From Actinocorallia sp. API 0066 (GTDB taxonomy: Bacteria > Actinomycetota > Actinomycetes > Streptosporangiales > Streptosporangiaceae), in the NCBI RefSeq assembly GCF_020991275.1, contig NZ_JAJLQY010000011.1:186001-250000 (forward strand): a DNA stretch of 64,000 bases, written 5' to 3'. The position numbers were made by a program, and so were the translations under genes. Below, piece after piece: positions 1 through 64,000 of the stretch. Within the stretch, counting starts at the first letter, position 1; every line of letters starts with the position of its first letter. The notes below the pieces were generated by a model. It worked only from the letters and a program-made list of their open reading frames with translations. It ran no database searches and was not told the origin of the DNA.

Positions 1-587
1 ACCAGGCCGACGGTCCGCGAACCCTCGCCGACGAGGTGCCGGTCGGGGGTCTGCTCGACCACCTGGTGGGTGGACCACTGGCCGCCGACGCGTGCCTTGA
101 ACGTCCGGCACAGCTTGGGGACGCGCCGCCCGACCTCGCGCTCGGCGACCTGCGGCGGCACCGCGACGAGGGTCTGGGTGATCGTCTCGCCGGTGGCCCG
201 CGCCCAGGTGCTGAGCGCGGCCGGGGCGGCGGCCAGCTCGCCCGCGTCGGCGAGCGCCCTGGTCGCGTCCGCGCACTCGGGCTTGTCGAGCTTGACCTGG
301 CTCTGCAGCTGGGTGAAGTTCCGGACGGCCTTGAGCATGCCGTAGGGGCCCGCGTCGGGCTCGCCCGCCCGGACGTAGTGGGGGATGTCCGCGAGGAGCG
401 CCTGGCGGAGCTGGTCGGCCGTGAAGGTGGTCGCGCCGGGCGGCGGGGTGTGGATCGGCGGCGGCACGTCGTCGTCGCCCGAGCCGGAACAGCCGCCGAG
501 GACCGTCCCGGCGGCGACGGCCAGGGCCAGCGCCCGGAACTGCGGCCCGCCGGACGTAAGGGGAGGGAACAGACGCAGGAGCCGCAT
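1..587 (-). CDS. Putative lipoprotein, 3' end cut by the window edge
   Basis: The - strand reads open from an ATG at 587 to the left edge (195 codons seen, no stop). The N terminus has a hydrophobic stretch ending in a lipobox (LGGC, Cys at about residue 33), followed by an acidic and proline-rich linker, so the product is probably a membrane-anchored lipoprotein facing the cell wall. The remainder is Ala/Thr/Gln-rich and I do not recognise a family. It is divergent from the next lipoprotein gene. No convincing ribosome site precedes this ATG, so the start could differ. Confidence 0.7.
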   Translation of the reverse strand, partial: MRLLRLFPPLTSGGPQFRALALAVAAGTVLGGCSGSGDDDVPPPIHTPPPGATTFTADQLRQALLADIPHYVRAGEPDAGPYGMLKAVRNFTQLQSQVKLDKPECADATRALADAGELAAAPAALSTWARATGETITQTLVAVPPQVAEREVGRRVPKLCRTFKARVGGQWSTHQVVEQTPDRHLVGEGSRTVGL

Positions 588-681
588 GGAAGCCGACGAT
601 ACTGCCCGGCCCGTCGGTGATCTTCGCGCCACCACGGGGTAGGCCGAGATCGAACTGTGCGAGTCTCGGGGGGAAATGAGC

Positions 682-1254
682 ATGGTCGGTAAGCTTCTGG
701 CGGTATCCGCCTTGACGGTCTCACTCACCGCCTGCGGCGGCGGCGGTCAGGAGACCGCGGAAAGGGCGACCGACGTCGTCGCGACCGTCACCGGGGCGGC
801 GGGTACGCCGACCGGTACGCCCGGCACGACCGCCGCAGCGGCCTGCCCGACGGCGGCGACGAAGAAGTTCGCCAAGACGCGCTTCGTCGCCGACATGGGC
901 CTCGCCTTCGGCGCGTTCAACCAGTGGATCCTGAAGCCGTACAAGGCGGGCGGCTTCAACGAGGGCGCCGAGAAGCGCAAGAGCGCGATCGCCAAGGCCG
1001 TCGCCGCAGGGGCGTTCTCGCTGAACCGGCTGAACGCCGGCCGCAAGATGATCAACGCGGACCCGACGCTGTGCAAGTCGCTGAAGGCGCCCGTCGAGGC
1101 GCTGTGGGCGACGGCCAGCGCGGCGATCGACAAGCTCAAGACCGGGGACACCTCGGGGATCACCGACGCGAGCTCCGCGCTGGAGGGCCTGCGGCAGGAC
1201 GCCGAGCAGGACGGCCTCACCATCAAGGACCGCCAGCCGCCGTCCGGGTTCTGA
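682..1254 (+). CDS. Putative lipoprotein of unknown function
   Basis: The product is about 190 aa. A signal peptide ends in the lipobox LTAC, so it is likely lipidated and anchored outside the membrane. A Gly/Thr/Pro-rich linker precedes a helical domain with two Cys residues (CPTAATKKF and PTLCKSL). I chose the ATG at 682 because a G-rich ribosome site (668-673) sits 8 nt before it; an ATG at 676 is too close to that site. No family is recognised. A terminator hairpin follows 19 nt after the stop. Confidence 0.75.
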   Translation: MVGKLLAVSALTVSLTACGGGGQETAERATDVVATVTGAAGTPTGTPGTTAAAACPTAATKKFAKTRFVADMGLAFGAFNQWILKPYKAGGFNEGAEKRKSAIAKAVAAGAFSLNRLNAGRKMINADPTLCKSLKAPVEALWATASAAIDKLKTGDTSGITDASSALEGLRQDAEQDGLTIKDRQPPSGF

Positions 1255-1272
1255 CGGGGCTGACGGTCCATG

Positions 1273-1298
1273 AGAGCGGGGGCCTCGGCTCCCGCTCT
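1273..1298. terminator. Bidirectional hairpin terminator between convergent genes
   Basis: There is a perfect 8-bp stem AGAGCGGG/CCCGCTCT with a 10-nt loop. It lies between the convergent lipoprotein gene and the acyltransferase gene, and overlaps the latter's TAG stop by 2 nt. No long U tract follows, as is common for actinomycete terminators. Confidence 0.6.
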
Positions 1299-1983
1299 AC
1301 TTGCTCTGGTGGTCGTTGTACTCGGGCACGTACTCCTGCCCGGTCAGCTTCTGGATGGCCTGGACGATCTCGTCGGCGATCTCCCTGCGGGCCCGTCCCT
1401 TGGGCACCGGGCTGCCCGCGTACCCGTCGAACTCCAGCGGCTCCCCGATCCGGACGGTGACGCGCTTGCCGATCCGGGGGAACCGGGTGCCGTAGGGCTG
1501 GAGCTCGTCGGTGCCGATGAGCCCGACCGGCAGCACTTTCGCGCCGGTCGCCAGCACGAGCCAGCCCGCGCCGGTGCGGCCCCGGTACAGCCGCCCGTCC
1601 ACCGAACGGGTGCCCTCCGGGTAGATCGCGAGCACGTTGCCGCCGTTCACGACCTCCGCGGACTGCTCCAGCGAGCCGAGCGCCGACGCGCCGTCACCGC
1701 GGGCGACCGGGACCATGCCCATGGAGGTGAAGAACCAGCGGCTGAGCCTGCCCTTGACCCCCGTGCCCTCGAAGTACTCGGCCTTCGCCAGGAAGACGAC
1801 CTTGAGGGGGAGCAGGGCCACGGGGATGACGTAGCTGTCGATGAAGGACTGATGGTTGGCTGCCACGATGAGGGGACCCGACCCGGGGATGTTCTCCTTC
1901 CCCTCCACCCTGAGGTGGAACAGGACGCGGAAAGCGGTCGGCACGACCAGTCTCATGAAGCGATAGAGCAACAGGTCTCCCAA
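1297..1983 (-). CDS. 1-acyl-sn-glycerol-3-phosphate acyltransferase (PlsC family)
   Basis: The 228-aa product is likely a membrane-associated acyltransferase transferring an acyl chain to lysophosphatidate or a related acceptor in phospholipid synthesis. The family's catalytic H-x4-D motif is present as NHQSFID (about residues 43-49), and the substrate-binding block as PEGTRS, with the usual spacing. Length is typical of single-domain PlsC paralogues. The frame opens at a TTG (1983); an ATG nine codons in is an alternative start. Actinomycetes carry several paralogues, so acceptor specificity cannot be read here. Confidence 0.88.
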   Translation of the reverse strand: MGDLLLYRFMRLVVPTAFRVLFHLRVEGKENIPGSGPLIVAANHQSFIDSYVIPVALLPLKVVFLAKAEYFEGTGVKGRLSRWFFTSMGMVPVARGDGASALGSLEQSAEVVNGGNVLAIYPEGTRSVDGRLYRGRTGAGWLVLATGAKVLPVGLIGTDELQPYGTRFPRIGKRVTVRIGEPLEFDGYAGSPVPKGRARREIADEIVQAIQKLTGQEYVPEYNDHQSK

Positions 1984-2229
1984 GGCTCCCGATGACCCGA
2001 TTTTTGTGGGGTCACCCTATCGGTGTTCCGTTACCCGGCGGTGACCGACCTGCTACCAGCTGGTAATAGTTATCACCGACCACCGGTCCGTGCCCAGAGA
2101 TTTTGTCATGATCGGTTAAGGATCTTCGGGCCGGGGTGGGCTTCGCTGGAATGTCGTTCGGATCCGCTCGTGTTACCCCGATGTAACACGCGGGTATTAA
2201 CTACAGACATCCCGTACAGGGGAGGACCG

Positions 2230-3918
2230 ATGGCCATTACCGACCGGTTGAGCGTCCCCGAGCGGCTGCGCCAGTTCCCCCAACTGCCGCAGCTTCCCCA
2301 TCTCCCGCACCTTCCCTCCCTACCCGGATGGCCCGCCCTACCGTCGGCCACCTACCGGGTCAGCCACGTGAAGGACATCCCCGTGACGATGCCCGACGGC
2401 ACCGTCCTCCTCGCTGACAGGTACGTCCCCCTGGGCGTGAAGAAGCCGCCGACGATCCTTGTCCGCACCCCCTACGGGCGGCGGGGCGTCACCGGGGCCA
2501 TCAACGGCTATCCGTTCGCGTTCTTCGGTTACCAGATCCTCGTGCAGAGCGTGCGCGGCACGTTCGGCTCCGGCGGGTCGTTCGACCCGCTCAACGAGCA
2601 GATCGACGGACTGGCGACGGTGGAATGGCTGAAGCGGCAGCCCTGGTTCCACGGCACGTTCGCCACCTACGGGCCCAGCTACCTCGGACACACCCAGTGG
2701 GCGATAGCGGGCGGCGCCGGAACCGAGCACAAGGCGATGTCGCTCGCCGTCACCGCCTCACAGTTCCGCGACGCGATCTACATCGGCGGCTCCTTCGCCC
2801 TGGAGTCCACCCTCGGGTGGGTGTCGGTGACGTCGCGGATCGAGCACCCCCTGGACCTCTTCCGGATGCGCCGCCGCACCGCGCGGGCCGTCCGGGCAGG
2901 GCTGCCGCTGGAGGAGCTCGACGCGTTCACCACCGGCGGCAGCGTCCCGTTCTTCCAGCAGCTGCTCACCGGGCACGGCGTCCCCGAGGACCCGTTCTGG
3001 GACGGCCGCGTGCACAGCGCCGCGTGCGACGGCGAACTCCCGCCCGCGTCGATGGTCGGCGGCTGGTACGACGTGTTCCTCCCCTGGATGCTGAAGGACT
3101 ACATCGCGATGCGCGGCGCCGGGCACCGGCCGCAGCTCACCATCGGGCCGTGGTGGCACGCCGACCCGAGGCACGGCATCGCGGCGCTGCGCGAGTCGCT
3201 CGCCTGGTTCCGCGCGCACCTCAAGGACGACCCGTCGGGGCTGCGCGAGAACCCGGTGCGGCTGCTCGTCACCGGGGCGGGCGAGTGGCGCGAGTTCGCC
3301 GACTGGCCCATCCCCGGCGCGGAGACGCAGCGCTGGCACCTGCAGGCCGGGCACGGGTTCGGCCCGGACGGGCCCCGCACCTCCAAGCCGGACAAATACC
3401 GATACGACCCGAACGACCCGACACCCGCGTTCGGCGGCCCGACCCTGCTCGGCATCGGCCGTCCCGTCGACCAGCGGCCCGCCGAACGCCGCCCCGACGT
3501 GCTCGTCTTCACGTCACCGGAGCTGGAAGGCGACCTCGACGTCATCGGGCCCGTCACCGCCGAGCTGTACGTGCGGTCCACCCGGGTGCACACCGACTTC
3601 GTCGTCCGGCTGTGCGACGTCGCGCCGGACGGGTCGTCGAAGAACATCTGCGAGGGCGGGCTGCGGCTCAGCCCGGAGAACGCGCCGCCCGACGGCGACG
3701 GGGTGCGCCGGGTCGACCTCGACATGTGGCCGATCGGGCACCGGTTCAAGAAGGGTCACCGGCTGCGCGTCCACGTGGCCAGCGGCGCCTACCCGAAGAT
3801 CGCGTCGAACCCCGGCACGGGCGAACCGCTCGGGTCGGCCCGGAAGATGGTCGCCGCCGACCAGGAGGTGTTCCACGACCCGGACCGTCCGTCGGCCCTC
3901 CTCCTTCCGGTGATGTGA
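2230..3918 (+). CDS. CocE/NonD-family alpha/beta hydrolase (X-Pro dipeptidyl-peptidase-like)
   Basis: The product is 562 aa from the ATG at 2230, which has a strong GGGGAGGA ribosome site; the frame is open for 69 codons upstream. It has the S15/CocE layout: a catalytic Ser in GPSYLGHTQW, Asp in GGWYDVF and His in PWWHADP, followed by the C-terminal jelly-roll domain (DLDVIGPVTAELYVRS onward). Such enzymes cleave acyl or ester bonds; the substrate is not predictable. A run of LP dipeptides near residues 15-37 (QLPQLPHLPHLPSLP) is an unusual N-terminal feature. No signal peptide is seen, so it is probably cytoplasmic. Confidence 0.88.
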   Translation: MAITDRLSVPERLRQFPQLPQLPHLPHLPSLPGWPALPSATYRVSHVKDIPVTMPDGTVLLADRYVPLGVKKPPTILVRTPYGRRGVTGAINGYPFAFFGYQILVQSVRGTFGSGGSFDPLNEQIDGLATVEWLKRQPWFHGTFATYGPSYLGHTQWAIAGGAGTEHKAMSLAVTASQFRDAIYIGGSFALESTLGWVSVTSRIEHPLDLFRMRRRTARAVRAGLPLEELDAFTTGGSVPFFQQLLTGHGVPEDPFWDGRVHSAACDGELPPASMVGGWYDVFLPWMLKDYIAMRGAGHRPQLTIGPWWHADPRHGIAALRESLAWFRAHLKDDPSGLRENPVRLLVTGAGEWREFADWPIPGAETQRWHLQAGHGFGPDGPRTSKPDKYRYDPNDPTPAFGGPTLLGIGRPVDQRPAERRPDVLVFTSPELEGDLDVIGPVTAELYVRSTRVHTDFVVRLCDVAPDGSSKNICEGGLRLSPENAPPDGDGVRRVDLDMWPIGHRFKKGHRLRVHVASGAYPKIASNPGTGEPLGSARKMVAADQEVFHDPDRPSALLLPVM

Positions 3919-3973
3919 AAGTTCATCGTCTGGAGTGACGACCCGGCGGGGCCGGACATGTCACGATCGACCG

Positions 3974-4348
3974 GTGAAAATCCTGATCAACGTCGTCATC
4001 ACGGCTCTGGCCCTGGCCGCCGCGACCTGGTTCCTCGACGGCATCACCGTCACCGGATCCGACACTCAGGACAAGGCGCTCACCCTCGTCCTGGTCGCCC
4101 TCATCTTCGGCGTCGTCAACGCCGTCCTCAAACCCATCATCAAAACCCTCGGCTGCGCCTTCTACGTCCTCACCCTCGGCCTCTTCGGCCTGGTCGTGAA
4201 CGCCGCCCTCCTCCTCCTCACCTCCTGGATAGCCGAACAAGTCGACCTGGGCTTCCACGTAGCCGACTTCTGGCCCACCGCCATCTTCGGCGGCATCATC
4301 GTCGCCATCGTCTCCTGGGCCCTCAGCCTCGTCCTCGACAACGACTGA
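3974..4348 (+). CDS. Small four-helix membrane protein (phage-holin-IV/YvlD-like)
   Basis: The product is 124 aa, starting at GTG 3974. It is almost entirely hydrophobic, with about four membrane segments, and contains the family signature NAVLKPIIKTLGC followed by LTLGLFGLVVNAALLLL. Proteins of this group (PF04020-like) are widespread in actinobacteria as small integral membrane proteins; the holin label is by similarity only. It is convergent with the amidase gene, with only 3 nt between the stops. Confidence 0.8.
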   Translation: MKILINVVITALALAAATWFLDGITVTGSDTQDKALTLVLVALIFGVVNAVLKPIIKTLGCAFYVLTLGLFGLVVNAALLLLTSWIAEQVDLGFHVADFWPTAIFGGIIVAIVSWALSLVLDND

Positions 4349-4351
4349 TCC

Positions 4352-5320
4352 CTAGCGGGCCACGTGCAGCCGCGCCGACGTCAGCGTCACGGACTCGGAG
4401 CCGTGGTTGATGAGGTCGGCGCGGTAGCCGTGGTCCTTGCCGAGCCAGACGAGGCCGGAGACGGTGTGTTCGACCTTGGTGCCGTGGCCGATCTTGTCCT
4501 CGCCGAAGTGGTCCTTGCGGCGGGTGCTGCCGGTGGGCTCGTATTCGCCGATGACTAGTTTGAGGCGTTCGCCTTTTTTGTGGCCGGTGACTATGGCGGA
4601 GAGCGTCACCAGGTGCCAGTCGGGGGTCTTCGGCCGCCAGGACGGGGAGTTGGCGGCGTGCTGGCCGGACGGGTCGGCGTTCTCGACGGCCCACGGCACC
4701 GAGACGCGGGTGCCGGGCGGGATGGTGAGGGTGCCGCGGGTCGCGAGGTCCAGGACGAGGCTGAGCGGCTTTGAGACGGGCTTGGGGGGCGCGGGCGGCG
4801 GCTTGGGGGCCGAGGTCTTGGGGCGGGGCGCTCCGGCCTTCACCCAGGCGTACAGCCGCTCGCCGGGGCAGCTCGTGGCGTAGCCGTCGCGGTGGCCCTT
4901 GATCTCGGTGCCCGCGCGGCCGTTCGCGCGGACGTGCTCGATGGCGTCGCGGATGCCGTGCAGCATCTCGTCGTTCGGCACGACGAGCCCGCTGTCGCCG
5001 ACCATGCCGAGCACCGCGTAGTGCCCGCTGTTCAGGCCGGGGCCGTTGGCGGCGGGCAGCTTGTGCAGGCCGCGCCCCTCGAAGACGAACCGGTGCGGAC
5101 AGCACAGGAACGAGTAGCCGATGTCCGCCCAGCCGTTGCCGTCCATGTGGCCGTTCTGGATCTGCCGGACCAGCGCGTAGCACCTGTCGTGGTCGTCGGC
5201 GGTGCGCGGGTCCACCCGGCTGCCCGTGTAGTGCACCTTCACGCCCCGCGCCGACGCGAGGTGGGACGACGCCGAGCGCGGGCTCCGCGCCTTCCACTGC
5301 TTGCGGGTGATGAGCTTCAC
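4352..5320 (-). CDS. N-acetylmuramoyl-L-alanine amidase / PGRP-type protein
   Basis: The 322-aa product has an N-terminal amidase_2/PGRP fold: zinc ligands His30 (VHYTGS), His in IKGHRDGYATSCPG and Cys eight residues later match the family. This fold cleaves the bond between muramic acid and L-Ala in peptidoglycan. A proline-rich linker (about 170-185) leads to a C-terminal beta domain (about 190-322) I do not recognise, probably for binding or anchoring. I see no signal peptide, which is odd for a wall enzyme; export by another route or lysis-dependent release is possible. It starts at GTG 5320 behind CGGAG. Confidence 0.82.
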   Translation of the reverse strand: MKLITRKQWKARSPRSASSHLASARGVKVHYTGSRVDPRTADDHDRCYALVRQIQNGHMDGNGWADIGYSFLCCPHRFVFEGRGLHKLPAANGPGLNSGHYAVLGMVGDSGLVVPNDEMLHGIRDAIEHVRANGRAGTEIKGHRDGYATSCPGERLYAWVKAGAPRPKTSAPKPPPAPPKPVSKPLSLVLDLATRGTLTIPPGTRVSVPWAVENADPSGQHAANSPSWRPKTPDWHLVTLSAIVTGHKKGERLKLVIGEYEPTGSTRRKDHFGEDKIGHGTKVEHTVSGLVWLGKDHGYRADLINHGSESVTLTSARLHVAR

Positions 5321-5389
5321 GGGACACTCCGGGGGGAGGAGGGGACGGCTCGAAGCCGACCCTAACCCCGAAGCATCCGGCTATGGGGG

Positions 5390-6145
5390 TTAAACCGCTG
5401 TGTCGTTGGCTTTGTCGTCCGAGAGCAGCAGGCCCAGCTTGTCGCCGAGTTCGCCGTGCACCCGCCGCTCCATGCCGCGCGCGACGAACGGGTTCACCAC
5501 CATCTGCACCAGCGGCCGCATCCTGCGGATGACCTCGGCGACCCGGACGGCGTCCTTGCCCATGAGGTCGGCGTCCTTGAGCACGTGCTCGTCCACGAGG
5601 TCGACGAACCGGTTGGCGATGACCTCGCAGTCGCGCCGGATCTCGTCGGCGATGTCCAGCACCGCCTCCAGCGGGATGCCGCTCGCGACGAGTTCGGCGC
5701 CGACGTGCAGGAGGCGCGGGCTCGGGACGCGGAAGCGGTCGCCGTCCGGCTCCACAAAGCCGAGTTCGATGGCCCGCCTGACCCTGTCCTCGATCACGTC
5801 GGGGTCGCTTTCGCGGCCGAAGGCTTCGAGCAGCTCGTCGAAGGTCGCCCAGCCGGGGATCTCGTCCGTCCACGGGTCGGTGAGCACCTGCTCCAGGCCG
5901 AGCACTTCGCCTACGTCGCGCCCGGCCTCCCAGGCTCCTATGAGGTCGCTGATGTTGTTCAGCGTGTAGCCGCGCTCCAGCATCTGCCCGATGAGGCGTA
6001 GCCGGGCGAGGTGAGCATCGTCATAGAGGCCGACGCGGCCCTTGAGCCGAGGGGACGGGAGCAGGCCGCGGTCCTGGTAGGAGCGGATGTTGCGGACCGT
6101 GGTGCCGGCCCGCTGGGCCAGCTCGTCTATCCGGTACTCGGCCAC
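5390..6145 (-). CDS. MerR-family transcriptional regulator
   Basis: The 251-aa product has an N-terminal MerR winged helix: YRIDELAQRAGTTVRNIRSYQ and the wing RVGLYDDAHLARLRLI, then the helix ERGYTLNNISDLIGAWE. The long C-terminal effector region (about 80-251) is Cys-free, so metal sensing of the MerR/SoxR kind is unlikely. It is divergent from the adenylate cyclase gene across about 94 bp, so it may control both directions. Length is close to the TetR-like 'MerR with DUF' actinomycete subfamily. Confidence 0.88.
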   Translation of the reverse strand: MAEYRIDELAQRAGTTVRNIRSYQDRGLLPSPRLKGRVGLYDDAHLARLRLIGQMLERGYTLNNISDLIGAWEAGRDVGEVLGLEQVLTDPWTDEIPGWATFDELLEAFGRESDPDVIEDRVRRAIELGFVEPDGDRFRVPSPRLLHVGAELVASGIPLEAVLDIADEIRRDCEVIANRFVDLVDEHVLKDADLMGKDAVRVAEVIRRMRPLVQMVVNPFVARGMERRVHGELGDKLGLLLSDDKANDTAV

Positions 6146-6239
6146 GAGTTCCCCCTCCCGGCTTGACCCTCGTCGGCGATCGTACGAATCTTACGCCTGA
6201 GGCAATGAGACATTGTTCGATGTAATGGTTGGAGTCGCC

Positions 6240-7247
6240 ATGACGGACGCGCGTGAGGTCGAGGAACTCCTGCTGGGCGAGCCGCTCACGCACACGATGG
6301 CCGACATGGAGGAGCTCTCCGGGCTCTCCGCCGAGCTCAGCCTACGGATCTGGTCGGCGCTCGGCTTCTCCACCCCCGCCCCGGACGAGATCGCCTTCAC
6401 CCAGGACGACGTCCAGGCGCTCGCCGATATCAAGGACCTCCTCGGCCACCCTTACGTGGACGAGGAGATGGTCCTCCAGCTTGCGCGCGGCGTAGGCCAG
6501 ACCATGAGCCGGATGGCCAACCGGCTCAGCGAGCTCTGGCTGGAGCGGCTCGCCGAGCTGTTCGTCAAGCCCGGCGCCGTCGTCGAGGAGGACGACGTCG
6601 TGGCTGCCCTCACCGCGAGCGCGGAGCTCAGGCCGAAGTTCGAAAGGCTGCTGCTGCGAGGCTGGCGACGTCAGCTCGCCGCCGCAGGGGTCCGGGCGTA
6701 TGGCGCGGTGTCGGAGGCGACGGCCGACCCTGGCGCGGGCACCGCGCTGCTCGCCGTCGGGTTCGCCGACATCGTCTCCTTCACCCGGCTGAGCAGGCGG
6801 CTCGGCCCCGCCGGGCTCGCCGACCTCGTCGACAGGTTCGAGACGGCCACCGCGACGATCACCGCCGAGGAGGGCGGCCGGGTGATCAAGACGCTCGGCG
6901 ACGAGGTCCTGTTCACCGCGCCGACCCCGGCCGCCGCCGCCGAGATCGGCCTGCGCATCTCCGACTGGTCGGCGGACGACGACTTCCCCGACGTGCGCGT
7001 CGGCCTCGCGTACGGCGAGGTCATCCTCCGGCTCGGCGACGTGTTCGGCACGCCCGTCAACCTGGCGGCCCGGCTGACGTCGGCGGCCAGGCCGGGCACC
7101 GTCCTGGCCGCGCCGGAACTCGCGGACGAGCTCGAAGGGTACGCGCGCAGGCGGCTCTCCGCCCGACAGCTCCAGGGCATCGGAAGGGTGCGGCCCTACC
7201 TACTGCGCCGTCAGAGCAACGAAAGGCCCCAGCTCACCTCGACCTGA
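6240..7247 (+). CDS. Class III adenylate cyclase with N-terminal regulatory region
   Basis: The product is 335 aa from ATG 6240, chosen because GGAG lies 6-7 nt before it; two ATGs upstream (6213 is the first in-frame start) lack a site. It should convert ATP to cAMP. The C-terminal cyclase domain (about 160-330) has both metal Asp residues (FADIVSFT, Asp177; TLGDE, Asp221), the adenine-specifying Lys217, and the transition-state pair Asn274/Arg278 in PVNLAARL. The N-terminal half is helical with no membrane segment, so the enzyme looks cytosolic. Its 3' end overlaps the convergent sigma gene by 37 nt. Confidence 0.88.
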   Translation: MTDAREVEELLLGEPLTHTMADMEELSGLSAELSLRIWSALGFSTPAPDEIAFTQDDVQALADIKDLLGHPYVDEEMVLQLARGVGQTMSRMANRLSELWLERLAELFVKPGAVVEEDDVVAALTASAELRPKFERLLLRGWRRQLAAAGVRAYGAVSEATADPGAGTALLAVGFADIVSFTRLSRRLGPAGLADLVDRFETATATITAEEGGRVIKTLGDEVLFTAPTPAAAAEIGLRISDWSADDDFPDVRVGLAYGEVILRLGDVFGTPVNLAARLTSAARPGTVLAAPELADELEGYARRRLSARQLQGIGRVRPYLLRRQSNERPQLTST

Positions 7248-8734
7248 TACTCGCTGCCGTCCGCCTCGTTGACGATCGAGACGACCGTCTTGCCCGGAAG
7301 CCGGATGAGTGAAGGCGGAAGCCGCACTTCGAGCTCGTAAGGCTGGTCGGGTGTTACGACGCCGCTGTCCTCGCCCAGGCGGATCGCTCCATTGTCGGCT
7401 TCGGCCGTCCAGGTGACCGGCCCGTTCTCGGCCTGCAACGGGATCCGCGAGGTACGTCCCGCGCCTATCGCCACCTCGGTGTCGAGCACGCTCAGCCGGG
7501 CCAGCGCGGGCGGCGGCTGCGGCGCCTCCGGGACGACCTGGGCGGGCGGAGGCGGCGGCGCGTTCGGCGTGTCCGGCGACGTCGGCGGCGCGGGGCTCGC
7601 GGTGGGCTCCGTCGCCGCGTTCGGCGTGTCCGTCGGCAGCGGGACGTCGGGCTCGCCGCCGTTCACCGCGTGGCCGGTGTCGGCGGGCGACGGCTCCGGT
7701 GTTGTCGTCGGCTCGGCGGAGCTGCCGCCGACGTCCGGCAGCGCCACCGGCCGCTCCGGCGGCGCCGGGTGAGCGGGCGACCTGATCGGCTGCTCGATCG
7801 GCGGCCACCCCAGCGGCGGCCTGCCGAGCTGCGGGCCGAGCAGCAGGCTCGCGGCGATCGCGGACGCCAGCGTCGCCGCCATGCCGCTGCCCGCGATGAG
7901 CCAGCGGCGGCCGAGCCCGGACGGGGTGTCGGGCTGGCGCGGGAAGCCCTCGACCGTCAGGTGGCCGCCCTTGCCGACGATGTCCGCCCGGTACCCGGCC
8001 AGCTCGGGGTCCGTCGCGGTGTGCAGCACCCGGCGGCGCAGGCTGTCCGGCGGGCGCGGCGGCTCGGGCAGGGACAGCAGCACCGCGAGGCCCGCCTCGG
8101 CCCGTCTCCGGCATGCCGGACATCGTGCGCTGTGCCCGTCGTCGCGCGGGGCGCGGTTCTGCGCCCGCACCAGCACCGGGAGGTGCCCCGCGCACCTCTC
8201 CTGGACGACCTTCAGCTGGGCGATCACCGCGGCCTCCGCCCGGCGGCGCGCGCGGGCGGCCCGTGCCGTCGCGCGGTGGACGGGCTCGCCCAGCACCGCC
8301 GCCAGCTCCGCGCCCGCGAAGCCGTGTCTGCCGGTCAGCAGCACGAGTTCCTGGTCGCTGAAGGAGATCCGGTCCAGCGCGCCCTGGAGCACCTCCAGGG
8401 CCTCGCCTGGCGCGCCCTCACGCGTGTCCTGCGGGGCCCAGGCGAGCTCGCGCACCCTGGTCCGCAGCAGCGCCCTGCGCCGCACGCCCGCGTACAGCCA
8501 GGCCCGCAACCTCGCGGGGTTGCGCATCCTGGCGGCCCGGCGCAGCGCGTCGACGAACGCGTCGTGCACGATGTCCTCGGCCGCGCGCATGTCGCCCGCG
8601 AGCGCGAACGCGTAGTCGTACACCTGCCCCTCGTAGGCCGCGAGCGCCTTCTCCAGCGCCCGCACATCCTCCTCGTGGAGCCCGCGGACCACCCCCCGGT
8701 CACCCTCGGACCCCAGCCCCGCCCATCTGCCCAT
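7211..8734 (-). CDS. ECF sigma factor fused to an anti-sigma-like zinc motif, membrane helix and exported domain
   Basis: The 507-aa product has an N-terminal ECF sigma: region 2 around residues 30-95 (AEDIVHDAFVDALRR) and region 4 at about 115-175 (LDRISFSDQELVLLTGRHGF). It then has H-x3-C-x2-C (His201, Cys205, Cys208), the signature of zinc anti-sigma domains, one membrane helix (about 278-300), a Pro/Thr/Ala-rich spacer (300-420), and a C-terminal beta domain (about 425-507) predicted outside the cell. In most species these parts are separate sigma and anti-sigma proteins. The exact start is uncertain; several GTG codons lie near the N terminus. Confidence 0.8.
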   Translation of the reverse strand: MGRWAGLGSEGDRGVVRGLHEEDVRALEKALAAYEGQVYDYAFALAGDMRAAEDIVHDAFVDALRRAARMRNPARLRAWLYAGVRRRALLRTRVRELAWAPQDTREGAPGEALEVLQGALDRISFSDQELVLLTGRHGFAGAELAAVLGEPVHRATARAARARRRAEAAVIAQLKVVQERCAGHLPVLVRAQNRAPRDDGHSARCPACRRRAEAGLAVLLSLPEPPRPPDSLRRRVLHTATDPELAGYRADIVGKGGHLTVEGFPRQPDTPSGLGRRWLIAGSGMAATLASAIAASLLLGPQLGRPPLGWPPIEQPIRSPAHPAPPERPVALPDVGGSSAEPTTTPEPSPADTGHAVNGGEPDVPLPTDTPNAATEPTASPAPPTSPDTPNAPPPPPAQVVPEAPQPPPALARLSVLDTEVAIGAGRTSRIPLQAENGPVTWTAEADNGAIRLGEDSGVVTPDQPYELEVRLPPSLIRLPGKTVVSIVNEADGSEYQVEVSWGLSLL

Positions 8735-8841
8735 GCGCTGTCACCTCACCCGGCAACCTCCTGAATACACCCGCCCCCAACCCCCCCGCCCCCAGATCCC
8801 CCAAATCGTTTCCCACCCCCACCCATACCCCCTGAACCTGG

Positions 8842-10203
8842 TCAAGGCGGTGTGGTGAGGACGGGGACGGCGGCGGCCACCAGCACGGTGAGGAGCCAGA
8901 GGGCGGGGGCGGCGGAGAGGGTCTGGTCTCTGCGGGACTCGACGCGGCGGGTCTCGGCTTCGCCGCGGGTGAGCCACCACGGGTTTGTTCGGTTCTCCAG
9001 CCACTGGTGTATCGCGCCCAGGAAGGCGCCGTAGAGGAGGTGGCCTACCAGGGACGGGAGGGCGGCGGCCATCGCCGTCGGGTTCCAGCGGAGGGGCTCG
9101 CCGAGGAGGGCGGGGAGGAGGGTGAGGGCGCCCAGGAACCACCAGAGGAGGCCGTAGGAGACGCCCCAGCCTATGCCGGACGCGAGGTCGAAGGAGCGGC
9201 GGCGGAACAGCAGCGCGTAGGAGACGCCGATGAGCTGGGCGATCACAAGGTGGACGACGACAGCGAGCACGATGCCTCGGCCGCCCACCAGACCGGCCAC
9301 CCTGGACAGGGTGCCTGACTCCGCCCAGACGACGGCGAACACCGTCCCGCCCGCGAGGCCCGCGAGGACGCCGTAGAACGTCGCGTGCAGGCCGCGCGCC
9401 CCGGCGCCGTCGTCGTGCAGCGCCCTGACGTCGTCGACGAGGAAGAGGCGGGAGAGCGAGCCGAGCCAGGAGAACACCAGGGCGGTGCCCGCGCCCAGCA
9501 GCAGATAAGGGGGCAGCTCCGTGACGGCGGTGGCGGTGGCCGTCGCGGACCAGTCGAGGCCGTCGCCGCGCAGCAGCGGCAAGGCGGTGAGGGCGCTGGC
9601 GATCCACCAGGTGAAGCCGTAGGCGGTGCCTCTGATGACGGCAGGGCCTGTGCCCTCACGACGGCCGGAGAACAGGAGCGGGTAGGCGAGCCCGGCCAGG
9701 GCGCCGACGAGGAGGAGGTTCGTGGCGGGGAGCAGCACCAGGGCCGCCGTAAGGCCAGCGACGAGGCCGCGCGCCAGGGGGCCCGGCTTGAGGTGAGAGC
9801 GTAGGTCCGGCCGCGCCAACAGGCCGAAGGCCAGGGCCGTCACAGCGCCGTAGGCCAGGTGCCCGTAGAGGCTCGGCAGGAGACGTCGCGCGTTGGCGAG
9901 GTCCCAGGTGACGGGTTCGCCTGTGAGCAGCGGTAGCAGGGTCTGCGGCCCCAGGTACCACCAGAACGCGCCGTAGGCGACGCCCCAGAAGTACAGCTCA
10001 CCCCCGCGCACCTTGCCCGCGACGGCTCCGAAGCCCGCGCCCACGAGGGCCGCGATCACGAGGTGCACGGCGAAACCGACAGGTGCCGCGTCCGTGCGTA
10101 CCAGGGAGGCGACGGTAGGCAGCGCGCCGTAGGAGGCCATGCAAGCGCCGAACACCAGGCCGCCGACTAGCCCTGCGACGGCTCCGCGCACCGCGTCACG
10201 CAT
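8842..10203 (-). CDS. Multi-pass membrane protein with a three-fold internal repeat
   Basis: The 453-aa, strongly hydrophobic protein has no recognised family. Three homologous blocks are visible, at residues 73-130, 191-247 and 346-402. Each carries a G-x-x-YG-x-x-WW core, an LTxLPxLxGxxxxW segment, then a helix ending near FxWL or HQWL. Helices before blocks 1 and 3 also match (VHLVIAALVG and VHLVIAQLIG). This points to triplication of a module of about 120-150 aa. Its start overlaps the end of the upstream NDH-2 gene by 8 nt, so the two are probably co-translated and may act together at the membrane. Confidence 0.75.
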   Translation of the reverse strand: MRDAVRGAVAGLVGGLVFGACMASYGALPTVASLVRTDAAPVGFAVHLVIAALVGAGFGAVAGKVRGGELYFWGVAYGAFWWYLGPQTLLPLLTGEPVTWDLANARRLLPSLYGHLAYGAVTALAFGLLARPDLRSHLKPGPLARGLVAGLTAALVLLPATNLLLVGALAGLAYPLLFSGRREGTGPAVIRGTAYGFTWWIASALTALPLLRGDGLDWSATATATAVTELPPYLLLGAGTALVFSWLGSLSRLFLVDDVRALHDDGAGARGLHATFYGVLAGLAGGTVFAVVWAESGTLSRVAGLVGGRGIVLAVVVHLVIAQLIGVSYALLFRRRSFDLASGIGWGVSYGLLWWFLGALTLLPALLGEPLRWNPTAMAAALPSLVGHLLYGAFLGAIHQWLENRTNPWWLTRGEAETRRVESRRDQTLSAAPALWLLTVLVAAAVPVLTTPP

Positions 10204-11866
10204 CGCGGCCCGCCGTCAGGTCGCGCGGGAACACAAGGTCGAGCACCCAGTCGGACAGCACCCGTACCCGTTTCTCCGCGCCGGGCAGTTTGGCCAGGTA
10301 GATGCCGCGCCACAGGAACCACGCGGCCAGGCCGGACAGCCGCACCCCGCGGATCTCCGCGGCCGCCGTGCGGTGGCCGAGCAGGCACAGCACGCCGATC
10401 GCGCGGAACACGAACGGCTCGGGCTCGCGGCCGGCGAGCACGGCGGCGATGTTGTCGGCGGCCTTTCCGCCCTGCCGGATCGCGTGCTGTGCCGTCGGCG
10501 GGTAGGGGGTGCCGTCGGGGTCCGGGATCTGGGCGCAGTCGCCGACGGCCCAGACGTCGGCGGCGCCGGTGACCCGGAGCGCCGCGTCGGTTTTAAGGCG
10601 TTCGCCGGAAAGGAGGGGGCCCGGTTTGTTGCCCGCCGTCCAGACGAGGGTGTGCGCCGGGATCGACGTGCGGTCGGCCAGCCAGACGGCGCTCTCGGCC
10701 ACCTCGGCGACCCGGACGCCGAACCGGAACACGATGCCGCGCGCCTCCAGCCGCGCCCGCGCGTACGCGCCCAGTGATTCCGGCATCTCGGGCAGGATGC
10801 GGTGGCCGGAGTGGACGAGGGTGAACGTCGGCTCGTCCTCGGTGATGCCCGGGTAGTACCGGAGCACGCCGTGTACCAGGTCGAACAGCTCGGCGACCGT
10901 CTCGGCCCCGGCGAACCCGCCCCCGGCGACGACGAACGACAGCAGCCTGCGCCGCACACGCGGGTCGCGCTCCTGCTCGGCCAGATCGAGGAGCCCGAGG
11001 ACGTGCGCGCGCAGCCGTGCCGCGTCCGCGAGGGTCTTGAGGGTGAACGCCCGTTCCGCCACGCCGGGCAGCCCGAAGAACGCGGGCGCGACCCCCGTCG
11101 CGATGACGAGATGGTCGTAGCCGATCTCGTCGTCGCGCGGGCCGCCCGTCCGCAGCACGACCTTCTTGCTGCCCGCGTCGATCCTGACCACCTCGCCGCG
11201 CCGGAACCGCGTGTGCGGCGCGCACGCCCTGACCGGCGCCCCGATGTGCTGCGCCTCCAGCGCGCCACCCGCCACCTCCGCCAGCATCGGCGTGAACAGC
11301 AAAAAGCCCGAGTCACTCACCAACGTCACGTCCACCCGCGCCCCCCGCGCGACCAGCCGCTCGAACCGCCGCGCCACCGCCACCCCACCAAACCCCCCAC
11401 CCACGACCACCACCCGCGCCGCCGCCTCCGCCGACGCCCCCTCGACCCTCCTTTCCGGCAACACCCGCACCACCAGCCCCACAAGCACCCCCGCAAACGC
11501 CCCCGCCAACACCCCTCCCACCACCCACGGATAAACCCCCACAACCCCCCCTCCCCCCGAGAACTGCACCACCACCATCGCCCCAACAAACCACCCCAAA
11601 AGCCCCAGCAACGCCCCCAACGCCACCGCATCCCCAGGCCGATGCCGCCCCAAAAACCCCGTAACCCCACCCACCACCACAACACCACCCAAAAAACCCA
11701 CACCACCCACCCAACCTGCCTCCCCAAGCACCACAACCCCACCCCAAACCACTCCACTAACAACCCCGGCGACAACTCCAGCAAGTACCCAACGCACCCT
11801 TCCATCCTCACCACACCAGTTCCCCCCAAGTCCCTCCCCTCCCCGCCACACCTCCCTAACCCCCAC
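10196..11866 (-). CDS. Type II NADH dehydrogenase-like flavoprotein with N-terminal membrane domain
   Basis: The 556-aa product should pass electrons from NAD(P)H to quinone through FAD, without proton pumping. The FAD-binding Rossmann motif VVVGGGFGG begins at about residue 150; a second dinucleotide motif FVVAGGGFAGAET is at about 310; the C-terminal flavin motif VWAVGDCAQIPD is near 465. Unusually, residues about 25-135 form roughly four Gly/Val-rich membrane helices before the catalytic part. The coding strand of that part is almost pure G and T. A GTG at codon 25 is an alternative start. It is followed by the repeat membrane protein with an 8-nt overlap. Confidence 0.85.
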   Translation of the reverse strand: MGVREVWRGGEGLGGNWCGEDGRVRWVLAGVVAGVVSGVVWGGVVVLGEAGWVGGVGFLGGVVVVGGVTGFLGRHRPGDAVALGALLGLLGWFVGAMVVVQFSGGGGVVGVYPWVVGGVLAGAFAGVLVGLVVRVLPERRVEGASAEAAARVVVVGGGFGGVAVARRFERLVARGARVDVTLVSDSGFLLFTPMLAEVAGGALEAQHIGAPVRACAPHTRFRRGEVVRIDAGSKKVVLRTGGPRDDEIGYDHLVIATGVAPAFFGLPGVAERAFTLKTLADAARLRAHVLGLLDLAEQERDPRVRRRLLSFVVAGGGFAGAETVAELFDLVHGVLRYYPGITEDEPTFTLVHSGHRILPEMPESLGAYARARLEARGIVFRFGVRVAEVAESAVWLADRTSIPAHTLVWTAGNKPGPLLSGERLKTDAALRVTGAADVWAVGDCAQIPDPDGTPYPPTAQHAIRQGGKAADNIAAVLAGREPEPFVFRAIGVLCLLGHRTAAAEIRGVRLSGLAAWFLWRGIYLAKLPGAEKRVRVLSDWVLDLVFPRDLTAGRDA

Positions 11867-12007
11867 CGGCTCGCCGGGGACGGCGGTCCCTCGTGCGTTG
11901 TGGAGACGCCTGAAAGTTATGGGATCCGATGTATTCGGCGGGCTCGGGTGGCACTCTCGTCAAGAGTTTCGGGGGCTTGATGCGCTGTCCACCACGGGAG
12001 CCCCCTC

Positions 12008-12562
12008 ATGGAATTCGCGTTCTTTCTCCTCAAGCACGCCCGCGCGGCGGCGGTCGCCGTGTTCGTCAGCGCGCTCTTCGCGCTGGGCTCCACCGGTGGG
12101 GACGCCGTCTGCTTCAACGGCCAGGAGGGCGATGCCCCCGGCGAATGCGGTGGCGTCCTCCTGTCCAACGCGTTCGTCTTCGCCGTCGCGCCCGCGCTGC
12201 TCGTCCTCTCCGTCGTGCTGTTCTGGGCCACTCCCGCGCTGCGCCGCGCGACCCTGCGCGACGGCTACGTCCGCGCCTACTACCGCGCCCTGCGGCCGAG
12301 ACTCGACAAGATCGACGCCTACGCGCGGACGGACGACGCGGTGATCGTGGAGATCTGGGCCGCGCACGAGGCGGCGGCCCGTGCTGCGGTGCTGGCGTGC
12401 GTGCGCTACCAGCCGGATCCGACGTACTACGGGCTCATGGCCGAAGCGATGGTCGACGTCGTCGCTGAGACCACCGGCTGCGACGCCTCGGCTCTTCGCG
12501 AGGCCGGCCTCGCCGTGAGCCCCTTCTACCGGCGCTTCCGGACGCGGCCCGGCCTTCGGTGA
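12008..12562 (+). CDS. Small membrane protein of unknown function
   Basis: The 184-aa product has two likely membrane helices (about residues 10-29 and 50-72) joined by a short loop with two Cys (CFNGQ and ECGG) that could form a disulfide outside. The C-terminal half (75-184) is soluble, basic and probably cytoplasmic. I do not recognise a family. The ATG at 12008 follows GGGAG by a few bases. It stands alone, with about 140 bp upstream that hold no other gene. Confidence 0.65.
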   Translation: MEFAFFLLKHARAAAVAVFVSALFALGSTGGDAVCFNGQEGDAPGECGGVLLSNAFVFAVAPALLVLSVVLFWATPALRRATLRDGYVRAYYRALRPRLDKIDAYARTDDAVIVEIWAAHEAAARAAVLACVRYQPDPTYYGLMAEAMVDVVAETTGCDASALREAGLAVSPFYRRFRTRPGLR

Positions 12563-12712
12563 GATCACCAGGCACGGCCCAGCCACGGTTCGCGGGTTCT
12601 GGGTCGCCTTGGTTCCATGGGGCGGGAAACGAGGCGTGGGACGCAGAGTGGAATTCTCTGCGGGCCTAGGGTCGGGTTTTGGATCTTTTCCCCCAGTCCT
12701 AGGAGTGTTGTC

Positions 12713-13426
12713 TTGTCACGTAGGTCCCTTGTTGTCCTTGTCGCGGCTTCTGTTGGGGCGGGCTTGTTCGTTGCGCCCGCGCAGGCGGGGCCGTCCGAGC
12801 GGCGGGCGACGTTTGTCGCCGTCACGCCGAAGAACGCCGTTGTCACGACGGGGAAGTCGACGGTGTTGAATCTGCGGGTCTCGATCGACGCGGCGGAGCC
12901 GTTCTATGAGGGCAAGATCCTTGCCGAGCTGACGGCGCTCAACGGCAACGGCTACGAGTTCCTCTATCTGACCGACCCGGACGGCGACGGCGTCTACACG
13001 GGGCGGGTCCAGTTGACGCCGCTGTTCGCCGTCCCCGGCAACTGGACGGTGAAAACGGAGGCGATCGGCGACGAGACGGGCAGCGCGATCCAGGGCCCGA
13101 CCGGCCGGTTCACCATCCGCAGCAAGACGAAGATCACCGCGAAGGCGACGCCGAAGAAGCCGCGCAAGGGCGCCGCCGTCACGCTGTCCGGCCGCCTGCG
13201 CACCCTGAAGTACGGCTCCTACGACGGCTTCGGAGGCCGCACCCTCCAGATCCGCTTCCGCAAGAAGGGCTCCACGAAGTGGACGACCCTCACCACCGTG
13301 AAGACCAAGCGCAACGGCACCTACACCAAGACGATCCGCCCCAAGTCCCCCGGATCGCTCCAGCTCCACTGGAAGGGCTCCACGACCACCACCCCGGTCA
13401 CGACCAGCCCCATCCCCGTCAAATAG
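12713..13426 (+). CDS. Secreted two-domain beta-sandwich (Ig-like) protein
   Basis: The product is about 237 aa from TTG 12713, chosen because AGGAG sits 7-8 nt before it and a clean signal peptide (SRRSLVVLVAASVGAGLFV, cleavage after AQA) begins there. An earlier ATG would add a non-secretory leader. Two beta-rich domains follow: one of about 95 aa with DPDGDGVYTGRV, as in exported Ig-like domains, and a basic one (KITAKATPKKPRKGAAVTL onward) typical of actinomycete extracellular Ig folds. No catalytic residues are seen; binding or a structural role is likely. Confidence 0.72.
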   Translation: MSRRSLVVLVAASVGAGLFVAPAQAGPSERRATFVAVTPKNAVVTTGKSTVLNLRVSIDAAEPFYEGKILAELTALNGNGYEFLYLTDPDGDGVYTGRVQLTPLFAVPGNWTVKTEAIGDETGSAIQGPTGRFTIRSKTKITAKATPKKPRKGAAVTLSGRLRTLKYGSYDGFGGRTLQIRFRKKGSTKWTTLTTVKTKRNGTYTKTIRPKSPGSLQLHWKGSTTTTPVTTSPIPVK

Positions 13427-13460
13427 CCAGATCTCCGGCGGATCGTGCGCCCCGGTGCCG

Positions 13461-13775
13461 TCACGGCGTCGGGGCGTCGCTCACGGGGGCCTCGCGTCCG
13501 AGCGCCCGGTGCTCGTCCAGTTCGAGTTCGATGAACGCCGTGATCATCGCACGCCACACCGCCTCGGCGACGCCGGGCGAGAGCCCCGCCTCGACGGCCC
13601 GCTCCCGCACCCCCGCCACCACCCGCTCAACCCGCTCCGGCGCCCGCACCGCCTCCTCGTCCTTCTTGACGGCCGCCGCTCGCCTCACCAACCCCTCCCG
13701 AACCGCCAACAACCCCACGATCTCCCGATCCACCGCATCGATCCGCCCCCGGATCTCCCGAAGCTCCCCATCCAT
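13461..13775 (-). CDS. AroQ-class chorismate mutase
   Basis: The 104-aa product is a type of all-helical chorismate mutase, converting chorismate to prephenate for Phe/Tyr synthesis. The first helix shows the pattern LREIRGRIDAVDREIVGLL, with the active-site Arg (GRID) and then R-x-x-LVRRAAAVKK carrying the second Arg and Lys. A final helix ends in MITAFIELELDEH. No signal peptide is present, so it is cytosolic. It is convergent with the secreted Ig-like gene; a possible hairpin (13448-13476) spans its stop. Confidence 0.85.
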   Translation of the reverse strand: MDGELREIRGRIDAVDREIVGLLAVREGLVRRAAAVKKDEEAVRAPERVERVVAGVRERAVEAGLSPGVAEAVWRAMITAFIELELDEHRALGREAPVSDAPTP

Positions 13776-14273
13776 CCCCCCACCCTAAAACCCCACCCGG
13801 CTCAGCCGTTGCCACCCCAACGGCTGCCAGCACGGACGGAGAGCGGGAGGCGAAGGTGAGCTGGCCGCTGTCGCGCACGCAGGTAGATGCCGGTACCACT
13901 TCTGTCCGAACCGCGCTCCGCCGCCGCCTTTCCGCCACCACTTGATCGGCCCTGCCATAAAGGCCGCGAAAGGGCGCCTTGAAACCAGGCCCGCTCGCAC
14001 CGAGAACGGCAGGTGATGTACGTCACAAACGCACCGTTCCTTTCTCGGGCACGCCTCCCGGGGTCGAGGGAGTTGTGGGGCGAGTTCTCGCCGGTCGCGG
14101 GCGTGGCGCCGATTCGGCGGATGGCGGTGCGATGCGACGCCCCGTATCGCGGGCTGGGCAACCTGAATCTCGGCATGTGGACGCGCCCTGTTGCTGAAAA
14201 TCTCGTACTGCGATCTTTCTCCTGTCATGCAGTTCCGGCTGACGTCCGGTTCAGGCTCGGCCAAGGAGTCCAC
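13776..14273. other. Gene-poor intergenic stretch
   Basis: These 498 bp hold no supported gene: frames across it lack ribosome sites and coding-type third-position bias, and GC is lower than around it. The only recognisable element is the CRP-like palindrome at 14013-14026. It lies between the start of the chorismate mutase gene and the start of a lipoprotein gene, so it should contain promoters in both directions. Confidence 0.5.
14013..14026. promoter_or_regulatory. CRP/FNR-type operator-like palindrome
   Basis: The 14-mer GTGATGTACGTCAC fits the actinomycete Crp pattern GTG-N6-GNCAC and the general GTGA-N6-TCAC arrangement. It lies about 250 bp before the lipoprotein gene at 14274. An adenylate cyclase is encoded about 7 kb away. 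A single site match could be chance. Confidence 0.3.
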
Positions 14274-15212
14274 ATGCGGGGTTGGGGTGTTGGGGTGCTT
14301 GTCGGGGGTTTGCTTGTCGCCTGTGGGGCGTGTTCGACGGCTGACGAGTCGCCGCGGCCGGAGGGGACCGGCGGGTGGTCGCTGCCTGCCGAGCCCGATC
14401 CGGGTGTGCGCGACGCGATGCGCGGACTCTGGGACGGCATGAGCGTCAGGCACGCGGCACAGGAGGAACTCATTCGGCGGTGCATGACGAAGGCCGGATT
14501 CACCTACGTCAAGAGCCCTTCGCCGACCGGTGACGTGGCGCCGACGATGGGTGTGGAGCCTTACGGGCAGTCGGTGGCCGACGCGAAGCGCCACGGGTAT
14601 CCGAAGGACCCGGTGAACGACAGGCCGGCGACGGAGACGGATCCGGGGAACGGCGGCCTTTCGGCGTCCGACAAGGCCAAATGGCACGCCGCCTATTTTG
14701 GGGACGGCTCCTCGTCCGTGGAGATCGAACTGCCCAACGGGGAGAGTGTCGGCACCAACGCCAACGGCTGCCTCGCCGAGGCGAGGGCCACCCTGTACGG
14801 ATCGGTCGAGTTGGAGATCAGGGTGGTGAACTTCGCCGGAATGTTGCCGATCGTGGCGCAGCGGCAGATCCGGGTGGATCCGGCGCTGAAGACCCTGAAC
14901 GACGCATGGGCCGCGTGTGTGAAAGCGAAGGGGCTCGGTGAATTCGCCGACCCCGAGGCCGCCCGCGTGAAGGCCAAGGAGTTCGCGAGCCAGGGCACGC
15001 CCGCCGAGGCCCGGAAGAAGGAGATCACCCTGGCCGTCGCGGACGCCGAATGCGAGGCCGAGACGGACTACGCCCCGAAGCGCCGAACTCTGGAAGACCG
15101 CTATTACACCGTCGCACTACAGAAGTACCAAGGCCCGGTCACCGAGATCATCTCCGCGAACAAGCACGCCCTCACAAAGGCGAAGCAGATCCTTTCCGGC
15201 GCGGGAGCATGA
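14274..15212 (+). CDS. Putative lipoprotein, helical, unknown function
   Basis: The product is 312 aa from ATG 14274, behind AAGGAG. A Gly/Val-rich signal segment ends in a lipobox-like LVACGAC, so lipid anchoring is likely (either Cys could be modified). The rest is helical with scattered Cys pairs (IRRCMTKAGF, NGCLAEAR, AACVKAKG, DAECEAE), suggesting internal disulfides. This Cys pattern recurs in actinomycete lipoproteins of unknown role; I cannot name a function. Confidence 0.72.
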   Translation: MRGWGVGVLVGGLLVACGACSTADESPRPEGTGGWSLPAEPDPGVRDAMRGLWDGMSVRHAAQEELIRRCMTKAGFTYVKSPSPTGDVAPTMGVEPYGQSVADAKRHGYPKDPVNDRPATETDPGNGGLSASDKAKWHAAYFGDGSSSVEIELPNGESVGTNANGCLAEARATLYGSVELEIRVVNFAGMLPIVAQRQIRVDPALKTLNDAWAACVKAKGLGEFADPEAARVKAKEFASQGTPAEARKKEITLAVADAECEAETDYAPKRRTLEDRYYTVALQKYQGPVTEIISANKHALTKAKQILSGAGA

Positions 15213-15360
15213 CCCGCGGACGGAACCCGTTCGCCGCGTCAGTCGGCGGCCGAGGCGGAGGCGCCGCCGTCGACGACGACGGTGCCCGTGCGCGTCGAGT
15301 CGCTGGCCGGACGGACCGGGTCGACGGTAAGACGATCCTCTACCTTGCGGGCCGTCTCTT

Positions 15361-15534
15361 CCTGCTGATGGCGGTTGTCTCGGGATCTGTTTGGCGAAAG
15401 GGTGGACTGCTGCCATCTCTCCCTGGCTGATCGTGGTGGGTCCGGGGCTGGGGCTGTTCGTCGGCACGGTGGCTGGGATCTATCCGGCGTTCAAGGCCGC
15501 GGCGCTGGAGCCGGTCGCCGCGTTGGCGGGGTGA
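15361..15534 (+). pseudogene. C-terminal remnant of an FtsX/MacB-type ABC transporter permease
   Basis: Reading from about 15361 to the TGA at 15532-15534, the frame encodes a GWTAAISPW segment, a hydrophobic helix, then GIYPAFKAAALEPVAALAG. That last stretch is the classic C terminus of MacB/FtsX-family permeases. The preceding several hundred residues of such a protein are absent and there is no start. The stretch 15213-15621 has no intact gene. On the - strand, about 15240-15420 a short coding-like frame ending in VVVDGGASASAAD may be another remnant. Confidence 0.6.
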
Positions 15535-15621
15535 TCTGGGAGTGAGTGATCTTGACTGGGGTGGCGGCTATTAATAGAATTTGTCTGTCTGAATAGTAGG
15601 GATTGCACTGGGAGGTGTTTC

Positions 15622-16965
15622 GTGGCGGGGATTCGGGTAGGTGAAGTGGTCAAGGGGCTTCGGAAAGGTGGGGTGGCCGGGGTTGTTGTGGGTTGGGCGG
15701 ACAACAACGGGGTTGTTCGGTCGCGGGTGGTTCCGGTGGGGAGGCTCGCCGAGGTGGCGGAGAAGGGGGTGGGGGTGACGTCCCTGTTCGCCGTCTTCGA
15801 CTCGCATGACGGGATCACGTTCGCGCACGAGGGGCTGGCGACGCCGTCGGGGGACGTCAGGCTGGTGCCGGTGGTGGAACGGCTCGTGCGGCTGCGGGGG
15901 CAGGACGGGCTGGCGTGGGCGCCGGGCAGGCAGGTGGCGGCGGACGGGTCGGCCTGGGCGTACGACCAGCGGTCGGTCCTGGAACGCCAGGTCGCGGAGG
16001 CCGCCGAGCGTGGCCTCACCTTCAAGGCGGGCTGGGAGCTGGAGTTCGTCCTCTCCAGTGACGACGGGCCCGCCCCCGGTGGACCCGCCTACAGTTCAAC
16101 CGCGCTGCTCTCAGTAGACGAGTTCACGGTGACGCTGCTGCGCGACCTGGAAGCGAACGGGCTCGGTATCGGCCAGTTCCACGCCGAGTACGGGCAGGCG
16201 CAGTTCGAGCTCAGCCTCCTGCCGTCGGATCCGGTCTCGGCGGCCGACGACCAGCTGCTCGCGCGGCAGACGATCCACGCCGCCGCCCGCGCGCACGGCC
16301 TGCGCGCCGGGTTCGCGCCGCTGCACACGGCCGAGGGCGTCGGCAACGGCTGGCACCTGCACGTCTCGGCGCTGCGCGACGGCGTCAACATCCTGCCGGG
16401 CGACGGGCCGCACGGCCTGTCCGAGGAGGGCGGAGCCTTCCTCGCCGGACTCCTGCGCGACCTGCCTGCGATCACCTCGGTGACGGCGCCCAGCGTGCCG
16501 TCAAGCGCGCGGCTGCGTCCCGGCTACTTCTCCAGCGCCTACGCCTTCTGGGGGGTGGAGAACCGTGAGGCGCCCCTACGCTTCGTCCCGGCGACCCCGC
16601 TTCTGGGCGACGGCCACGCGAACATCGAGCTGAAGCCGTCGGACGCGTCGGCGAACCCGTATCTTGCGCTCGCCGTCGTCATCGCGTCGGGGCTCGCGGG
16701 GCTGAAGGACGGCCTTGTGCCGCCCGCGCCGATCGCCGAGGACCCCGGCACCTGGTCGGAGGAGCGCCGCGCCGAGCACGGTGTGACGCGGCTGCCCGAG
16801 ACGCCGCGCGCGCAGCTCGACGCGCTCGCCGCCGCCGAGCAGGTGGGCGCCGTGCTGGGCCCCGAGCTGCTCGGCGCGTTCCGGGCGGTGCGTGAGGCCG
16901 ACCTGGCGTGGGCGGCCGAGCGGCCGTTCGACGCGGTCGTCGAAGCCCACCGATGGAAGTACTGA
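15622..16965 (+). CDS. Glutamine synthetase-like ligase (GlnA paralogue)
   Basis: The 447-aa product has the GS fold: an N-terminal beta-grasp, then catalytic motifs GWELEFVL (metal Glu residues), QFELSLLPSDPV, NGWHLHVSAL (ATP/metal His) and a C-terminal NIELKPSDASANPYLALAV. The tyrosine-adenylylation motif of true GlnA I is not seen, and the sequence resembles actinomycete paralogues that ligate glutamate to amines such as polyamines. The substrate is an inference. It starts at GTG 15622 behind GGGAGG. It overlaps the next gene by 13 nt, implying coupled translation. Confidence 0.85.
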   Translation: MAGIRVGEVVKGLRKGGVAGVVVGWADNNGVVRSRVVPVGRLAEVAEKGVGVTSLFAVFDSHDGITFAHEGLATPSGDVRLVPVVERLVRLRGQDGLAWAPGRQVAADGSAWAYDQRSVLERQVAEAAERGLTFKAGWELEFVLSSDDGPAPGGPAYSSTALLSVDEFTVTLLRDLEANGLGIGQFHAEYGQAQFELSLLPSDPVSAADDQLLARQTIHAAARAHGLRAGFAPLHTAEGVGNGWHLHVSALRDGVNILPGDGPHGLSEEGGAFLAGLLRDLPAITSVTAPSVPSSARLRPGYFSSAYAFWGVENREAPLRFVPATPLLGDGHANIELKPSDASANPYLALAVVIASGLAGLKDGLVPPAPIAEDPGTWSEERRAEHGVTRLPETPRAQLDALAAAEQVGAVLGPELLGAFRAVREADLAWAAERPFDAVVEAHRWKY

Positions 16966-17732
16966 ACGGGGTCGAGGTTCGGGCCTTCCCTGGCACGTCG
17001 GACGTGCTGCGCGCCCACGCGGCCGCGCTGCCCCAGCCGGACCAGCTCTGCGGCCCGTTCTGGGCCGCGCTCGTGACCGGCCGTCCGGACCTCGGGCGGC
17101 TCGCCTGCGCGGCCGGAACGGCGGTCTGGGAGGGCGAGGCGGCGTGGTCGCGGCCGGCGGGGGAGCCCGCGCACGCCGTCAACTGGGAGGGGCTGCCACG
17201 GGCCGCGTCCCCGGAGGCCGCCGGGACGTCGCCGGACGGCGTCGGCCGCGCGCTGCGGTCGGGCGCGCGGGACGGCCTGGAGGCGGTCCCGGTGACGGGC
17301 GAGTGGACGACCGGCCGTCTCGTCGCGCTCCTACGGCTGCTCGTGGACGGCGCGGCCCCCGGCGTGGTCATCGCGAACCCGCACACCGCCCCCCTGGTGC
17401 GTCATGCCGACGAAGCAGGGCTGCGCGCCTACCTGGACACCGGAGCCGACCCATGGCCCACCGAACAGGAATGGCGCGTAGGCCACTTCGTAGGCGTGTG
17501 GGGAGCCGTCTTCGGGCGACGCGGCGCCCTGGTCGCCCTCGCCGACGGCTACCCCTCCTTGGGCTCGGACGGGCTCCACCTCCAGCCCGCAAGCAGGATG
17601 GCCCGGGCTCTCGCCAGGTCCGCGCCCGGAAGCGGTGGCCTCATCCTGCGCACACCAAAAGCCCGCGTCCCCTGGTTGGAGGATCGGCTTACGGAGATCG
17701 GCCTGGAGCCTCGCTGGTGGGAGAACCCCTGA
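16953..17732 (+). CDS. Conserved-looking protein of unknown function, coupled to the GS-like gene
   Basis: The product is 259 aa from ATG 16953, inside the end of the GS-like gene. I do not recognise a named family. A QPDQLCGPFWAAL segment near residue 30 and NPHTAPLVRHAD further on resemble the Cys and His blocks of papain/C39-like folds, but this is a weak visual match. The last part (LHLQPASRMARALAR onward) looks like a conserved tail. Overlap with the ligase suggests they act in one pathway, perhaps as a modifying or amidohydrolase partner. Confidence 0.65.
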   Translation: MEVLNGVEVRAFPGTSDVLRAHAAALPQPDQLCGPFWAALVTGRPDLGRLACAAGTAVWEGEAAWSRPAGEPAHAVNWEGLPRAASPEAAGTSPDGVGRALRSGARDGLEAVPVTGEWTTGRLVALLRLLVDGAAPGVVIANPHTAPLVRHADEAGLRAYLDTGADPWPTEQEWRVGHFVGVWGAVFGRRGALVALADGYPSLGSDGLHLQPASRMARALARSAPGSGGLILRTPKARVPWLEDRLTEIGLEPRWWENP

Positions 17733-17826
17733 ACCCCTCCTCAGGGACGCGGGCTGTGGCCGGGTCGGGGATCGGGGGGATGGGTGGGAGTTGAGGGGAG
17801 AGTGGGGGTGCTGTTAGCTTCGTGCG

Positions 17827-19428
17827 GTGGACGAGAGGCGTGCACGGGCGGAGGCGATCGCGGGTTTCGCGGGGAAGCTGCGGGAGCTGCGCGCATCGGT
17901 GGGCAACCCCCCGTTTCGGGAGATGTCCGGCCGGTCCGGGGCGATCTCGCACACGACATTGCACGAGGCCACAAAAGGCAACCGGCTTCCCAGCTGGGAG
18001 ACGACCGTCGAGTTCGTCCGCGCCTGCGGCGCCGACCCCGCCGACTACCGCCCCCTCTGGGAAACCGCCAACCGCGTCGTCCGATCCACCAACGCCAGGG
18101 AAGCCTCCTCCCGCCCCAGCGCGGACACCACGCCTCCCACAGACGCCACGCTCCACCCTGGCACCGCACCCGCTACCGCTGCCCCGCTCCACCCGAACGC
18201 CGTGCCCGGTCCCGCTACCCCACTTAACCCGAATGTCGCGCCTGGTGCGGATGCTCCGCTTCACCCGAATACCGTGCCTGGCCTAGACGCCCCGCTTCAA
18301 CCCGGTGCCGAGCCTGGTGTGGGTGCCGCGCTTCACCCGAACGCCGTGCCTGGCGCAGATGTCCCGCTTCACTCGAACGCCGTGCCCGGCGCGGCCGCCC
18401 GGCTTCAACCAGGTGCCGAGCCCGGCGCGGGTGCCGCGCTCCACCCTGGCGCCGCACCCGGTGGCGCGCTTCACCCGAATGCCGTGCCTCGCGCTGATAC
18501 CGCTCCTGGTGCGGATGCCGAGGCCCGCGTGGGTGGCGTGCGTCAACCGGGTGACGAGTCTGGTGCGGGTGCGGTGTCCCTTCCGGATGTCGCTCCTCCC
18601 ACGGACGCCCCGCTTGGTTCGGACGCCGACGCCCGCGCGGGTGCCGCGTCCTACTCGGTCGGCGCGTCCGATGCGGGTGGTGTGCTTCAACCGGGTGTCG
18701 AGCCCGGTGCGGGGGTTCGGCCGGACGCCGACGCTCGTGCGGACGGGGCGGCGCGTTCGGGTGCGGTGGTACAGGCCGGGGCTTCGGCGCTTGGGGACGG
18801 TTCGGCGGAGGGGGCGCGGGGTGAAGGTGCGGCTTTTGGGGTGGGCTCTGCCGGTGTGGCGAGGGCGTCGGGCGGGGTGGGGGGCAGGCGGGGGTTTCGG
18901 GTGGGGCGGTTGGTGGTAGGGGTGGTGGCGACGGTGGGCGTGGTGGGGGTTGTCGCGGCGGCGGTGGATCGTGGTGGGGAGGGGGCGAAGCCGGGTGGGG
19001 ATTCGGTGGGGTTGGGGTTGACGGCGGCGGACTGTCCGGTGGTGCCGACGAATCCGCCCGCGGCGCCGCCCGCGAACGAGGGTGACGCGTCGGTGTTCAT
19101 CGCGGACATCACGCTGCTCGACTGCACGCATGTCGGGCGGGGCGAGACCGTCACCAAGGTCTGGCGGATCAAGAACGTCGGGACGGTGCCGTGGCAGGGC
19201 TACTCGCTGCGTCGCCTCGACGTGCCGCAGCGCGCCGACCAGTGCCGGACCGTCAACGAGGTGCCGATCGACGACACCCTCCCCGGCGAGACCGTCGACA
19301 TCGGCACCGAGATCACCACACCCCGCACACCCGGCCTCTGCTACGTCCGCTTCAAGATGGCCGACGCCTCCGGTCAGCTCGTCTTCCCCGGAAGCCGCCC
19401 CCTCAACTTCCAGATCATCGTCGACTGA
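17827..19428 (+). CDS. Membrane protein: N-terminal HTH, tandem repeats, one membrane helix, NBR1-type Ig domain outside
   Basis: The 533-aa product starts at GTG 17827. Residues 1-85 form a helix-turn-helix-like cytoplasmic domain (SHTTLHEATKGNRLPSWETT), of the kind found in actinomycete XRE-related proteins. Residues about 108-300 are a low-complexity repeat with a 13-residue unit such as PLHPNAVPGADA. A hydrophobic helix lies at about 357-380, and the C-terminal domain (400-533) is an NBR1-like Ig fold (VTKVWRIKNVGTVPWQGY, four Cys). It may carry a signal from the wall to the HTH; that is an inference. Confidence 0.8.
   Translation: MDERRARAEAIAGFAGKLRELRASVGNPPFREMSGRSGAISHTTLHEATKGNRLPSWETTVEFVRACGADPADYRPLWETANRVVRSTNAREASSRPSADTTPPTDATLHPGTAPATAAPLHPNAVPGPATPLNPNVAPGADAPLHPNTVPGLDAPLQPGAEPGVGAALHPNAVPGADVPLHSNAVPGAAARLQPGAEPGAGAALHPGAAPGGALHPNAVPRADTAPGADAEARVGGVRQPGDESGAGAVSLPDVAPPTDAPLGSDADARAGAASYSVGASDAGGVLQPGVEPGAGVRPDADARADGAARSGAVVQAGASALGDGSAEGARGEGAAFGVGSAGVARASGGVGGRRGFRVGRLVVGVVATVGVVGVVAAAVDRGGEGAKPGGDSVGLGLTAADCPVVPTNPPAAPPANEGDASVFIADITLLDCTHVGRGETVTKVWRIKNVGTVPWQGYSLRRLDVPQRADQCRTVNEVPIDDTLPGETVDIGTEITTPRTPGLCYVRFKMADASGQLVFPGSRPLNFQIIVD
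18151..18510 (+). repeat. In-frame tandem repeat, 39-nt unit
   Basis: About nine degenerate copies of a 39-nt (13-residue) unit encode variants of LHPNAVPGADAP, alternating with LQPGAEPGAGAA. Copies differ mostly by single bases. Weaker traces (GVLQPGVEPGAG) continue to about 18740, so the array probably once extended further. Period and reading frame are kept throughout, so copy-number change would not break the gene. Confidence 0.75.
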
Positions 19429-19518
19429 TCCCGGCGCGCGGCGCGCGGCGCCCGGTGCCCCCGCACCCCGGCGCCGCCGAACTCCGCGACCGCGGAGCGT
19501 CCGAGTGTCCCGGTGTCC

Positions 19519-19558
19519 GGCCCCGGTTCCCCCAGAGGACGGGTGGGGAACCGGGGCC
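19519..19558. terminator. Strong hairpin terminator 1 of 2
   Basis: A perfect 14-bp stem, GGCCCCGGTTCCCC with its exact complement, closes a 12-nt loop. It lies between the convergent NBR1-Ig gene and the SpoIID-domain gene and is nearly repeated by the next hairpin. Confidence 0.75.
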
Positions 19559-19579
19559 AGCCGGGCATGGTGTGCCGCC

Positions 19580-19613
19580 GCCCCGGTTCTCCCAGAGGGT
19601 GGGGAACCGGGGC
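19580..19613. terminator. Strong hairpin terminator 2 of 2
   Basis: A 13-bp stem with one G-U pair shares the CCCCGGTTC/GGAACCGGGG core of the preceding hairpin. It sits 10 nt before the stop of the - strand SpoIID-domain gene. The pair appears to be a local duplication serving both directions. Confidence 0.75.
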
Positions 19614-19623
19614 GCGGAAGGGG

Positions 19624-20568
19624 TCAGGACTTCAGGGTGATCCCCCGGTAGTAGTGCCTGAGGATGCGGGTGTGGGTCCAGCCGGAGCGGGCGAGGTCGC
19701 GGGAGCCGTGCTGGGACATCCATTCGCCGTCGACCCACCAGGAGCGGCACGCCGTTGTGGTGGCGCAGTACTGGGCCTGGTAGATCTTGCCGCCCCGGGT
19801 GAGGCGGGTGCGCCAGGTCGCGTCGACGGCGGCGCTGGTCGCGGGCTTGGCGGAGCCGGGCTTGTAGACCTGGCTGTTGGTGTGGTCCCAGACGTCGAAG
19901 CACTTGCCGCCCGCCGTCCTGCGGGTCGAGTGCAGCGCCCAGTACCAGCCGTGGTTCTTGACGGCGATCGCCCCGGCCCGCAGCGATTCCTTGGGCCAGC
20001 TCGCGTACCACTCGTTCGGCAGGACGTCCTTGACGTACGTCCGGAACGGAACACGGTCGACGCGGCCGAGCGACGCCCGGTAGACGAGGATCGTGGTCGG
20101 CGGCTTGGTGTGTGTGCCGTCGGTCTTGCAGCCGGTCGGGGTCGGCGCCGGGGCGGCGCTCAGGAACCGGTGCGCCGCGTTCTGGTTCTTCAGCCCCGTT
20201 TCGAGGTTGCCTTTGGAGCCGGGACGGAAGTCCTGGTAGGCGCCCTTGTAGTTGCTGTTGAAGTAGACGCGGACGGTTTTACCGCTGCGGTTCCAGACGG
20301 ACGCCGCCTCGTTCTTGATGCATTTTCCCTTGCCGTTTCCGGCGCCCTTGAAGTCGTAGCAGGACGGCTGCTTTGTGCCGTAGTCGCCGACCGAGGAGGT
20401 GAAGTCCGAGAGGGACCCCTTGTTGTTGCTGTTGAAGTAGTAGCAGAACTCGCCGGTCTGGCAGACGCCGTCGCGTCCGGCCGCCGCCACGGGCGGGGCG
20501 GCGACGAGCACGCCGCCGAACGCCAGTGCCGCGGCGCCCGCGAGCAGTTTCGCGATGCGTGGGAACAC
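19624..20568 (-). CDS. Secreted protein: I36-type domain plus SpoIID/LytB domain
   Basis: The 314-aa product has a signal peptide (cleavage near VAAA, residue 30). Residues 31-135 are an I36-type beta-gamma module (CQTGEFCYYFNSNNKGSLSDF, six Cys), a family that includes actinomycete peptidase inhibitors. Residues 160-314 are a SpoIID/LytB domain (DVLPNEWYASWPKESLRAGAI; WVDGEWMSQHGS), linked in sporulating bacteria to peptidoglycan cleavage. The I36 module is nearly identical to that of the next gene. Role in wall turnover during differentiation is an inference. Confidence 0.85.
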   Translation of the reverse strand: MFPRIAKLLAGAAALAFGGVLVAAPPVAAAGRDGVCQTGEFCYYFNSNNKGSLSDFTSSVGDYGTKQPSCYDFKGAGNGKGKCIKNEAASVWNRSGKTVRVYFNSNYKGAYQDFRPGSKGNLETGLKNQNAAHRFLSAAPAPTPTGCKTDGTHTKPPTTILVYRASLGRVDRVPFRTYVKDVLPNEWYASWPKESLRAGAIAVKNHGWYWALHSTRRTAGGKCFDVWDHTNSQVYKPGSAKPATSAAVDATWRTRLTRGGKIYQAQYCATTTACRSWWVDGEWMSQHGSRDLARSGWTHTRILRHYYRGITLKS

Positions 20569-20598
20569 GGTTTCCTTCCGTTCGTCAGGGGGCCGCCG

Positions 20599-21492
20599 CT
20601 AGCGGACGTTGTAGCCGAGCGAGTTCCAGAACGCGTTCGGGTTGGGGTTGCTCAGGACGGGGTCGCCGACGCTCTTGGAGGCGTACTTCTGCCGTCCCGG
20701 CCGCATCTCGACGTGGGTGTGCGCGCTGGCGGAGGAGCCGACGCCGCGCCACGACTCAAGGGCGATGGCCTGCCCCTTCTTGACGGTCTGGCCGACCTTC
20801 AGCGACGCGTTCGGCGCGGTGTGCAGGTAGATGACGGACTTGTTCAGCGACGCGTTGTAGATCGAGATGGTGGAGAGCCCGCCGCTGCCGGTGCGGCCGC
20901 GCGCGACGTGGATGATCTGGCCGGTGATGAGGGCGCGCACGTTGACGCCGACGCCGCGCACGAAGTCGATGCCCTCGTGCCGTCCGGGGGTGCTCGTGTA
21001 GCCGTCGAAGTGGCAGCTGATCCGGCCCGTCGCGTTGTAAAGGGCGTAGGACAGGTTGACGCGTCCGGTCGAGGCGGGCGGGCTGAACCGGTGCGAGGCG
21101 TTCTGGTTCTTCAGCGTCGCGCTCAGGTTGCCTTTCGCGCCGGCCTTGAAGTCCTGGTAGGAGCCCTTGTAGCCGGTGTTGTAGTAGACGCGGACGGTTT
21201 TGCCGCTGCGGTTCCAGACGGACGCCGCCTCGTTCTTGATGCACTTGCCTTTACCCGCGCCGGAGCCCTTGAAGTCGTAGCAGGACGGCTGCTTGGTGCC
21301 GTAGTCGGCGACCGATCCGCCGAAGTCCGAGACGGATCCCTTGGTGTTGCTGTTGAAGTAGTAGCAGAACTCGCCGGTCTCGCAGACGCCGTTGCGGGTG
21401 GCGGCGGAGGCGGGCGACGCGGTGCCGAGCACGATGCCGCCGAGCGCGATCACGCCTGCCGCCGCGGTGAAGACGCGGTTGAGGGTTGCCAT
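20599..21492 (-). CDS. Secreted protein: I36-type domain plus M23 metallopeptidase
   Basis: The 297-aa product has a signal peptide cleaved near ASA (residue 30). Residues 37-135 are the same I36-type module as the neighbour, differing in few positions. The C-terminal M23/LytM domain keeps the zinc ligands His172 and Asp176 (HEGIDF) and the HTH pair His258/His260 (AHTHVEM), so it should cut peptide bonds in wall cross-links. Only 30 nt separate it from the next gene, so the two may be co-transcribed. Confidence 0.88.
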   Translation of the reverse strand: MATLNRVFTAAAGVIALGGIVLGTASPASAATRNGVCETGEFCYYFNSNTKGSVSDFGGSVADYGTKQPSCYDFKGSGAGKGKCIKNEAASVWNRSGKTVRVYYNTGYKGSYQDFKAGAKGNLSATLKNQNASHRFSPPASTGRVNLSYALYNATGRISCHFDGYTSTPGRHEGIDFVRGVGVNVRALITGQIIHVARGRTGSGGLSTISIYNASLNKSVIYLHTAPNASLKVGQTVKKGQAIALESWRGVGSSASAHTHVEMRPGRQKYASKSVGDPVLSNPNPNAFWNSLGYNVR

Positions 21493-21535
21493 GGTGTTTC
21501 TCCTTCGTGTGTCCGTGGTGCCTGGGTGGAGGGGG

Positions 21536-22384
21536 TCAGCGGCGCTGGTGTTCCTCCCAGGTGCGGATGGTCACCTTCGGGCCGTCGTCCTTGCCGCGTC
21601 CGGCGAGCCCGTTGAGACCGAGGTAGTAGTCGCCGACCTGGTTCTGGGCCTGGCCGGACAGGTCGGTGTCGCTGATCGCGACGGCGTGGATGTGCCACGG
21701 CCAGTCGGCCTGCGCGGGGCTGCGCAGCCACGCCGCGAAGCCGACGGTGCGCAGCGCGCGGACGACGGCGGTGCGGGTCGCGGCGTTCATCCCCTTGACG
21801 GAGATGTCGATGACGCCGCCTCCGTCGTGCGTCCCGGCGGAGGTGGGGTCGCCGCCGGGGTTGTACGAGCCCTGGTCGAGCTTGAGGGTGCGGCCGTGCA
21901 GCCGTTTCGCCTCGGCCAGCATGGCGCGGGTGCGGGCGCTGACGACGACGCCGCCGAGTGGCACCTTGCCGCCCGGCGAGATGGCCCGGGTGACTTTGAA
22001 GCGTCCCGCGCCGAGTTTGGCGAGTGACGCCTTGCCGGGCAGCCCGTTCGCGGCGAGGCCCTTGTAGCCGAGCGACCGTTGGAACTTCGCGTAGGCGGCG
22101 ACGGTGGTGGTGCCGAAGTAGCCGTCCACCCACTTCGCGTCGAGGAGGCGCCGGTCGCGTAGGGCGCGTTCGACAAGCAGGACGCTTGCCTTGGCGCCGG
22201 GGGTCAGCTTGGTGTCGGGACGCCGTGGGTCGATCTGGGCGGCCTTGACGACGGCTTCCATATTGACGCTCGGTAGCGCCCTGACGTCAGCCGCCCGTGC
22301 CGCCTCTGTCCCCGTCCCTGACGCTCCGGTCAGGGAGGCGACGACGGCGGCCGCCACGAGGACGGCACATGAGGTCGGTTTCAC
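21536..22384 (-). CDS. Secreted peptidoglycan-binding / M15-like carboxypeptidase protein
   Basis: The product is about 282 aa from GTG 22384 (a second GTG precedes it), behind GGGAG; the frame is open further upstream but that part lacks a signal peptide. A signal segment (CAVLVAAAVVASLTGA) leads to a PG_binding_1 domain (VDGYFGTTTVAAYAKFQ). The C-terminal half has the M15/VanY pattern: SAGTHDGGGVIDIS (His and Asp ligands) and WPWHIHAVAI. It likely trims D-Ala-ended stem peptides or a similar bond. It lies in the same wall-enzyme cluster, 43 nt before the M23 gene. Confidence 0.8.
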   Translation of the reverse strand: MKPTSCAVLVAAAVVASLTGASGTGTEAARAADVRALPSVNMEAVVKAAQIDPRRPDTKLTPGAKASVLLVERALRDRRLLDAKWVDGYFGTTTVAAYAKFQRSLGYKGLAANGLPGKASLAKLGAGRFKVTRAISPGGKVPLGGVVVSARTRAMLAEAKRLHGRTLKLDQGSYNPGGDPTSAGTHDGGGVIDISVKGMNAATRTAVVRALRTVGFAAWLRSPAQADWPWHIHAVAISDTDLSGQAQNQVGDYYLGLNGLAGRGKDDGPKVTIRTWEEHQRR

Positions 22385-22522
22385 CACTTCTCCCGCTTTG
22401 AGACGACTGTCGGATTGCCGCGGCGGAGCCAACCTTCCCGTTTCCCCCACCCGTCCGCAACAAGATCGTGTTGTCAGCCTGTCCACGGCCCGCGTCTTAC
22501 AGGCCGCCGAAGCCGCTGACGT

Positions 22523-22569
22523 CCTGACAAAAGCGAAACGCCCCCCGCCGTCGGCGAGGGGCTGTCAGG
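22523..22569 (-). terminator. Nested hairpin terminator after the OYE gene
   Basis: Read on the - strand, GCCCC..GCC-GAC-GGC..GGGGC forms a stem of about 9 bp with a small bulge, followed by GTTTCGCTTTT. An outer CCTGACA/TGTCAGG 7-bp arm encloses all of it. It separates the OYE-type oxidoreductase gene from the wall-enzyme genes. Confidence 0.65.
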
Positions 22570-22578
22570 GAGCGGGCG

Positions 22579-23829
22579 TCAGCCGCGTTTGGGGGTGAGG
22601 GCGGCGGGGCCGTAGCGGAGCATGGACGTGAGGGTGCGGTACCAGGGGCGGGCGGGGTCGGGGTCGTGGCCCGCCGCCATCCGGTGGAGCTGCTCGGCGT
22701 GCCACTGGAGGTTCACGGCGCTGTCCAGCGGACGGAGGTCGGTGAGACGGCCCAGGACGGGACGGGCGCCGACCCGGATCGGCGGTGTGTCGAGCCGGGC
22801 GACGCCGCGTTCGAGCAGGGCCCTGGCGGCGTCGGGGGTGACGCAGGCGGGGCGGCCGAGGCCGATGAGGTCGCAGTCGTCGTCGGCGAGCGCCTGGTCC
22901 ATCGCGGCGCGGGAGCGGAACCCTCCGGTGACGGCGATAGGCGTGCCCTCGGCTATCGAGCGGACCGTGCGGGCGTAATCAAGGAAGTACGCCTCGCGCG
23001 CGCGGGTGGACTCCGCCATCACGCCCATCATGGCCGGGGCCTCGTAGGAGCCGCCGCTGATCTCGATGAGATCGATGCCCTCCGCCACGAGCGCCCGGAC
23101 GACGTCACGAGACTCCTCCTCGGTGAACCCGCCGCGCTGGAAGTCCGCCGAATTGAGCTTGATACCTACGGAGAATCCGGGGCTCACCGAAGAACGGATC
23201 GCGCGCAGCACCTCAAGCACGAACCTGCGTCGCCGTTCCGGATCGCCGCCCCACGCGTCGTCCCGCTGGTTGGAGCGCGGCGAGAGGAACTGGGTGACGA
23301 GGTAGCCGTGCGCCCCGTGGATCTGCACACCGTCGAATCCGGCGGCCTCGACGACCCCGGCGGTCGTCCCGAACCGCGTGATGATCTCGCGGATCTCCGC
23401 GTCGGTGAGCGCGCGCGGCCTGGACGCCCCCGGAACCCGCGCGGCGATCGCGCTCGGCGCGACCGGCCGGTTCCCGCTGACGCGCCGGTTCGCCTGCCGC
23501 CCCGGATGGTTGACCTGCGCCCAGATCGGCCCGCCCTGTTCGCGGTGGCCCTTGGCCCACCGGGTCAGCGCGGCGAGGTGGCGCTCGTCCTCGACGACGA
23601 CGTTGCCGGGCTCGCCCAGGTGCCGCCGGTCGACCATGACGTTGCCGGTGACGACAAGCCCGTATCCGCCGCCGCTCCATCTGCGGTAGAGCGTCTCCAG
23701 GCGGGTGCCGGGCGAGCCGTCGGGTTCCGCGAGCCCCTCGCTCAACGCGGACTTCATGAGCCGATTCGGCAGCGTTTGACCTGATCTGAGAGTGAGGGGG
23801 GTGTCCAGCCGGGTCGGGGTGGAAGTCAA
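22579..23829 (-). CDS. Old-yellow-enzyme family NADH:flavin oxidoreductase
   Basis: The product is 416 aa from TTG 23829, chosen by AGGAG at good spacing and because the family N terminus (PLTLRSGQTLPNRLMKSAL) follows. It is an FMN-dependent TIM barrel that reduces activated C=C bonds. Motifs seen: WAQVNHPGRQ, the catalytic HGAHGYLVTQFLSPRSNQR, and the FMN-phosphate region IAVTGGFRS and DLIGLGRPACVTPD. No iron-sulfur domain follows, so it is the short class. Start and stop with the upstream SDR fragment overlap as TTGA. Confidence 0.88.
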   Translation of the reverse strand: MTSTPTRLDTPLTLRSGQTLPNRLMKSALSEGLAEPDGSPGTRLETLYRRWSGGGYGLVVTGNVMVDRRHLGEPGNVVVEDERHLAALTRWAKGHREQGGPIWAQVNHPGRQANRRVSGNRPVAPSAIAARVPGASRPRALTDAEIREIITRFGTTAGVVEAAGFDGVQIHGAHGYLVTQFLSPRSNQRDDAWGGDPERRRRFVLEVLRAIRSSVSPGFSVGIKLNSADFQRGGFTEEESRDVVRALVAEGIDLIEISGGSYEAPAMMGVMAESTRAREAYFLDYARTVRSIAEGTPIAVTGGFRSRAAMDQALADDDCDLIGLGRPACVTPDAARALLERGVARLDTPPIRVGARPVLGRLTDLRPLDSAVNLQWHAEQLHRMAAGHDPDPARPWYRTLTSMLRYGPAALTPKRG

Positions 23830-24116
23830 GGCTGTCTCCTGTCGCCGGTGCGCGTCGCCGGGGGACGGGCCGCGGCGACGACGCGGGGGATCGTATCGCC
23901 ACAAAAGCCGAACCGCTCCACAAAGGGCCGGGCGAATCCGGGCGCCTTCGCCGCCGGAAGAAGGGAGCGGGGCACCACGATCTGCGCCGCCCGCCTCTCG
24001 ATCCCCCCGACGGCCTCGGCCACGACGGCGTCCAGCGGCACCATCTTCCACATGCCCTCGGTGTTGCCCGCCCACAGCAGGATCCCTGCGGGGCCCTCGA
24101 ACACCTCGTCCATCAT
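23826..24116 (-). pseudogene. C-terminal fragment of a short-chain dehydrogenase (truncated)
   Basis: The 96-aa frame reads like the tail of an SDR protein: LDAVVAEAVGGIERRAAQI followed by VPRSLLPAAKAPGFARPF. The Rossmann GxxxGxG motif and the YxxxK catalytic site are not present upstream in any frame I can follow. It ends 4 nt inside the OYE start (TTGA overlap), so it may once have been the first gene of a two-gene redox operon. It could instead be a small real protein with its own start. Confidence 0.45.
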
Positions 24117-24322
24117 GGGCGTCGCGAAGACAACCCCCCACCCCCTGACCCCCGATCGGCCTCAGCCACCCGCCGCCCCGTTCTCGTCGGCGCCCGGTCG
24201 GCAGCGGCGACCGGTCACGCGCGGCGCTCGCCCCGCTGAGGCCGCCAGATCGGGAAGGGGTTTCCAGCCCCGGAAGGGTCATGCCTGGGAGGTAAGAGCT
24301 TTCTGGCGTTCGGGGAAGTCCG

Positions 24323-25780
24323 TCAGCGGGGAGAGGGGAGGTCGAGGAGGTTGCGGGTTCGGATGGAGCGGGCGAGCCGGTAGGCGGCATCGGCGTCGAC
24401 GAGGCCCGCTCCGGTGGCGCCGTCGTGGCCTTCGCCGGCGGGCTCGCCCATGGCGCTCGTGCCGTGGACGACGTCCAGGGCGGACGCCTTGAGCAGCGCC
24501 TTGACCAGGTCGGGCGACAGGCCGGGCTGCGCCTGCTTGAGCAGGGCGCAGACGCCCGCGATCTGCGGGGCGGCCGCGCTGGTGCCGCTGATCACCGCCC
24601 ACCCGTCGTCGGCGCCGGTCTGGTCGTTCCCGCTCAGGGAGCGGTCGATGACGTCGCCCGGCTCCACGGGCAGCGCGATGTAGATCGCGTGCGGCCTCAT
24701 CCCCACCAGGCCGCAGACGTCGGGGACATGGCGTCCGGGGTAGATGAGGCTGTCGAAGCTGCTGGCGTAGTCCGACGCCTGGAGGTCGAAGCCCGTGCCG
24801 CCCGGTGCGGGCCGGGCGTGGACGCCGCCCACCGCGATGACGTCCGGCAGCATCGCGGGGAACGCGACGTGCCCGTTGCCCGCCGAGAAGCAGACGGTGA
24901 TGCCGCGCTCCCGGACGGCCTCCAGCACCGCCAGCTCCAGCGGTTTGAGGTAGTTCGGCAGCTCGCTGAGGCCGGGCAGGTGGAAGCCCCAGCTGTTGGT
25001 GAGGACGGCCGGGTGCAGGTCGCTCGCCGTCTTGAACGCGAGCACCGGGTTCGCCCCCATCTTGACGCCGACGAAGTCGATGTCGCGGGCCGCCGCGAAG
25101 ATGTTCGCCGCCTCGGCCGTGCCGTGCCCGTACTCGTCGTGCTCGACCCGGGTCGCGTCCGGCGCGAGCGTCGCCTGGTACTGGTAGCCGTGCGCCGCGT
25201 AGAACGGGTGCCGGTAGAACCCGGTGTCGGTCATCGCGACGAGCACGCCCCGCCCCGTCACGCCGTGCTGGTGCACGGCCGTGGCCCGCAGGATCAGCGC
25301 GACGTCGTCCGGGACCCGCAGGTGGAAGTAGGGCAGCGGTGGCGGGATCGGCGATCCGAAGAACACCGGCGGGCGCTGCGGGTAGGCCCGTTCGACCAGC
25401 GACGACAGCCGCTCCGGCACCGTGAACGGCACGTCGGGGACGTGCGAAAGGAAGGTGACCTGGTCGGATTCGTCTGCCTCGTCGCCGGGCTGCCCGTGCA
25501 GCGCCCGAGTGTGCGGCTCGACCACGGTGCCGAAGGTGCTCTCCCACAGGCCGCGGTCGCACTCTCCGCTGACGGAGTAGGTGCCGATGTGCCGGATCGT
25601 GAAGCCGATCGCCTGCAGTTCGGCGGCGGCGTCGGCGGCGCGCCCGTCCGGCGGGGCGAGCCGCTCCAGCACCGACGCCTGGGCCGCCGCGGTGCCCTCG
25701 AACACCGACGCGCCGCTCTCGGACCTGACGACCGCCTCGAAGTGGACCCTGTTCTCCTGGTTGTCCGTCACCGTGACCAC
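24323..25780 (-). CDS. S8 subtilisin-like serine peptidase with N-terminal prodomain
   Basis: The product is 485 aa from GTG 25780, behind AGGAGG. The catalytic triad is complete: Asp in AMTDTGFYRH (about residue 182), His in YGHGTAEAAN (about 217) and Ser in ISGTSAAAP (about 399), with the oxyanion Asn in FSAGNG. Residues about 15-130 form a domain homologous to the separate 80-aa protein encoded just upstream (shared SVSG, LWExTFGT and FF patterns) and probably act as a propeptide. I see no clear signal peptide, so it may stay inside or be exported atypically. Confidence 0.88.
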   Translation of the reverse strand: MVTVTDNQENRVHFEAVVRSESGASVFEGTAAAQASVLERLAPPDGRAADAAAELQAIGFTIRHIGTYSVSGECDRGLWESTFGTVVEPHTRALHGQPGDEADESDQVTFLSHVPDVPFTVPERLSSLVERAYPQRPPVFFGSPIPPPLPYFHLRVPDDVALILRATAVHQHGVTGRGVLVAMTDTGFYRHPFYAAHGYQYQATLAPDATRVEHDEYGHGTAEAANIFAAARDIDFVGVKMGANPVLAFKTASDLHPAVLTNSWGFHLPGLSELPNYLKPLELAVLEAVRERGITVCFSAGNGHVAFPAMLPDVIAVGGVHARPAPGGTGFDLQASDYASSFDSLIYPGRHVPDVCGLVGMRPHAIYIALPVEPGDVIDRSLSGNDQTGADDGWAVISGTSAAAPQIAGVCALLKQAQPGLSPDLVKALLKASALDVVHGTSAMGEPAGEGHDGATGAGLVDADAAYRLARSIRTRNLLDLPSPR

Positions 25781-25808
25781 GAGCGCTCCCTCCTGAGCCG
25801 TGACGGCG

Positions 25809-26051
25809 CTAGAAGAACTCCGGAGGCTCGACGACGTAGACGTCACGGACCAGCCCCGCCAGCTCCGCCGGTATCTCGCGCCGCCCGTTCCCGGTCGTCC
25901 CGAAGGTGCGTTCCCACAGCTCCTTCGGCCCGCTCACGCTGATCGTCCCGCCGCCGTGCAGGATCCTGAACCCGAGGTCCCGCAGCGCGGCGGCCGCTGC
26001 CCGTTCGCGCCCCTCGACGGCCAGCACCTCAGCGGAGATCAGGTACGTCAT
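25809..26051 (-). CDS. Stand-alone propeptide-like protein matching the peptidase prodomain
   Basis: The 80-aa product begins at ATG 26051. Its LRDLGFRILHGGGTISVSG and LWERTFGT segments and closing PPEFF align with LQAIGFTIRH...TYSVSG, LWESTFGT and RPPVFF in the S8 peptidase encoded 28 nt downstream. Free subtilisin propeptide homologues act elsewhere as tight inhibitors or folding aids, so this is likely an inhibitor or chaperone of its neighbour. That function is an inference; the homology is visible. Confidence 0.75.
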   Translation of the reverse strand: MTYLISAEVLAVEGRERAAAAALRDLGFRILHGGGTISVSGPKELWERTFGTTGNGRREIPAELAGLVRDVYVVEPPEFF

Positions 26052-26237
26052 CGCCCCCCGTGCTCCCCCATCCGCGCCTGGATCACGAACAGTAGCCCTC
26101 TCTCACGTTGGGCTGAACCCCCTCGTCCGACGGCAGTGACTCCTGTGACCGGTGTTCTGCCCCGGTCCACTTCCGGCCGAACCCGCCGAACCCTTGACGG
26201 CAGAACCAGCCGCATGCGGTGCCGTCGACGAGGTGGG

Positions 26238-28913
26238 TCAGCCGTCGGGGAGGGCGATCCGGGTCAGTTCGATGCGGGAGCTGACGCCGAGTTTGGGGTA
26301 GGCGTTGTAGAGGTGGTAGCCGACGGTTCGGGGGCTGAGGAAGAGGCGTTCGCCGATCTGGCGGTTGGTCAGGCCCGCCGCGGCCAGGTGCACGACGCGC
26401 CGTTCCTGCGGGGACAGGGCCGTCGCGTCCACCGGGGCCGGGGCGGGCGCGGAGGTGACGGCGCCGCTGTCGCCCGCGGCGCGGAGTTCGGCACGGGCGC
26501 GTTCCGCCCAGTGGCCGGCACCGAGGGCGGCGAACGTCTCGACGGCGGTGCGCAGGGCGGGGCGGGCCGCGCTGGGACGGCCGGCGCGGCGCAGCCAGGA
26601 GCCGCGCCCGAGGAGGGTGCGGGCGTACTCCAGGGGCCGGGCCGAGGCGGACAGGCAGGCGAGCGCCTCGTCCCAGCGCGTCGCCGGGTCGGGCGAGAGG
26701 TGGGCTTCGGCGCGGGCGAGGAGACCACGCGCCCATTCCTGGCCCGTTTCGACGGCCCACGGGCTGACGGCGTCAAGCGCGGCACGGGCGTCGTCCGTGC
26801 GACCGAGCCGGGCCAGGGCCTCGACCCGGTCGAAGGCCAGATAGCGGGTCATGACGCCGGGCAGTTCGGTCTGGGTGAGGACGTCGAGCAGCGCCAGCGC
26901 GTCATCGAGGTCGCCACGGGACAGCGCGCGGACGGCGCGCGCGGTGGCGGGCGGGTCCCCGGCGGGCGGTGTGCCCCGCCAGGCGGCGACGGTGGCGCGA
27001 AGGTCGCGGGCCTCGGCGGCGAAGAAGGGCTGGTCGGTCTCCTCCGCGACGCGTTCGGCGGCGCGTGCCGTGGCGTCCGCGTCGTGGAGGTGGCCGCGGA
27101 GCAGGCGGACGCGCGTGAGGTCGCGCAGGACCTCCGGCAGCGCGCCGGTCGCGCTCGTGCGGTACTCGTCGGCCAGCTCGGACAGGAGGTGCTCGGCGAG
27201 GGGAAGGTCACCGGTCGCGATGACCCATTCCAGCGCGCAGGCGCGTTCCAGTGGCGCGAGCTGGTGCAGCACGTCGCCGGTGTAGAGGGCGTGCAGCGCG
27301 GCGATACCGGGCTGTCCCAGGGCGACGCGGGCGAGGCCCGCTGCGGCGTCGCGCAGGGCGCGCGCGTCGGCGGCGTCGACGGGCAGGGCCAGCGCGTCGG
27401 TCGTGGCCAGGGCGGCGCGCACGGTCGAGCGCCGGCCGCTGACCCAGGCGGCGCCGGTGGCGTCCAGCAGCATGAAGGCCGCTTTGACGGGGGCGTGCGC
27501 GGCGGCCTGGGCGGCTCCGCCGATCAGGAGGCGGGCCGCGGTGTCGGGGTGGCCGCGGAAGTACGGGTCGAGGGCGCTGATCTGGGCGAGCGCCGCCCGT
27601 ACGGCCGGGTCGGCCACGAGGGGCGTCGCCTGCTCGGCGAGCGCGGCGGCGCGCGGCGCGTCACCTGCGTCGGCGGCGGCGCGGGCGGCCAGGGCGAGCC
27701 TGCGGCCACGGTCGGCGGGGGCGGGGCTGAGCCGGGCGGCGCGTTCGTAGGTCGCGGCGGCGGTGCCGTAGGCGGCCTGGCCACGGCCGCATCCGGCGCT
27801 CTCCTCGACCGCGCGGGCGACGGACTCGTCCGGCCCGGTGGTCGCGGCGGCCAGGTGCAGGGTCCGGCGGACGAAGCCGTCCGGGCTGTCGCCGGGCACG
27901 GACCGGGCGAGCGCGGCGTGCGCGGCCAGCCGTTCGGCGAGCGACGCCGACCGCACGGCCGCCGAACGGATGAGCGGGTGCGGGAAGGAGACCCGGTTGT
28001 CGGCGGTGCGCAGCAGGCCCTTGCGCTCGGCCGGTTCCAGGTCGGTCAGGCCCGCGTCGAGATGGGCGGCGGCCCGGACGAGGGTGTGCGGGTCGCCGCT
28101 GCCGTCGAGGGCGGCCAGCAGAAGCAGGGCGCGCGCCTTGGGCGGCAGGTGGGCGATGCGTTCGGTGAAGCCCTGCCGTACCCGGTCGGTGCCGATCGCG
28201 GAGCCGAACGGTTCGAGGGTGCCCTCGCGGTGGGCGGTGGGAAGCTCCTTCAGCGCCAGCGGATTGCCCGCCGCCTCCCGCAGCACGAGTTCGCGCACCT
28301 GGCGTGTCAGGTCGGGGGCGTGGTCGGCGAGGAGGGCGGCGGACGACTCCCGGTCCAGCCGGGGCAGGTTCAGCTCGGGGATGCCCGGGGCCGGGAACGC
28401 GGGCGCGTGCCCGTCACGCGCCGCGAAGAGCATGACGGTGCCTTCGCCGCGCAGCCTGCGGGCCGTGAAGAGCAGGGCGTCGGCGGACGACGCGTCGATC
28501 CAGTGCGCGTCGTCGACGAGGCAGAGCACGGGTTGTTCGGCGGCGAGCGCGTGCAGCAGGGCGTGCAGCGCGATGCCGGTCTGGAACCGGTCGCCGACCG
28601 GCCCGTCGGCCCTGCCGAGCGCGGTGTGCAGCACGGCGGCCTGCCGCCCCGGCAGCGTGTCGACGCGGTCGGCGACCGGGGCGAGCAGCATGTGCAGCCC
28701 GGCGAACGGGAGGTCCTGCTCCGTCTCGACGCCGAGGGCCGTCAGGACCAGCAGGCCGCCCTGCTCACGAGCGCGCTCGGCGACGTCGGAGAGAAGCGCG
28801 GACTTGCCGATCCCCGCCTCGCCGCGCAGCACCAGCGCCGTGCTGCGGCCGGAACGCGCCGCGTCGAGCGAGCCGGTGAGGACCCCGGCCTCCTGGTCGC
28901 GGCCGTAGATCAT
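26238..28913 (-). CDS. Large ATP-binding LuxR-family regulator (LAL)
   Basis: The 891-aa product has an N-terminal AAA/STAND ATPase: Walker A GEAGIGKSAL (residues 31-40) and Walker B VLCLVDDAHWID (about 130). A long helical, TPR-like middle follows (about 330-820), then a LuxR-type HTH at the C terminus (LSPQERRVVHLAAAGLTNR, about 828-885). LAL proteins usually activate one nearby operon in response to a ligand. Nothing in the immediate surroundings is an obvious target; the oxidoreductase gene immediately upstream on the same strand is nearest. Confidence 0.9.
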   Translation of the reverse strand: MIYGRDQEAGVLTGSLDAARSGRSTALVLRGEAGIGKSALLSDVAERAREQGGLLVLTALGVETEQDLPFAGLHMLLAPVADRVDTLPGRQAAVLHTALGRADGPVGDRFQTGIALHALLHALAAEQPVLCLVDDAHWIDASSADALLFTARRLRGEGTVMLFAARDGHAPAFPAPGIPELNLPRLDRESSAALLADHAPDLTRQVRELVLREAAGNPLALKELPTAHREGTLEPFGSAIGTDRVRQGFTERIAHLPPKARALLLLAALDGSGDPHTLVRAAAHLDAGLTDLEPAERKGLLRTADNRVSFPHPLIRSAAVRSASLAERLAAHAALARSVPGDSPDGFVRRTLHLAAATTGPDESVARAVEESAGCGRGQAAYGTAAATYERAARLSPAPADRGRRLALAARAAADAGDAPRAAALAEQATPLVADPAVRAALAQISALDPYFRGHPDTAARLLIGGAAQAAAHAPVKAAFMLLDATGAAWVSGRRSTVRAALATTDALALPVDAADARALRDAAAGLARVALGQPGIAALHALYTGDVLHQLAPLERACALEWVIATGDLPLAEHLLSELADEYRTSATGALPEVLRDLTRVRLLRGHLHDADATARAAERVAEETDQPFFAAEARDLRATVAAWRGTPPAGDPPATARAVRALSRGDLDDALALLDVLTQTELPGVMTRYLAFDRVEALARLGRTDDARAALDAVSPWAVETGQEWARGLLARAEAHLSPDPATRWDEALACLSASARPLEYARTLLGRGSWLRRAGRPSAARPALRTAVETFAALGAGHWAERARAELRAAGDSGAVTSAPAPAPVDATALSPQERRVVHLAAAGLTNRQIGERLFLSPRTVGYHLYNAYPKLGVSSRIELTRIALPDG

Positions 28914-28985
28914 GCGGTCAGCCTAGGCGGCCGGGACGACGATCCTCCGCGCCGATGTCCGAAAAATCCGGCCCAGATGGGGAGA

Positions 28986-29948
28986 TCACGGCAGGAGGAC
29001 CACCTTGCCGACCGTCTTCCGCCCGCGCAGGGCGGCGTGCGCGGCGGCCGCCGCCGCGAGCGGAAACGTGGTGACGGCGGGCACGAGGCGCCCGGCCACC
29101 GCCTCGGCCAGGGCTTCCTCCTGGAGGGCGCGCATTCCGCCGGGCCGGCGCGCCATCCTCGGGCCGAGCGCGTACACCGCGCTGACGGCCCGGTCGCGCA
29201 GGTCGACGGAGGTGAAGGCGGTGATCTCCTCAGCCCAGCCGTGCACCACGTGCACGCCGCCCGGTCCGAGCAGCTCGAAGGCGGCCCGGCCCGCCTCGCC
29301 GCCGACACCGTCGAAGACCACGCTCACCTCGCCCGCCTCCTTTCCCCAGCCGGGCGACGTGTAGTCGACCGCCCTGTCCGCTCCGGCGGCGCGGACCCGA
29401 GCGGTCTTCGAAGGCCCTCCGGCCGCGCCGACCACCGTCGCCCCGGCGGCTTTGGCGAGCTGCACCAGCAGGGTGCCCACGCCTCCGGCGGCGGCGGTGA
29501 CCAGGACGGTGTCGCCCGCGCGCACCTCCGTCGACCGCCAGATGCCGAGCGCGGCACGGCCGGTGCCGACCATCGTGATCGCGGCGGGGAAGTCCAGCAC
29601 GTCCGGGACGGGGAAGAGCGCGTCCACCTCCCGGACGGCGAACTCGGCGTAACCGGCGTTGACGAGGCCGAGGTGCGCGACGACCCGGCGGCCCAGCCAG
29701 GACTCCTCGACGCCGTCGCCGAGCGCGTCGACGACGCCCGCCACCTCCCGTCCGGGAATGACGGGCAGGTCCGGCACCGGGAAGGGGATCTTGGCCGGGT
29801 CGCCTTCGTGGAGGTACGTGTCAAGCACGTGCACGCCCGCCGCCCGCACCGCGACGCGGACCTGACCGGGGCCCGGCTCGGGCGCGGGAACGTCGTCATA
29901 GTGGAGTCGCTCTACGGGACCGAACGTGTGGACGCGGATGGCTTTCAT
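28986..29948 (-). CDS. Zinc-independent quinone oxidoreductase-like MDR protein
   Basis: The 320-aa product belongs to the medium-chain dehydrogenase superfamily: N-terminal GroES-like domain (GPGQVRVAVRAAGVHVLDT; PGREVAGVV) and a Rossmann domain with AAAGGVGTLLVQLAKAAGA. The catalytic zinc Cys and structural four-Cys lobe of alcohol dehydrogenases are missing, which places it with NADPH:quinone reductases. It is 72 nt upstream of the LAL gene and in the same direction, so it may be co-transcribed with it. Confidence 0.88.
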   Translation of the reverse strand: MKAIRVHTFGPVERLHYDDVPAPEPGPGQVRVAVRAAGVHVLDTYLHEGDPAKIPFPVPDLPVIPGREVAGVVDALGDGVEESWLGRRVVAHLGLVNAGYAEFAVREVDALFPVPDVLDFPAAITMVGTGRAALGIWRSTEVRAGDTVLVTAAAGGVGTLLVQLAKAAGATVVGAAGGPSKTARVRAAGADRAVDYTSPGWGKEAGEVSVVFDGVGGEAGRAAFELLGPGGVHVVHGWAEEITAFTSVDLRDRAVSAVYALGPRMARRPGGMRALQEEALAEAVAGRLVPAVTTFPLAAAAAAHAALRGRKTVGKVVLLP

Positions 29949-29984
29949 GCCGCAGACGGTACAAAGCCGGAACGTGTCGCCGCC

Positions 29985-30281
29985 TCAGTCAGATGACCGG
30001 GCCCGCCGACCGGTGACAGCCGCCCCGACGGCCACCCCGAAGCCCGCGCCCGCGACCCCCGCCAGCAGCCCGACCGCGCCAAGGAACCCGCCGACCCCCA
30101 GACCGCCGCCGACACCGCCGGAGCCAGCACGTCCGGCACCGAACTCCTGCCCGATCAGCGGCAACGTAAACGACGACAGTGAGATCTCGCTGGCGGCGGT
30201 CAACGTGGCCACCGCGAGTACGACCACCGTGCCCCACTCGGTCTTCGGCAACCCGTCGACACCAGCACCCATGCCCCGCAC
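29985..30281 (-). CDS. Small membrane protein, possibly an MFS N-terminal remnant
   Basis: The 98-aa product starts at GTG 30281 or ATG 30272. The segment VLAVATLTAASEISLSSFT followed by LPLIGQEFGAG resembles the first helix of drug-efflux MFS proteins; a second Gly/Val/Ala-rich helix (about 56-90) follows, then a short basic end. The remaining ten helices are absent. It may be a truncated transporter or a small bona fide two-helix protein. Confidence 0.4.
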   Translation of the reverse strand: MRGMGAGVDGLPKTEWGTVVVLAVATLTAASEISLSSFTLPLIGQEFGAGRAGSGGVGGGLGVGGFLGAVGLLAGVAGAGFGVAVGAAVTGRRARSSD

Positions 30282-30336
30282 GCTAAGCCGGCCCCACCCC
30301 TACCACCCCAGTCACCCGACCAGGAAGACGCGGGAT

Positions 30337-30372
30337 GGTGGCAACCGGGTGGCAACGGGGGTCTTCTAGACA
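30337..30372 (+). promoter_or_regulatory. SARP-type operator/promoter
   Basis: Two contiguous 11-bp direct repeats, GGTGGCAACCG (30337-30347) and GGTGGCAACGG (30348-30358), are followed after 8 bp by a TAGACA -10-like hexamer (30367-30372). Direct heptamer repeats at 11-bp period, 8 bp before the -10, are the known layout of AfsR/SARP sites. It precedes the small secreted protein gene at 30425 and lies near the AfsR-like gene. Confidence 0.6.
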
Positions 30373-30424
30373 TCTTCCATGAGGGACGTGCGGGGGACGT
30401 GCGTTCCGGAGAGGGAGAGAGATC

Positions 30425-30841
30425 ATGCGTGGGAGTAAGAGGAAGGTCGTCGGGGCCGTGGGGGCGGTCGTGGTGGCGGTGGGGCTTGTGGCGTCGCCGG
30501 TGGCGGCGGGGTATCCGGGGGCGGGGCGGTGTGAGCTGGCGATCACGGAGATGAGCAAGGGCACCTACAGGGTCACCAACCGGTGCGCTCCGAAGAACGC
30601 GGCGGACAGGGCGACCCAGATCATCGTGTGGGGTGAGGACTGGCCCGACCTCGACGACTACCTCACCAGCCTTCCGACCAGCGGGCTGGTCACCAGCTTC
30701 ATCGTCAACGGGGCCGTCCTGAACGAGGACGGCGCGAGCCGCGACGAGGTCTACCTCGAAACCCGGTTCCAACGGCCGAACAACACCTACTACACGATCA
30801 AGTCGAACGTGATCAAGCGCCAGTTCATGCCGATCTTCTGA
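30425..30841 (+). CDS. Small secreted protein of unknown function
   Basis: The 138-aa product has a signal peptide with a basic start and a Val/Gly-rich core, cleaved near VAA (about residue 28). The mature part of about 110 aa has two Cys (GRCELAIT and TNRCAPK), likely one disulfide, and ends in RQFMPIF. I do not recognise a family. The ATG follows GGAGAGGG. A SARP-type site lies 52 nt upstream and a strong hairpin follows the stop, so it is a single-gene transcript. Its placement recalls small AfsR-controlled genes, but its sequence is not AfsS-like. Confidence 0.72.
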   Translation: MRGSKRKVVGAVGAVVVAVGLVASPVAAGYPGAGRCELAITEMSKGTYRVTNRCAPKNAADRATQIIVWGEDWPDLDDYLTSLPTSGLVTSFIVNGAVLNEDGASRDEVYLETRFQRPNNTYYTIKSNVIKRQFMPIF

Positions 30842-30858
30842 CCCCGCCCCGCCCACCA

Positions 30859-30884
30859 GGACGCCCCCGCACGCGGGGGCGTCC
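30859..30884. terminator. Strong hairpin terminator
   Basis: A 12-bp perfect stem GGACGCCCCCGC/GCGGGGGCGTCC closes on a 2-nt centre (effectively a 4-6 nt loop). It follows the small secreted protein gene on the + strand and would also stop - strand transcription arriving from about 31,010. Confidence 0.75.
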
Positions 30885-31016
30885 TCAACGTGCGGGAGCG
30901 GGGATCATCCCCATCCGATCCCCGCCCCGCTGGCCGCACGCGGGCCGCCTCGGTTCGGGACCGGATGGGTCACCGGCAGATACCCACTCCCCGGGGCGGC
31001 TCGCGTGCTGGGAAGA

Positions 31017-31052
31017 ACGATGCGCGAAGGCGGTTGCCGTTCGGTTGCCGTC
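31017..31052 (-). promoter_or_regulatory. Second SARP-type site, pointing left with no annotated target
   Basis: On the - strand two 11-bp repeats GACGGCAACCG and AACGGCAACCG (31052-31031) are followed after 8 bp by CATCGT (31022-31017). The shared GGCAACCG core matches the sites at 30337 and 34351. The next 130 bp to the 30859-30884 hairpin contain no supported gene, only tiny frames of 9-22 codons. Confidence 0.45.
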
Positions 31053-31114
31053 GGATTGGGTGGCGGCGTCACCGACCACAACGGCACCCTCCAGATTTCA
31101 CCTGACCCCAAGGA

Positions 31115-34100
31115 TCACTCGGGGAGGGTGGACAGGTGGTGGTGGAGATGGGGGAGTGTGTGCCAGCGGCCCAGGGTGTGGGCGGCTTCGAAGGTGGACG
31201 GGCCCAGGTGGGCGCGCAGGGCGGTGGCCGTCCGGGTCAGGGCGGGACGTTCGCAGGCCGGGACGGGAACGGCCAGCGAGCCGCGGATCTGGTCGGCGGT
31301 GCCCAGGAGTTCGGCCGCGAGGATCGGGGCCCGGCCGGTGAGGGCGGCGGCGAGGGCGTCCAGGACGCTCGCCTGACGCCAGCGGACGCCGAGTTTGTGG
31401 AAGAGGCCCAGGGCGGTCGTCAGGCGGCGCAGGGCGCGGCCGGTGTCGTCCCGGCGCAGGTCCAGCAGGGCGAGGAGGTGTTCGGCCCAGGCCACGCCCT
31501 CCCGTGCGCGGAGTTCGAAGGCAAGGTGGAGGGCTTCCTGGAGATGCCCGGAGGCGGTCTCCGGGTCGTCGGAGTACAGGGCGGCGGCGCCCAGGTCGAG
31601 CCGGCACCTGGACAGCCGTTCCCGGTCGCCCGCCGCCTGGAAGTGGTGCGCCGCCTCAGCGGCGTACCGGGGCGTCGAGGCGGGGTCGCCTGCCAGCCAC
31701 GACGCCGAGCCGAGCAGCCGCAGCGCGTGCCCGACGGCCCTGCTGTCGCCGCCGCGCACGGCGGCTTCCCGGGATCCGCTGCCGAACTCCAGCGCGCCCG
31801 GGTAGTCGCCGCGCTCCGCGGCGATCTTCCCGAGCAGGGCGAGCGCGCGGGCCGTCCCGGCGTTGTCGCGCTCCCGGCGGAACAGGTCGAGTGCCTGTTC
31901 GGCCTGGCGGGCCGCCTCGCCGTAGCCGCCGCCCAGGGCCCCGAGCTTCGCCGACGCCCACAGCGCCTTCGCCCGCGCGTTCGCGGGGACGTCCGGCGGG
32001 CTCGCCGCGAGCACCTCGGCCAGCCACCGGCCGCCCTCGACGGCCCCGCCGCGCATCTCGTGGTAGCGCCACAGGGACGCCGCCAGCCGCAGCGCGCCCT
32101 CCGGGTCGGCGCCGGTCAGCCAGTCGAGCGCGGACCGCACGTCGTCGTGCCGTTCGGTGATCTCCGTCATGAGCGCCCCGAGGCGCGGCCCCCGCAGATG
32201 CCGTTCGATCTCCTCGGCGCGGCTCCGGTAGCGGGACGCGTGGTCACGACGGGCCTGCTCGTACTCGTCAGGACGGGCCGCGAGCCTTTCGGCGGCGTAC
32301 CTGCGGACGGCGTCGACCAGCTCGTAACGGGTGCCTCCCTCCGTCCGCACCGAGGCGAGCAGTGACCTGTCGGCGAGACGTGTCACCAGTTCCAGGGGCG
32401 GGGTCTCGACGTGCACGGCAGCCGCGTCGTCAAGGGAGAACGCGCCGCCGAAGACGCTGAGCGCGCGCAGCGCCCTGCGCTCGCGCGGGCCGAGCAGTAG
32501 GTAGCCCCACTCGGCGGTGTCGCGCAGCGCGCGGTGGTGCGGGCGCGCGCCGAACCGGCCGCCGTCCAGCACGGTGAACGGGTCGCGCAGCCGTTCGGCC
32601 AGCTCGGGCAGGCCGAGCGTGCGGGTCCGCGCGGCGGCGAGCTCCAGGGCGAGGGGCAGGCCGTGGCAGCGGGCGCAGATCGCGGCGACGGCCCGTGCGT
32701 CCGGTGCGGCGAGCGCCTCGGGGCCGCCGAGCCGCGCCCGTTCGGCGAAGAGGTCGGCCGCCGCGTGCCCGGCGAGGTCCGCGCCGGAGCGGACCAGCGC
32801 CGGGTCGGGGAAGCGCAGCGGCGCGACCGGCCTGAGCACCTCGCCCGGCACCCGCAGCGCCTCCTGGCTCGTCGCCAGCACCCGCAGGTGCGGGCAGCGG
32901 CCGAGCAGCTCCCGCACGGCCAGCGCGCACGGCCCCGCGAGGAGCTCGCAGTCGTCCAGGACGAGGAGGACGTGGTCGTAGGCGACGCGCCTGGCTATCC
33001 GGTCCAGCACGGGGTCCGGGCCGTGCGCCGGGACGCCGAGCGCCGCGCCGACGGCGTCGAGGACGCTCGCGTCGCCGAGCTTCGCCACGTCGAGGAAGAC
33101 GACCTCGGCGAACTCCGGCGCCACGGCGCGGGCGGCGGCGACGGCGAGCCGCGACTTGCCCGTCCCGCCGAAGCCGGTGAGCGTCACCAGCCGGGCGGCG
33201 CGGAGCAGGTCGGCCGTCTCGGCGAGGTCGGCTTCCCGGCCGACGAGCGGGCTGAGCTGCTGGGGAAGGCTCAGCGGCCCGGTGGGGCCCTGGCCGCGCA
33301 CCCGTGCCGTCTCGGGCGCGAGCCGCAGCAGGGCGCGGGCGTCGGCCGAGCCGCGCAGGACGCCCTCCTCCACATGGCGCAGGCCCTCGCCGGGGTCGAT
33401 GCCCAGGTCGTCCAGGAGCCTGCGGCGGACCCGCCGGTAGGCGTCGAGGGCGTCGCCGGTGCGGCCGCCCAGGTGCAGCGCGACGATCAGCAGCTCCCAC
33501 AGGCGCTCGCGCAGCGGCTCTTCGGCGACGAGGCGCTCGATCTCGGCGACGGCGGCCGCCGCCTGCGGACCCGCCACGAGCCGTGCCGCGAACATGCCCT
33601 CACCCGCCTGGAGGCGGAGGCCGCGCAGGTAGTCCACCTCGGTCAGCGCCCACTCGTGGACGGGGGCGTCCGCAAGCGGGTCGCCGCGCCACAGGGCGAG
33701 CGCGCCGGTGAGCACCCGTGCGGCCTCGGCGCAGCGGCCCTGGGCGAGGTAGCGCAGGCCGTCGGACGTCAGGGACTCGAAGCGGACGCGGTCGACGCGC
33801 ACGGTGTCGGCTTCGAGGAGGTAGCCGGGGCCGCGCCGCCGGACCAGCCGCGCGCCCTCGGTCGACAGCGCCGCGCCGAGCTTCGCGATGTGGCTGTGCA
33901 GGGTGCGCACCGCCGTCTGCGGGGCGTCGCGGCCCCACAGGGCGTCGACGAGGCCGTCGTCGGTGACCAGGGTGCCCACCCTGAGCGCGAGGAGGGCGAG
34001 CACGCTGCGCCGTCGCGGAGGCAGCTCGACGGGCAGGCCCGCCCGGCGCGCCTCCAGGGGGCCGAGCAGATCGACCGTCCACAGGGCGGCCCGTGCCCTG

Positions 34101-34147
34101 CCCTGTTCTCCCGTGCGTGCGCGTTCGGCCGTCAGTGATCCGTTCAT
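31115..34147 (-). CDS. AfsR-like SARP regulator with NB-ARC ATPase and TPRs
   Basis: The 1010-aa product has an N-terminal OmpR-type winged helix (about 25-110), a bacterial transcriptional activation domain (about 115-265), an NB-ARC/STAND ATPase with Walker A TGFGGTGKSRLA (about 320) and Walker B VLLVLDDCELL (about 397), and C-terminal TPR helices (about 640-1000). This is the AfsR plan: ATP and phosphorylation-regulated binding to 11-bp direct repeats. Such repeats occur at 30337, 31031 and 34351, flanking it. It starts at ATG 34147 and is divergent from a methyltransferase gene. Confidence 0.88.
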   Translation of the reverse strand: MNGSLTAERARTGEQGRARAALWTVDLLGPLEARRAGLPVELPPRRRSVLALLALRVGTLVTDDGLVDALWGRDAPQTAVRTLHSHIAKLGAALSTEGARLVRRRGPGYLLEADTVRVDRVRFESLTSDGLRYLAQGRCAEAARVLTGALALWRGDPLADAPVHEWALTEVDYLRGLRLQAGEGMFAARLVAGPQAAAAVAEIERLVAEEPLRERLWELLIVALHLGGRTGDALDAYRRVRRRLLDDLGIDPGEGLRHVEEGVLRGSADARALLRLAPETARVRGQGPTGPLSLPQQLSPLVGREADLAETADLLRAARLVTLTGFGGTGKSRLAVAAARAVAPEFAEVVFLDVAKLGDASVLDAVGAALGVPAHGPDPVLDRIARRVAYDHVLLVLDDCELLAGPCALAVRELLGRCPHLRVLATSQEALRVPGEVLRPVAPLRFPDPALVRSGADLAGHAAADLFAERARLGGPEALAAPDARAVAAICARCHGLPLALELAAARTRTLGLPELAERLRDPFTVLDGGRFGARPHHRALRDTAEWGYLLLGPRERRALRALSVFGGAFSLDDAAAVHVETPPLELVTRLADRSLLASVRTEGGTRYELVDAVRRYAAERLAARPDEYEQARRDHASRYRSRAEEIERHLRGPRLGALMTEITERHDDVRSALDWLTGADPEGALRLAASLWRYHEMRGGAVEGGRWLAEVLAASPPDVPANARAKALWASAKLGALGGGYGEAARQAEQALDLFRRERDNAGTARALALLGKIAAERGDYPGALEFGSGSREAAVRGGDSRAVGHALRLLGSASWLAGDPASTPRYAAEAAHHFQAAGDRERLSRCRLDLGAAALYSDDPETASGHLQEALHLAFELRAREGVAWAEHLLALLDLRRDDTGRALRRLTTALGLFHKLGVRWRQASVLDALAAALTGRAPILAAELLGTADQIRGSLAVPVPACERPALTRTATALRAHLGPSTFEAAHTLGRWHTLPHLHHHLSTLPE

Positions 34148-34456
34148 TCCTTTTCCGCCCCCTGGACGTCATGCGTATGAACGCACTATGCGGGCGGAAA
34201 ATGGCGGTGTCCAGTTCGTTACGACGATTCCCAAGGCGAACGTCAGCGGATTTCAGTGCCGCGTCAGTGACGCGTCAGGGTAATGCCGCATGCTTATGCT
34301 CGGGCCCTCCTTTGCCTTTTGTGAATTGGGCTTTCCGCAGGAGATCCCGCCGCGGCAGCCGCGCGGCAGCCGCGCGGCAACCGGGCGACAACAGGGCCCG
34401 GTGAGCATCTGCGGTATGGCGGCCGACCGGTCGCCGGTCCGGAAGAAGGAGAAACC
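34148..34456. other. Divergent intergenic region between AfsR-like and methyltransferase genes
   Basis: These 309 bp have no supported gene. GC is lower in the part nearest the AfsR-like gene (34150-34340). The repeat array at 34351-34394 is the main element and points to SARP control of the methyltransferase gene, perhaps with autoregulation of the regulator. Confidence 0.55.
34351..34408 (+). promoter_or_regulatory. Four-copy SARP-type operator array
   Basis: Four contiguous 11-mers occur: CGCGGCAGCCG (34351-34361), an identical copy (34362-34372), CGCGGCAACCG (34373-34383) and the degenerate GGCGACAACAG (34384-34394). After 8 bp comes GAGCAT (34403-34408), a weak -10. The 11-bp period and 8-bp spacing are the SARP layout. 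The methyltransferase ATG is at 34457, with a GAAGGAG ribosome site. Confidence 0.65.
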
Positions 34457-35272
34457 ATGACGAACACGGCGATCGACTTCACGTCGATCAAGGCGGCGCA
34501 GCGGACCGGGTGGGAGACCGGCGACTACACGCGGGTCGGCAACACCCTCCAGATCATCGCCGAACTGCTGGTCGAAGCCGCCGACGTGCAGGCGGGCGAA
34601 CGCGTCCTGGACGTGGCCTGCGGGCAGGGCAACGCCGCCATCGCCGCAGCCCTCCGGTTCGCCGAGGCGACCGGCCTCGACTACGCGGCGCCCCTGCTCG
34701 CGCGGGGCCGCGACCGGGCCACGGCCGCGAGCGTGCCCGTCACCTTCGTGGAGGGCGACGCCGAGGAGCTGCCGTTCCCCGCCGAGTCCTTCGACGCGGT
34801 GCTGAGCACGGTCGGCGTCATGTTCGCGCCCGACCACCGGAAGGCGGCCGCCGAACTCGTCAGGGTGACCGAGGTCGGCGGGCGGATCGCCGTCGCGTCC
34901 TGGACGCCCGAGGGCATGGTCGGCGCCATGTTCCGCACGGTCGGCGCGTTCGCGCCGCCGCCCGCCGGGGTCCGCCCGGCCACCCTGTGGGGCACCGAGG
35001 CGCACCTGCAGGAGCTGTTCGGCGACCGCGTCGCCTGGACGTTCACCAAGCGGCACTACGTGTTCCGCTACCGCTCGCCCGAGCACTTCTCGGAGTGGTT
35101 CCGCCGCTACTACGGCCCGATCACACGCCTTTCCGGCGCCCTCTCCGAGGACGACCTCGCGCGTTTCTCCGCCGAACTCGCCGACGTCGCCCGCCGTTAC
35201 GACAAGGCGCCCGGCGACACCCTCGCCGCCCCGGCGGAATACCTCGAAGCCGTCGGTGTCCGCCTGTACTGA
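34457..35272 (+). CDS. Class I SAM-dependent methyltransferase
   Basis: The 271-aa product has the Rossmann methyltransferase motifs: I, VLDVACGQGNAAIAAA (about 50-65); an acidic residue after strand 2 (ATGLDYAAP); II, VEGDAEELPFPAESFDAV; and III, LVRVTEVGGRIAVASW. It resembles UbiE/phytanoyl-type small-molecule methyltransferases rather than DNA enzymes. Its substrate is unknown. The four-repeat SARP-like array lies just upstream, and a lipoprotein gene follows 32 nt after its stop. Confidence 0.87.
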   Translation: MTNTAIDFTSIKAAQRTGWETGDYTRVGNTLQIIAELLVEAADVQAGERVLDVACGQGNAAIAAALRFAEATGLDYAAPLLARGRDRATAASVPVTFVEGDAEELPFPAESFDAVLSTVGVMFAPDHRKAAAELVRVTEVGGRIAVASWTPEGMVGAMFRTVGAFAPPPAGVRPATLWGTEAHLQELFGDRVAWTFTKRHYVFRYRSPEHFSEWFRRYYGPITRLSGALSEDDLARFSAELADVARRYDKAPGDTLAAPAEYLEAVGVRLY

Positions 35273-35304
35273 AAAGGGCACCTGAACAGTGAGAAAAAAC
35301 TGAG

Positions 35305-35631
35305 ATGATCAAGAAGATCCTTTCCGTCCTCGCCCTGCTCGCCATGGGCGGGTGTTCCTACCTGGCGGTCCAGGCGGCCCTGGCGAGCCCGGACCGGGCC
35401 AAGTCGGGTGACTGCGTCCGCAACACCGGGGGCCAGAACGTCGAACTCGTGGACTGCGCCGACCCGGCCGCGGACTACCGGATCGTCGGCCGGGTGCCGA
35501 ACAAGACACGCGTCCAGGCACAGGTCAACGCCGCCTCGATCTGCGCGTCCTTCACCGATGCCCAGACCTTCTTCTGGAGGGGAGAGGAAGGCAAGCCGGG
35601 ATATGTGCTGTGCCTGGCCCCCGCCCATTAG
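35305..35631 (+). CDS. Small LppU-like lipoprotein
   Basis: The 108-aa product has a signal peptide ending in the lipobox MGGC (Cys at residue 17). The mature part carries a repeated pattern GDCV, VDC, DPAADYRIVGRV, then ICASF and a final LCL, as in actinomycete LppU/SCO3897-like lipoproteins. Four Cys suggest two disulfides. It lies 32 nt after the methyltransferase gene and is probably in the same transcript. Confidence 0.72.
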   Translation: MIKKILSVLALLAMGGCSYLAVQAALASPDRAKSGDCVRNTGGQNVELVDCADPAADYRIVGRVPNKTRVQAQVNAASICASFTDAQTFFWRGEEGKPGYVLCLAPAH

Positions 35632-35706
35632 CGGGACGCCCCGGGACGTCAGCGGGCCGACGTTAGACTGACAGCGGTCTTTGCCCGACTGCTGTTGAGG
35701 AATCCA

Positions 35707-38700
35707 TTGTCCGTCCAGGTGCGGCTGCTGGGGCCGGTGGACGTCGTCGTGGACGGTGTGGAGCTGCCGCTACCCGGGCTGCGCCGCAAGGCGGTCCTCG
35801 CCCGGCTCGCGCTGCGGCCGGGTGAGGTCGTCGGCGTCGACAGGCTCATCGACGCGGTGTGGGACGGCGACCCGCCCGCCACCGCGGTGAACGCGCTCCA
35901 GAGCCACGTCTCCTACCTGCGGCGGCTGCTCGGCCCGGACGCCGTCCGCGCCCAGGCCCCCGGCTACGTCCTCGCCGTCCCCGGCACCGACCTGCGCGAG
36001 GCCGAGCGGCTGATCGGCGAGGGCCGGGGCGCGCCCGGACCCCAGGAGCGGCTCGCCGCGCTGGAACGGGCCCTCGCGCTGTGGCGGGGGCAGCCGCTCG
36101 CCGACGTGCGGGAGCTCTCCTGGTTCGCGGGCGAGGCCGAACGGCTGGAACGCACCCGGCGGGCGGCCGAGCAGGCGGCGATCGAATGCCGGCTCGCGCT
36201 CGGCAGCCACGCCGCGCTCGTCCCGGAACTGACGGAACTGACCGCGCGGCACCCCTTCGACGAGGACCTCCACGGACAGCTCATGGTCGCCCTCTACCGC
36301 AGCGGAAGGCAGGCCGACGCCCTGACGGTCCTGCACGGGCTGCGCGCCAGGCTGCGCGACGAACTCGGCATCGACCCCGGCGGCCCGCTGCGCGACCTGG
36401 AGGCGGCGATCCTGCGCCAGGACCCCGGGCTCGACCTCGCGCCCGTGCCCGCCGCACGGCCCGGACGGCAGTCCGGCGGAGCCGCCCTGGTCGAGCGGGC
36501 CGAGGAGACCGGCCTGATCGACCGCGCCCTGGACGAGACGGTCAGCGGCGGCACCGGACACGTCCTGATCTTCGAGGGCCCCGCCGGGATCGGCAAGACC
36601 AGCCTGCTCGAACACGCCAGGAACCGGGCGTCCGCGCTCGGGTTCACCGTGGTCCGCGCGCGCGGCAGCGACCTGGAGACCGACTACGCCTGGGGCTGCG
36701 CAGGACAGCTGTTCCACCGGCACGCGGAGGCGGGCGCGCTGCTTTCCCCCGAAGGCGGACAGGCCACGGGCGGCGAATACCAGACGATCCTGTCCCTCTA
36801 CCGGCTGGCCGGCGACCTCGCGGCGCGCGACCCGCTGCTCCTCGTGCTGGACGACCTGCACTGGGCCGACACCCTGTCCGCCCAGTTCCTCGCGTTCCTC
36901 GCCGCCCGGCTCGACGCGCTGCGCGCCGTGCTCGTCATCGGGCTCCGGCCCGGCCACGAGCGCCTCCAGAGGTTCACCGCCGCTATCGGCGGGCTGCCCC
37001 ACGCCGTCACACGGGTGTTGCGGCCACTGACGTCCGAAGGGTGCGCGGCGCTGCTGTCCGGCGTCCTCGACGCGCCGCCGTCCCTGGTCGACCAGTGCCA
37101 CGCGCTGACTCGCGGCAACCCGTTCCTGCTGCGCGAACTGGCGCTCCAGCTCGCCGAGGCCGAGGACGACGCCGAACGGACGCTGCTGGAGGGCTCGCCG
37201 AGCCTCCACCGGTTCGTGGACAGGCAGCTACGCCACCTACCGCGTCCCTGCCTCGACGCCGCCCGGGTGCTCGCGGTCCTGGGCGACGGAACCGGCACCG
37301 ACTGGGTCGCCCGGGTCGCGCTGGTCACGCCGCGCGAGGCGCTCGACGCGCTGACGCCGCTGGTGTCGGACCAGCTCGTCGAGTGCGAGGGCGTCCCGCT
37401 GCGCTTCTCCTTCGCCCACCCCATGCTGCGCGCCGCCGTCTACGACGCGACACCCGCCGCGCTGCGCACCGAACTCCACCTGCGCGCCGCGCACACCGCG
37501 ACGGACGCGCACGACCCGCTGCGCGCCGCCACCCACCTGTCGCGGGTGCCGCCGGGGCTCGACGAGCGCGACCCGGTGCCGGTGCTCGACGCGGCCGCCG
37601 AACTGAGCCTCGCGCGCGGCGCGGTCGCCAGCACCGTCACGTTCCTGCGCCGGATGCTGGAGGAGGACCTCGGGGAGCGGCGGGTCGCGACCCTCGCCCG
37701 GCTCGGCACCGCCGAGGCGCTGGTGGACACCGGGCGGGCGGTGGAGACGCTGTCGGCGGTCCTCGCCGTCGAGCCGGACCCCGAGGCCCGCGCGCGGATC
37801 TCCTACGGGCTGGCCAGCACACTGTGGCTCGCCAGCCGCCCACGCGAGGCCGCGCGCGTCTGCCAGGCGGCGCTGGAGCGCGACAGCCTCATGTCCGAGG
37901 ACAGCAGGTACTTCCTCCAGTCCTGCGCCGTCATGGTCGCCTACGGGACGCGGCACGGGGCCGACCTCGTCGCGGCGGCCGACGCCTACCGGGGGCAGGA
38001 CGTCGGCGGCTCCCCCGACTCGCTCGGCGGTGTCGCGCTGGAGGCCGGGCTGGCGCTGCACGACATGTTCCAGAACCGTAGGGAATCCGCCGAACGACGG
38101 GCGCTGCGGGCCGTCACAGGAGACCGCCTGATCGGGCACCCCATGGCCGAGCCGCTGATGACGTGCGCCTGGTACGCGCTGCTGCCTTGCGACTCCCCGG
38201 CGCTGCTTCCGTCCGTGGAGGCGATGCTCGACCACAGCCGTCGCGCCGGCTCGTTCCGCGGTATGACGCCCGCCCTGCTGTACCGGGCGGAGCACATGTA
38301 CATCGGCGGGCACCTCGCCGAGGCCGTCGCCGACGCGCGGCAGGCGTGGGAGGTCGGCCAGTACGGCGCGACCGGGCTTTCCGAGACGTTCCTGGCGAAC
38401 GTCCTGCTCAACGCGCTCGTGGCGCGCGGCGAGATCAAGGAGGCGTCGGAGGTCCTGCGGCGCGTCAAGGCGTCACACGCCCCCGGCGTCACCCGCTCCA
38501 TCTACGCCCCCGGCGAGATCTCGCTGCTCCTGGCCCTAGGCGACACAGACACCGCTTTCGAACGGACCCTAGCCCTACGCGACGAGTGCGAGGCCGCCCC
38601 CATGACGAACCCGCTGGTCTCCGACTGGCGAGCCCCCCTGATCCACTGCCTCAACCGCCTCAACCGCCCCGAGGAGGCCCGAGAGGTAGCCGCCAACCTC

Positions 38701-39033
38701 CTGTCCCTCGCCGAAACCTGGGGCACCCCCCGAGCCCTGGGCCGAGCCCTCCGCCACGCCGCCTCCGCCGAACCGCTCCCCCGCCGCCTAAAACTCCTCG
38801 CCGAGTCCGTCCACCTCCTGGACCAAACCCGCTCCCACCTAGAACGAGCCAAATCCCACGCCGCCTACGCCCAAGCCCTAACCACCGCCAACCACCCAAC
38901 CAAAGCCCAAACCCACCTAACCACCGCCACCAACCTAGCCACCCAATGCGGCGCCCTCCCCTTGCAAACCTCCACCACCACCGCCCTAACCCACCTAGGC
39001 GGAACCCCTCCCCCCTCCCCCCAGCTCAGCTGA
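35707..39033 (+). CDS. SARP-type regulator with AAA ATPase and helical repeats
   Basis: The product is about 1108 aa from TTG 35707 (behind AGGA); a TTG four codons earlier is possible. Layout: winged helix (about 5-85, VQVRLLGPVDVVVDG onward), BTAD (90-235, ALALWRGQPLADV), AAA/STAND domain with Walker A GPAGIGKTSLL (about 290) and Walker B LLLVLDDLHWAD (about 377), then TPR-like helices to the end. It should be an ATP-dependent activator. From about 38,560 the coding strand turns C/A-rich and G-poor with A-ending codons (cta, caa, aaa). Confidence 0.87.
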   Translation: MSVQVRLLGPVDVVVDGVELPLPGLRRKAVLARLALRPGEVVGVDRLIDAVWDGDPPATAVNALQSHVSYLRRLLGPDAVRAQAPGYVLAVPGTDLREAERLIGEGRGAPGPQERLAALERALALWRGQPLADVRELSWFAGEAERLERTRRAAEQAAIECRLALGSHAALVPELTELTARHPFDEDLHGQLMVALYRSGRQADALTVLHGLRARLRDELGIDPGGPLRDLEAAILRQDPGLDLAPVPAARPGRQSGGAALVERAEETGLIDRALDETVSGGTGHVLIFEGPAGIGKTSLLEHARNRASALGFTVVRARGSDLETDYAWGCAGQLFHRHAEAGALLSPEGGQATGGEYQTILSLYRLAGDLAARDPLLLVLDDLHWADTLSAQFLAFLAARLDALRAVLVIGLRPGHERLQRFTAAIGGLPHAVTRVLRPLTSEGCAALLSGVLDAPPSLVDQCHALTRGNPFLLRELALQLAEAEDDAERTLLEGSPSLHRFVDRQLRHLPRPCLDAARVLAVLGDGTGTDWVARVALVTPREALDALTPLVSDQLVECEGVPLRFSFAHPMLRAAVYDATPAALRTELHLRAAHTATDAHDPLRAATHLSRVPPGLDERDPVPVLDAAAELSLARGAVASTVTFLRRMLEEDLGERRVATLARLGTAEALVDTGRAVETLSAVLAVEPDPEARARISYGLASTLWLASRPREAARVCQAALERDSLMSEDSRYFLQSCAVMVAYGTRHGADLVAAADAYRGQDVGGSPDSLGGVALEAGLALHDMFQNRRESAERRALRAVTGDRLIGHPMAEPLMTCAWYALLPCDSPALLPSVEAMLDHSRRAGSFRGMTPALLYRAEHMYIGGHLAEAVADARQAWEVGQYGATGLSETFLANVLLNALVARGEIKEASEVLRRVKASHAPGVTRSIYAPGEISLLLALGDTDTAFERTLALRDECEAAPMTNPLVSDWRAPLIHCLNRLNRPEEAREVAANLLSLAETWGTPRALGRALRHAASAEPLPRRLKLLAESVHLLDQTRSHLERAKSHAAYAQALTTANHPTKAQTHLTTATNLATQCGALPLQTSTTTALTHLGGTPPPSPQLS

Positions 39034-39350
39034 TCTTGCTGGTGACCTTGCGCGTGGTGTGGGGGTGGGGTGGACCGAATCCCGAAGAGGGGTGCGCGCA
39101 CTATCGATCTCCGGGGCGGGCCGAGCGTCGGCAAGCTCGACGCCGCGGACATCCGGGCATGCCGATGATCGGATGTCCGGACGTGAGGGGGCATTGTCGC
39201 CGCCACGAAACCCAGTGCGTTTGGCTCCCTGGCGCTGGTAACCCTTCCGGTCGGTAAGGCCGTAGACCCAGAAGCGGCGGTGAAGCGCTTGGAGGAGCTT
39301 GAAGGTGTTTCCGGGGACTCGGAGAGTTGAGGGGGCTACGATGGTGAATC
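39034..39350. other. Intergenic stretch at the left edge of the defence region
   Basis: These 317 bp carry no gene I can support. GC falls relative to the SARP gene to its left, marking a compositional change toward the TerD-vWA and BREX region. No tRNA, integrase or clear repeat is visible at this edge. Confidence 0.45.
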
Positions 39351-40723
39351 GTGCGATCTCTGACGAAGGGTGCGAACGCTCCAGTGGAGTCGTGCGCAGC
39401 GCGAATCGTGGTGAGCTGGCGGCCCGGGCCCAGGTGCCCCGTGGTGGATGCCGCGGCGATCGCACTCGATCGAACCGGCAAGGTCCGGTCGGACGACGAT
39501 TTTGTCTTTTACAACCAGCCTGTGCATCCGGTCGAGCATATCAGGCACGACGGCGGGAGCACTGACTCGGGCGGAGCCTCAGAACTGCTCATGGTCGACC
39601 TTGCCCGGCTTTCTCCGTCCCTCCAATCGGTTGTGGTCACGGCCTCGGTCGATGCTCAATCGTTCGGGGTGGTTGGGGGACTACAGGTACAGGTCTTCAA
39701 CGCGGTCACTGGGGAAGCGCTTATCGGGTTCGCCATCGATGGGGCGAGCAGTGAGACCGCCATGATTTGCGGTGAGCTGTACCGACACAACGGCGGATGG
39801 AAGTTCCGCGCGATCGGCCAAGGTTACTCGAATGGCCTGTCCGGGCTGGCAGCGGATTTCGGGATCGACGTCGAACCCGATGAGTCGACCCTGCAGCAGG
39901 TTCCGGCAAACATGGGCCAGCCGGTGAATCCTGTGTCTGCAACGCGAGCGACCGCTCCAGCGGTTCGGTTGGCCAAGCGTGAACGCCTCGCCTCGATGGA
40001 GCGCGACCTGGCTCTCACCGCGCCCGCGCTACTTCCGATGACAAAGCAAGTAGCGGTCTGCCTGGCCAAACACCGCCTCGGACATCACGACGCGCGAGTC
40101 GCGTTGTGTATCGATGTCAGTGGCTCCATGTACGACCTGTTCGACAGCGGTCAGGTTCAGCGGCTCATCGAGCGGGTCCTCGCCATGGGACTGAGGTTTG
40201 ACGACGACGGGAAAGTCGATGTCTTCGCCTTCTCTGACAAAGCGGTGAGGATCGGTGAGCTCGGGACGGACAACCATGTCGGCTTCGCTGACGAGATCTG
40301 GCAAGGGCCTTCGCTCGGCGGCGGTACCAGCTACGGTCCGGCGATGCGGCTCATCCGACGGTATTATTTCGGAACCGCCGCCAAGCGGCGTACGCCCCTT
40401 CACGCGGACAGGCCCGTCTATGTCATGTGGATCACCGACGGGGCCAGTAGCGACGAGAGACTGTCGGTCAGCCACATCACCTCGTCCAGCTACGAACCGA
40501 TCTTCTGGCAGTTCATGGCCATCGACGAAGAACCGGCGACCAATGGTATGACCCGTACGGCTTCCTCAGGGAGCTCGATGACCTCTCCGGAAGACTGGTC
40601 GACAATGTCTCGTTCTTCTCCGTCGATGATCCCGCGAAGATCAGCGACGACGCGCTGTTCGATCGGATGATGACCGAGTATCCGTCATGGTTGGAGCAGG
40701 CAAGGAAGAACGGCCTCATTTGA
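39351..40723 (+). pseudogene. TerD-domain plus von Willebrand A protein, frameshifted near its C terminus
   Basis: From GTG 39351 the frame encodes a TerD-like domain (starts RSLTKGANAPVE; about 1-170) and a vWA domain with intact MIDAS residues (CIDVSGSMYD, GGGTSYGPA, ITDGAS). The continuous frame ends at 40670 with out-of-family residues. The expected vWA end is found one frame over, from about 40544: WYDPYGFLRELDDLSGRLVD through FFSVDDP to a TGA at 40721-40723. So a net one-base shift lies at about 40,541-40,546. TerD-vWA proteins belong to the tellurite/phage-stress cluster and are often near defence genes. GC is near 60%, lower than the flanks. Confidence 0.8.
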
Positions 40724-40975
40724 TCAAGGGTCGACACAGACGCCGCGACCGGTCCTTTCGGCACGAATCCGTTCGACGGCATGCTGAGCTCGCTCATGGC
40801 GTGGGCAGATGGAGATCAAGTGCTGGGCTGATCGGAGTGGGCGTGCCGCGTTGACGCCGGTGGTGGAGACCTCCTCAAGGACAGGCACACCCTCTAGGAT
40901 TCTTTGCCAGGAGTGGGAGTTACAGGGACGCGGCGGACGTGGGTGCGTCCGGTAGAGAGACACACGGAGAGCCGT

Positions 40976-43900
40976 ATGCGGGAAGGCCGGTGGACGGCGG
41001 TCACCGAGTCCGAGTACGAGCACGAGCGTCGCGGTCTCGAAGCGATCCGGAGGCGTCTGCCGGACGAGGAGCCCTGGCGTGCCTGGTCGAACTTCACGTT
41101 CACGGCGGCGAGTGGTCACGTACGCGAGATAGATCTTCTGGTGACGGCCCCGGCCGGCGTGTTCCTCATCGAGCTGAAGGACTGGCACGGCGCGGTCCAC
41201 GGCGGCGGCAACGACTGGGTGCAGACCACCCCCGGCGGGACGAGGCGGCGCCACGGCAATCCGCTGCATCTGGCGAACCGCAAGGCCAAGGAACTGTCCG
41301 GGCTGATCAACAGCGGTCCCCGAGGGCCCGGGACGCGCGGCAGGATCTGGGTGGGCGAGGCGGTCTGCTTCACCGACGATCGACTCCGGGTGACGCTCCC
41401 GCCCGCGGACATGAACGGTGTGTTCACCGTCAAGCAGCTCGCGGAGATGCTCGCGGAGCCGCCGTCCGACGCCCGGCACCGGATCACGGCCGAGACGTCC
41501 CGCCACGTCCTCTCCGCCCTGAAAAGGTTGGGTATCGCGCCCATTCGCCGTCAGCACGAGGTCGGCGGCTACCTCCTCGACGCCAAGGCCTTCGATTCCG
41601 GGCCCACCTGGGCCGATTACCGGGGCCGCCACTCCCAGTTGCACGACCTGGCTCGGGTGCGCGTCTTCCTCAGCGAGCGGGGCGCCTCCGACGACGAACG
41701 CCGCTCCGTGGAGCAGGCCGCGGCCCGGGAGGCCATGGTGCTCAGCCGGTTCCGGCACCCGGGCGCGGTGCAGCTGAAGACCTACCTGCCCTCGGGGCAT
41801 CCCGCCGGTCCGGCGATCCTCTTCGACTACCACCCCGAGACGCTGCGCCTGGACGACTACCTCGTCGAGCACGGGCAGCGGCTGGAACTGGAGGGCCGCC
41901 TCGCCCTGGTGCGCCAGCTCGCCGAGACGATCCGTTCCGCGCACTCCCGGCGGGTCCACCACCGCACGCTGTCAGCGCACGCGGTACACGTCGTCCCGCG
42001 TGACCGCGGTCCGCGCGGGAGGGACCTCGGCGAGGAGCAGCGCTGGCTGCGACCGTGGCTGAAGATCGCGGACTGGCAGATCGCCGTCGGCCACAGCGCC
42101 ACTGAAGGCAGACCGCTCACCCTGGCGCCCACCCGGCTTTCCGGTTCCCACGTCTCGGAGCGGGCCGATCCCTACCTGGCGCCCGAGCTACGCCTCCCGA
42201 AGGCCGATCCGGTGCGCCTGGACGTCTACGGACTGGGCGTGCTCACCTACCTGCTCGTCACCGGGCAGGCCCCGGGCGCGAGCCAGAGTGAGGTCATGGC
42301 CCACCTGGAAGCCGGGGGAAGCCTGCGTCCCAGCGCGCTGGTGGACGGACTCCACCCGGACATAGACGAACTGGTGGAAGCGGCCACGGCGTACGAACCG
42401 GGCCGACGGCTCTCCACGGTCGATGACTTCCTGGAGATGCTGGAGTACGTCGAGGAGGCGTTCGCCGACGAGGTCGTGACGGACGAGGGCAACGGAAGCG
42501 GAGACGGCGCCGGGGGCGACGGTCCGGCACCGGAGCGTCCGGAGCCGGAGAAGGATCCGCTGGAGGCGGTGGCCGGGGACGTGCTGGCCGGCCGCTGGGA
42601 GGTGACGCGTCGCCTCGGCACGGGCTCGACGTCGCGCGCGTTCCTGGTGCGGGACCTGGAGGGCGAACCGCGCCGGAGCGGGGCCCTGCCGTTGGCGGTA
42701 CTGAAGGTCGCGCTGAGCGAGGCCAAGCACGCGATCCTCGACCTGGAGGCCGCGGTCCTCAGCCGTATCCACCGGGATTCCAGCGTCATCTCACTCTACG
42801 AGCAGGCGCCGCTGACGCTCGGCGGCCGCCGGGTCCTGGTCCTGGAGTACGTGGGCGACAGCCGGGAGCCGAAGGAGCAGGACCCCGGCGCCGGGGGTAC
42901 CGGCAAGGGCCCGCGCCGCCGTGAGGACACCGTCGCGCGGCAGTTGCGGGACAACGGCCGTCTCGGCATGGACCAGCTCGAGGCGTACGGCAAGTACCTG
43001 TTCGGCGCGGTGGAACACCTGGAGGCGGAAGGGATCTGGCACCGGGACCTCAAGCCGGACAACATCGCGATCCGGATCCGTCCCAACGGCACCCGGCAGC
43101 TCGTGCTGATCGACTTCTCGCTCGCCGGATATCCGGCCAGGGACATCGAGGCCGGCACCGAGGGCTATCTCGACCCCTTCGTGGGGGTCATCACGCGCGG
43201 CTCGTACGACGGGCACGCCGAGCGGTACGCGCTGGCGGTGACGTTGCACGAGATGGCGTCGAACGAGCTGCCCCGCTGGGGGGACGGCTCGGTCACCGCC
43301 CGGCAGACCGACCCGGCCAGGTGGCCGTACCCGGAGCTCGCCGCCGACGCTTTTGAGCCCGCCGTCCGGGACGGACTGGTCGCCTTCTTCCGCAAGGCCC
43401 TGGCCCGGGACGTGAAGGACCGCTTCCCGGACCTGAAGCCCATGGAGGCCGCCTGGCGCCGCATCTTCCTGGACGCGCAGCGCACGACGGCGCCGAGTAG
43501 CGGCCACGGTCAGCGGACGGGCAGGGCGAGCCGTGTCCGGGACGTGTCGGGCGCTGCCGGGCCGGACACGGCAGCGGAGCCGCGGATCGGGCGGGAGGAC
43601 GACGCCTCCGCCGAACAGTTCCGCGACGGCCAGGCGGAGCGCGCGGATCGGAACACCCCGCTGTCGGTGGCGGGCCTGACGCTCGCGGCGCAGTCACAGC
43701 TCTTCGCGATGGGGTTGAACACCGTCGGGGACGTCCTGGACTACTCGGCGCGCAAGTTCCTCACCGCGCCGGGCATGGGCTCGCGCACCCGTGAGGAGAT
43801 CCAGGGCCGTCAGAAGGAGTGGAACGCCCGCCTGGGCAGGGCGGCCCCGGCGCCGCTGAGCTCGGAGGGACGCAGGGCCGCCGGGGAGGAGCTCTCCGAG

Positions 43901-45682
43901 CTGGAGCGGGACATCGCCGACTCGGTCGTCTCGGCCGACGCGGACGTGCGCGATCCGCTGGTCCTCGGCCGACTCAGCCTGGACGCGCTCGCCACCCGCC
44001 TGGTACCCAAGCCGTCCAGCGGCAACGCGCGCCCCAACACCACCGAGCGGGAGGCGATCCGCCTGCTGCTCCGCCTGCCGGACGAACGGGGAGCGCTGCC
44101 GGACGGTCTGCCCTGGGTCAGACAGCGGGACGTCGCCGAGGCCCTGGGGCTGACCGCGGGCCATATCTCGCCGATGGTGAAGGAGGCCCGCAAGCGCTGG
44201 TTCAACGACCCCGCCCTCGGCCTGCTGCGCGAACAGGTGGTGGATCTGCTCGCCGAGCGCGGCCGGGTGGCTTCGGCCGTGGAGCTCGCCGACGCGCTGA
44301 TAGCCCGGCGCGGAACCCAGCTCGCGGAGCGGCGCGCCCGCCGCGCGCTCGCACTGTCGATCCTGCGCGCGGTGGTGGAGCGGGAGAGCTACGACAACGA
44401 GTCCCCGCAGCTCTTCCGGTATCTCCACGCGCGCACCCCCAAGGGCGCGGATCCGGTCCTCGGTCTGCTCGCCCTGGACGTCCGGGAAGGGGTGGACGGT
44501 CCGGACACCCCGACGCTGCCCGCCCTCCAGGCGTACGCGCTGAAGCTGGGCGAGCGCGCCGACAGGCTCGCGGCGTTGGAGTCGCTGCCGACCGCGAGCA
44601 CGGTCCTCACCGATCTCGCCGCGGTGCGCCGTCCGCCGGGCAGCCTGAACTGGGACGAGCGGCGTACCGCCGAGATCGCGGCGGCCGCCTCCACCTCGGC
44701 CGCGCTCACTCCCCGGCTGGAGATCTACCCGCGCGATCTGAGCCTGGTGCGCGCGCTGCGCATCACCCAGGCCGGCGTGGTCGCCGTGCTGCCGGGTGTC
44801 ACGGAGGAGGACCACCAGCCTGGCCTGACCGTCGAGGCCCTGCACAAGCGGGTCACCACCCGCTTTCCCGACCTCGGCACCGACCCGCTGGCCCGGCGCG
44901 AGCTGCCGACCGGCGTCGCCCTGGTGCGCGATCTGCGGCAGGCGGGTTTTGAGCTGAAGCTGGCCACGCGCTACGACGGGGTGCTCCGGCTGTTCCCGGA
45001 CCGCCCGCCGGGCGGCGCCACCGCCGGACTGACCTCGGCGAGCTGGAGCGCCTCGGCGTCACGCCGGTCCACCCCGACCCGGTACGACGAGGACACCGCC
45101 GTCGCCGCCGCTGTGAAAGCGGAACAGCGGCTGACGCACTCGACGCGGCAGGACGGCTTCCGGGTGCTGACGGTGCCGCAGCGCCGGGCTGAGGAGGCGG
45201 TGCGGCTGCTGGCGGCGGCGCCGTACGGGGCCCGGCCGCTCTCGCTGACCGGGCTGTTCGTCGCCGAGCTGCGCGGCCTGGTGAGCGAAGCCGACCGGCC
45301 GACCTGGGAGACCGTCCTGAAGGCCGACGCCGCGGAGACCGGCAGCCCGGCGCACCGCCAACTGCGCATCCGCACCGACAAGGCGTGGGGGCGCGTCGAG
45401 CCGAAACTGCGGGAACGGCTTGCCGCCCGGCGTGCGGACGGCCCGCTGCTGCTCACCGACACCGCGATCCTCGCCCGGTACGACGCGTTCGACCTGCTCG
45501 GACGGCTCGCGGAACAGGCAAGGCAGGGCGGTAGCCCGCTCTGGCTGCTCGTCGCACAGTCCGACCCGGCGAGAGCCCCTCGGTTGGCCGGACAGAGCGT
45601 GCCGTATCAGGCAGGATTCGATGAGTGGATCGTCGTACCGGACGCGTGGGTGGCGCGCCGACATCTGGTGCCGGACACCTGA
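40976..45682 (+). CDS. pglW: PglW: NERD domain, pseudokinase, Ser/Thr kinase and HTH-containing BREX type 2 protein
   Basis: The product is 1568 aa from ATG 40976, behind GGAG; a TTG 24 codons upstream is less likely. Parts seen: NERD domain (about 35-100, REIDLLVTAPAGVFLIELKD); a first kinase fold (about 205-500) whose loop reads VHHRTLSAHAVHV and whose DFG reads ADW, so probably inactive; a second kinase (531-838) with LAVLKV and a good catalytic loop WHRDLKPDNIAI (about 688), though DFG is DFS; a helix-hairpin-helix resembling the RNA polymerase alpha C-terminal domain (895-948); and a sigma-4-like HTH (about 1022-1080). PglW is the kinase of the Pgl/BREX-2 phage-defence system. pglX starts 52 nt after its stop. 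Confidence 0.93.
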   Translation: MREGRWTAVTESEYEHERRGLEAIRRRLPDEEPWRAWSNFTFTAASGHVREIDLLVTAPAGVFLIELKDWHGAVHGGGNDWVQTTPGGTRRRHGNPLHLANRKAKELSGLINSGPRGPGTRGRIWVGEAVCFTDDRLRVTLPPADMNGVFTVKQLAEMLAEPPSDARHRITAETSRHVLSALKRLGIAPIRRQHEVGGYLLDAKAFDSGPTWADYRGRHSQLHDLARVRVFLSERGASDDERRSVEQAAAREAMVLSRFRHPGAVQLKTYLPSGHPAGPAILFDYHPETLRLDDYLVEHGQRLELEGRLALVRQLAETIRSAHSRRVHHRTLSAHAVHVVPRDRGPRGRDLGEEQRWLRPWLKIADWQIAVGHSATEGRPLTLAPTRLSGSHVSERADPYLAPELRLPKADPVRLDVYGLGVLTYLLVTGQAPGASQSEVMAHLEAGGSLRPSALVDGLHPDIDELVEAATAYEPGRRLSTVDDFLEMLEYVEEAFADEVVTDEGNGSGDGAGGDGPAPERPEPEKDPLEAVAGDVLAGRWEVTRRLGTGSTSRAFLVRDLEGEPRRSGALPLAVLKVALSEAKHAILDLEAAVLSRIHRDSSVISLYEQAPLTLGGRRVLVLEYVGDSREPKEQDPGAGGTGKGPRRREDTVARQLRDNGRLGMDQLEAYGKYLFGAVEHLEAEGIWHRDLKPDNIAIRIRPNGTRQLVLIDFSLAGYPARDIEAGTEGYLDPFVGVITRGSYDGHAERYALAVTLHEMASNELPRWGDGSVTARQTDPARWPYPELAADAFEPAVRDGLVAFFRKALARDVKDRFPDLKPMEAAWRRIFLDAQRTTAPSSGHGQRTGRASRVRDVSGAAGPDTAAEPRIGREDDASAEQFRDGQAERADRNTPLSVAGLTLAAQSQLFAMGLNTVGDVLDYSARKFLTAPGMGSRTREEIQGRQKEWNARLGRAAPAPLSSEGRRAAGEELSELERDIADSVVSADADVRDPLVLGRLSLDALATRLVPKPSSGNARPNTTEREAIRLLLRLPDERGALPDGLPWVRQRDVAEALGLTAGHISPMVKEARKRWFNDPALGLLREQVVDLLAERGRVASAVELADALIARRGTQLAERRARRALALSILRAVVERESYDNESPQLFRYLHARTPKGADPVLGLLALDVREGVDGPDTPTLPALQAYALKLGERADRLAALESLPTASTVLTDLAAVRRPPGSLNWDERRTAEIAAAASTSAALTPRLEIYPRDLSLVRALRITQAGVVAVLPGVTEEDHQPGLTVEALHKRVTTRFPDLGTDPLARRELPTGVALVRDLRQAGFELKLATRYDGVLRLFPDRPPGGATAGLTSASWSASASRRSTPTRYDEDTAVAAAVKAEQRLTHSTRQDGFRVLTVPQRRAEEAVRLLAAAPYGARPLSLTGLFVAELRGLVSEADRPTWETVLKADAAETGSPAHRQLRIRTDKAWGRVEPKLRERLAARRADGPLLLTDTAILARYDAFDLLGRLAEQARQGGSPLWLLVAQSDPARAPRLAGQSVPYQAGFDEWIVVPDAWVARRHLVPDT

Positions 45683-45734
45683 CCTGATCCATACCCGACC
45701 CGTCTCACCCGTTCACCTCGTACAGGAGCCGTCC

Positions 45735-48700
45735 GTGATCGACCGCAAGAGCCTCCTCTCCGACCTGCAGAAGCAGGTCAGGGCGGCGGAGACCGACCTT
45801 GAGCAGCAGGTCAAGGCAGTCCCCGAGGTCGGGAAGCGGCTGCGGGGCGAGTACGACCGGGCACGGGAGCTGGGACGCACGGCGGCGACCTGGAACGCCT
45901 GGCTCGGCGAGCGGGTCACCCAGGTGGCGGTCGCGTGGGTCCTCGGCACCGTCTTCGTCCGGTTCAGCGAGGACAACGGGCTGATCCCCGAGCCGTACAT
46001 CACCGCCCCCGGCGTCGCCGGGAGGGAGATCGCCCAGGCACGATACGAGGATTACCTGGAGAAGGACCCGGACCCGACCTACCGGGGATGGCTGGAAACC
46101 GCCTTCGCTGAACTGGGGGCGGGACAGGCCGGACGGCTGCTGTTCGACCCCGACCACAATCCGCTCTACCAGATCCCGCTCTCACACGACGGCGCGGGCG
46201 CGCTCCTGGCGTTCTGGCGTGAGCAGCGGATCGAGGAGAACACCGAGGACGGCGAACCGGCACACGTCCTCGTACACGACTTCAGCGATCCGTTGCGCGA
46301 GGACGGCACCGAGGGCTGGGACACCCGGTTCCTCGGCGACCTGTACCAGGACCTCAGCGAGGCGGCCCGCAAGACGTACGCGCTCCTCCAGACGCCGGAG
46401 TTCGTGGAGGAGTTCATCCTCGACCGGACGATGACGCCGGCGATCCGGGAGTTCGGCTTCGCGAAGCTGAAGATGATCGACCCGACCTGCGGGTCCGGCC
46501 ACTTTGTGCTCGGCGCGTTCCGGCGGCTGGTCCGGTTGTGGGCCGAGCGGCGTCCTGAGGTCGGCACCTACGAACGGGTGCGGGCCGCGCTGGAGTCGGT
46601 GCACGGCGTGGACCTCAACCCGTTCGCGGTCGCGGTGGCACGCTTCCGCCTCCTGGTCGCCGCGATGGCCGCGAGCGGCATCCGGACGCTCGCCGAGGCC
46701 CAGGGCTACGCCTGGCCGATCCAGCTCGCGGTCGGCGACTCCCTCATCAAGGCCCGACAGCTCGAACTGCAACTCGGCCTGGGCGAAGAGGCTGTCGGCG
46801 ACCCCCTCGCCGAGTTCTCGTACGCGACGGAGGACGTGCACGAGTACGACCGGATCCTGGAGCCGGGCCGCTACCACGTGGTGGTCGGCAACCCCCCCTA
46901 CATCACGGTCAAGGACAAGAAGCTCAACGAGCTGTACCGGGATCTGTACAAGGCGTGCGCGGGAACATACGCGCTGTCCGTCCCCTTCGCCCAGCGCTTC
47001 TTCGAGCTCGCCAAACGGGGCGGAGCCGGCCCCGAGGGCTACGGCATGGTCGGCCAGATCACCGCCAACTCCTTCATGAAACGCGAGTTCGGCACCAAAC
47101 TCATCGAGGAGTTCTTCGCCCACAGGATCGAACTCACCGAGGTCATCGACACCTCAGGCGCCTACATCCCGGGCCACGGAACCCCCACCGTCATCCTCGT
47201 GGGACGCCCGAGGGAGGGATCCCAACGCCAAGCGACAATCCGTACCGTCCGCAGCGTCCAAGGCGAACCCTCAGCACCGGAGAAGCCGGAGGAGGGGCTC
47301 GTCTGGCGGGCGATCGTAGAGCAGGTCGATCGCCCGGGAAGCTCGGCACAGTGGGTGTCGGTGGACGACCTGGAGCGAAGCCGGTATTTCGGCAAACAGC
47401 CGTGGATCTTGGCCGATGGCGGGCTGGAAATGGTCGAGCAATTGGCCACAATGTCAAAACTTAAGCTATCGGCGATCGCTAGTAGTGTCGGGCGTACAAC
47501 ATCGACTGGTGCTGACGATGTCTATTTTGTCCACGATCGTGCGACTGCGGAGCGTGTAGGTGTTGCCGAATGGACGCGTCCCCTGGTGACGGGCGAGAAC
47601 ATTCGAGATCTTATTATCAGTAATGCAGTGCATGTTGTTGCCCCCTATGCAACTCGTCAGCAGACCGCGCCACTCCAGCTTGCTGGCGGTGCTGTGTATC
47701 GGTTCCTGTGGCCAGCTCGTACGGCTCTCCGTAATCGGGTTATATTCGGAAAATCCATGGAACAAAACGGGAAAAATTGGCAGGAGCATCTGGAGAACTA
47801 CTCCAGCAAGCTGGCCAACCCGTACGGCCTGGGGTTTGCCTTTGTTGCAACACATAATCAGTTTTGCTTCGATCGTGACGGACTCCTCTTCAATCGCACT
47901 GCTCCGGTGATCAAGTTGTGGGAGGGGGCGAGTGAGGAAGAGCATGTGCGGCTGCTCGGGCTGCTCAACAGCTCCACCGCCGGTTTCTGGCTCAAAATGG
48001 TGAGTCATGACAAGGGTAGTCAGGGGGTGAATGAGGGCTACAAGTCGCAGGCTTGGGAACGTTTCTATGAGTTCACCGGAACCAAGCTGCAGGAGTTTCC
48101 TCTTCCCGCTGAGTATCCCACTGCTCTCACTGCTGAGCTTGACGCGCTCGCCCAGCGGCTCTCCGCGACGACCCCGACGGCTCTCGCCGCCGACCTCACG
48201 CCTACGGCTGCGCCATTGCGGGAGGCTGAGGCGCGCTATGCCTCTCTTCGTGCGCGCATGATCGCGCTTCAGGAGGAGTTGGACTGGCAGGTGTATGCGC
48301 TTTACGACCTGCATTCCGAGGATCTGCGGCTGCCGGATTCCGAGGCCGTGCCGGAGCTTGCCCTGGGTGAACGGGCTTTCGAGATCGTGCTCGCGCGCCG
48401 GGTGGAGGCCGGGGAGGCCAGTGGCGAGTGGTTCAAGCGGCACGGGTCCACGCCGGTCACGGAGATTCCCGGGCACTGGCCCGCCGAGTACCGGGAGCTC
48501 GTGCGGAAGCGGATCGAGGTGATCGAGTCGAACCGGGCCGTCGGGATGGTCGAGCGGCCCGAGTACAAGCGGCGCTGGGCCACCGAGGGCTGGGACGCCA
48601 TGCGGCAGAAGGCGTTGCGGTCCTGGCTGCTCGACCGGATCGAGGACCGCTCGTACTGGTTCGACCAGCAGGGCAACCCGACCATCACCACGCTCGCCCG

Positions 48701-49412
48701 GCTCGCCGAGAACCTGTCTACCGACGCGGACTTCACCGCGGTGGCCGAGCTGTACGCCCCCCGGCAGGACCTGGCCAGGACGGTGCGGGAACTGCTCTCC
48801 GAGGAGCACGTCCCGTTCGTGGCGGCCCTGCGCTACAAGCCCGCCGCGCTGAGGAAGCGCGCGGACTGGGAGCACGTCTGGGACCTGCAGCGCCAGGAGG
48901 ACGCCGCGCCGGACGAGCCCGCCAAACGGAGCATCCGCGAGCGGATTCCCCTGCCGCCGAAGTACACCTCCGCCGACTTCCTCAAGGTGAGCTACTGGCG
49001 TGCCCGCGGCAAGCTGGACGTGCCCAAGGAGCGGTTCGTCTCGTACGGCACGGTCAACGCCCAGTCGCCCGAGCTCTACGGGTGGGCCGGCTGGGACCAT
49101 CTGGAGCAGGCACTCGCGCTCGCCTCGCACGTGCAGCAGGCGGGATTCGGCGAGGACGAGATCGTGCCCTATCTGGCGGGTCTGCTGGAGCTCCAGCCCT
49201 GGCTCGACCAGTGGTACGGCGAGTACGACCCGGAGTTCGGCGCCTCCCCGGCCGCCGAGATCCTGGCCTTCCGGCAGCAGAAGCAGGGCGAACTCGGGCT
49301 GACCGACGACGCCCTGCGCGCCTGGCGACCGGCGGCGGTCACGCGCGGGCGGGGCGCCGCGCGGAGGAGCACCGCACCCCCACCGAGTCGGACTGACCAG
49401 GGCGAGGAGTAG
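45735..49412 (+). CDS. pglX: PglX: BREX adenine-specific DNA methyltransferase
   Basis: The product is 1225 aa from GTG 45735, behind AGGAG; the frame runs open upstream into pglW but the family N terminus (IDRKSLLSDLQKQVRAAE) starts here. SAM motif I is DPTCGSGHFVLGAFRR (about 248-263) and the catalytic motif GNPPY is at 385-389, marking N6-adenine methylation. BREX PglX marks host DNA at an asymmetric site while phage DNA stays unmodified and is blocked. Residues about 566-799 correspond to an AT-richer DNA stretch and look like the specificity region. A C7 run (46892-46898) encodes the PP of NPPY. Confidence 0.93.
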   Translation: MIDRKSLLSDLQKQVRAAETDLEQQVKAVPEVGKRLRGEYDRARELGRTAATWNAWLGERVTQVAVAWVLGTVFVRFSEDNGLIPEPYITAPGVAGREIAQARYEDYLEKDPDPTYRGWLETAFAELGAGQAGRLLFDPDHNPLYQIPLSHDGAGALLAFWREQRIEENTEDGEPAHVLVHDFSDPLREDGTEGWDTRFLGDLYQDLSEAARKTYALLQTPEFVEEFILDRTMTPAIREFGFAKLKMIDPTCGSGHFVLGAFRRLVRLWAERRPEVGTYERVRAALESVHGVDLNPFAVAVARFRLLVAAMAASGIRTLAEAQGYAWPIQLAVGDSLIKARQLELQLGLGEEAVGDPLAEFSYATEDVHEYDRILEPGRYHVVVGNPPYITVKDKKLNELYRDLYKACAGTYALSVPFAQRFFELAKRGGAGPEGYGMVGQITANSFMKREFGTKLIEEFFAHRIELTEVIDTSGAYIPGHGTPTVILVGRPREGSQRQATIRTVRSVQGEPSAPEKPEEGLVWRAIVEQVDRPGSSAQWVSVDDLERSRYFGKQPWILADGGLEMVEQLATMSKLKLSAIASSVGRTTSTGADDVYFVHDRATAERVGVAEWTRPLVTGENIRDLIISNAVHVVAPYATRQQTAPLQLAGGAVYRFLWPARTALRNRVIFGKSMEQNGKNWQEHLENYSSKLANPYGLGFAFVATHNQFCFDRDGLLFNRTAPVIKLWEGASEEEHVRLLGLLNSSTAGFWLKMVSHDKGSQGVNEGYKSQAWERFYEFTGTKLQEFPLPAEYPTALTAELDALAQRLSATTPTALAADLTPTAAPLREAEARYASLRARMIALQEELDWQVYALYDLHSEDLRLPDSEAVPELALGERAFEIVLARRVEAGEASGEWFKRHGSTPVTEIPGHWPAEYRELVRKRIEVIESNRAVGMVERPEYKRRWATEGWDAMRQKALRSWLLDRIEDRSYWFDQQGNPTITTLARLAENLSTDADFTAVAELYAPRQDLARTVRELLSEEHVPFVAALRYKPAALRKRADWEHVWDLQRQEDAAPDEPAKRSIRERIPLPPKYTSADFLKVSYWRARGKLDVPKERFVSYGTVNAQSPELYGWAGWDHLEQALALASHVQQAGFGEDEIVPYLAGLLELQPWLDQWYGEYDPEFGASPAAEILAFRQQKQGELGLTDDALRAWRPAAVTRGRGAARRSTAPPPSRTDQGEE
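46892..46898. repeat. C7 homopolymer in the catalytic NPPY codons of pglX
   Basis: Seven consecutive C residues cover the last base of the Asn codon and both Pro codons. It was the longest homopolymer I noticed in the BREX operon; several runs of six exist. Slippage here would inactivate the methyltransferase. Confidence 0.6.
47430..48130 (+). other. AT-richer insert-like segment within pglX (putative target-recognition domain)
   Basis: Within this high-GC gene the segment has clearly lower GC (near 53% in 47,461-47,820 by eye) and uses A/T-ending codons such as att, gtt, aat and ggt. The frame is intact. It begins after the methyltransferase core and encodes the SVGRTTSTGADDVYFVHD to GFWLKMVSHDKGSQG part, including an RLLGLLNSSTAGFWL block like the specificity part of type IIG enzymes. 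From about 48,330 typical high-GC codon use returns fully. Confidence 0.65.
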
Positions 49413-49421
49413 ACACACATC

Positions 49422-52400
49422 ATGGCGTTCATGAGCAGGGGCACCCCGCGCCCCGAGGACCGTCCGCTGCTGCGCGAGCTGATCGACATCCCGGAGTCGG
49501 TGTCCACGTCGGACTTCGTGCTGAAACTGAGCGAGGCGGTCACCCCCGAGGGCGCCGGGACCGCCTTGAAGGAGTACGTGGTCACCGACCGGCTGGTCGG
49601 CAACTTCGGCGAGGCCCTGGACCTGATCAAGTCCGCGCTGGACGGCCACTCCTCGAAGGCCGCCTACCTGCACGGCTCGTTCGGCTCCGGTAAGTCGCAC
49701 TTCATGGCGGTGCTCTACGCCCTGTTGTCGGGCGACCCGGCGGCCAGGGCGCGCGCCGAACTCGATCCGGTGCGTGCCCGGCACCCCTGGCTGGACTCCG
49801 GTGGCCACAGGTTCCTGCTCGTGCCCTACCACATGCTGGGTGCCAAGTCCCTGGAGCAGCGTGTGCTCGGCCGGTACGTGGAGCACGTCCGCAAGCTCCA
49901 TCCGGGGTGCCCGCTCCCGCAGGTCTACCTGACCGAAGGGCTCTTCGAGGACTTCGACCAGCAGCGGAAGCGCCACGGCGACGAGTGGGTGATCGCGCAG
50001 CTCGCGGACGTCGGCGGCGGCCTGGAGGACGAGTGGGGCGAGTCCTTCACCTGGACCACCGAACTGCTCGACACGGCGGTGGCCGCTCCTGAGGAGCACG
50101 AGAACACCAAGCAGCTCGACCTGGAGACCCCCTCCACACCACGTGAGCTGCGGGCGCGTCTCGTCCAGGACCTGACGCAGACCCTGTTCCCGTCGTTCGC
50201 GCGGAGCGCCGCCGAGGACGCCGACGGGTTCGTCTCGCTGGACAGGGGGCTCGGCATCATCGCCGCGCACGCCAAGGCGCTCGGCTACGACGGGCTGGTC
50301 CTGTTCATGGACGAGCTGATCCTGTGGCTTGCCTCGCGGATCCACGACCAGAGGTTCGTCTCGCGCGAGGCCGACAAGATCACGAACTTCGTGGAGGGCG
50401 GTGACGAGCGCCGCGCCATCCCGCTGGTGTCGTTCATCGCCCGTCAGCGTGACCTGCGGGAACTGGTCGGTGAGGAGATGTCCGGGGCGGCCGAGGCCGC
50501 CGTGCAGGACAGCCTGAAGCTCAGTGGCGGACGCTTCGACAAGATCGTCCTGGAGGACCGCAACCTTCCGCAGATCGCCCAGGCCCGCGTGCTCAGGCCG
50601 GTCGACGCCGCCGCCGAAGCGAAGGTGGAGGCCGCGTTCGCCGAGGCCAAGAGGCTTGGACCGGACATCTGGGACACCCTGCTCGGGCACGACAAGTCCA
50701 CCACCGGAGCGGACGAGGACGCGTTCCGCAAGACGTACCCGTTCCCCCCGGCGTTCATGGACACGCTGGTGCACATCTCCTCGGCGCTCCAGCGCTCCCG
50801 TACCGGGCTGAAGCTGATGAGCCAACTGCTCGTCGACCACCGTGACGACTGGCGGCTGGGTCAGCTCGTCCCGCTGGGTGATCTCTACCCCGCGATCGCG
50901 GGCGGCGGTGACCGGGCGTTCAGCGGCGAGACCCATGTGCACTTCGAGGCGGCCGACAAGCTCTACCGCGAGAAGCTGCGCCCGTACCTCCTGCGGGCCA
51001 ACCAGGTCACCGAGGACCAGGTCGAGGCGTACCGGCGAGGCCCGGCGAGCCTGGGCGATCCGCAGCTCGCGGCCCGCTGCCGTGACTTCACCGGGGACAG
51101 CAGGCTGGTGCAGACCCTGCTGCTGTCCGCGCTCGCGCCCAGTGTGCCCGCGCTCGCCGATCTCACCCTGGCCCGCCTGCACGCCCTCAACCACGGCTCC
51201 ATCACCACCCGCATCGCGGGCACCGAGGTCGGACGGCTGGAGCAGAAGGCCAAGGAGTGGGCGGCGACCTTCCCCGAGATCAAGGTCGTCGGCACCGGAC
51301 CGGGTGCGGTGATCCGCCTTGAGCTCACCGGCGTCGACCTGGACGCCGTGCTCGCCAACGCCCAGGTGCACAACAACCAGGCGAGCCGACGTGCCAAGAT
51401 GCGCTCCCTGCTCAAGGAGGCACTCGGCGTCGCTGACGGGCCCGGCGGTTTTGATCCGTACGACGTGCTCGACCTCGTGTGGAAGGGCACCGACCGGCAG
51501 GTCGAGGTGGTGTTCGGCAATGTCGCGGACGCCGACTCGCTCCCCGAGTCCACGCTGCGGCCCAGCCAGGACGGCGCCTGGCGGCTCGTCGTCGACTTCC
51601 CCTACGACGAGGGTGAGTTCGGGCCGATGGACGACGTGCAGCGCCTGCGCTCCCTGCGTGAGAGGCAGGGCGGTGAGTGCCGCACCCTGGCCTGGCTGCC
51701 GACGCACCTGACCGACACCGTGCGCGGTGACTTCGAACGGCTCGTGGTCATCGACAAGGCGCTCGCCGACGAGACCCGCTTCGACTCCGACTTCGCGCGC
51801 AGCCTCAACGCCGACGACAAGGCCCGCGCCAAAGGCATGCTGGGGTCACAGCTCAAAATTCTCCTCGAGCGAGTCAACCAGGCGCTGCGGCAGGCGTACG
51901 GGCTGGCGCAGAAGCAGGAAGGGGTCGTCGACCTCGGCTTCGACACCCATCTCGTCGCCCAGCAGGAGGTGTCCGACCTGCGGCTCCCGCTCGGCGCGCC
52001 GCTGGACGACGCCGCACGCGAGCTGGCCGCCAGGCTGCTCGCCCACCAGTACCCGGGCCATCCCGACCTGGACCCCGAGCGCACAGGGAAGTCCGTCAAG
52101 GCAGCCGAGATCAGGACCGTCTTCGCCTACGTCCGCAAGGCAGCCGAGCACCGTGACGGACAGGTCGAGGTCGAGGCCAAGGACCGCAAGGTCATGGCGC
52201 GGATCGCCGAGGGGCTCGGACTCGGCGTGATGCGGGAGGCGTACTACCGGCAGTCGAGCCAGTGGGCCGACCACTTCAGCAGCCAGGCGCGGCGAAACGG
52301 GGTGACCGAACCGACGCTGGTCAAGCTCTCCGACTGGAGCGACCTTCCCGAGCCGCGCGGGCTTCCCGAGCCGTTGCGCAGACTCCTCGCGGCCGCGTAC

Positions 52401-53321
52401 GCGGAGGTCGACGACCGGGTGTGGGTGCGCGGCGGGGTGCCCGTGGAACCCGCGCCCGCGCCGCACGAGCTCCGACCGGAGTTCGCCCTGCGCGAGCAGC
52501 AGCTCCCCGCCGAGGACGAGTGGGACCAGGCGCGCCGGAGGTTCGAGGCGGTGTTCGGCGGCGTGGCGCCGCAGCTCCGGCGCGGCCGGATCGTCAACCA
52601 GTTCGCGGGGCAGGTCAGGCAGGCGGCGAGCGCCCTCGCCCAGGACGCCGCACGGTTGGTCACGGAGCTGGAGAAGCGCCGCGACTTCCTGCGCCTGGCC
52701 GACGACTCGCCCAGACTCATCCTGGCCCGGCAGGCACAGGAGCTGGTCGGGCAGGTCACCGACGCGGGTCCGGACGCCAGGGGAGTGGTGGAGCGGCTGG
52801 CCCGCTTCGACCTCGGTGACTTCACGGTGGAGCGGTACGGCATGTCGCTGAAGAGCGCGGGAAAGGTCGCCGGGGCGCTCCAGGGCACGAGCTGGGACCA
52901 CCTGGGTCTGGCCTCCACCGTCGGGGTCGAGGGCGAGGCCGTCCTGGCGCGGATGCGGGAGGCGGCGGCCGGTGATCCTGGTCAGTATCCGGACCTGCCG
53001 GGGGTGCTGAGCAGCTGCGGCAGGGAGGTGGTGGCCCTGCTGAGGTCTCGGCAGGCACCGCCGGTCCCCCCTCCCACGCCCGACGTCCGGGTGGTGCCGA
53101 GTTCCGAGAGCGTGGACCTCGGAGGCGGTTCGGCTCACCCGCCGGTGCTGCCCGAGCCTGAGCGGCCGACACCCCCTACCGGGTCGCGCTCCGCCGCCCG
53201 CAGCGGTGGCGGGAGGACCACCGCCGCACGGGCCGCCGCCGAGCTCCAGGCGGAGATCGCGGCGCTCGCGGCCGAGCACCCGGACGCCGTGGTCGAGGTC
53301 GTCTGGAAGGTCATCGACTGA
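49422..53321 (+). CDS. pglY: PglY: large BREX type 2 ATPase
   Basis: The 1299-aa product starts at ATG 49422, 9 nt after the pglX stop, with GAGGAG inside the end of pglX. P-loop HGSFGSGKSH (residues 84-93) and Walker B LVLFMDELILWL (about 288-300) define a STAND/AAA-like ATPase related to BrxC. In BREX it is required for defence and probably powers assembly or DNA scanning. The C terminus (about 1230-1299) is Pro/Ser/Arg-rich before a final helix. Stop and pglZ start overlap as TGATG. Confidence 0.93.
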   Translation: MAFMSRGTPRPEDRPLLRELIDIPESVSTSDFVLKLSEAVTPEGAGTALKEYVVTDRLVGNFGEALDLIKSALDGHSSKAAYLHGSFGSGKSHFMAVLYALLSGDPAARARAELDPVRARHPWLDSGGHRFLLVPYHMLGAKSLEQRVLGRYVEHVRKLHPGCPLPQVYLTEGLFEDFDQQRKRHGDEWVIAQLADVGGGLEDEWGESFTWTTELLDTAVAAPEEHENTKQLDLETPSTPRELRARLVQDLTQTLFPSFARSAAEDADGFVSLDRGLGIIAAHAKALGYDGLVLFMDELILWLASRIHDQRFVSREADKITNFVEGGDERRAIPLVSFIARQRDLRELVGEEMSGAAEAAVQDSLKLSGGRFDKIVLEDRNLPQIAQARVLRPVDAAAEAKVEAAFAEAKRLGPDIWDTLLGHDKSTTGADEDAFRKTYPFPPAFMDTLVHISSALQRSRTGLKLMSQLLVDHRDDWRLGQLVPLGDLYPAIAGGGDRAFSGETHVHFEAADKLYREKLRPYLLRANQVTEDQVEAYRRGPASLGDPQLAARCRDFTGDSRLVQTLLLSALAPSVPALADLTLARLHALNHGSITTRIAGTEVGRLEQKAKEWAATFPEIKVVGTGPGAVIRLELTGVDLDAVLANAQVHNNQASRRAKMRSLLKEALGVADGPGGFDPYDVLDLVWKGTDRQVEVVFGNVADADSLPESTLRPSQDGAWRLVVDFPYDEGEFGPMDDVQRLRSLRERQGGECRTLAWLPTHLTDTVRGDFERLVVIDKALADETRFDSDFARSLNADDKARAKGMLGSQLKILLERVNQALRQAYGLAQKQEGVVDLGFDTHLVAQQEVSDLRLPLGAPLDDAARELAARLLAHQYPGHPDLDPERTGKSVKAAEIRTVFAYVRKAAEHRDGQVEVEAKDRKVMARIAEGLGLGVMREAYYRQSSQWADHFSSQARRNGVTEPTLVKLSDWSDLPEPRGLPEPLRRLLAAAYAEVDDRVWVRGGVPVEPAPAPHELRPEFALREQQLPAEDEWDQARRRFEAVFGGVAPQLRRGRIVNQFAGQVRQAASALAQDAARLVTELEKRRDFLRLADDSPRLILARQAQELVGQVTDAGPDARGVVERLARFDLGDFTVERYGMSLKSAGKVAGALQGTSWDHLGLASTVGVEGEAVLARMREAAAGDPGQYPDLPGVLSSCGREVVALLRSRQAPPVPPPTPDVRVVPSSESVDLGGGSAHPPVLPEPERPTPPTGSRSAARSGGGRTTAARAAAELQAEIAALAAEHPDAVVEVVWKVID

Positions 53322-56170
53322 TGCCCTCCACCGTGGCCCCGGTGACCGCGGGTCCCGCCCGGCTGTCGGCCGCGGCCGTCCGGCAGTACATCGCCTCCCG
53401 CAGCCGTCTCGGTGACGGCGCGGTCCGCGTCCTGCTGCTGCGGGCCGACACCTCCTGGGACGCTCCGGCCGTGCAGCGGACAGCGGGCGGGCTCAACGCG
53501 CGCGTGGCCGTCGCGCCTTCCGTGCTCGCCGTGCACGAGCTGATCCTGGGGCATCTGGACGCGGCCGCGCCGCCCGACCCCAGGGTCCTGGTCGTCCTCA
53601 CCGACTGCGAGGACACCGACCTCGACCCCGGCCTCCTCGCCCGCGTCTACGGTGGCCGTATCCGGTCGGTGGACAACTGGGAGGTCGTCCGGGAGGCGTT
53701 CGACGCGCGCGGGATCGACGGCCGGCTGCGTGCCGAGTCCTGGGCGGCCGAGGCGCTGCTGGACGCGGCCGCGACCCGTGGCTGGCCCGCGCTCGGCAAG
53801 GGACTGCTCTTGCGCGACGAGGCGCTCACCCGTCTGGCGAGGCGCCGACTGCGGCTGAGCCGCCAGGACACCGACGCGCTGGGGGCACCGGCCGCACTCG
53901 ACGACGGCGACCGTGTCGACGCCGTGGCCCTGCTGGGCTGGACCCTCACCCCCGGCGGTCCCGACCTGCTGCGGGAACTGCGCGCCCCGGAACGCACGGG
54001 CCTGTCCGGTTTCCTCGGCGAACCCGAACAGGCGGGCTCCACCGGCCGCGTCATCGCCGCCCTGGTCGAGGCGGAGCACGGGGCGGACGCCGCGGCGTAC
54101 GCGGTCGTCTGCGCCGCCCTGTGGGAGCACGCCGAGCCCGACCACGACCTGTACCGGGCGCGCGGGCGGGCCGAACGGTGGTTGGGCGACCAGCCCCCCG
54201 CCCAAGGAGACGATCTCGACCGCCTCCTCGTCTCCTTCGCCCGCAGCGGCGAGGAGTACGTACGCGGCCTGCTCGACCGGGGCGAGCACCGGCTCTCCGA
54301 TCCGGTGCTGCACCGGGCGGCGCAGCTCGTCGCCAAGTTCGGCGCGCAGCGCGCCGCCGCGGCCAGCCCGCTGCTCGCCGCCGGCCTCGACGCCCGCTTC
54401 ACCGCCGCGGGCCGGTCCCTGGCCGAGGACGACGCACTGAAGATCGCCGGCACCGTCACCGCACTGGCCGAGCACGCCCTGGCCACCGTGGACACCACCC
54501 CGGCCCGCGTCGAACGCGTGCGGATGGCGGCACGGCTGCGACGCTGGCTCGCCTCCCGTCCCGTGCCCGAGATCCCGTCCGTGGCCGAGGGCATCGCCCG
54601 TCAGATCCGCGAACTCGGCTGGGTGGACCGGGCACTGGAGCACCTGGAGGCGGGCGGCGACACGGACAGCGCGCTCGCCGACGCCTACAGCCGCATCGGC
54701 GAACAGGTGCGGGCCACCCGTCGGGCCCTGGACCAGGCGTTCTCCGAGCGGCTCGCGGTGTGGACGGCGGACGGCACCGCGCCCGGCGCCATGCTCACCG
54801 TGGAGGGTCTGCTGGAACGGGTCGTCGCGCCGGTGGTGGCCGCGCCCGGCCAGCGCGTCCTGCTCCTGCTCGTGGACGGGATGAGCGCGGCCATCGCGGC
54901 CGAGCTCGGCGAGGAGCTGCGCGCCCACTGGTCCGAGTTCGACCCGCTGCCGGAACCCGCGGGGGCGCCGACCCGGCGCGCGGTCGCCGCGGCGCTGCCG
55001 ACCCTCACCTCCGTCTCGCGGACCTCGCTGTTCGCCGGTGCCCTGACCAAGGGCGACCAGAACGACGAGAAGCGGCTCTTTCCCCAGCATCCCTGCTGGC
55101 GGGGAGCCCCGGCGGCGGTGTTCCACAAGGACGACCTGCGCGGCCCCGACACGGGCTCGCCGTTCTCCACCGAGCTCGCCGAGGCCCTCGCCGACGAGCG
55201 CACCCACGTCGCCGTCGTCCTCAACACCGTGGACGACCGGCTCGGCAAGGAACAGAAGCTCGGCGACGGCGCGTGGCGCCTCCGGGAGATCGGTGGTCTG
55301 GAGCCCCTTCTGCGGGCCGCTCGGGCGAACGGCATGACCGTCCTGCTCACCTCCGACCACGGGCACGTGATCGAACGGCGGAGCGACCGGACCGACGCGC
55401 CCGCCGCGAGCGTCGCCTCGGCCCGTCACCGGCTGCCCGGTGGGCCCCTCGCCCCGGCCGAGATCGAGCTGTCCGGCCCCCGGGTGGTCTGGCCGCGGCC
55501 CGGCGCGCGGATCGTCGCGCTGCGTGATCGCGACGCCCGCTACACGGCGCTGAAGGCCGGATACCACGGCGGAGCCACCCTCGCCGAGTTCGCCATACCC
55601 CTGCTCGCCCTGCTGCCGTTCGGCGCCGAGCCGCCCGTCGGCTGGCGGGAGCTGGGCGATCCGGCGCCCGCGTGGTGGATCCAGGACGCGGACGTGCCTA
55701 CCCCCGACCGGTCCGGGGCCGCGGACCGCGCCGTGGCGGCCGTCGCGAGGCCGCGCCACAAGCAGCCGAGGAAGGCCCCGGCCGTGGCGGAGCCGACCAT
55801 CGCTCTCTTCGACGAGGAACAGGCGACAACGCCGTCCTCCCAGCGGGACTCCGGCTCCGACGACCCGGCCACCGCCCTGGTCGAGCGCCTGATGGCCACG
55901 GAACTGTACAAGGCGCAACTGGGAATGCTGGCCCGTCGTCCCCAGGGCAAGGCGGTGCCGAGGGCCCTGGCGGCCCTGGTCGAGGCGGGCACCCTGACGA
56001 TGACGGCGCTCGCCGAACGCGCGGGCCAACCGGCCGCCCGTGCCCCCGGCTTCGCCGCGACGCTGGCCCAGCTCCTCAACTACGACGGCGCCCAGATCCT
56101 GGAGATCCTGCCCGACAACCGCACACTGCGCCTGCACCGGACCCCGCTGATCGAACAGTTCGGCCTGTGA
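53321..56170 (+). CDS. pglZ: PglZ: alkaline-phosphatase-fold BREX protein
   Basis: The 949-aa product starts at ATG 53321, sharing one base with the pglY stop, so translation is coupled. The core PglZ domain shows the metal-binding start RVLLLLVDGMSAAIAAELG (about 510-530) and the second metal site LLTSDHGHVIERR (about 676-688), the alkaline-phosphatase-superfamily layout. PglZ is the hallmark gene of all BREX types; in S. coelicolor it offsets PglX toxicity. Residues about 790-850 form a variable linker before a C-terminal helical domain. Confidence 0.94.
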   Translation: MPSTVAPVTAGPARLSAAAVRQYIASRSRLGDGAVRVLLLRADTSWDAPAVQRTAGGLNARVAVAPSVLAVHELILGHLDAAAPPDPRVLVVLTDCEDTDLDPGLLARVYGGRIRSVDNWEVVREAFDARGIDGRLRAESWAAEALLDAAATRGWPALGKGLLLRDEALTRLARRRLRLSRQDTDALGAPAALDDGDRVDAVALLGWTLTPGGPDLLRELRAPERTGLSGFLGEPEQAGSTGRVIAALVEAEHGADAAAYAVVCAALWEHAEPDHDLYRARGRAERWLGDQPPAQGDDLDRLLVSFARSGEEYVRGLLDRGEHRLSDPVLHRAAQLVAKFGAQRAAAASPLLAAGLDARFTAAGRSLAEDDALKIAGTVTALAEHALATVDTTPARVERVRMAARLRRWLASRPVPEIPSVAEGIARQIRELGWVDRALEHLEAGGDTDSALADAYSRIGEQVRATRRALDQAFSERLAVWTADGTAPGAMLTVEGLLERVVAPVVAAPGQRVLLLLVDGMSAAIAAELGEELRAHWSEFDPLPEPAGAPTRRAVAAALPTLTSVSRTSLFAGALTKGDQNDEKRLFPQHPCWRGAPAAVFHKDDLRGPDTGSPFSTELAEALADERTHVAVVLNTVDDRLGKEQKLGDGAWRLREIGGLEPLLRAARANGMTVLLTSDHGHVIERRSDRTDAPAASVASARHRLPGGPLAPAEIELSGPRVVWPRPGARIVALRDRDARYTALKAGYHGGATLAEFAIPLLALLPFGAEPPVGWRELGDPAPAWWIQDADVPTPDRSGAADRAVAAVARPRHKQPRKAPAVAEPTIALFDEEQATTPSSQRDSGSDDPATALVERLMATELYKAQLGMLARRPQGKAVPRALAALVEAGTLTMTALAERAGQPAARAPGFAATLAQLLNYDGAQILEILPDNRTLRLHRTPLIEQFGL

Positions 56171-56243
56171 GGCACGGTACGGCTCCGGCCGCGCGCGAAG
56201 GACACCCGCCACCCGGCCGGCGAGCCGATGGGACACTGTCCGG

Positions 56244-57587
56244 GTGAACGCGTTCGGATCCCCGGCGTCCGGCACCGGCTCCCCGGTCGGTGCCCTGCGA
56301 CGGCGCGCCGTGATCGACGCGCTGCGGCGCGGCGCCGTCCCCGAGAGCGGTCTGGACCTGCTCGCCGTCGGCCTCGGCCGTTTCGAGCGGGCCATCGACG
56401 AGGAACTGGACACGGTCGCCGTCGGCGGGTCGGCGTTCAAGGCGGTGCGCGGCGAGTACGGCTCCGGCAAGACCTTCTTCACCCGCTGGCTCGGTGAGCG
56501 CGCCAAACGGCGCACCTTCGCCGTGGCCGAGGTGCAGGTGTCGGAGACCGAGACCCCTCTGCACAAGCTGGAGACCGTCTACCGACGTCTCACGGAGCGT
56601 CTCACCACCGCGAGCTTTCCGCCCAGCGCGCTGCGACCGGTCACGGACGCCTGGTTCTACGCCCTGGAGGAGGACGCCCTCGCCGACGGTGCGGACGAGG
56701 GGGAACTGTCCCAGGCGGTGGACCGGCTGCTCACCGCCCGGCTGGCCGAGGTCTCCCGGCACGCGCCCGCCTTCGCCACCGCCCTGCGCGGCTACAGGCA
56801 GTCACTCAACGCCGGCGACGAGGCCACCGCCGCCGCGGTGATGTCCTGGCTCGGGGGCCAGCCGCACGTCGCCGCGTCCGCCAAGCGCGGCGCGGGCGTC
56901 CGAGGCGAGCTCGACCACTTCGGCGCCTTCGGCTTCCTGCAGGGCCTGCTCACCGTTCTCCGGGACGCCGGACACGCCGGCCTCGTCCTGGTCCTGGACG
57001 AGGTGGAGACCCTGCAACGGGTTCGCTCCGACGCCCGCGACAAGGCGCTCAACGCGCTGCGGCAGCTCATCGACGAGGTCCACTCCGGCCGTTTCCCCGG
57101 CCTCTACCTGATCATCACCGGCACCCCCGCCTTCTACGACGGGCAGCAGGGCGTGCAGCGGCTCGCGCCCCTCGCCCAGCGGCTGGCCACCGACTTCACC
57201 ACCGATCCCCGCTTCGACAATCCCCGGGCCGTCCAGATCAGGCTCCCCGGATTCACCGAGGAGTCCCTGACCGGCCTCGGCGTCATCATCCGCGATCTCT
57301 ACGCCCAGGGCTCCCAGACGCCCGACCGGATCGAACGGCTCGCCGACGACGCCTACCTCGCCGACCTGGCGCGGGCCGTGGGGGGAGCACTCGGTGGACA
57401 CGTCGGCGTGGCACCGCGCCTGTACCTGAAGAAGCTGATCGGCGACGTCCTGGACCGGATCGACCAGTTCGACGACTTCGACCCGCGCGTCCACTACAGG
57501 CTCACCGTGGACGTCGGCGACCTCACCGCCGTCGAGCGGAACCTCGCCGCGCCCGTCTCAGCCGACGACCTCGATCTCGAGCTCTGA
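56244..57587 (+). CDS. brxD: BrxD: BREX type 2 ATP-binding protein
   Basis: The 447-aa product starts at GTG 56244, 73 nt after pglZ. P-loop GEYGSGKT (70-77) and Walker B GLVLVLDEVETLQR (about 245-258) show an Orc/Cdc6-like ATPase of the DUF2791 type. The middle has an LIITGTPAFYDGQQGVQR sensor-like segment. BrxD pairs with BrxHI in type 2 loci and is probably its loading or regulating partner; that is from family knowledge, not the sequence. Confidence 0.92.
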   Translation: MNAFGSPASGTGSPVGALRRRAVIDALRRGAVPESGLDLLAVGLGRFERAIDEELDTVAVGGSAFKAVRGEYGSGKTFFTRWLGERAKRRTFAVAEVQVSETETPLHKLETVYRRLTERLTTASFPPSALRPVTDAWFYALEEDALADGADEGELSQAVDRLLTARLAEVSRHAPAFATALRGYRQSLNAGDEATAAAVMSWLGGQPHVAASAKRGAGVRGELDHFGAFGFLQGLLTVLRDAGHAGLVLVLDEVETLQRVRSDARDKALNALRQLIDEVHSGRFPGLYLIITGTPAFYDGQQGVQRLAPLAQRLATDFTTDPRFDNPRAVQIRLPGFTEESLTGLGVIIRDLYAQGSQTPDRIERLADDAYLADLARAVGGALGGHVGVAPRLYLKKLIGDVLDRIDQFDDFDPRVHYRLTVDVGDLTAVERNLAAPVSADDLDLEL

Positions 57588-57598
57588 GAGGCGCGCCC

Positions 57599-59749
57599 GT
57601 GCAGGACGAGCCACGCGCCCGGGAACACTTGCCGGTAGAACGCCTCGACCCGGTGCTCCTACACCACATCGTCAACACGCTCGGATGGCACGACCTCCGC
57701 GCGTCGCAGAAGGCGGCGATCGACCCCCTCATGGACGGGGAGGACGCGATCCTGCTCGCCCCGACGGCGGGCGGCAAGACCGAAGCCGCGACGTTCCCTC
57801 TCCTGTCCGCGATGCGCCGGCAAAGCTGGACCGGTACCTCCGTCCTCTACCTGGCGCCGCTCAAAGCCCTCCTGAACAACCTGGTGCACCGGGTCGATGG
57901 TTACGCGCAGTGGCTGGGCCGCCGAGCGGCACTCTGGCACGGCGACACCCCCGAATCCGCACGCCGCCGCATCCGCGCCGAGCCCCCCGACGTGCTGCTC
58001 ACCACGCCCGAGTCCCTCGAAGCGATGCTCATCAGCGTCAAGACCGACCACACCCACGTCCTCGGCCGGGTGCGTGCCGTCGTCGTGGACGAGGTGCACG
58101 CCTTCGCCGGGGACGACCGCGGCTGGCACCTGCTCGCCGTCCTCGAACGGCTGGAGAGGCTGACCGGTCGGCGCATCCAGCGCGTCGGCCTCTCCGCCAC
58201 CGTCGGAAACCCCGACACCCTGCTCACCTGGCTCCAAGGGGCCGCTCACGAGGACCGGCCCGGCCGGGTCGTCGCCCCCGGCGCCGTCCTGCCCGCCGCC
58301 GGGGAGGGTTCGCCGCCGCGTCCGGCCGGTGACGTGGAGCTCGACTACGTCGGATCGCTCGTCAACGCCGCCAAGGTGATCTCCGCACTGCACCTCGGTG
58401 AGAAGCGGCTTGTCTTCTGCGATTCCCGCAAGCAGGTGGAAGAACTCGGCGCGGCCCTGCGCGCCCGCGACACCACCGTCTTCCTCTCGCACGCCTCGCT
58501 CTCCACCGCGGAACGCGCACGCTCCGAGCGGGCGTTCGCTGAGGCCCGCGACTGCGTCATCGTCTCGACCTCCACCCTCGAACTCGGCATCGACGTCGGC
58601 GACCTCGACCGGGTCATCCAGATCGACGCGCCGGGGACGGTCGCCTCCTTCCTGCAACGCGTCGGCCGCACCGGGCGCCGCGCCGGCACCTCCCGCAACT
58701 GCCTCTTCCTCACTACCTGTCCCGACAGCCTCCTCCAGGCCGCCGCTCTGCTCACGCTGTGGACGCGCGGCTGGGTCGAACACGTCACCCCGCCGCCCTC
58801 GCCGCGCCACCTTGTCGCGCAGCAGCTCATCGCCGTCACACTCCAGGAACACCGCGTCGGCGACCGGCTCTGGCACGAGCAGTGGAACGGCCTCGCGCCC
58901 TTCGACCGCTCCGCCGCGCCCCTCCTGTCCCATCTGGTCGAGGAGGGCTTCCTCGACAGCGACGGGGGCATGCTGTTCGTCGGTCCCGAAGCCGAGAAGC
59001 ACTTCGGACGCCGTCACTTCATGGAGCTGACCGCGTCCTTCACCGCGCCCCCCGAGTTCACCGTGCTCGCCGGACGCACCGAGATCGGCACCACCGACCC
59101 CGCCGTCCTCACCGAGGAACGCCCGGGACCGCGCCGCCTGCTCCTGGCCGGACGTAGCTGGCAGGTCACCTTCATCGACTGGGCTCGACGCCGCGCCTTC
59201 GTCGAACCGGTGGAAGACGGTGGTGTCGCCAAATGGCAGGGCAGCGAAGTCCGCGGGCTCTCGTACGCCCTCACCCGCGCCATGCGTGACGTGCTCCTGG
59301 GAACCGACCCGGACGTCCGCCTCACCCGCCGCGCCGCCGCGGCGCTCGCCGAGCTCCGCGCCGACCGCGCGCCCCGACAAGTGCACCCCGCGGGCAGCCT
59401 GCTGGTCCGGGACGCCGACGCCACCCGCTGGTGGACCTGGGCCGGCTACCGTGCCAACGCCACCCTGAGCGCCTCTCTCGGCTCTCTCGCCGACCCCGTG
59501 CAACGCCCCACGGACACGCACGTCCGGCTCCGTCAGGATCTCTCTCCCGAGGATTGGAAGACCGCCCGAGCCGAGCTGTCCGGCTCCCTCACGCTTCCCA
59601 CCGTGGATCCGCGAGCCGTCCGTGGCCTGAAGTTCTCGGCCGCGCTCCCCACCCGCGTCGCCACCGCCACCCTCGCCGAACGCCTCGCGGACTTCGACGG
59701 CGCCCTCGCCGCATCCCGCGAACCCGTCCGCAAGGAATGGAGCACCTGA
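57599..59749 (+). CDS. brxHI: BrxHI: Lhr-like DEAH-box helicase of BREX type 2
   Basis: The 716-aa product starts at GTG 57599, 11 nt after the brxD stop, behind GAGAGG. Superfamily 2 helicase motifs are all visible: APTAGGKT (54-61), DEVHAF (about 164-169), SAT (LSATVGNP), and motif VI RVGRTGRRAG (about 354-363). A C-terminal winged region of Lhr type follows. It should be an ATP-driven DNA translocase or helicase used during phage blocking. It is the last gene of the operon and converges on the HTH/Clp-N gene. Confidence 0.92.
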   Translation: MQDEPRAREHLPVERLDPVLLHHIVNTLGWHDLRASQKAAIDPLMDGEDAILLAPTAGGKTEAATFPLLSAMRRQSWTGTSVLYLAPLKALLNNLVHRVDGYAQWLGRRAALWHGDTPESARRRIRAEPPDVLLTTPESLEAMLISVKTDHTHVLGRVRAVVVDEVHAFAGDDRGWHLLAVLERLERLTGRRIQRVGLSATVGNPDTLLTWLQGAAHEDRPGRVVAPGAVLPAAGEGSPPRPAGDVELDYVGSLVNAAKVISALHLGEKRLVFCDSRKQVEELGAALRARDTTVFLSHASLSTAERARSERAFAEARDCVIVSTSTLELGIDVGDLDRVIQIDAPGTVASFLQRVGRTGRRAGTSRNCLFLTTCPDSLLQAAALLTLWTRGWVEHVTPPPSPRHLVAQQLIAVTLQEHRVGDRLWHEQWNGLAPFDRSAAPLLSHLVEEGFLDSDGGMLFVGPEAEKHFGRRHFMELTASFTAPPEFTVLAGRTEIGTTDPAVLTEERPGPRRLLLAGRSWQVTFIDWARRRAFVEPVEDGGVAKWQGSEVRGLSYALTRAMRDVLLGTDPDVRLTRRAAAALAELRADRAPRQVHPAGSLLVRDADATRWWTWAGYRANATLSASLGSLADPVQRPTDTHVRLRQDLSPEDWKTARAELSGSLTLPTVDPRAVRGLKFSAALPTRVATATLAERLADFDGALAASREPVRKEWST

Positions 59750-59848
59750 CCTCCACCGCCGACCCCGAGCCGCGGCTTGACGTGGTGTGCTCCTGCTCCC
59801 CGCAGTGGATCACTTCGCCCCCATCGATCCGGGAACCGGAGCCGGTGC

Positions 59849-60583
59849 TCAGGTCTGCTCGAGGGTGGTCGCGGAACTCTCCGGCTGACCCCCTTCCCGG
59901 GCCTTCCGCAGGGCTGTGAGGTCCACCGAGAACTCGGTCAGGACGTCGCAGGCCACTCCACGACCGATCGTGATCAGCCCGGTGAGTAGGTGATCGCAGC
60001 CGATCTGGGACTCTCCCTCCTCGGCGGCCAGCTCCTGGGCCGTCGCGAGGGCCTTGCGGGAGTAGGGTGTCCAGGCGATGCGCTCGGCGGCCTGGGAGGC
60101 GCCCAGGCTCAGCCTGCCGTCGATCCGCCGCCTGAGCTCCGCCACCGGCGCGTCGAGCGCGGCGAGGAGACGCGTCGCGCTGTTGTCCTCTGAGAGCAGC
60201 CCCCACAGCAGGTGCTCCGTGCCGATGAAGTTGTTGCGGTGGCGTATGGCGACCTCCTTCATGTGCGCCATCGCGGTGCGTAGCTCCTCCTGCAGTTCCT
60301 CTGCCTCGTACCTCCTGTGCGGGACGAGGTACCGCTGCTGGACGGCCTGTCGGCTCACGCCCAGGACCGTCCCGATCTCCGACCAGGAGTATCCGTGCAG
60401 GCGGCAGTGCTCGACGTAGTCCTCGACCAGGTCGTCCGCCAGGCCGCGCAACCGCTCGGCCGTCTCCACCCCGGTCTTCAGGAGAGCCAGCCAGTCGGGC
60501 TGCTCTTGCTCGGTGTTCTGGTAAGCGTCGCCGCAGCTCCGGTCGACCTCGGCGATGAGAGCATCAAGATCTGGTAGCGCCAT
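59849..60583 (-). CDS. HTH protein with paired Clp-N repeats
   Basis: The product is 244 aa from ATG 60583, chosen because a good promoter ends 7 nt before it, which predicts a leaderless message; the frame is open 25 codons further. Residues about 55-100 hold an HTH (YSWSEIGTVLGVSRQAVQQRY), followed by two Clp-N-like repeats (RNNFIGTEHLLWGLLSED; ESQIGCDHLLTGLITIGRG). Clp-N repeats bind substrates or adaptors of Clp ATPases, so this may be a stress regulator sensing Clp-related signals. It faces the end of the BREX operon. Confidence 0.82.
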   Translation of the reverse strand: MALPDLDALIAEVDRSCGDAYQNTEQEQPDWLALLKTGVETAERLRGLADDLVEDYVEHCRLHGYSWSEIGTVLGVSRQAVQQRYLVPHRRYEAEELQEELRTAMAHMKEVAIRHRNNFIGTEHLLWGLLSEDNSATRLLAALDAPVAELRRRIDGRLSLGASQAAERIAWTPYSRKALATAQELAAEEGESQIGCDHLLTGLITIGRGVACDVLTEFSVDLTALRKAREGGQPESSATTLEQT

Positions 60584-60589
60584 AATGCA

Positions 60590-60624
60590 AGCATCCATTG
60601 CTAATATTGCTTTGTCAATGTCAA
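60590..60624 (-). promoter_or_regulatory. Promoter with doubled -35 hexamer before the HTH/Clp-N gene
   Basis: On the - strand two abutting TTGACA hexamers (60624-60619 and 60618-60613) occur. The second is 17 bp before GATGCT (60595-60590), a TAnnnT-like -10. The expected start site falls on the ATG at 60583, implying a leaderless transcript. GCAA-N7-TTGC (60588-60602) overlaps the -10 and could be an operator. Confidence 0.5.
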
Positions 60625-60656
60625 GTTGCCTCTTGGCCGGAAGGTGTGCCCCCGCC

Positions 60657-60993
60657 ATGGCCGCTGAGACGCTCGAGTTCCAGGTCGAATCCCATCAGCT
60701 CCTGCAGCTCATGATCCATTCGAACAAGGACGTGTCCCCGCGGGAGCCGATCTCCAACGCCTCCGACGCGCTGGACGAGCCCCGCATCGCCCACCTGCGC
60801 GGGGACGCGCCGGGCGCCGTTCTGGCCGACCCGCACATCACGCTCATCGTGGATTCCCCGGCCCGCACCCTGACGGTGGGCGACAGCGGCATCGTCGAGA
60901 ACGAGGTCGTCGCACCCATCGGCACCATCGCCGACTCCGGGACCCGCGGCCTTTCTCAAGGATCTGCAGGCCGCCGAGGACCTGGCGCGCCAG
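60657..60993 (+). pseudogene. Decayed N-terminal fragment of htpG (Hsp90)
   Basis: From ATG 60657 the frame reads TLEFQVESHQLLQLMIHSNK, REPISNASDALDEPRIAHL, ARTLTVGDSGI and GTIADSGTR, matching HtpG N-terminal ATPase blocks with losses (the LYS of MIHSLYSNKEIF and the GM of the DNGIGM block). After GTR the match AFLKDLQ continues in another frame. Nothing downstream resembles the rest of the roughly 620-aa protein. It is inactive by truncation and frameshift. Confidence 0.72.
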
Positions 60994-61141
60994 AGAGTGC
61001 CTGTTGCCCCAATTGGTGGATTATGTCCACCCTTGTGAATTGCGCATGGCCCCGGCGGCGGGCGGATATCGGGCGGGGCAGGCCGATCAGGCCCGGTTTT
61101 CGCCGCCAGCCGGACGGAAGTCCTCTTCGAGGCAACAAAAC

Positions 61142-61169
61142 CCCAGGTCAAAAATAGCCTTGACCTGGG
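61142..61169 (-). terminator. tRNA-type terminator hairpin
   Basis: A 10-bp perfect stem CCCAGGTCAA/TTGACCTGGG with an 8-nt loop is followed on the - strand by GGTTTTGTT. Such hairpins with a GACCTGGG arm are typical right after actinomycete tRNA genes, and it lies 12 nt past the tRNA-Arg 3' half. Confidence 0.75.
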
Positions 61170-61180
61170 ATTTTGTATCG

Positions 61181-61222
61181 CTCACCCGAGGGGATTCGAC
61201 CCCCTAGCCTTCTGATCCGTAG
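61181..61222 (-). tRNA. 3' half of tRNA-Arg (ACG) only: attachment-site remnant
   Basis: Read on the - strand from 61222: anticodon loop CTACGGA (anticodon ACG), 3' anticodon strand TCAGA, variable loop AGGCT, T arm AGGGG-GTCGAAT-CCCCT, acceptor strand CGGGTGA and discriminator G. The sequence before it (GACCC) cannot pair with TCAGA, and no D arm exists, so this is not a working tRNA. Isolated 3' halves arise when an element integrates at the 3' end of a tRNA gene. The intact copy should lie beyond the right edge. Confidence 0.8.
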
Positions 61223-61965
61223 GGGTCGGTCATTCGACATCGGATCCCCAAACAACGCAGTTTCCCGCCTTGGGAATCATCCGCTCCCGCACCGGCAACG
61301 GCCGGAAACTCCGATCCCGCCCGCCCTTGTTCCCGCTCACCCGATCCCAGGCCACCAACAGGAAGCCCGGGTCCACGACTCTCCTCGTCCGGTGCGCGGC
61401 TCCACCACTCCTCGTCGCCGAGCTCACGGCGGATGAGCGCCGCCTTGACCGCGGTCTCTGGCTTCTCGCCGTTGGCGCGGGCGAAGGCCTTGGCGACGTC
61501 GAGGTCGTCGCGCTCCTTGGGAGCGGGCGCCAGAGCGGTGCCGAGTTGCTCGACCAGGTCGCCGCGATCAGTCAGGGAGAGGTCGAGGTCGATGCCGAAC
61601 TCGTCCTTGATCTTCCTGCTCAGCTCCTGGAGCGTCCGTTCGCCGGCGGGGTCTCCCATCCGCGCCCAGCTCCCGGCGACCTCCACGACATGCGCGATCT
61701 CTTCCGGTTTGTCCTTGACGCTCTTCCACCAGCCCCGCGACCAGGCCTGGCGCATCACCGGCATGTCGGCGCGGTGCTGGGCGCGCAGCCGATCGCGTGC
61801 CTCGCGGCTCTTGCGTTCGAGGTCGGCCTGAAGGCGCTGGGAGCGGCTGATCGCGCGCTGCTTGGCGCTGCCGAAGATCTCCAGCGAGGTCTGGAAGGCG
61901 ACCTGGAACCGCTCCCTGAGCGCGTCATCGACACCGCGATGGTCGTTCCAGTGGTGCTCATTCAT
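61204..61965 (-). CDS. Unrecognised protein ending inside the tRNA-derived att site
   Basis: The 253-aa product starts at ATG 61965. It is Arg/Glu-rich and probably coiled coil in its first 80 residues (LQADLERKSREARDRLRAQ), then a mixed domain with WGKS-like RGWWKSVKDKPEEIAHVV and IDLDLSLTDRGDLVEQL. I know no family. The last codons (MTDPYGSEG then TAG) are tRNA-derived, so its natural C terminus may have been replaced at integration. It overlaps the upstream gene by 8 nt (ATGAATGA) and is part of the - strand operon of the putative mobile element. Confidence 0.6.
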   Translation of the reverse strand: MNEHHWNDHRGVDDALRERFQVAFQTSLEIFGSAKQRAISRSQRLQADLERKSREARDRLRAQHRADMPVMRQAWSRGWWKSVKDKPEEIAHVVEVAGSWARMGDPAGERTLQELSRKIKDEFGIDLDLSLTDRGDLVEQLGTALAPAPKERDDLDVAKAFARANGEKPETAVKAALIRRELGDEEWWSRAPDEESRGPGLPVGGLGSGEREQGRAGSEFPAVAGAGADDSQGGKLRCLGIRCRMTDPYGSEG

Positions 61966-62236
61966 CGGCGCAGCCCTCCGCGTCGACGTGGAGCGACTCG
62001 ATGACCAGGGCCCGGTTCCCGAGCGTTTCCGGCGTGCGCGCGGTGAGCCGGTCGAAGGCGTCGGCTGTGCCTGCGGCGAGGAAGTCCAGATGGAGTCGGA
62101 GCTCTGCGTGGACCCGGCGGTCGAACGGCCGGACGGCGAGGCGGTCGAGCAGAGGGAGGAGGACGGCGTAGGCGACGCCGAGCGTGATCTCGTCGTCGGT
62201 CGGGGTTGGGGTTGGGGTGGTGCGTTCGTTCGTCAA
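61958..62236 (-). CDS. Small unrecognised protein of the mobile-element operon
   Basis: The 92-aa product starts at TTG 62236, with a Thr-Pro tract (TTPTPTPTDDE) then helices: AYAVLLPLLDRLAVRPFDRRV and LRLHLDFLAAGTADAF. No motif is recognised. It ends 8 nt inside the next gene, indicating translational coupling, and lies 80 nt after the GH12-like gene in the same direction. Confidence 0.55.
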   Translation of the reverse strand: MTNERTTPTPTPTDDEITLGVAYAVLLPLLDRLAVRPFDRRVHAELRLHLDFLAAGTADAFDRLTARTPETLGNRALVIESLHVDAEGCADE

Positions 62237-62316
62237 GCGGCGACTCCAGCTAGGCAGGGCGATGGATCAACTGGCTGAGGCCCTGCCGAGCTGGAGGTGT
62301 GACCGAGTGCCTTGCG

Positions 62317-63270
62317 CTAGGTGGTCCTGACGCCGGGGCTCGCCGTCGGGGAGCCGCCGCCGTTGGGCTGGACGGTCGCCGTCGGGGTAGCCGGAGCGGG
62401 CGCTGACGGTGTTGCCGTCGGCGCGGAGCTGGCCCCGCATGGGGCGTTGGCCGGGGCTGGCGCCGGCGCCTGGGTGCCGTTGGGGTTGAAGGCGAACGAG
62501 GTTGTCGCCAAGCCCTCAGGTGCGCCCGCGTGGAGCTCGAAACCGGCGCTCACCTGGCAGAGGACACCGGTGCCGGGGATCTTGCCACGGTTGATCAAGT
62601 CCTGGGTGATCGGCCCGAGGGCGAGATCGGTGACCTCGTTCACCGGAGTGACCATGTCGTAGATGACGGCGGCCTGGCCGGTCGGCCCCGTGAAGCCGTA
62701 GATGTTGTAGCGGCGATCGCCGACCTGGACATCCTTCGCGATCGTCCAGTCGTTGGGGATCTCCAAGTTGGGGTGTTTCAGCCAGATCATGAGCTCGATC
62801 GATCGGGCGTCGGTGATGACGCCGGGGCACCCCTGCCGGTCCGGGTGGTACCAGATGTCGTAGGCGGCGTTGTAGGTGCCGCCTCCTCCGCCGTCGGTCA
62901 CCGCCCAGCTCGTCGTGGCACCGGCCAGGGCGTCGACAGAGATCGGGAATCGGTCGTCGTCGAGCGGCGTGGCGATGTTCGGGTAGGCGCCCGGCCCACG
63001 GCCGGCCACCTCGACGTTCGCCGGATCGATCGTGCTTCTGGTGACCCGGAAATCGGTGCCGCCGCTGGTCGTGAGGCAGAGGTCTCCGAGGCTGTTCCAC
63101 CGGTTCGTGCTCACGACGTATCCGCCGTCGACCGGAGTGGACTGGTAGCGCTCGCACATCTCGCCGGGCTGGTCGGCGCTCGTGGGGGTGGGGGACAGGA
63201 CACCGGCGACGAGGACGACGCCGAGACCGGCGAGCGCCCAGATGAGTCCGTCTCGAATTCGGATGATCAT
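62317..63270 (-). CDS. Secreted GH12-type endoglucanase-like protein
   Basis: The product is 317 aa from ATG 63270 (sharing one base with the preceding stop). A signal peptide (WALAGLGVVLVAGVL) is cleaved near TSA (residue 32). The GH12 beta-jelly roll is recognisable: NRWNS, YDIWYHP (137-143), and both catalytic Glu residues, Glu159 in SIELMIWL and Glu245 in SAGFELHAG, with GLATTSFAF after. GH12 enzymes cut beta-1,4-glucans such as cellulose. The tail (265-317) is Pro/Ala/Thr-rich. Its place next to a sigma-like gene in a mobile element is unusual. Confidence 0.82.
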   Translation of the reverse strand: MIIRIRDGLIWALAGLGVVLVAGVLSPTPTSADQPGEMCERYQSTPVDGGYVVSTNRWNSLGDLCLTTSGGTDFRVTRSTIDPANVEVAGRGPGAYPNIATPLDDDRFPISVDALAGATTSWAVTDGGGGGTYNAAYDIWYHPDRQGCPGVITDARSIELMIWLKHPNLEIPNDWTIAKDVQVGDRRYNIYGFTGPTGQAAVIYDMVTPVNEVTDLALGPITQDLINRGKIPGTGVLCQVSAGFELHAGAPEGLATTSFAFNPNGTQAPAPAPANAPCGASSAPTATPSAPAPATPTATVQPNGGGSPTASPGVRTT

Positions 63271-64000
63271 CAGGCGGCCACGCCCTCGTACGCGGCGATG
63301 GCGGCGGCGAGACGGCGCGCGGCGCGCGAGCACCGCTGACGCATCGCCGCGGGCGAGATGCCCAAGTCGACGTCAGCGACCGTCTTCCAGCTCTGCTTCG
63401 CAGGCTCGCCGATGGACTCAGAGCTGTAGCGGGCCGAGAGCATCTCGGCTTCGGCGATGGTGAGCACCTTCTGGGCGACGGCCCAGACGAGGACCATGGC
63501 GAGCTGCTCACTCGGGTGGAGGTCGTCGCCGCCGAAGTCCTCACCGATGTTGGCGTGCTCGTACTCGCCGCCCAGCGCGCCCATCGGCGTCTCCTGCGAC
63601 AAGACCAGGGCCTCCTTCCGCATGATCTTGTGCGCGCGCCAGCCGATGTTCGGCGCGATGAACTTCCCGAGGTGTCGGGGGTGTTCCTTGATCGCGATCC
63701 AGAGGGACGTGAGCGCGAGCTGGCACCGCTCATCGAGGTCCGGGATCTGGTCCCGGTAGAAGGAGGTCAGCCTCGCGGCCTTGGGCAGCATGAACTGAAA
63801 CACGATCCGGCTCGCGAGGTCGCCTTCTCTCCCGGCGAACGACGCCCGCCGCAGCAGTGCCGCGAGGATCGTGTCGATCTCGGCGATGGGGCGCTGACGG
63901 GCGGATTCGAACGATGCGATCGTGACGAGGCCGGCCAGGGTGGGCTCTTCTTCTGCCCACCGCGCGGTCGTGGCGTTCGCGACGCGGTTGATGAGCAGTC
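63270..64000 (-). CDS. Sigma-70-like protein, 5' end cut by the window edge
   Basis: The frame is open from the right edge to TGA at 63272-63270 (about 242 codons visible). A sigma-region-2-like stretch (SRIVFQFMLPKAARLTSFY, then DERCQLALTSLWIAIKEHP) and a region-4-like HTH (AEAEMLSARYSSES, then SWKTVADVDLGISPAAMRQR) are visible, but the similarity to standard sigma factors is loose. The TGA overlaps the ATG of the GH12-like gene by one base (TGATG), so both are made together. It may drive transcription of element genes. Confidence 0.6.
   Translation of the reverse strand, partial: LLINRVANATTARWAEEEPTLAGLVTIASFESARQRPIAEIDTILAALLRRASFAGREGDLASRIVFQFMLPKAARLTSFYRDQIPDLDERCQLALTSLWIAIKEHPRHLGKFIAPNIGWRAHKIMRKEALVLSQETPMGALGGEYEHANIGEDFGGDDLHPSEQLAMVLVWAVAQKVLTIAEAEMLSARYSSESIGEPAKQSWKTVADVDLGISPAAMRQRCSRAARRLAAAIAAYEGVAA

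Follow-up and report, generated by a model that had tools for sequence, protein, structure and literature searches.

The stretch of DNA analysed here (the window, 64,000 nt, C3:186001-250000) carries what is, with very little room for doubt, a complete phage-defence operon of BREX type 2 (Pgl) that probably arrived by horizontal transfer and has been maintained by purifying selection. Six open reading frames occupy positions 40976-59749 on the forward strand in the order pglW, pglX, pglY, pglZ, brxD and brxHI (Table 1), with intergenic gaps of 52, 9, -1, 73 and 11 nt. Each of the six frames contains a single stop codon, located at its end, and the third-position GC content of the genes (0.84-0.92) is typical of real high-GC genes. 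The gene ends, canonical order and gaps reported by the first-pass annotation were confirmed by translation and motif search, and its assignment of the operon to BREX type 2 stands, as family models, gene order, catalytic residues and purifying selection all agree. The operon is an ordinary member of type 2, with no novelty in kind.

Table 1. Genes of the operon and the tRNA fragment downstream of it (positions in the window).
Feature	Position	Strand	Length	Start codon	Description
pglW	40976-45682	+	1568 aa	ATG	NERD nuclease domain, pseudokinase, Ser/Thr kinase, long C-terminal half
pglX	45735-49412	+	1225 aa	GTG	Predicted N6-adenine DNA methyltransferase with NPPY
pglY	49422-53321	+	1299 aa	ATG	BrxC-type ATPase
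pglZ	53321-56170	+	949 aa	ATG	PglZ-domain protein; 1 nt overlap with pglY
brxD	56244-57587	+	447 aa	GTG	AAA+ ATPase
brxHI	57599-59749	+	716 aa	GTG	DEAD/DEAH SF2 helicase
3' fragment of tRNA-Arg(ACG)	61180-61223	-	44 nt		att-like; 39/44 identical to intact tRNA; not part of the operon

Profile searches against the BREX families, which had been proposed as a check on the assignment, placed five of the six proteins above the curated NCBIfam cut-off, each in its own BREX family, and the sixth was matched by the BrxHI model of PADLOC; with scores of 646-1884 bits for the five proteins and 1059 bits for BrxHI, these family matches are not due to chance. PglW scored 1631 bits with NF033442 (cut-off 990) and 1424 bits with the PADLOC PglW model, and its Pfam matches (NERD and Pkinase) provide the combination of NERD and kinase domains that is specific to type 2. 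PglX was assigned to the BREX-2 family by NF033451 (1755.6 bits, cut-off 400), with Pfam matches to the Eco57I methylase and DUF7008 domains, while its two weak matches in the PDB were both to other adenine methyltransferases. PglY was recognised as the BrxC-type ATPase by NF047891 (1884 bits, cut-off 1700) and by the PADLOC BrxC-PglY model (1364 bits), and had no match in Pfam. PglZ belongs to its BREX-2 family according to NF033446 (848 bits, cut-off 200) and reached 28.4 bits with the Pfam PglZ model (cut-off 25). Additionally, BrxD (NF033438, 646 bits, cut-off 350; Pfam BrxC_BrxD, 472 bits) and BrxHI form a dyad of directly adjacent genes; the PADLOC match of the latter covers residues 13-712 of 716 and is accompanied by the Pfam domains DEAD and Helicase_C, and none of the best 25 of its 31 NCBIfam matches exceeds the cut-off.

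The catalytic motifs had all been described as intact, and every named motif was indeed found: HRDLKPDN (at residue 689) and DFS (713) in PglW, DPTCGSG (249) and NPPY (386) in PglX, GSFGSGKS (85) in PglY, DGM (519) and TSDHG (677) in PglZ, GEYGSGKT (70) in BrxD, and APTAGGKT (54), DEVH (164), SAT (199) and QRVGRTGR (353) in BrxHI. The description needs some qualification, however, for the first kinase domain of PglW, in which Thr331 (assigned by eye) stands in place of the HRD aspartate. Among 66 aligned rows of PglW this column is occupied by Ala, Thr, Gly or Ser, and by Asp in none of the 63 rows that have a residue there. Thr331 and the lack of Asp among the relatives are consistent with section 22 of a 2026 survey (PMC12839542), where the first kinase domain of PglW is given as a pseudokinase; the C-terminal half of the protein is described in the same section as containing a triple wHTH and an inactive STAND domain.

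The Pgl system of Streptomyces coelicolor A3(2), compared by its description in portions of PMC4365076, likewise comprises PglW, PglX, PglY and PglZ, whose motifs agree with those seen here (NPPY at 378-381, GSFGSGKS in PglY, and in PglW a NERD domain and tandem kinase domains). In that account the S. coelicolor pgl genes are treated as two operons, with a phase-variable G tract in pglX, whereas the genes in the window form one contiguous run that has no G/C run of 8. BREX type 1 has a core of PglX, PglZ and a BrxC-type protein in common with type 2, as set out in part of PMC12839542, but possesses BrxA, BrxB and BrxL and is devoid of PglW, BrxD and BrxHI. Neither BrxA, BrxB nor BrxL occurred among the PADLOC and NCBIfam matches listed for the six proteins, for three of which the best 25 were covered; the six do not constitute a type 1 set, and PADLOC assigned none of these three models to the neighbouring genes P0011 and P0012. 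Furthermore, the type 1 PglX model gave 48 bits on this PglX versus 1756 for the type 2 model.

Scanning one genome per species for PglX yielded 76 distinct related loci, which extend no more than 10 kb beyond the pglX match and mostly end within or near brxHI. All six proteins were matched (tblastn) in 22 of these loci and at least one was unmatched in 54, partly through the end of the stretch compared; among the genes matched, none of the 76 deviated from the W-X-Y-Z-D-H order and strand. In the 63 loci that allowed an estimate, the spacing between the pglX stop and the pglY start is below 500 nt in 27 (as here) and 0.9-9 kb in 36. The nearest operons (L004, L005, L006, L009 and L067, from Streptomyces and Nocardiopsis) display 75-90% best-segment identity per protein and resemble the present operon in having six genes in the same order and on the same strand, with pglY following pglX closely or immediately. 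They differ from it in their flanks, since P0007, the TerD/vWA gene, the Clp_N gene, P0013 and the integrase gene remain unmatched there within the 10 kb (at most) beyond pglX.

Nearly all alignable relatives retain the key catalytic residues, and the exceptions are mostly gaps. Pairwise dN/dS against six relatives lies between 0.105 and 0.284 over the six genes, which are thus kept under purifying selection, as averaged over the divergence from these relatives and not as a measure of activity in this strain. Stop codons were encountered inside the PglX match in 21 of the 76 loci; in 20 of these the stop is among the final 20 residues matched, since the match extends beyond the end of the gene, and an early stop occurs in L053 alone. 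Two PglX rows, those of L053 and L072, fall below 85% in length, the set being broken in the former and pglX in the latter.

The distribution of the operon is patchy. One same-genus genome (G001) has no BREX-2 PglX, and a second (G002) has a single one that is 47% identical and located elsewhere; across the family, PglX exceeded its cut-off in 37 of 150 sampled genomes. This patchy presence suggests that the operon was probably acquired horizontally. A phage origin was set aside, as megablast, which in this mode detects near-identical DNA only, returned no match to the operon among 50,697 phage records. In plasmids, tblastn with PglX returned 45 records, six of them covering 80% or more of the query, all with less than 60% identity.

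The first-pass annotation had further placed the operon next to a tRNA-Arg integration site. ARAGORN and Rfam (at gathering threshold) rule out a complete tRNA within the window, and what survives of this claim is a diverged 3' fragment 1.4 kb downstream of brxHI (Table 1), which was also seen as a 43-nt direct repeat of 91% identity and which compares with a maximum of 24/44 in the reversed-sequence control. The intact tRNA-Arg(ACG) was located by ARAGORN at C3:260217-260290, outside the window and 13 kb to the right of the fragment. The stretch between the two harbours, on its tRNA side, the integrase gene P0014 (phrog_1, E 5.6e-24; no match in Pfam), and it looks like an element integrated at tRNA-Arg, with the fragment as its distal end and the operon beyond that end. 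The fragment has five mismatches, too many for a recent clean integration. A further copy of the tRNA 3' half (at least 29/44) was absent from the 93 kb scanned, a span extending 41 kb leftward from the operon, so that no enclosing element is delimited.

The view that the region near tRNA-Arg is variable received some support from the same-genus genomes; the fragment itself bounds the separate 13-kb stretch and not the operon. The tRNA-Arg gene is identical in this genome, G001 and G002. In the latter two it is flanked on its 5' side by homologues of genes from the window's left end (0-8.7 kb), whereas in this genome these genes sit approximately 66 kb from the tRNA, indicating that the region has been rearranged or enlarged. 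It may be asked whether the operon is itself present or past cargo of mobile DNA integrated at tRNA-Arg(ACG), and the proximity of the fragment would agree with this. So would the situation in G002, where the tRNA-Arg 3' half occurs three times around the site, consistent with repeated insertion, and where homologues of the 17.7-22.5 kb block of the window lie approximately 3 kb from two of these copies, an arrangement that argues for variability here of the DNA from this block to the fragment, operon included. However, one gene of the same block is found in G001 on a different contig from the tRNA, so that the block cannot serve as a fixed landmark for the site; the fragment separates the operon from both the integrase gene and the intact tRNA; and the 41 kb on the operon's left offer no second boundary. 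The cargo explanation is consequently unlikely, and the operon is better described as a patchy trait in the genus and family, situated in a variable region, with boundaries that are not set by att repeats.

The flanking TerD/vWA gene (P0011) looks degraded, its domains being incomplete, which suggests that the site of the operon is unstable. This gene, the Clp_N gene (P0012) and P0013 had no match in the 76 related loci, and the regulator P0007 and the integrase P0014 matched in one locus each (L014, 43%, and L064, 33%, respectively). An extra gene associated with the operon was rejected on this basis for the upstream side, the only side that such matching covers, because the loci reach at most 10 kb from pglX and mostly end in or near brxHI.

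A run of seven C residues (46892-46898) lies within the NPPY codons of pglX and is the only G/C run of at least seven in the six genes. Slippage at this tract could be imagined to make the system phase-variable by switching the methyltransferase off at its catalytic motif, given that in S. coelicolor Pgl phase variation is put down to a pglX G tract, which is 8 G long in the wild type (PMC4365076, in part); if true, the switch would sit at the catalytic motif and employ a tract of another base than that of S. coelicolor. A C run of at least seven is absent from the pglX match regions of all 76 related loci, while runs of at least seven of other kinds occur in four (G8 in L011, G7 in L037, A7 in L006 and T7 in L015). 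The tract, however, is of seven and not eight residues and is not conserved among relatives. Moreover, 300 synonymous resamplings with the operon's own codon usage produced a mean of 3.8 G/C runs of at least seven in the six genes, versus the one observed, and 52% of them placed at least one such run in pglX; the expected probability of AAC CCC CCC at the NPPY site is 0.14. With no enrichment over synonymous resampling the tract was discarded as a switch, and phase variation through it is judged highly improbable. Equally little credence can be given to the operon being a decaying or inactive BREX-2 remnant with frames open by luck, for which the degraded look of the adjacent gene and the broken relatives L053 and L072 might be invoked, as the six genes are all full length, with low dN/dS throughout and intact catalytic residues.

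From its sequence, the intact type 2 operon probably functions in phage defence in this strain. In S. coelicolor, as described in parts of PMC4365076, the DNA methyltransferase PglX is toxic when PglZ is missing, and phage resistance requires the ATPase activity of PglY and the kinase activity of PglW. For type 1, the relevant part of PMC12707154 describes an asymmetric methylation motif and PglX in complex with other BREX proteins. By analogy with type 1, the PglX encoded here would produce N6-methyladenine at an asymmetric DNA motif, possibly in a complex with PglY and PglZ. PglW may act as the sensor of infection, signalling through phosphorylation, as was proposed for S. coelicolor (PMC4365076, in part), and BrxD may serve to load or activate the helicase BrxHI, as is proposed in PMC12839542. 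That paper, in part, favours a mechanism like that of BREX type 1 in which PglZ is the principal nuclease and the NERD domain of PglW acts as backup, roles that the present PglZ and PglW might likewise fulfil. Two candidate modes may be envisaged for the family, namely the classic Pgl mode, in which modified progeny phage would be restricted in the next cycle, and a type-1-like mode, in which host methylation would distinguish self from non-self; the operon sequence fits either mode without deciding between them.

BREX type 2 occurs in 1309 taxa according to section 22 of the 2026 survey (PMC12839542), which, in the part drawn upon here, regards the models proposed for type 2 restriction as lacking convincing evidence so far. 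The operon described here adds to this known family one more intact and compact representative, with its six genes in a single run, and may be of use as a gene set with which to test how type 2 systems restrict phages.

The 13-kb stretch to the right of the BREX type 2 operon, which extends from a 3' fragment of tRNA-Arg(ACG) to the intact tRNA-Arg gene, encodes a protein of 1519 aa carrying a GEPGAGKS P-loop at its N-terminus and, as assigned by eye, a nuclease-like D...EVK motif in its C-terminal part. Searches of Pfam, PADLOC and PHROG with this protein returned no match at E 0.001; eight of the 150 family genomes (its own genome included) contain a match, one of which displays 38% identity across query residues 17–1290. 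The protein is a candidate unclassified defence protein. The integrase encoded in the same stretch has a 45% relative in a same-genus genome (G002), where it adjoins the same tRNA. Two same-genus genomes carry homologues of the genes at window 1–8734 beside tRNA-Arg(ACG); in the source contig about 66 kb separates these genes from that tRNA, and rearrangement or inserted DNA is therefore indicated.

Features beside the operon (L080, sequence that includes the two genes of the 13-kb tRNA-Arg stretch; C3, source contig)
Feature	Coordinates	Strand	Location or match
TerD + vWA (TerF-like) gene	window 39351-40670	+	upstream of pglW
Clp_N-domain protein	window 59849-60583	-	downstream of brxHI
Short frame	window 60555-61157	+	
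1519-aa protein	L080:4732-9291 = C3:250731-255287 (placed by sequence match)	+	13-kb stretch, outside window
Integrase	L080:11150-12886	+	phrog_1; tRNA side of 13-kb stretch

The TerD/vWA gene looks degraded, since both domain matches are incomplete: when the part from 39426 was searched, profile positions 1–40 were missing from the TerD match, and that to vWA stopped at 143 of 200. The GC content across window 39001–41000 is 63%. Beyond the operon, the sigma-like matches of the Clp_N-domain protein fell under their cut-offs, and the short frame, which by eye we take to resemble the start of an HtpG/Hsp90 chaperone, is possibly a remnant.

Among the related loci, the BREX-2 set of Streptomyces philanthi bv. 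triangulum (L053) is in decay: pglX contains an early stop, and the matches to pglX, pglZ and brxHI are each split across two frames. Given the lifestyle of this organism, the decay is perhaps that of a symbiont genome. In 36 of the 63 related loci in which the distance could be estimated, pglX is separated from pglY by 0.9–9 kb of other sequence (L007, L008, L010, L011, L016, L025 and 30 more), and in these loci the interval might accommodate accessory genes.
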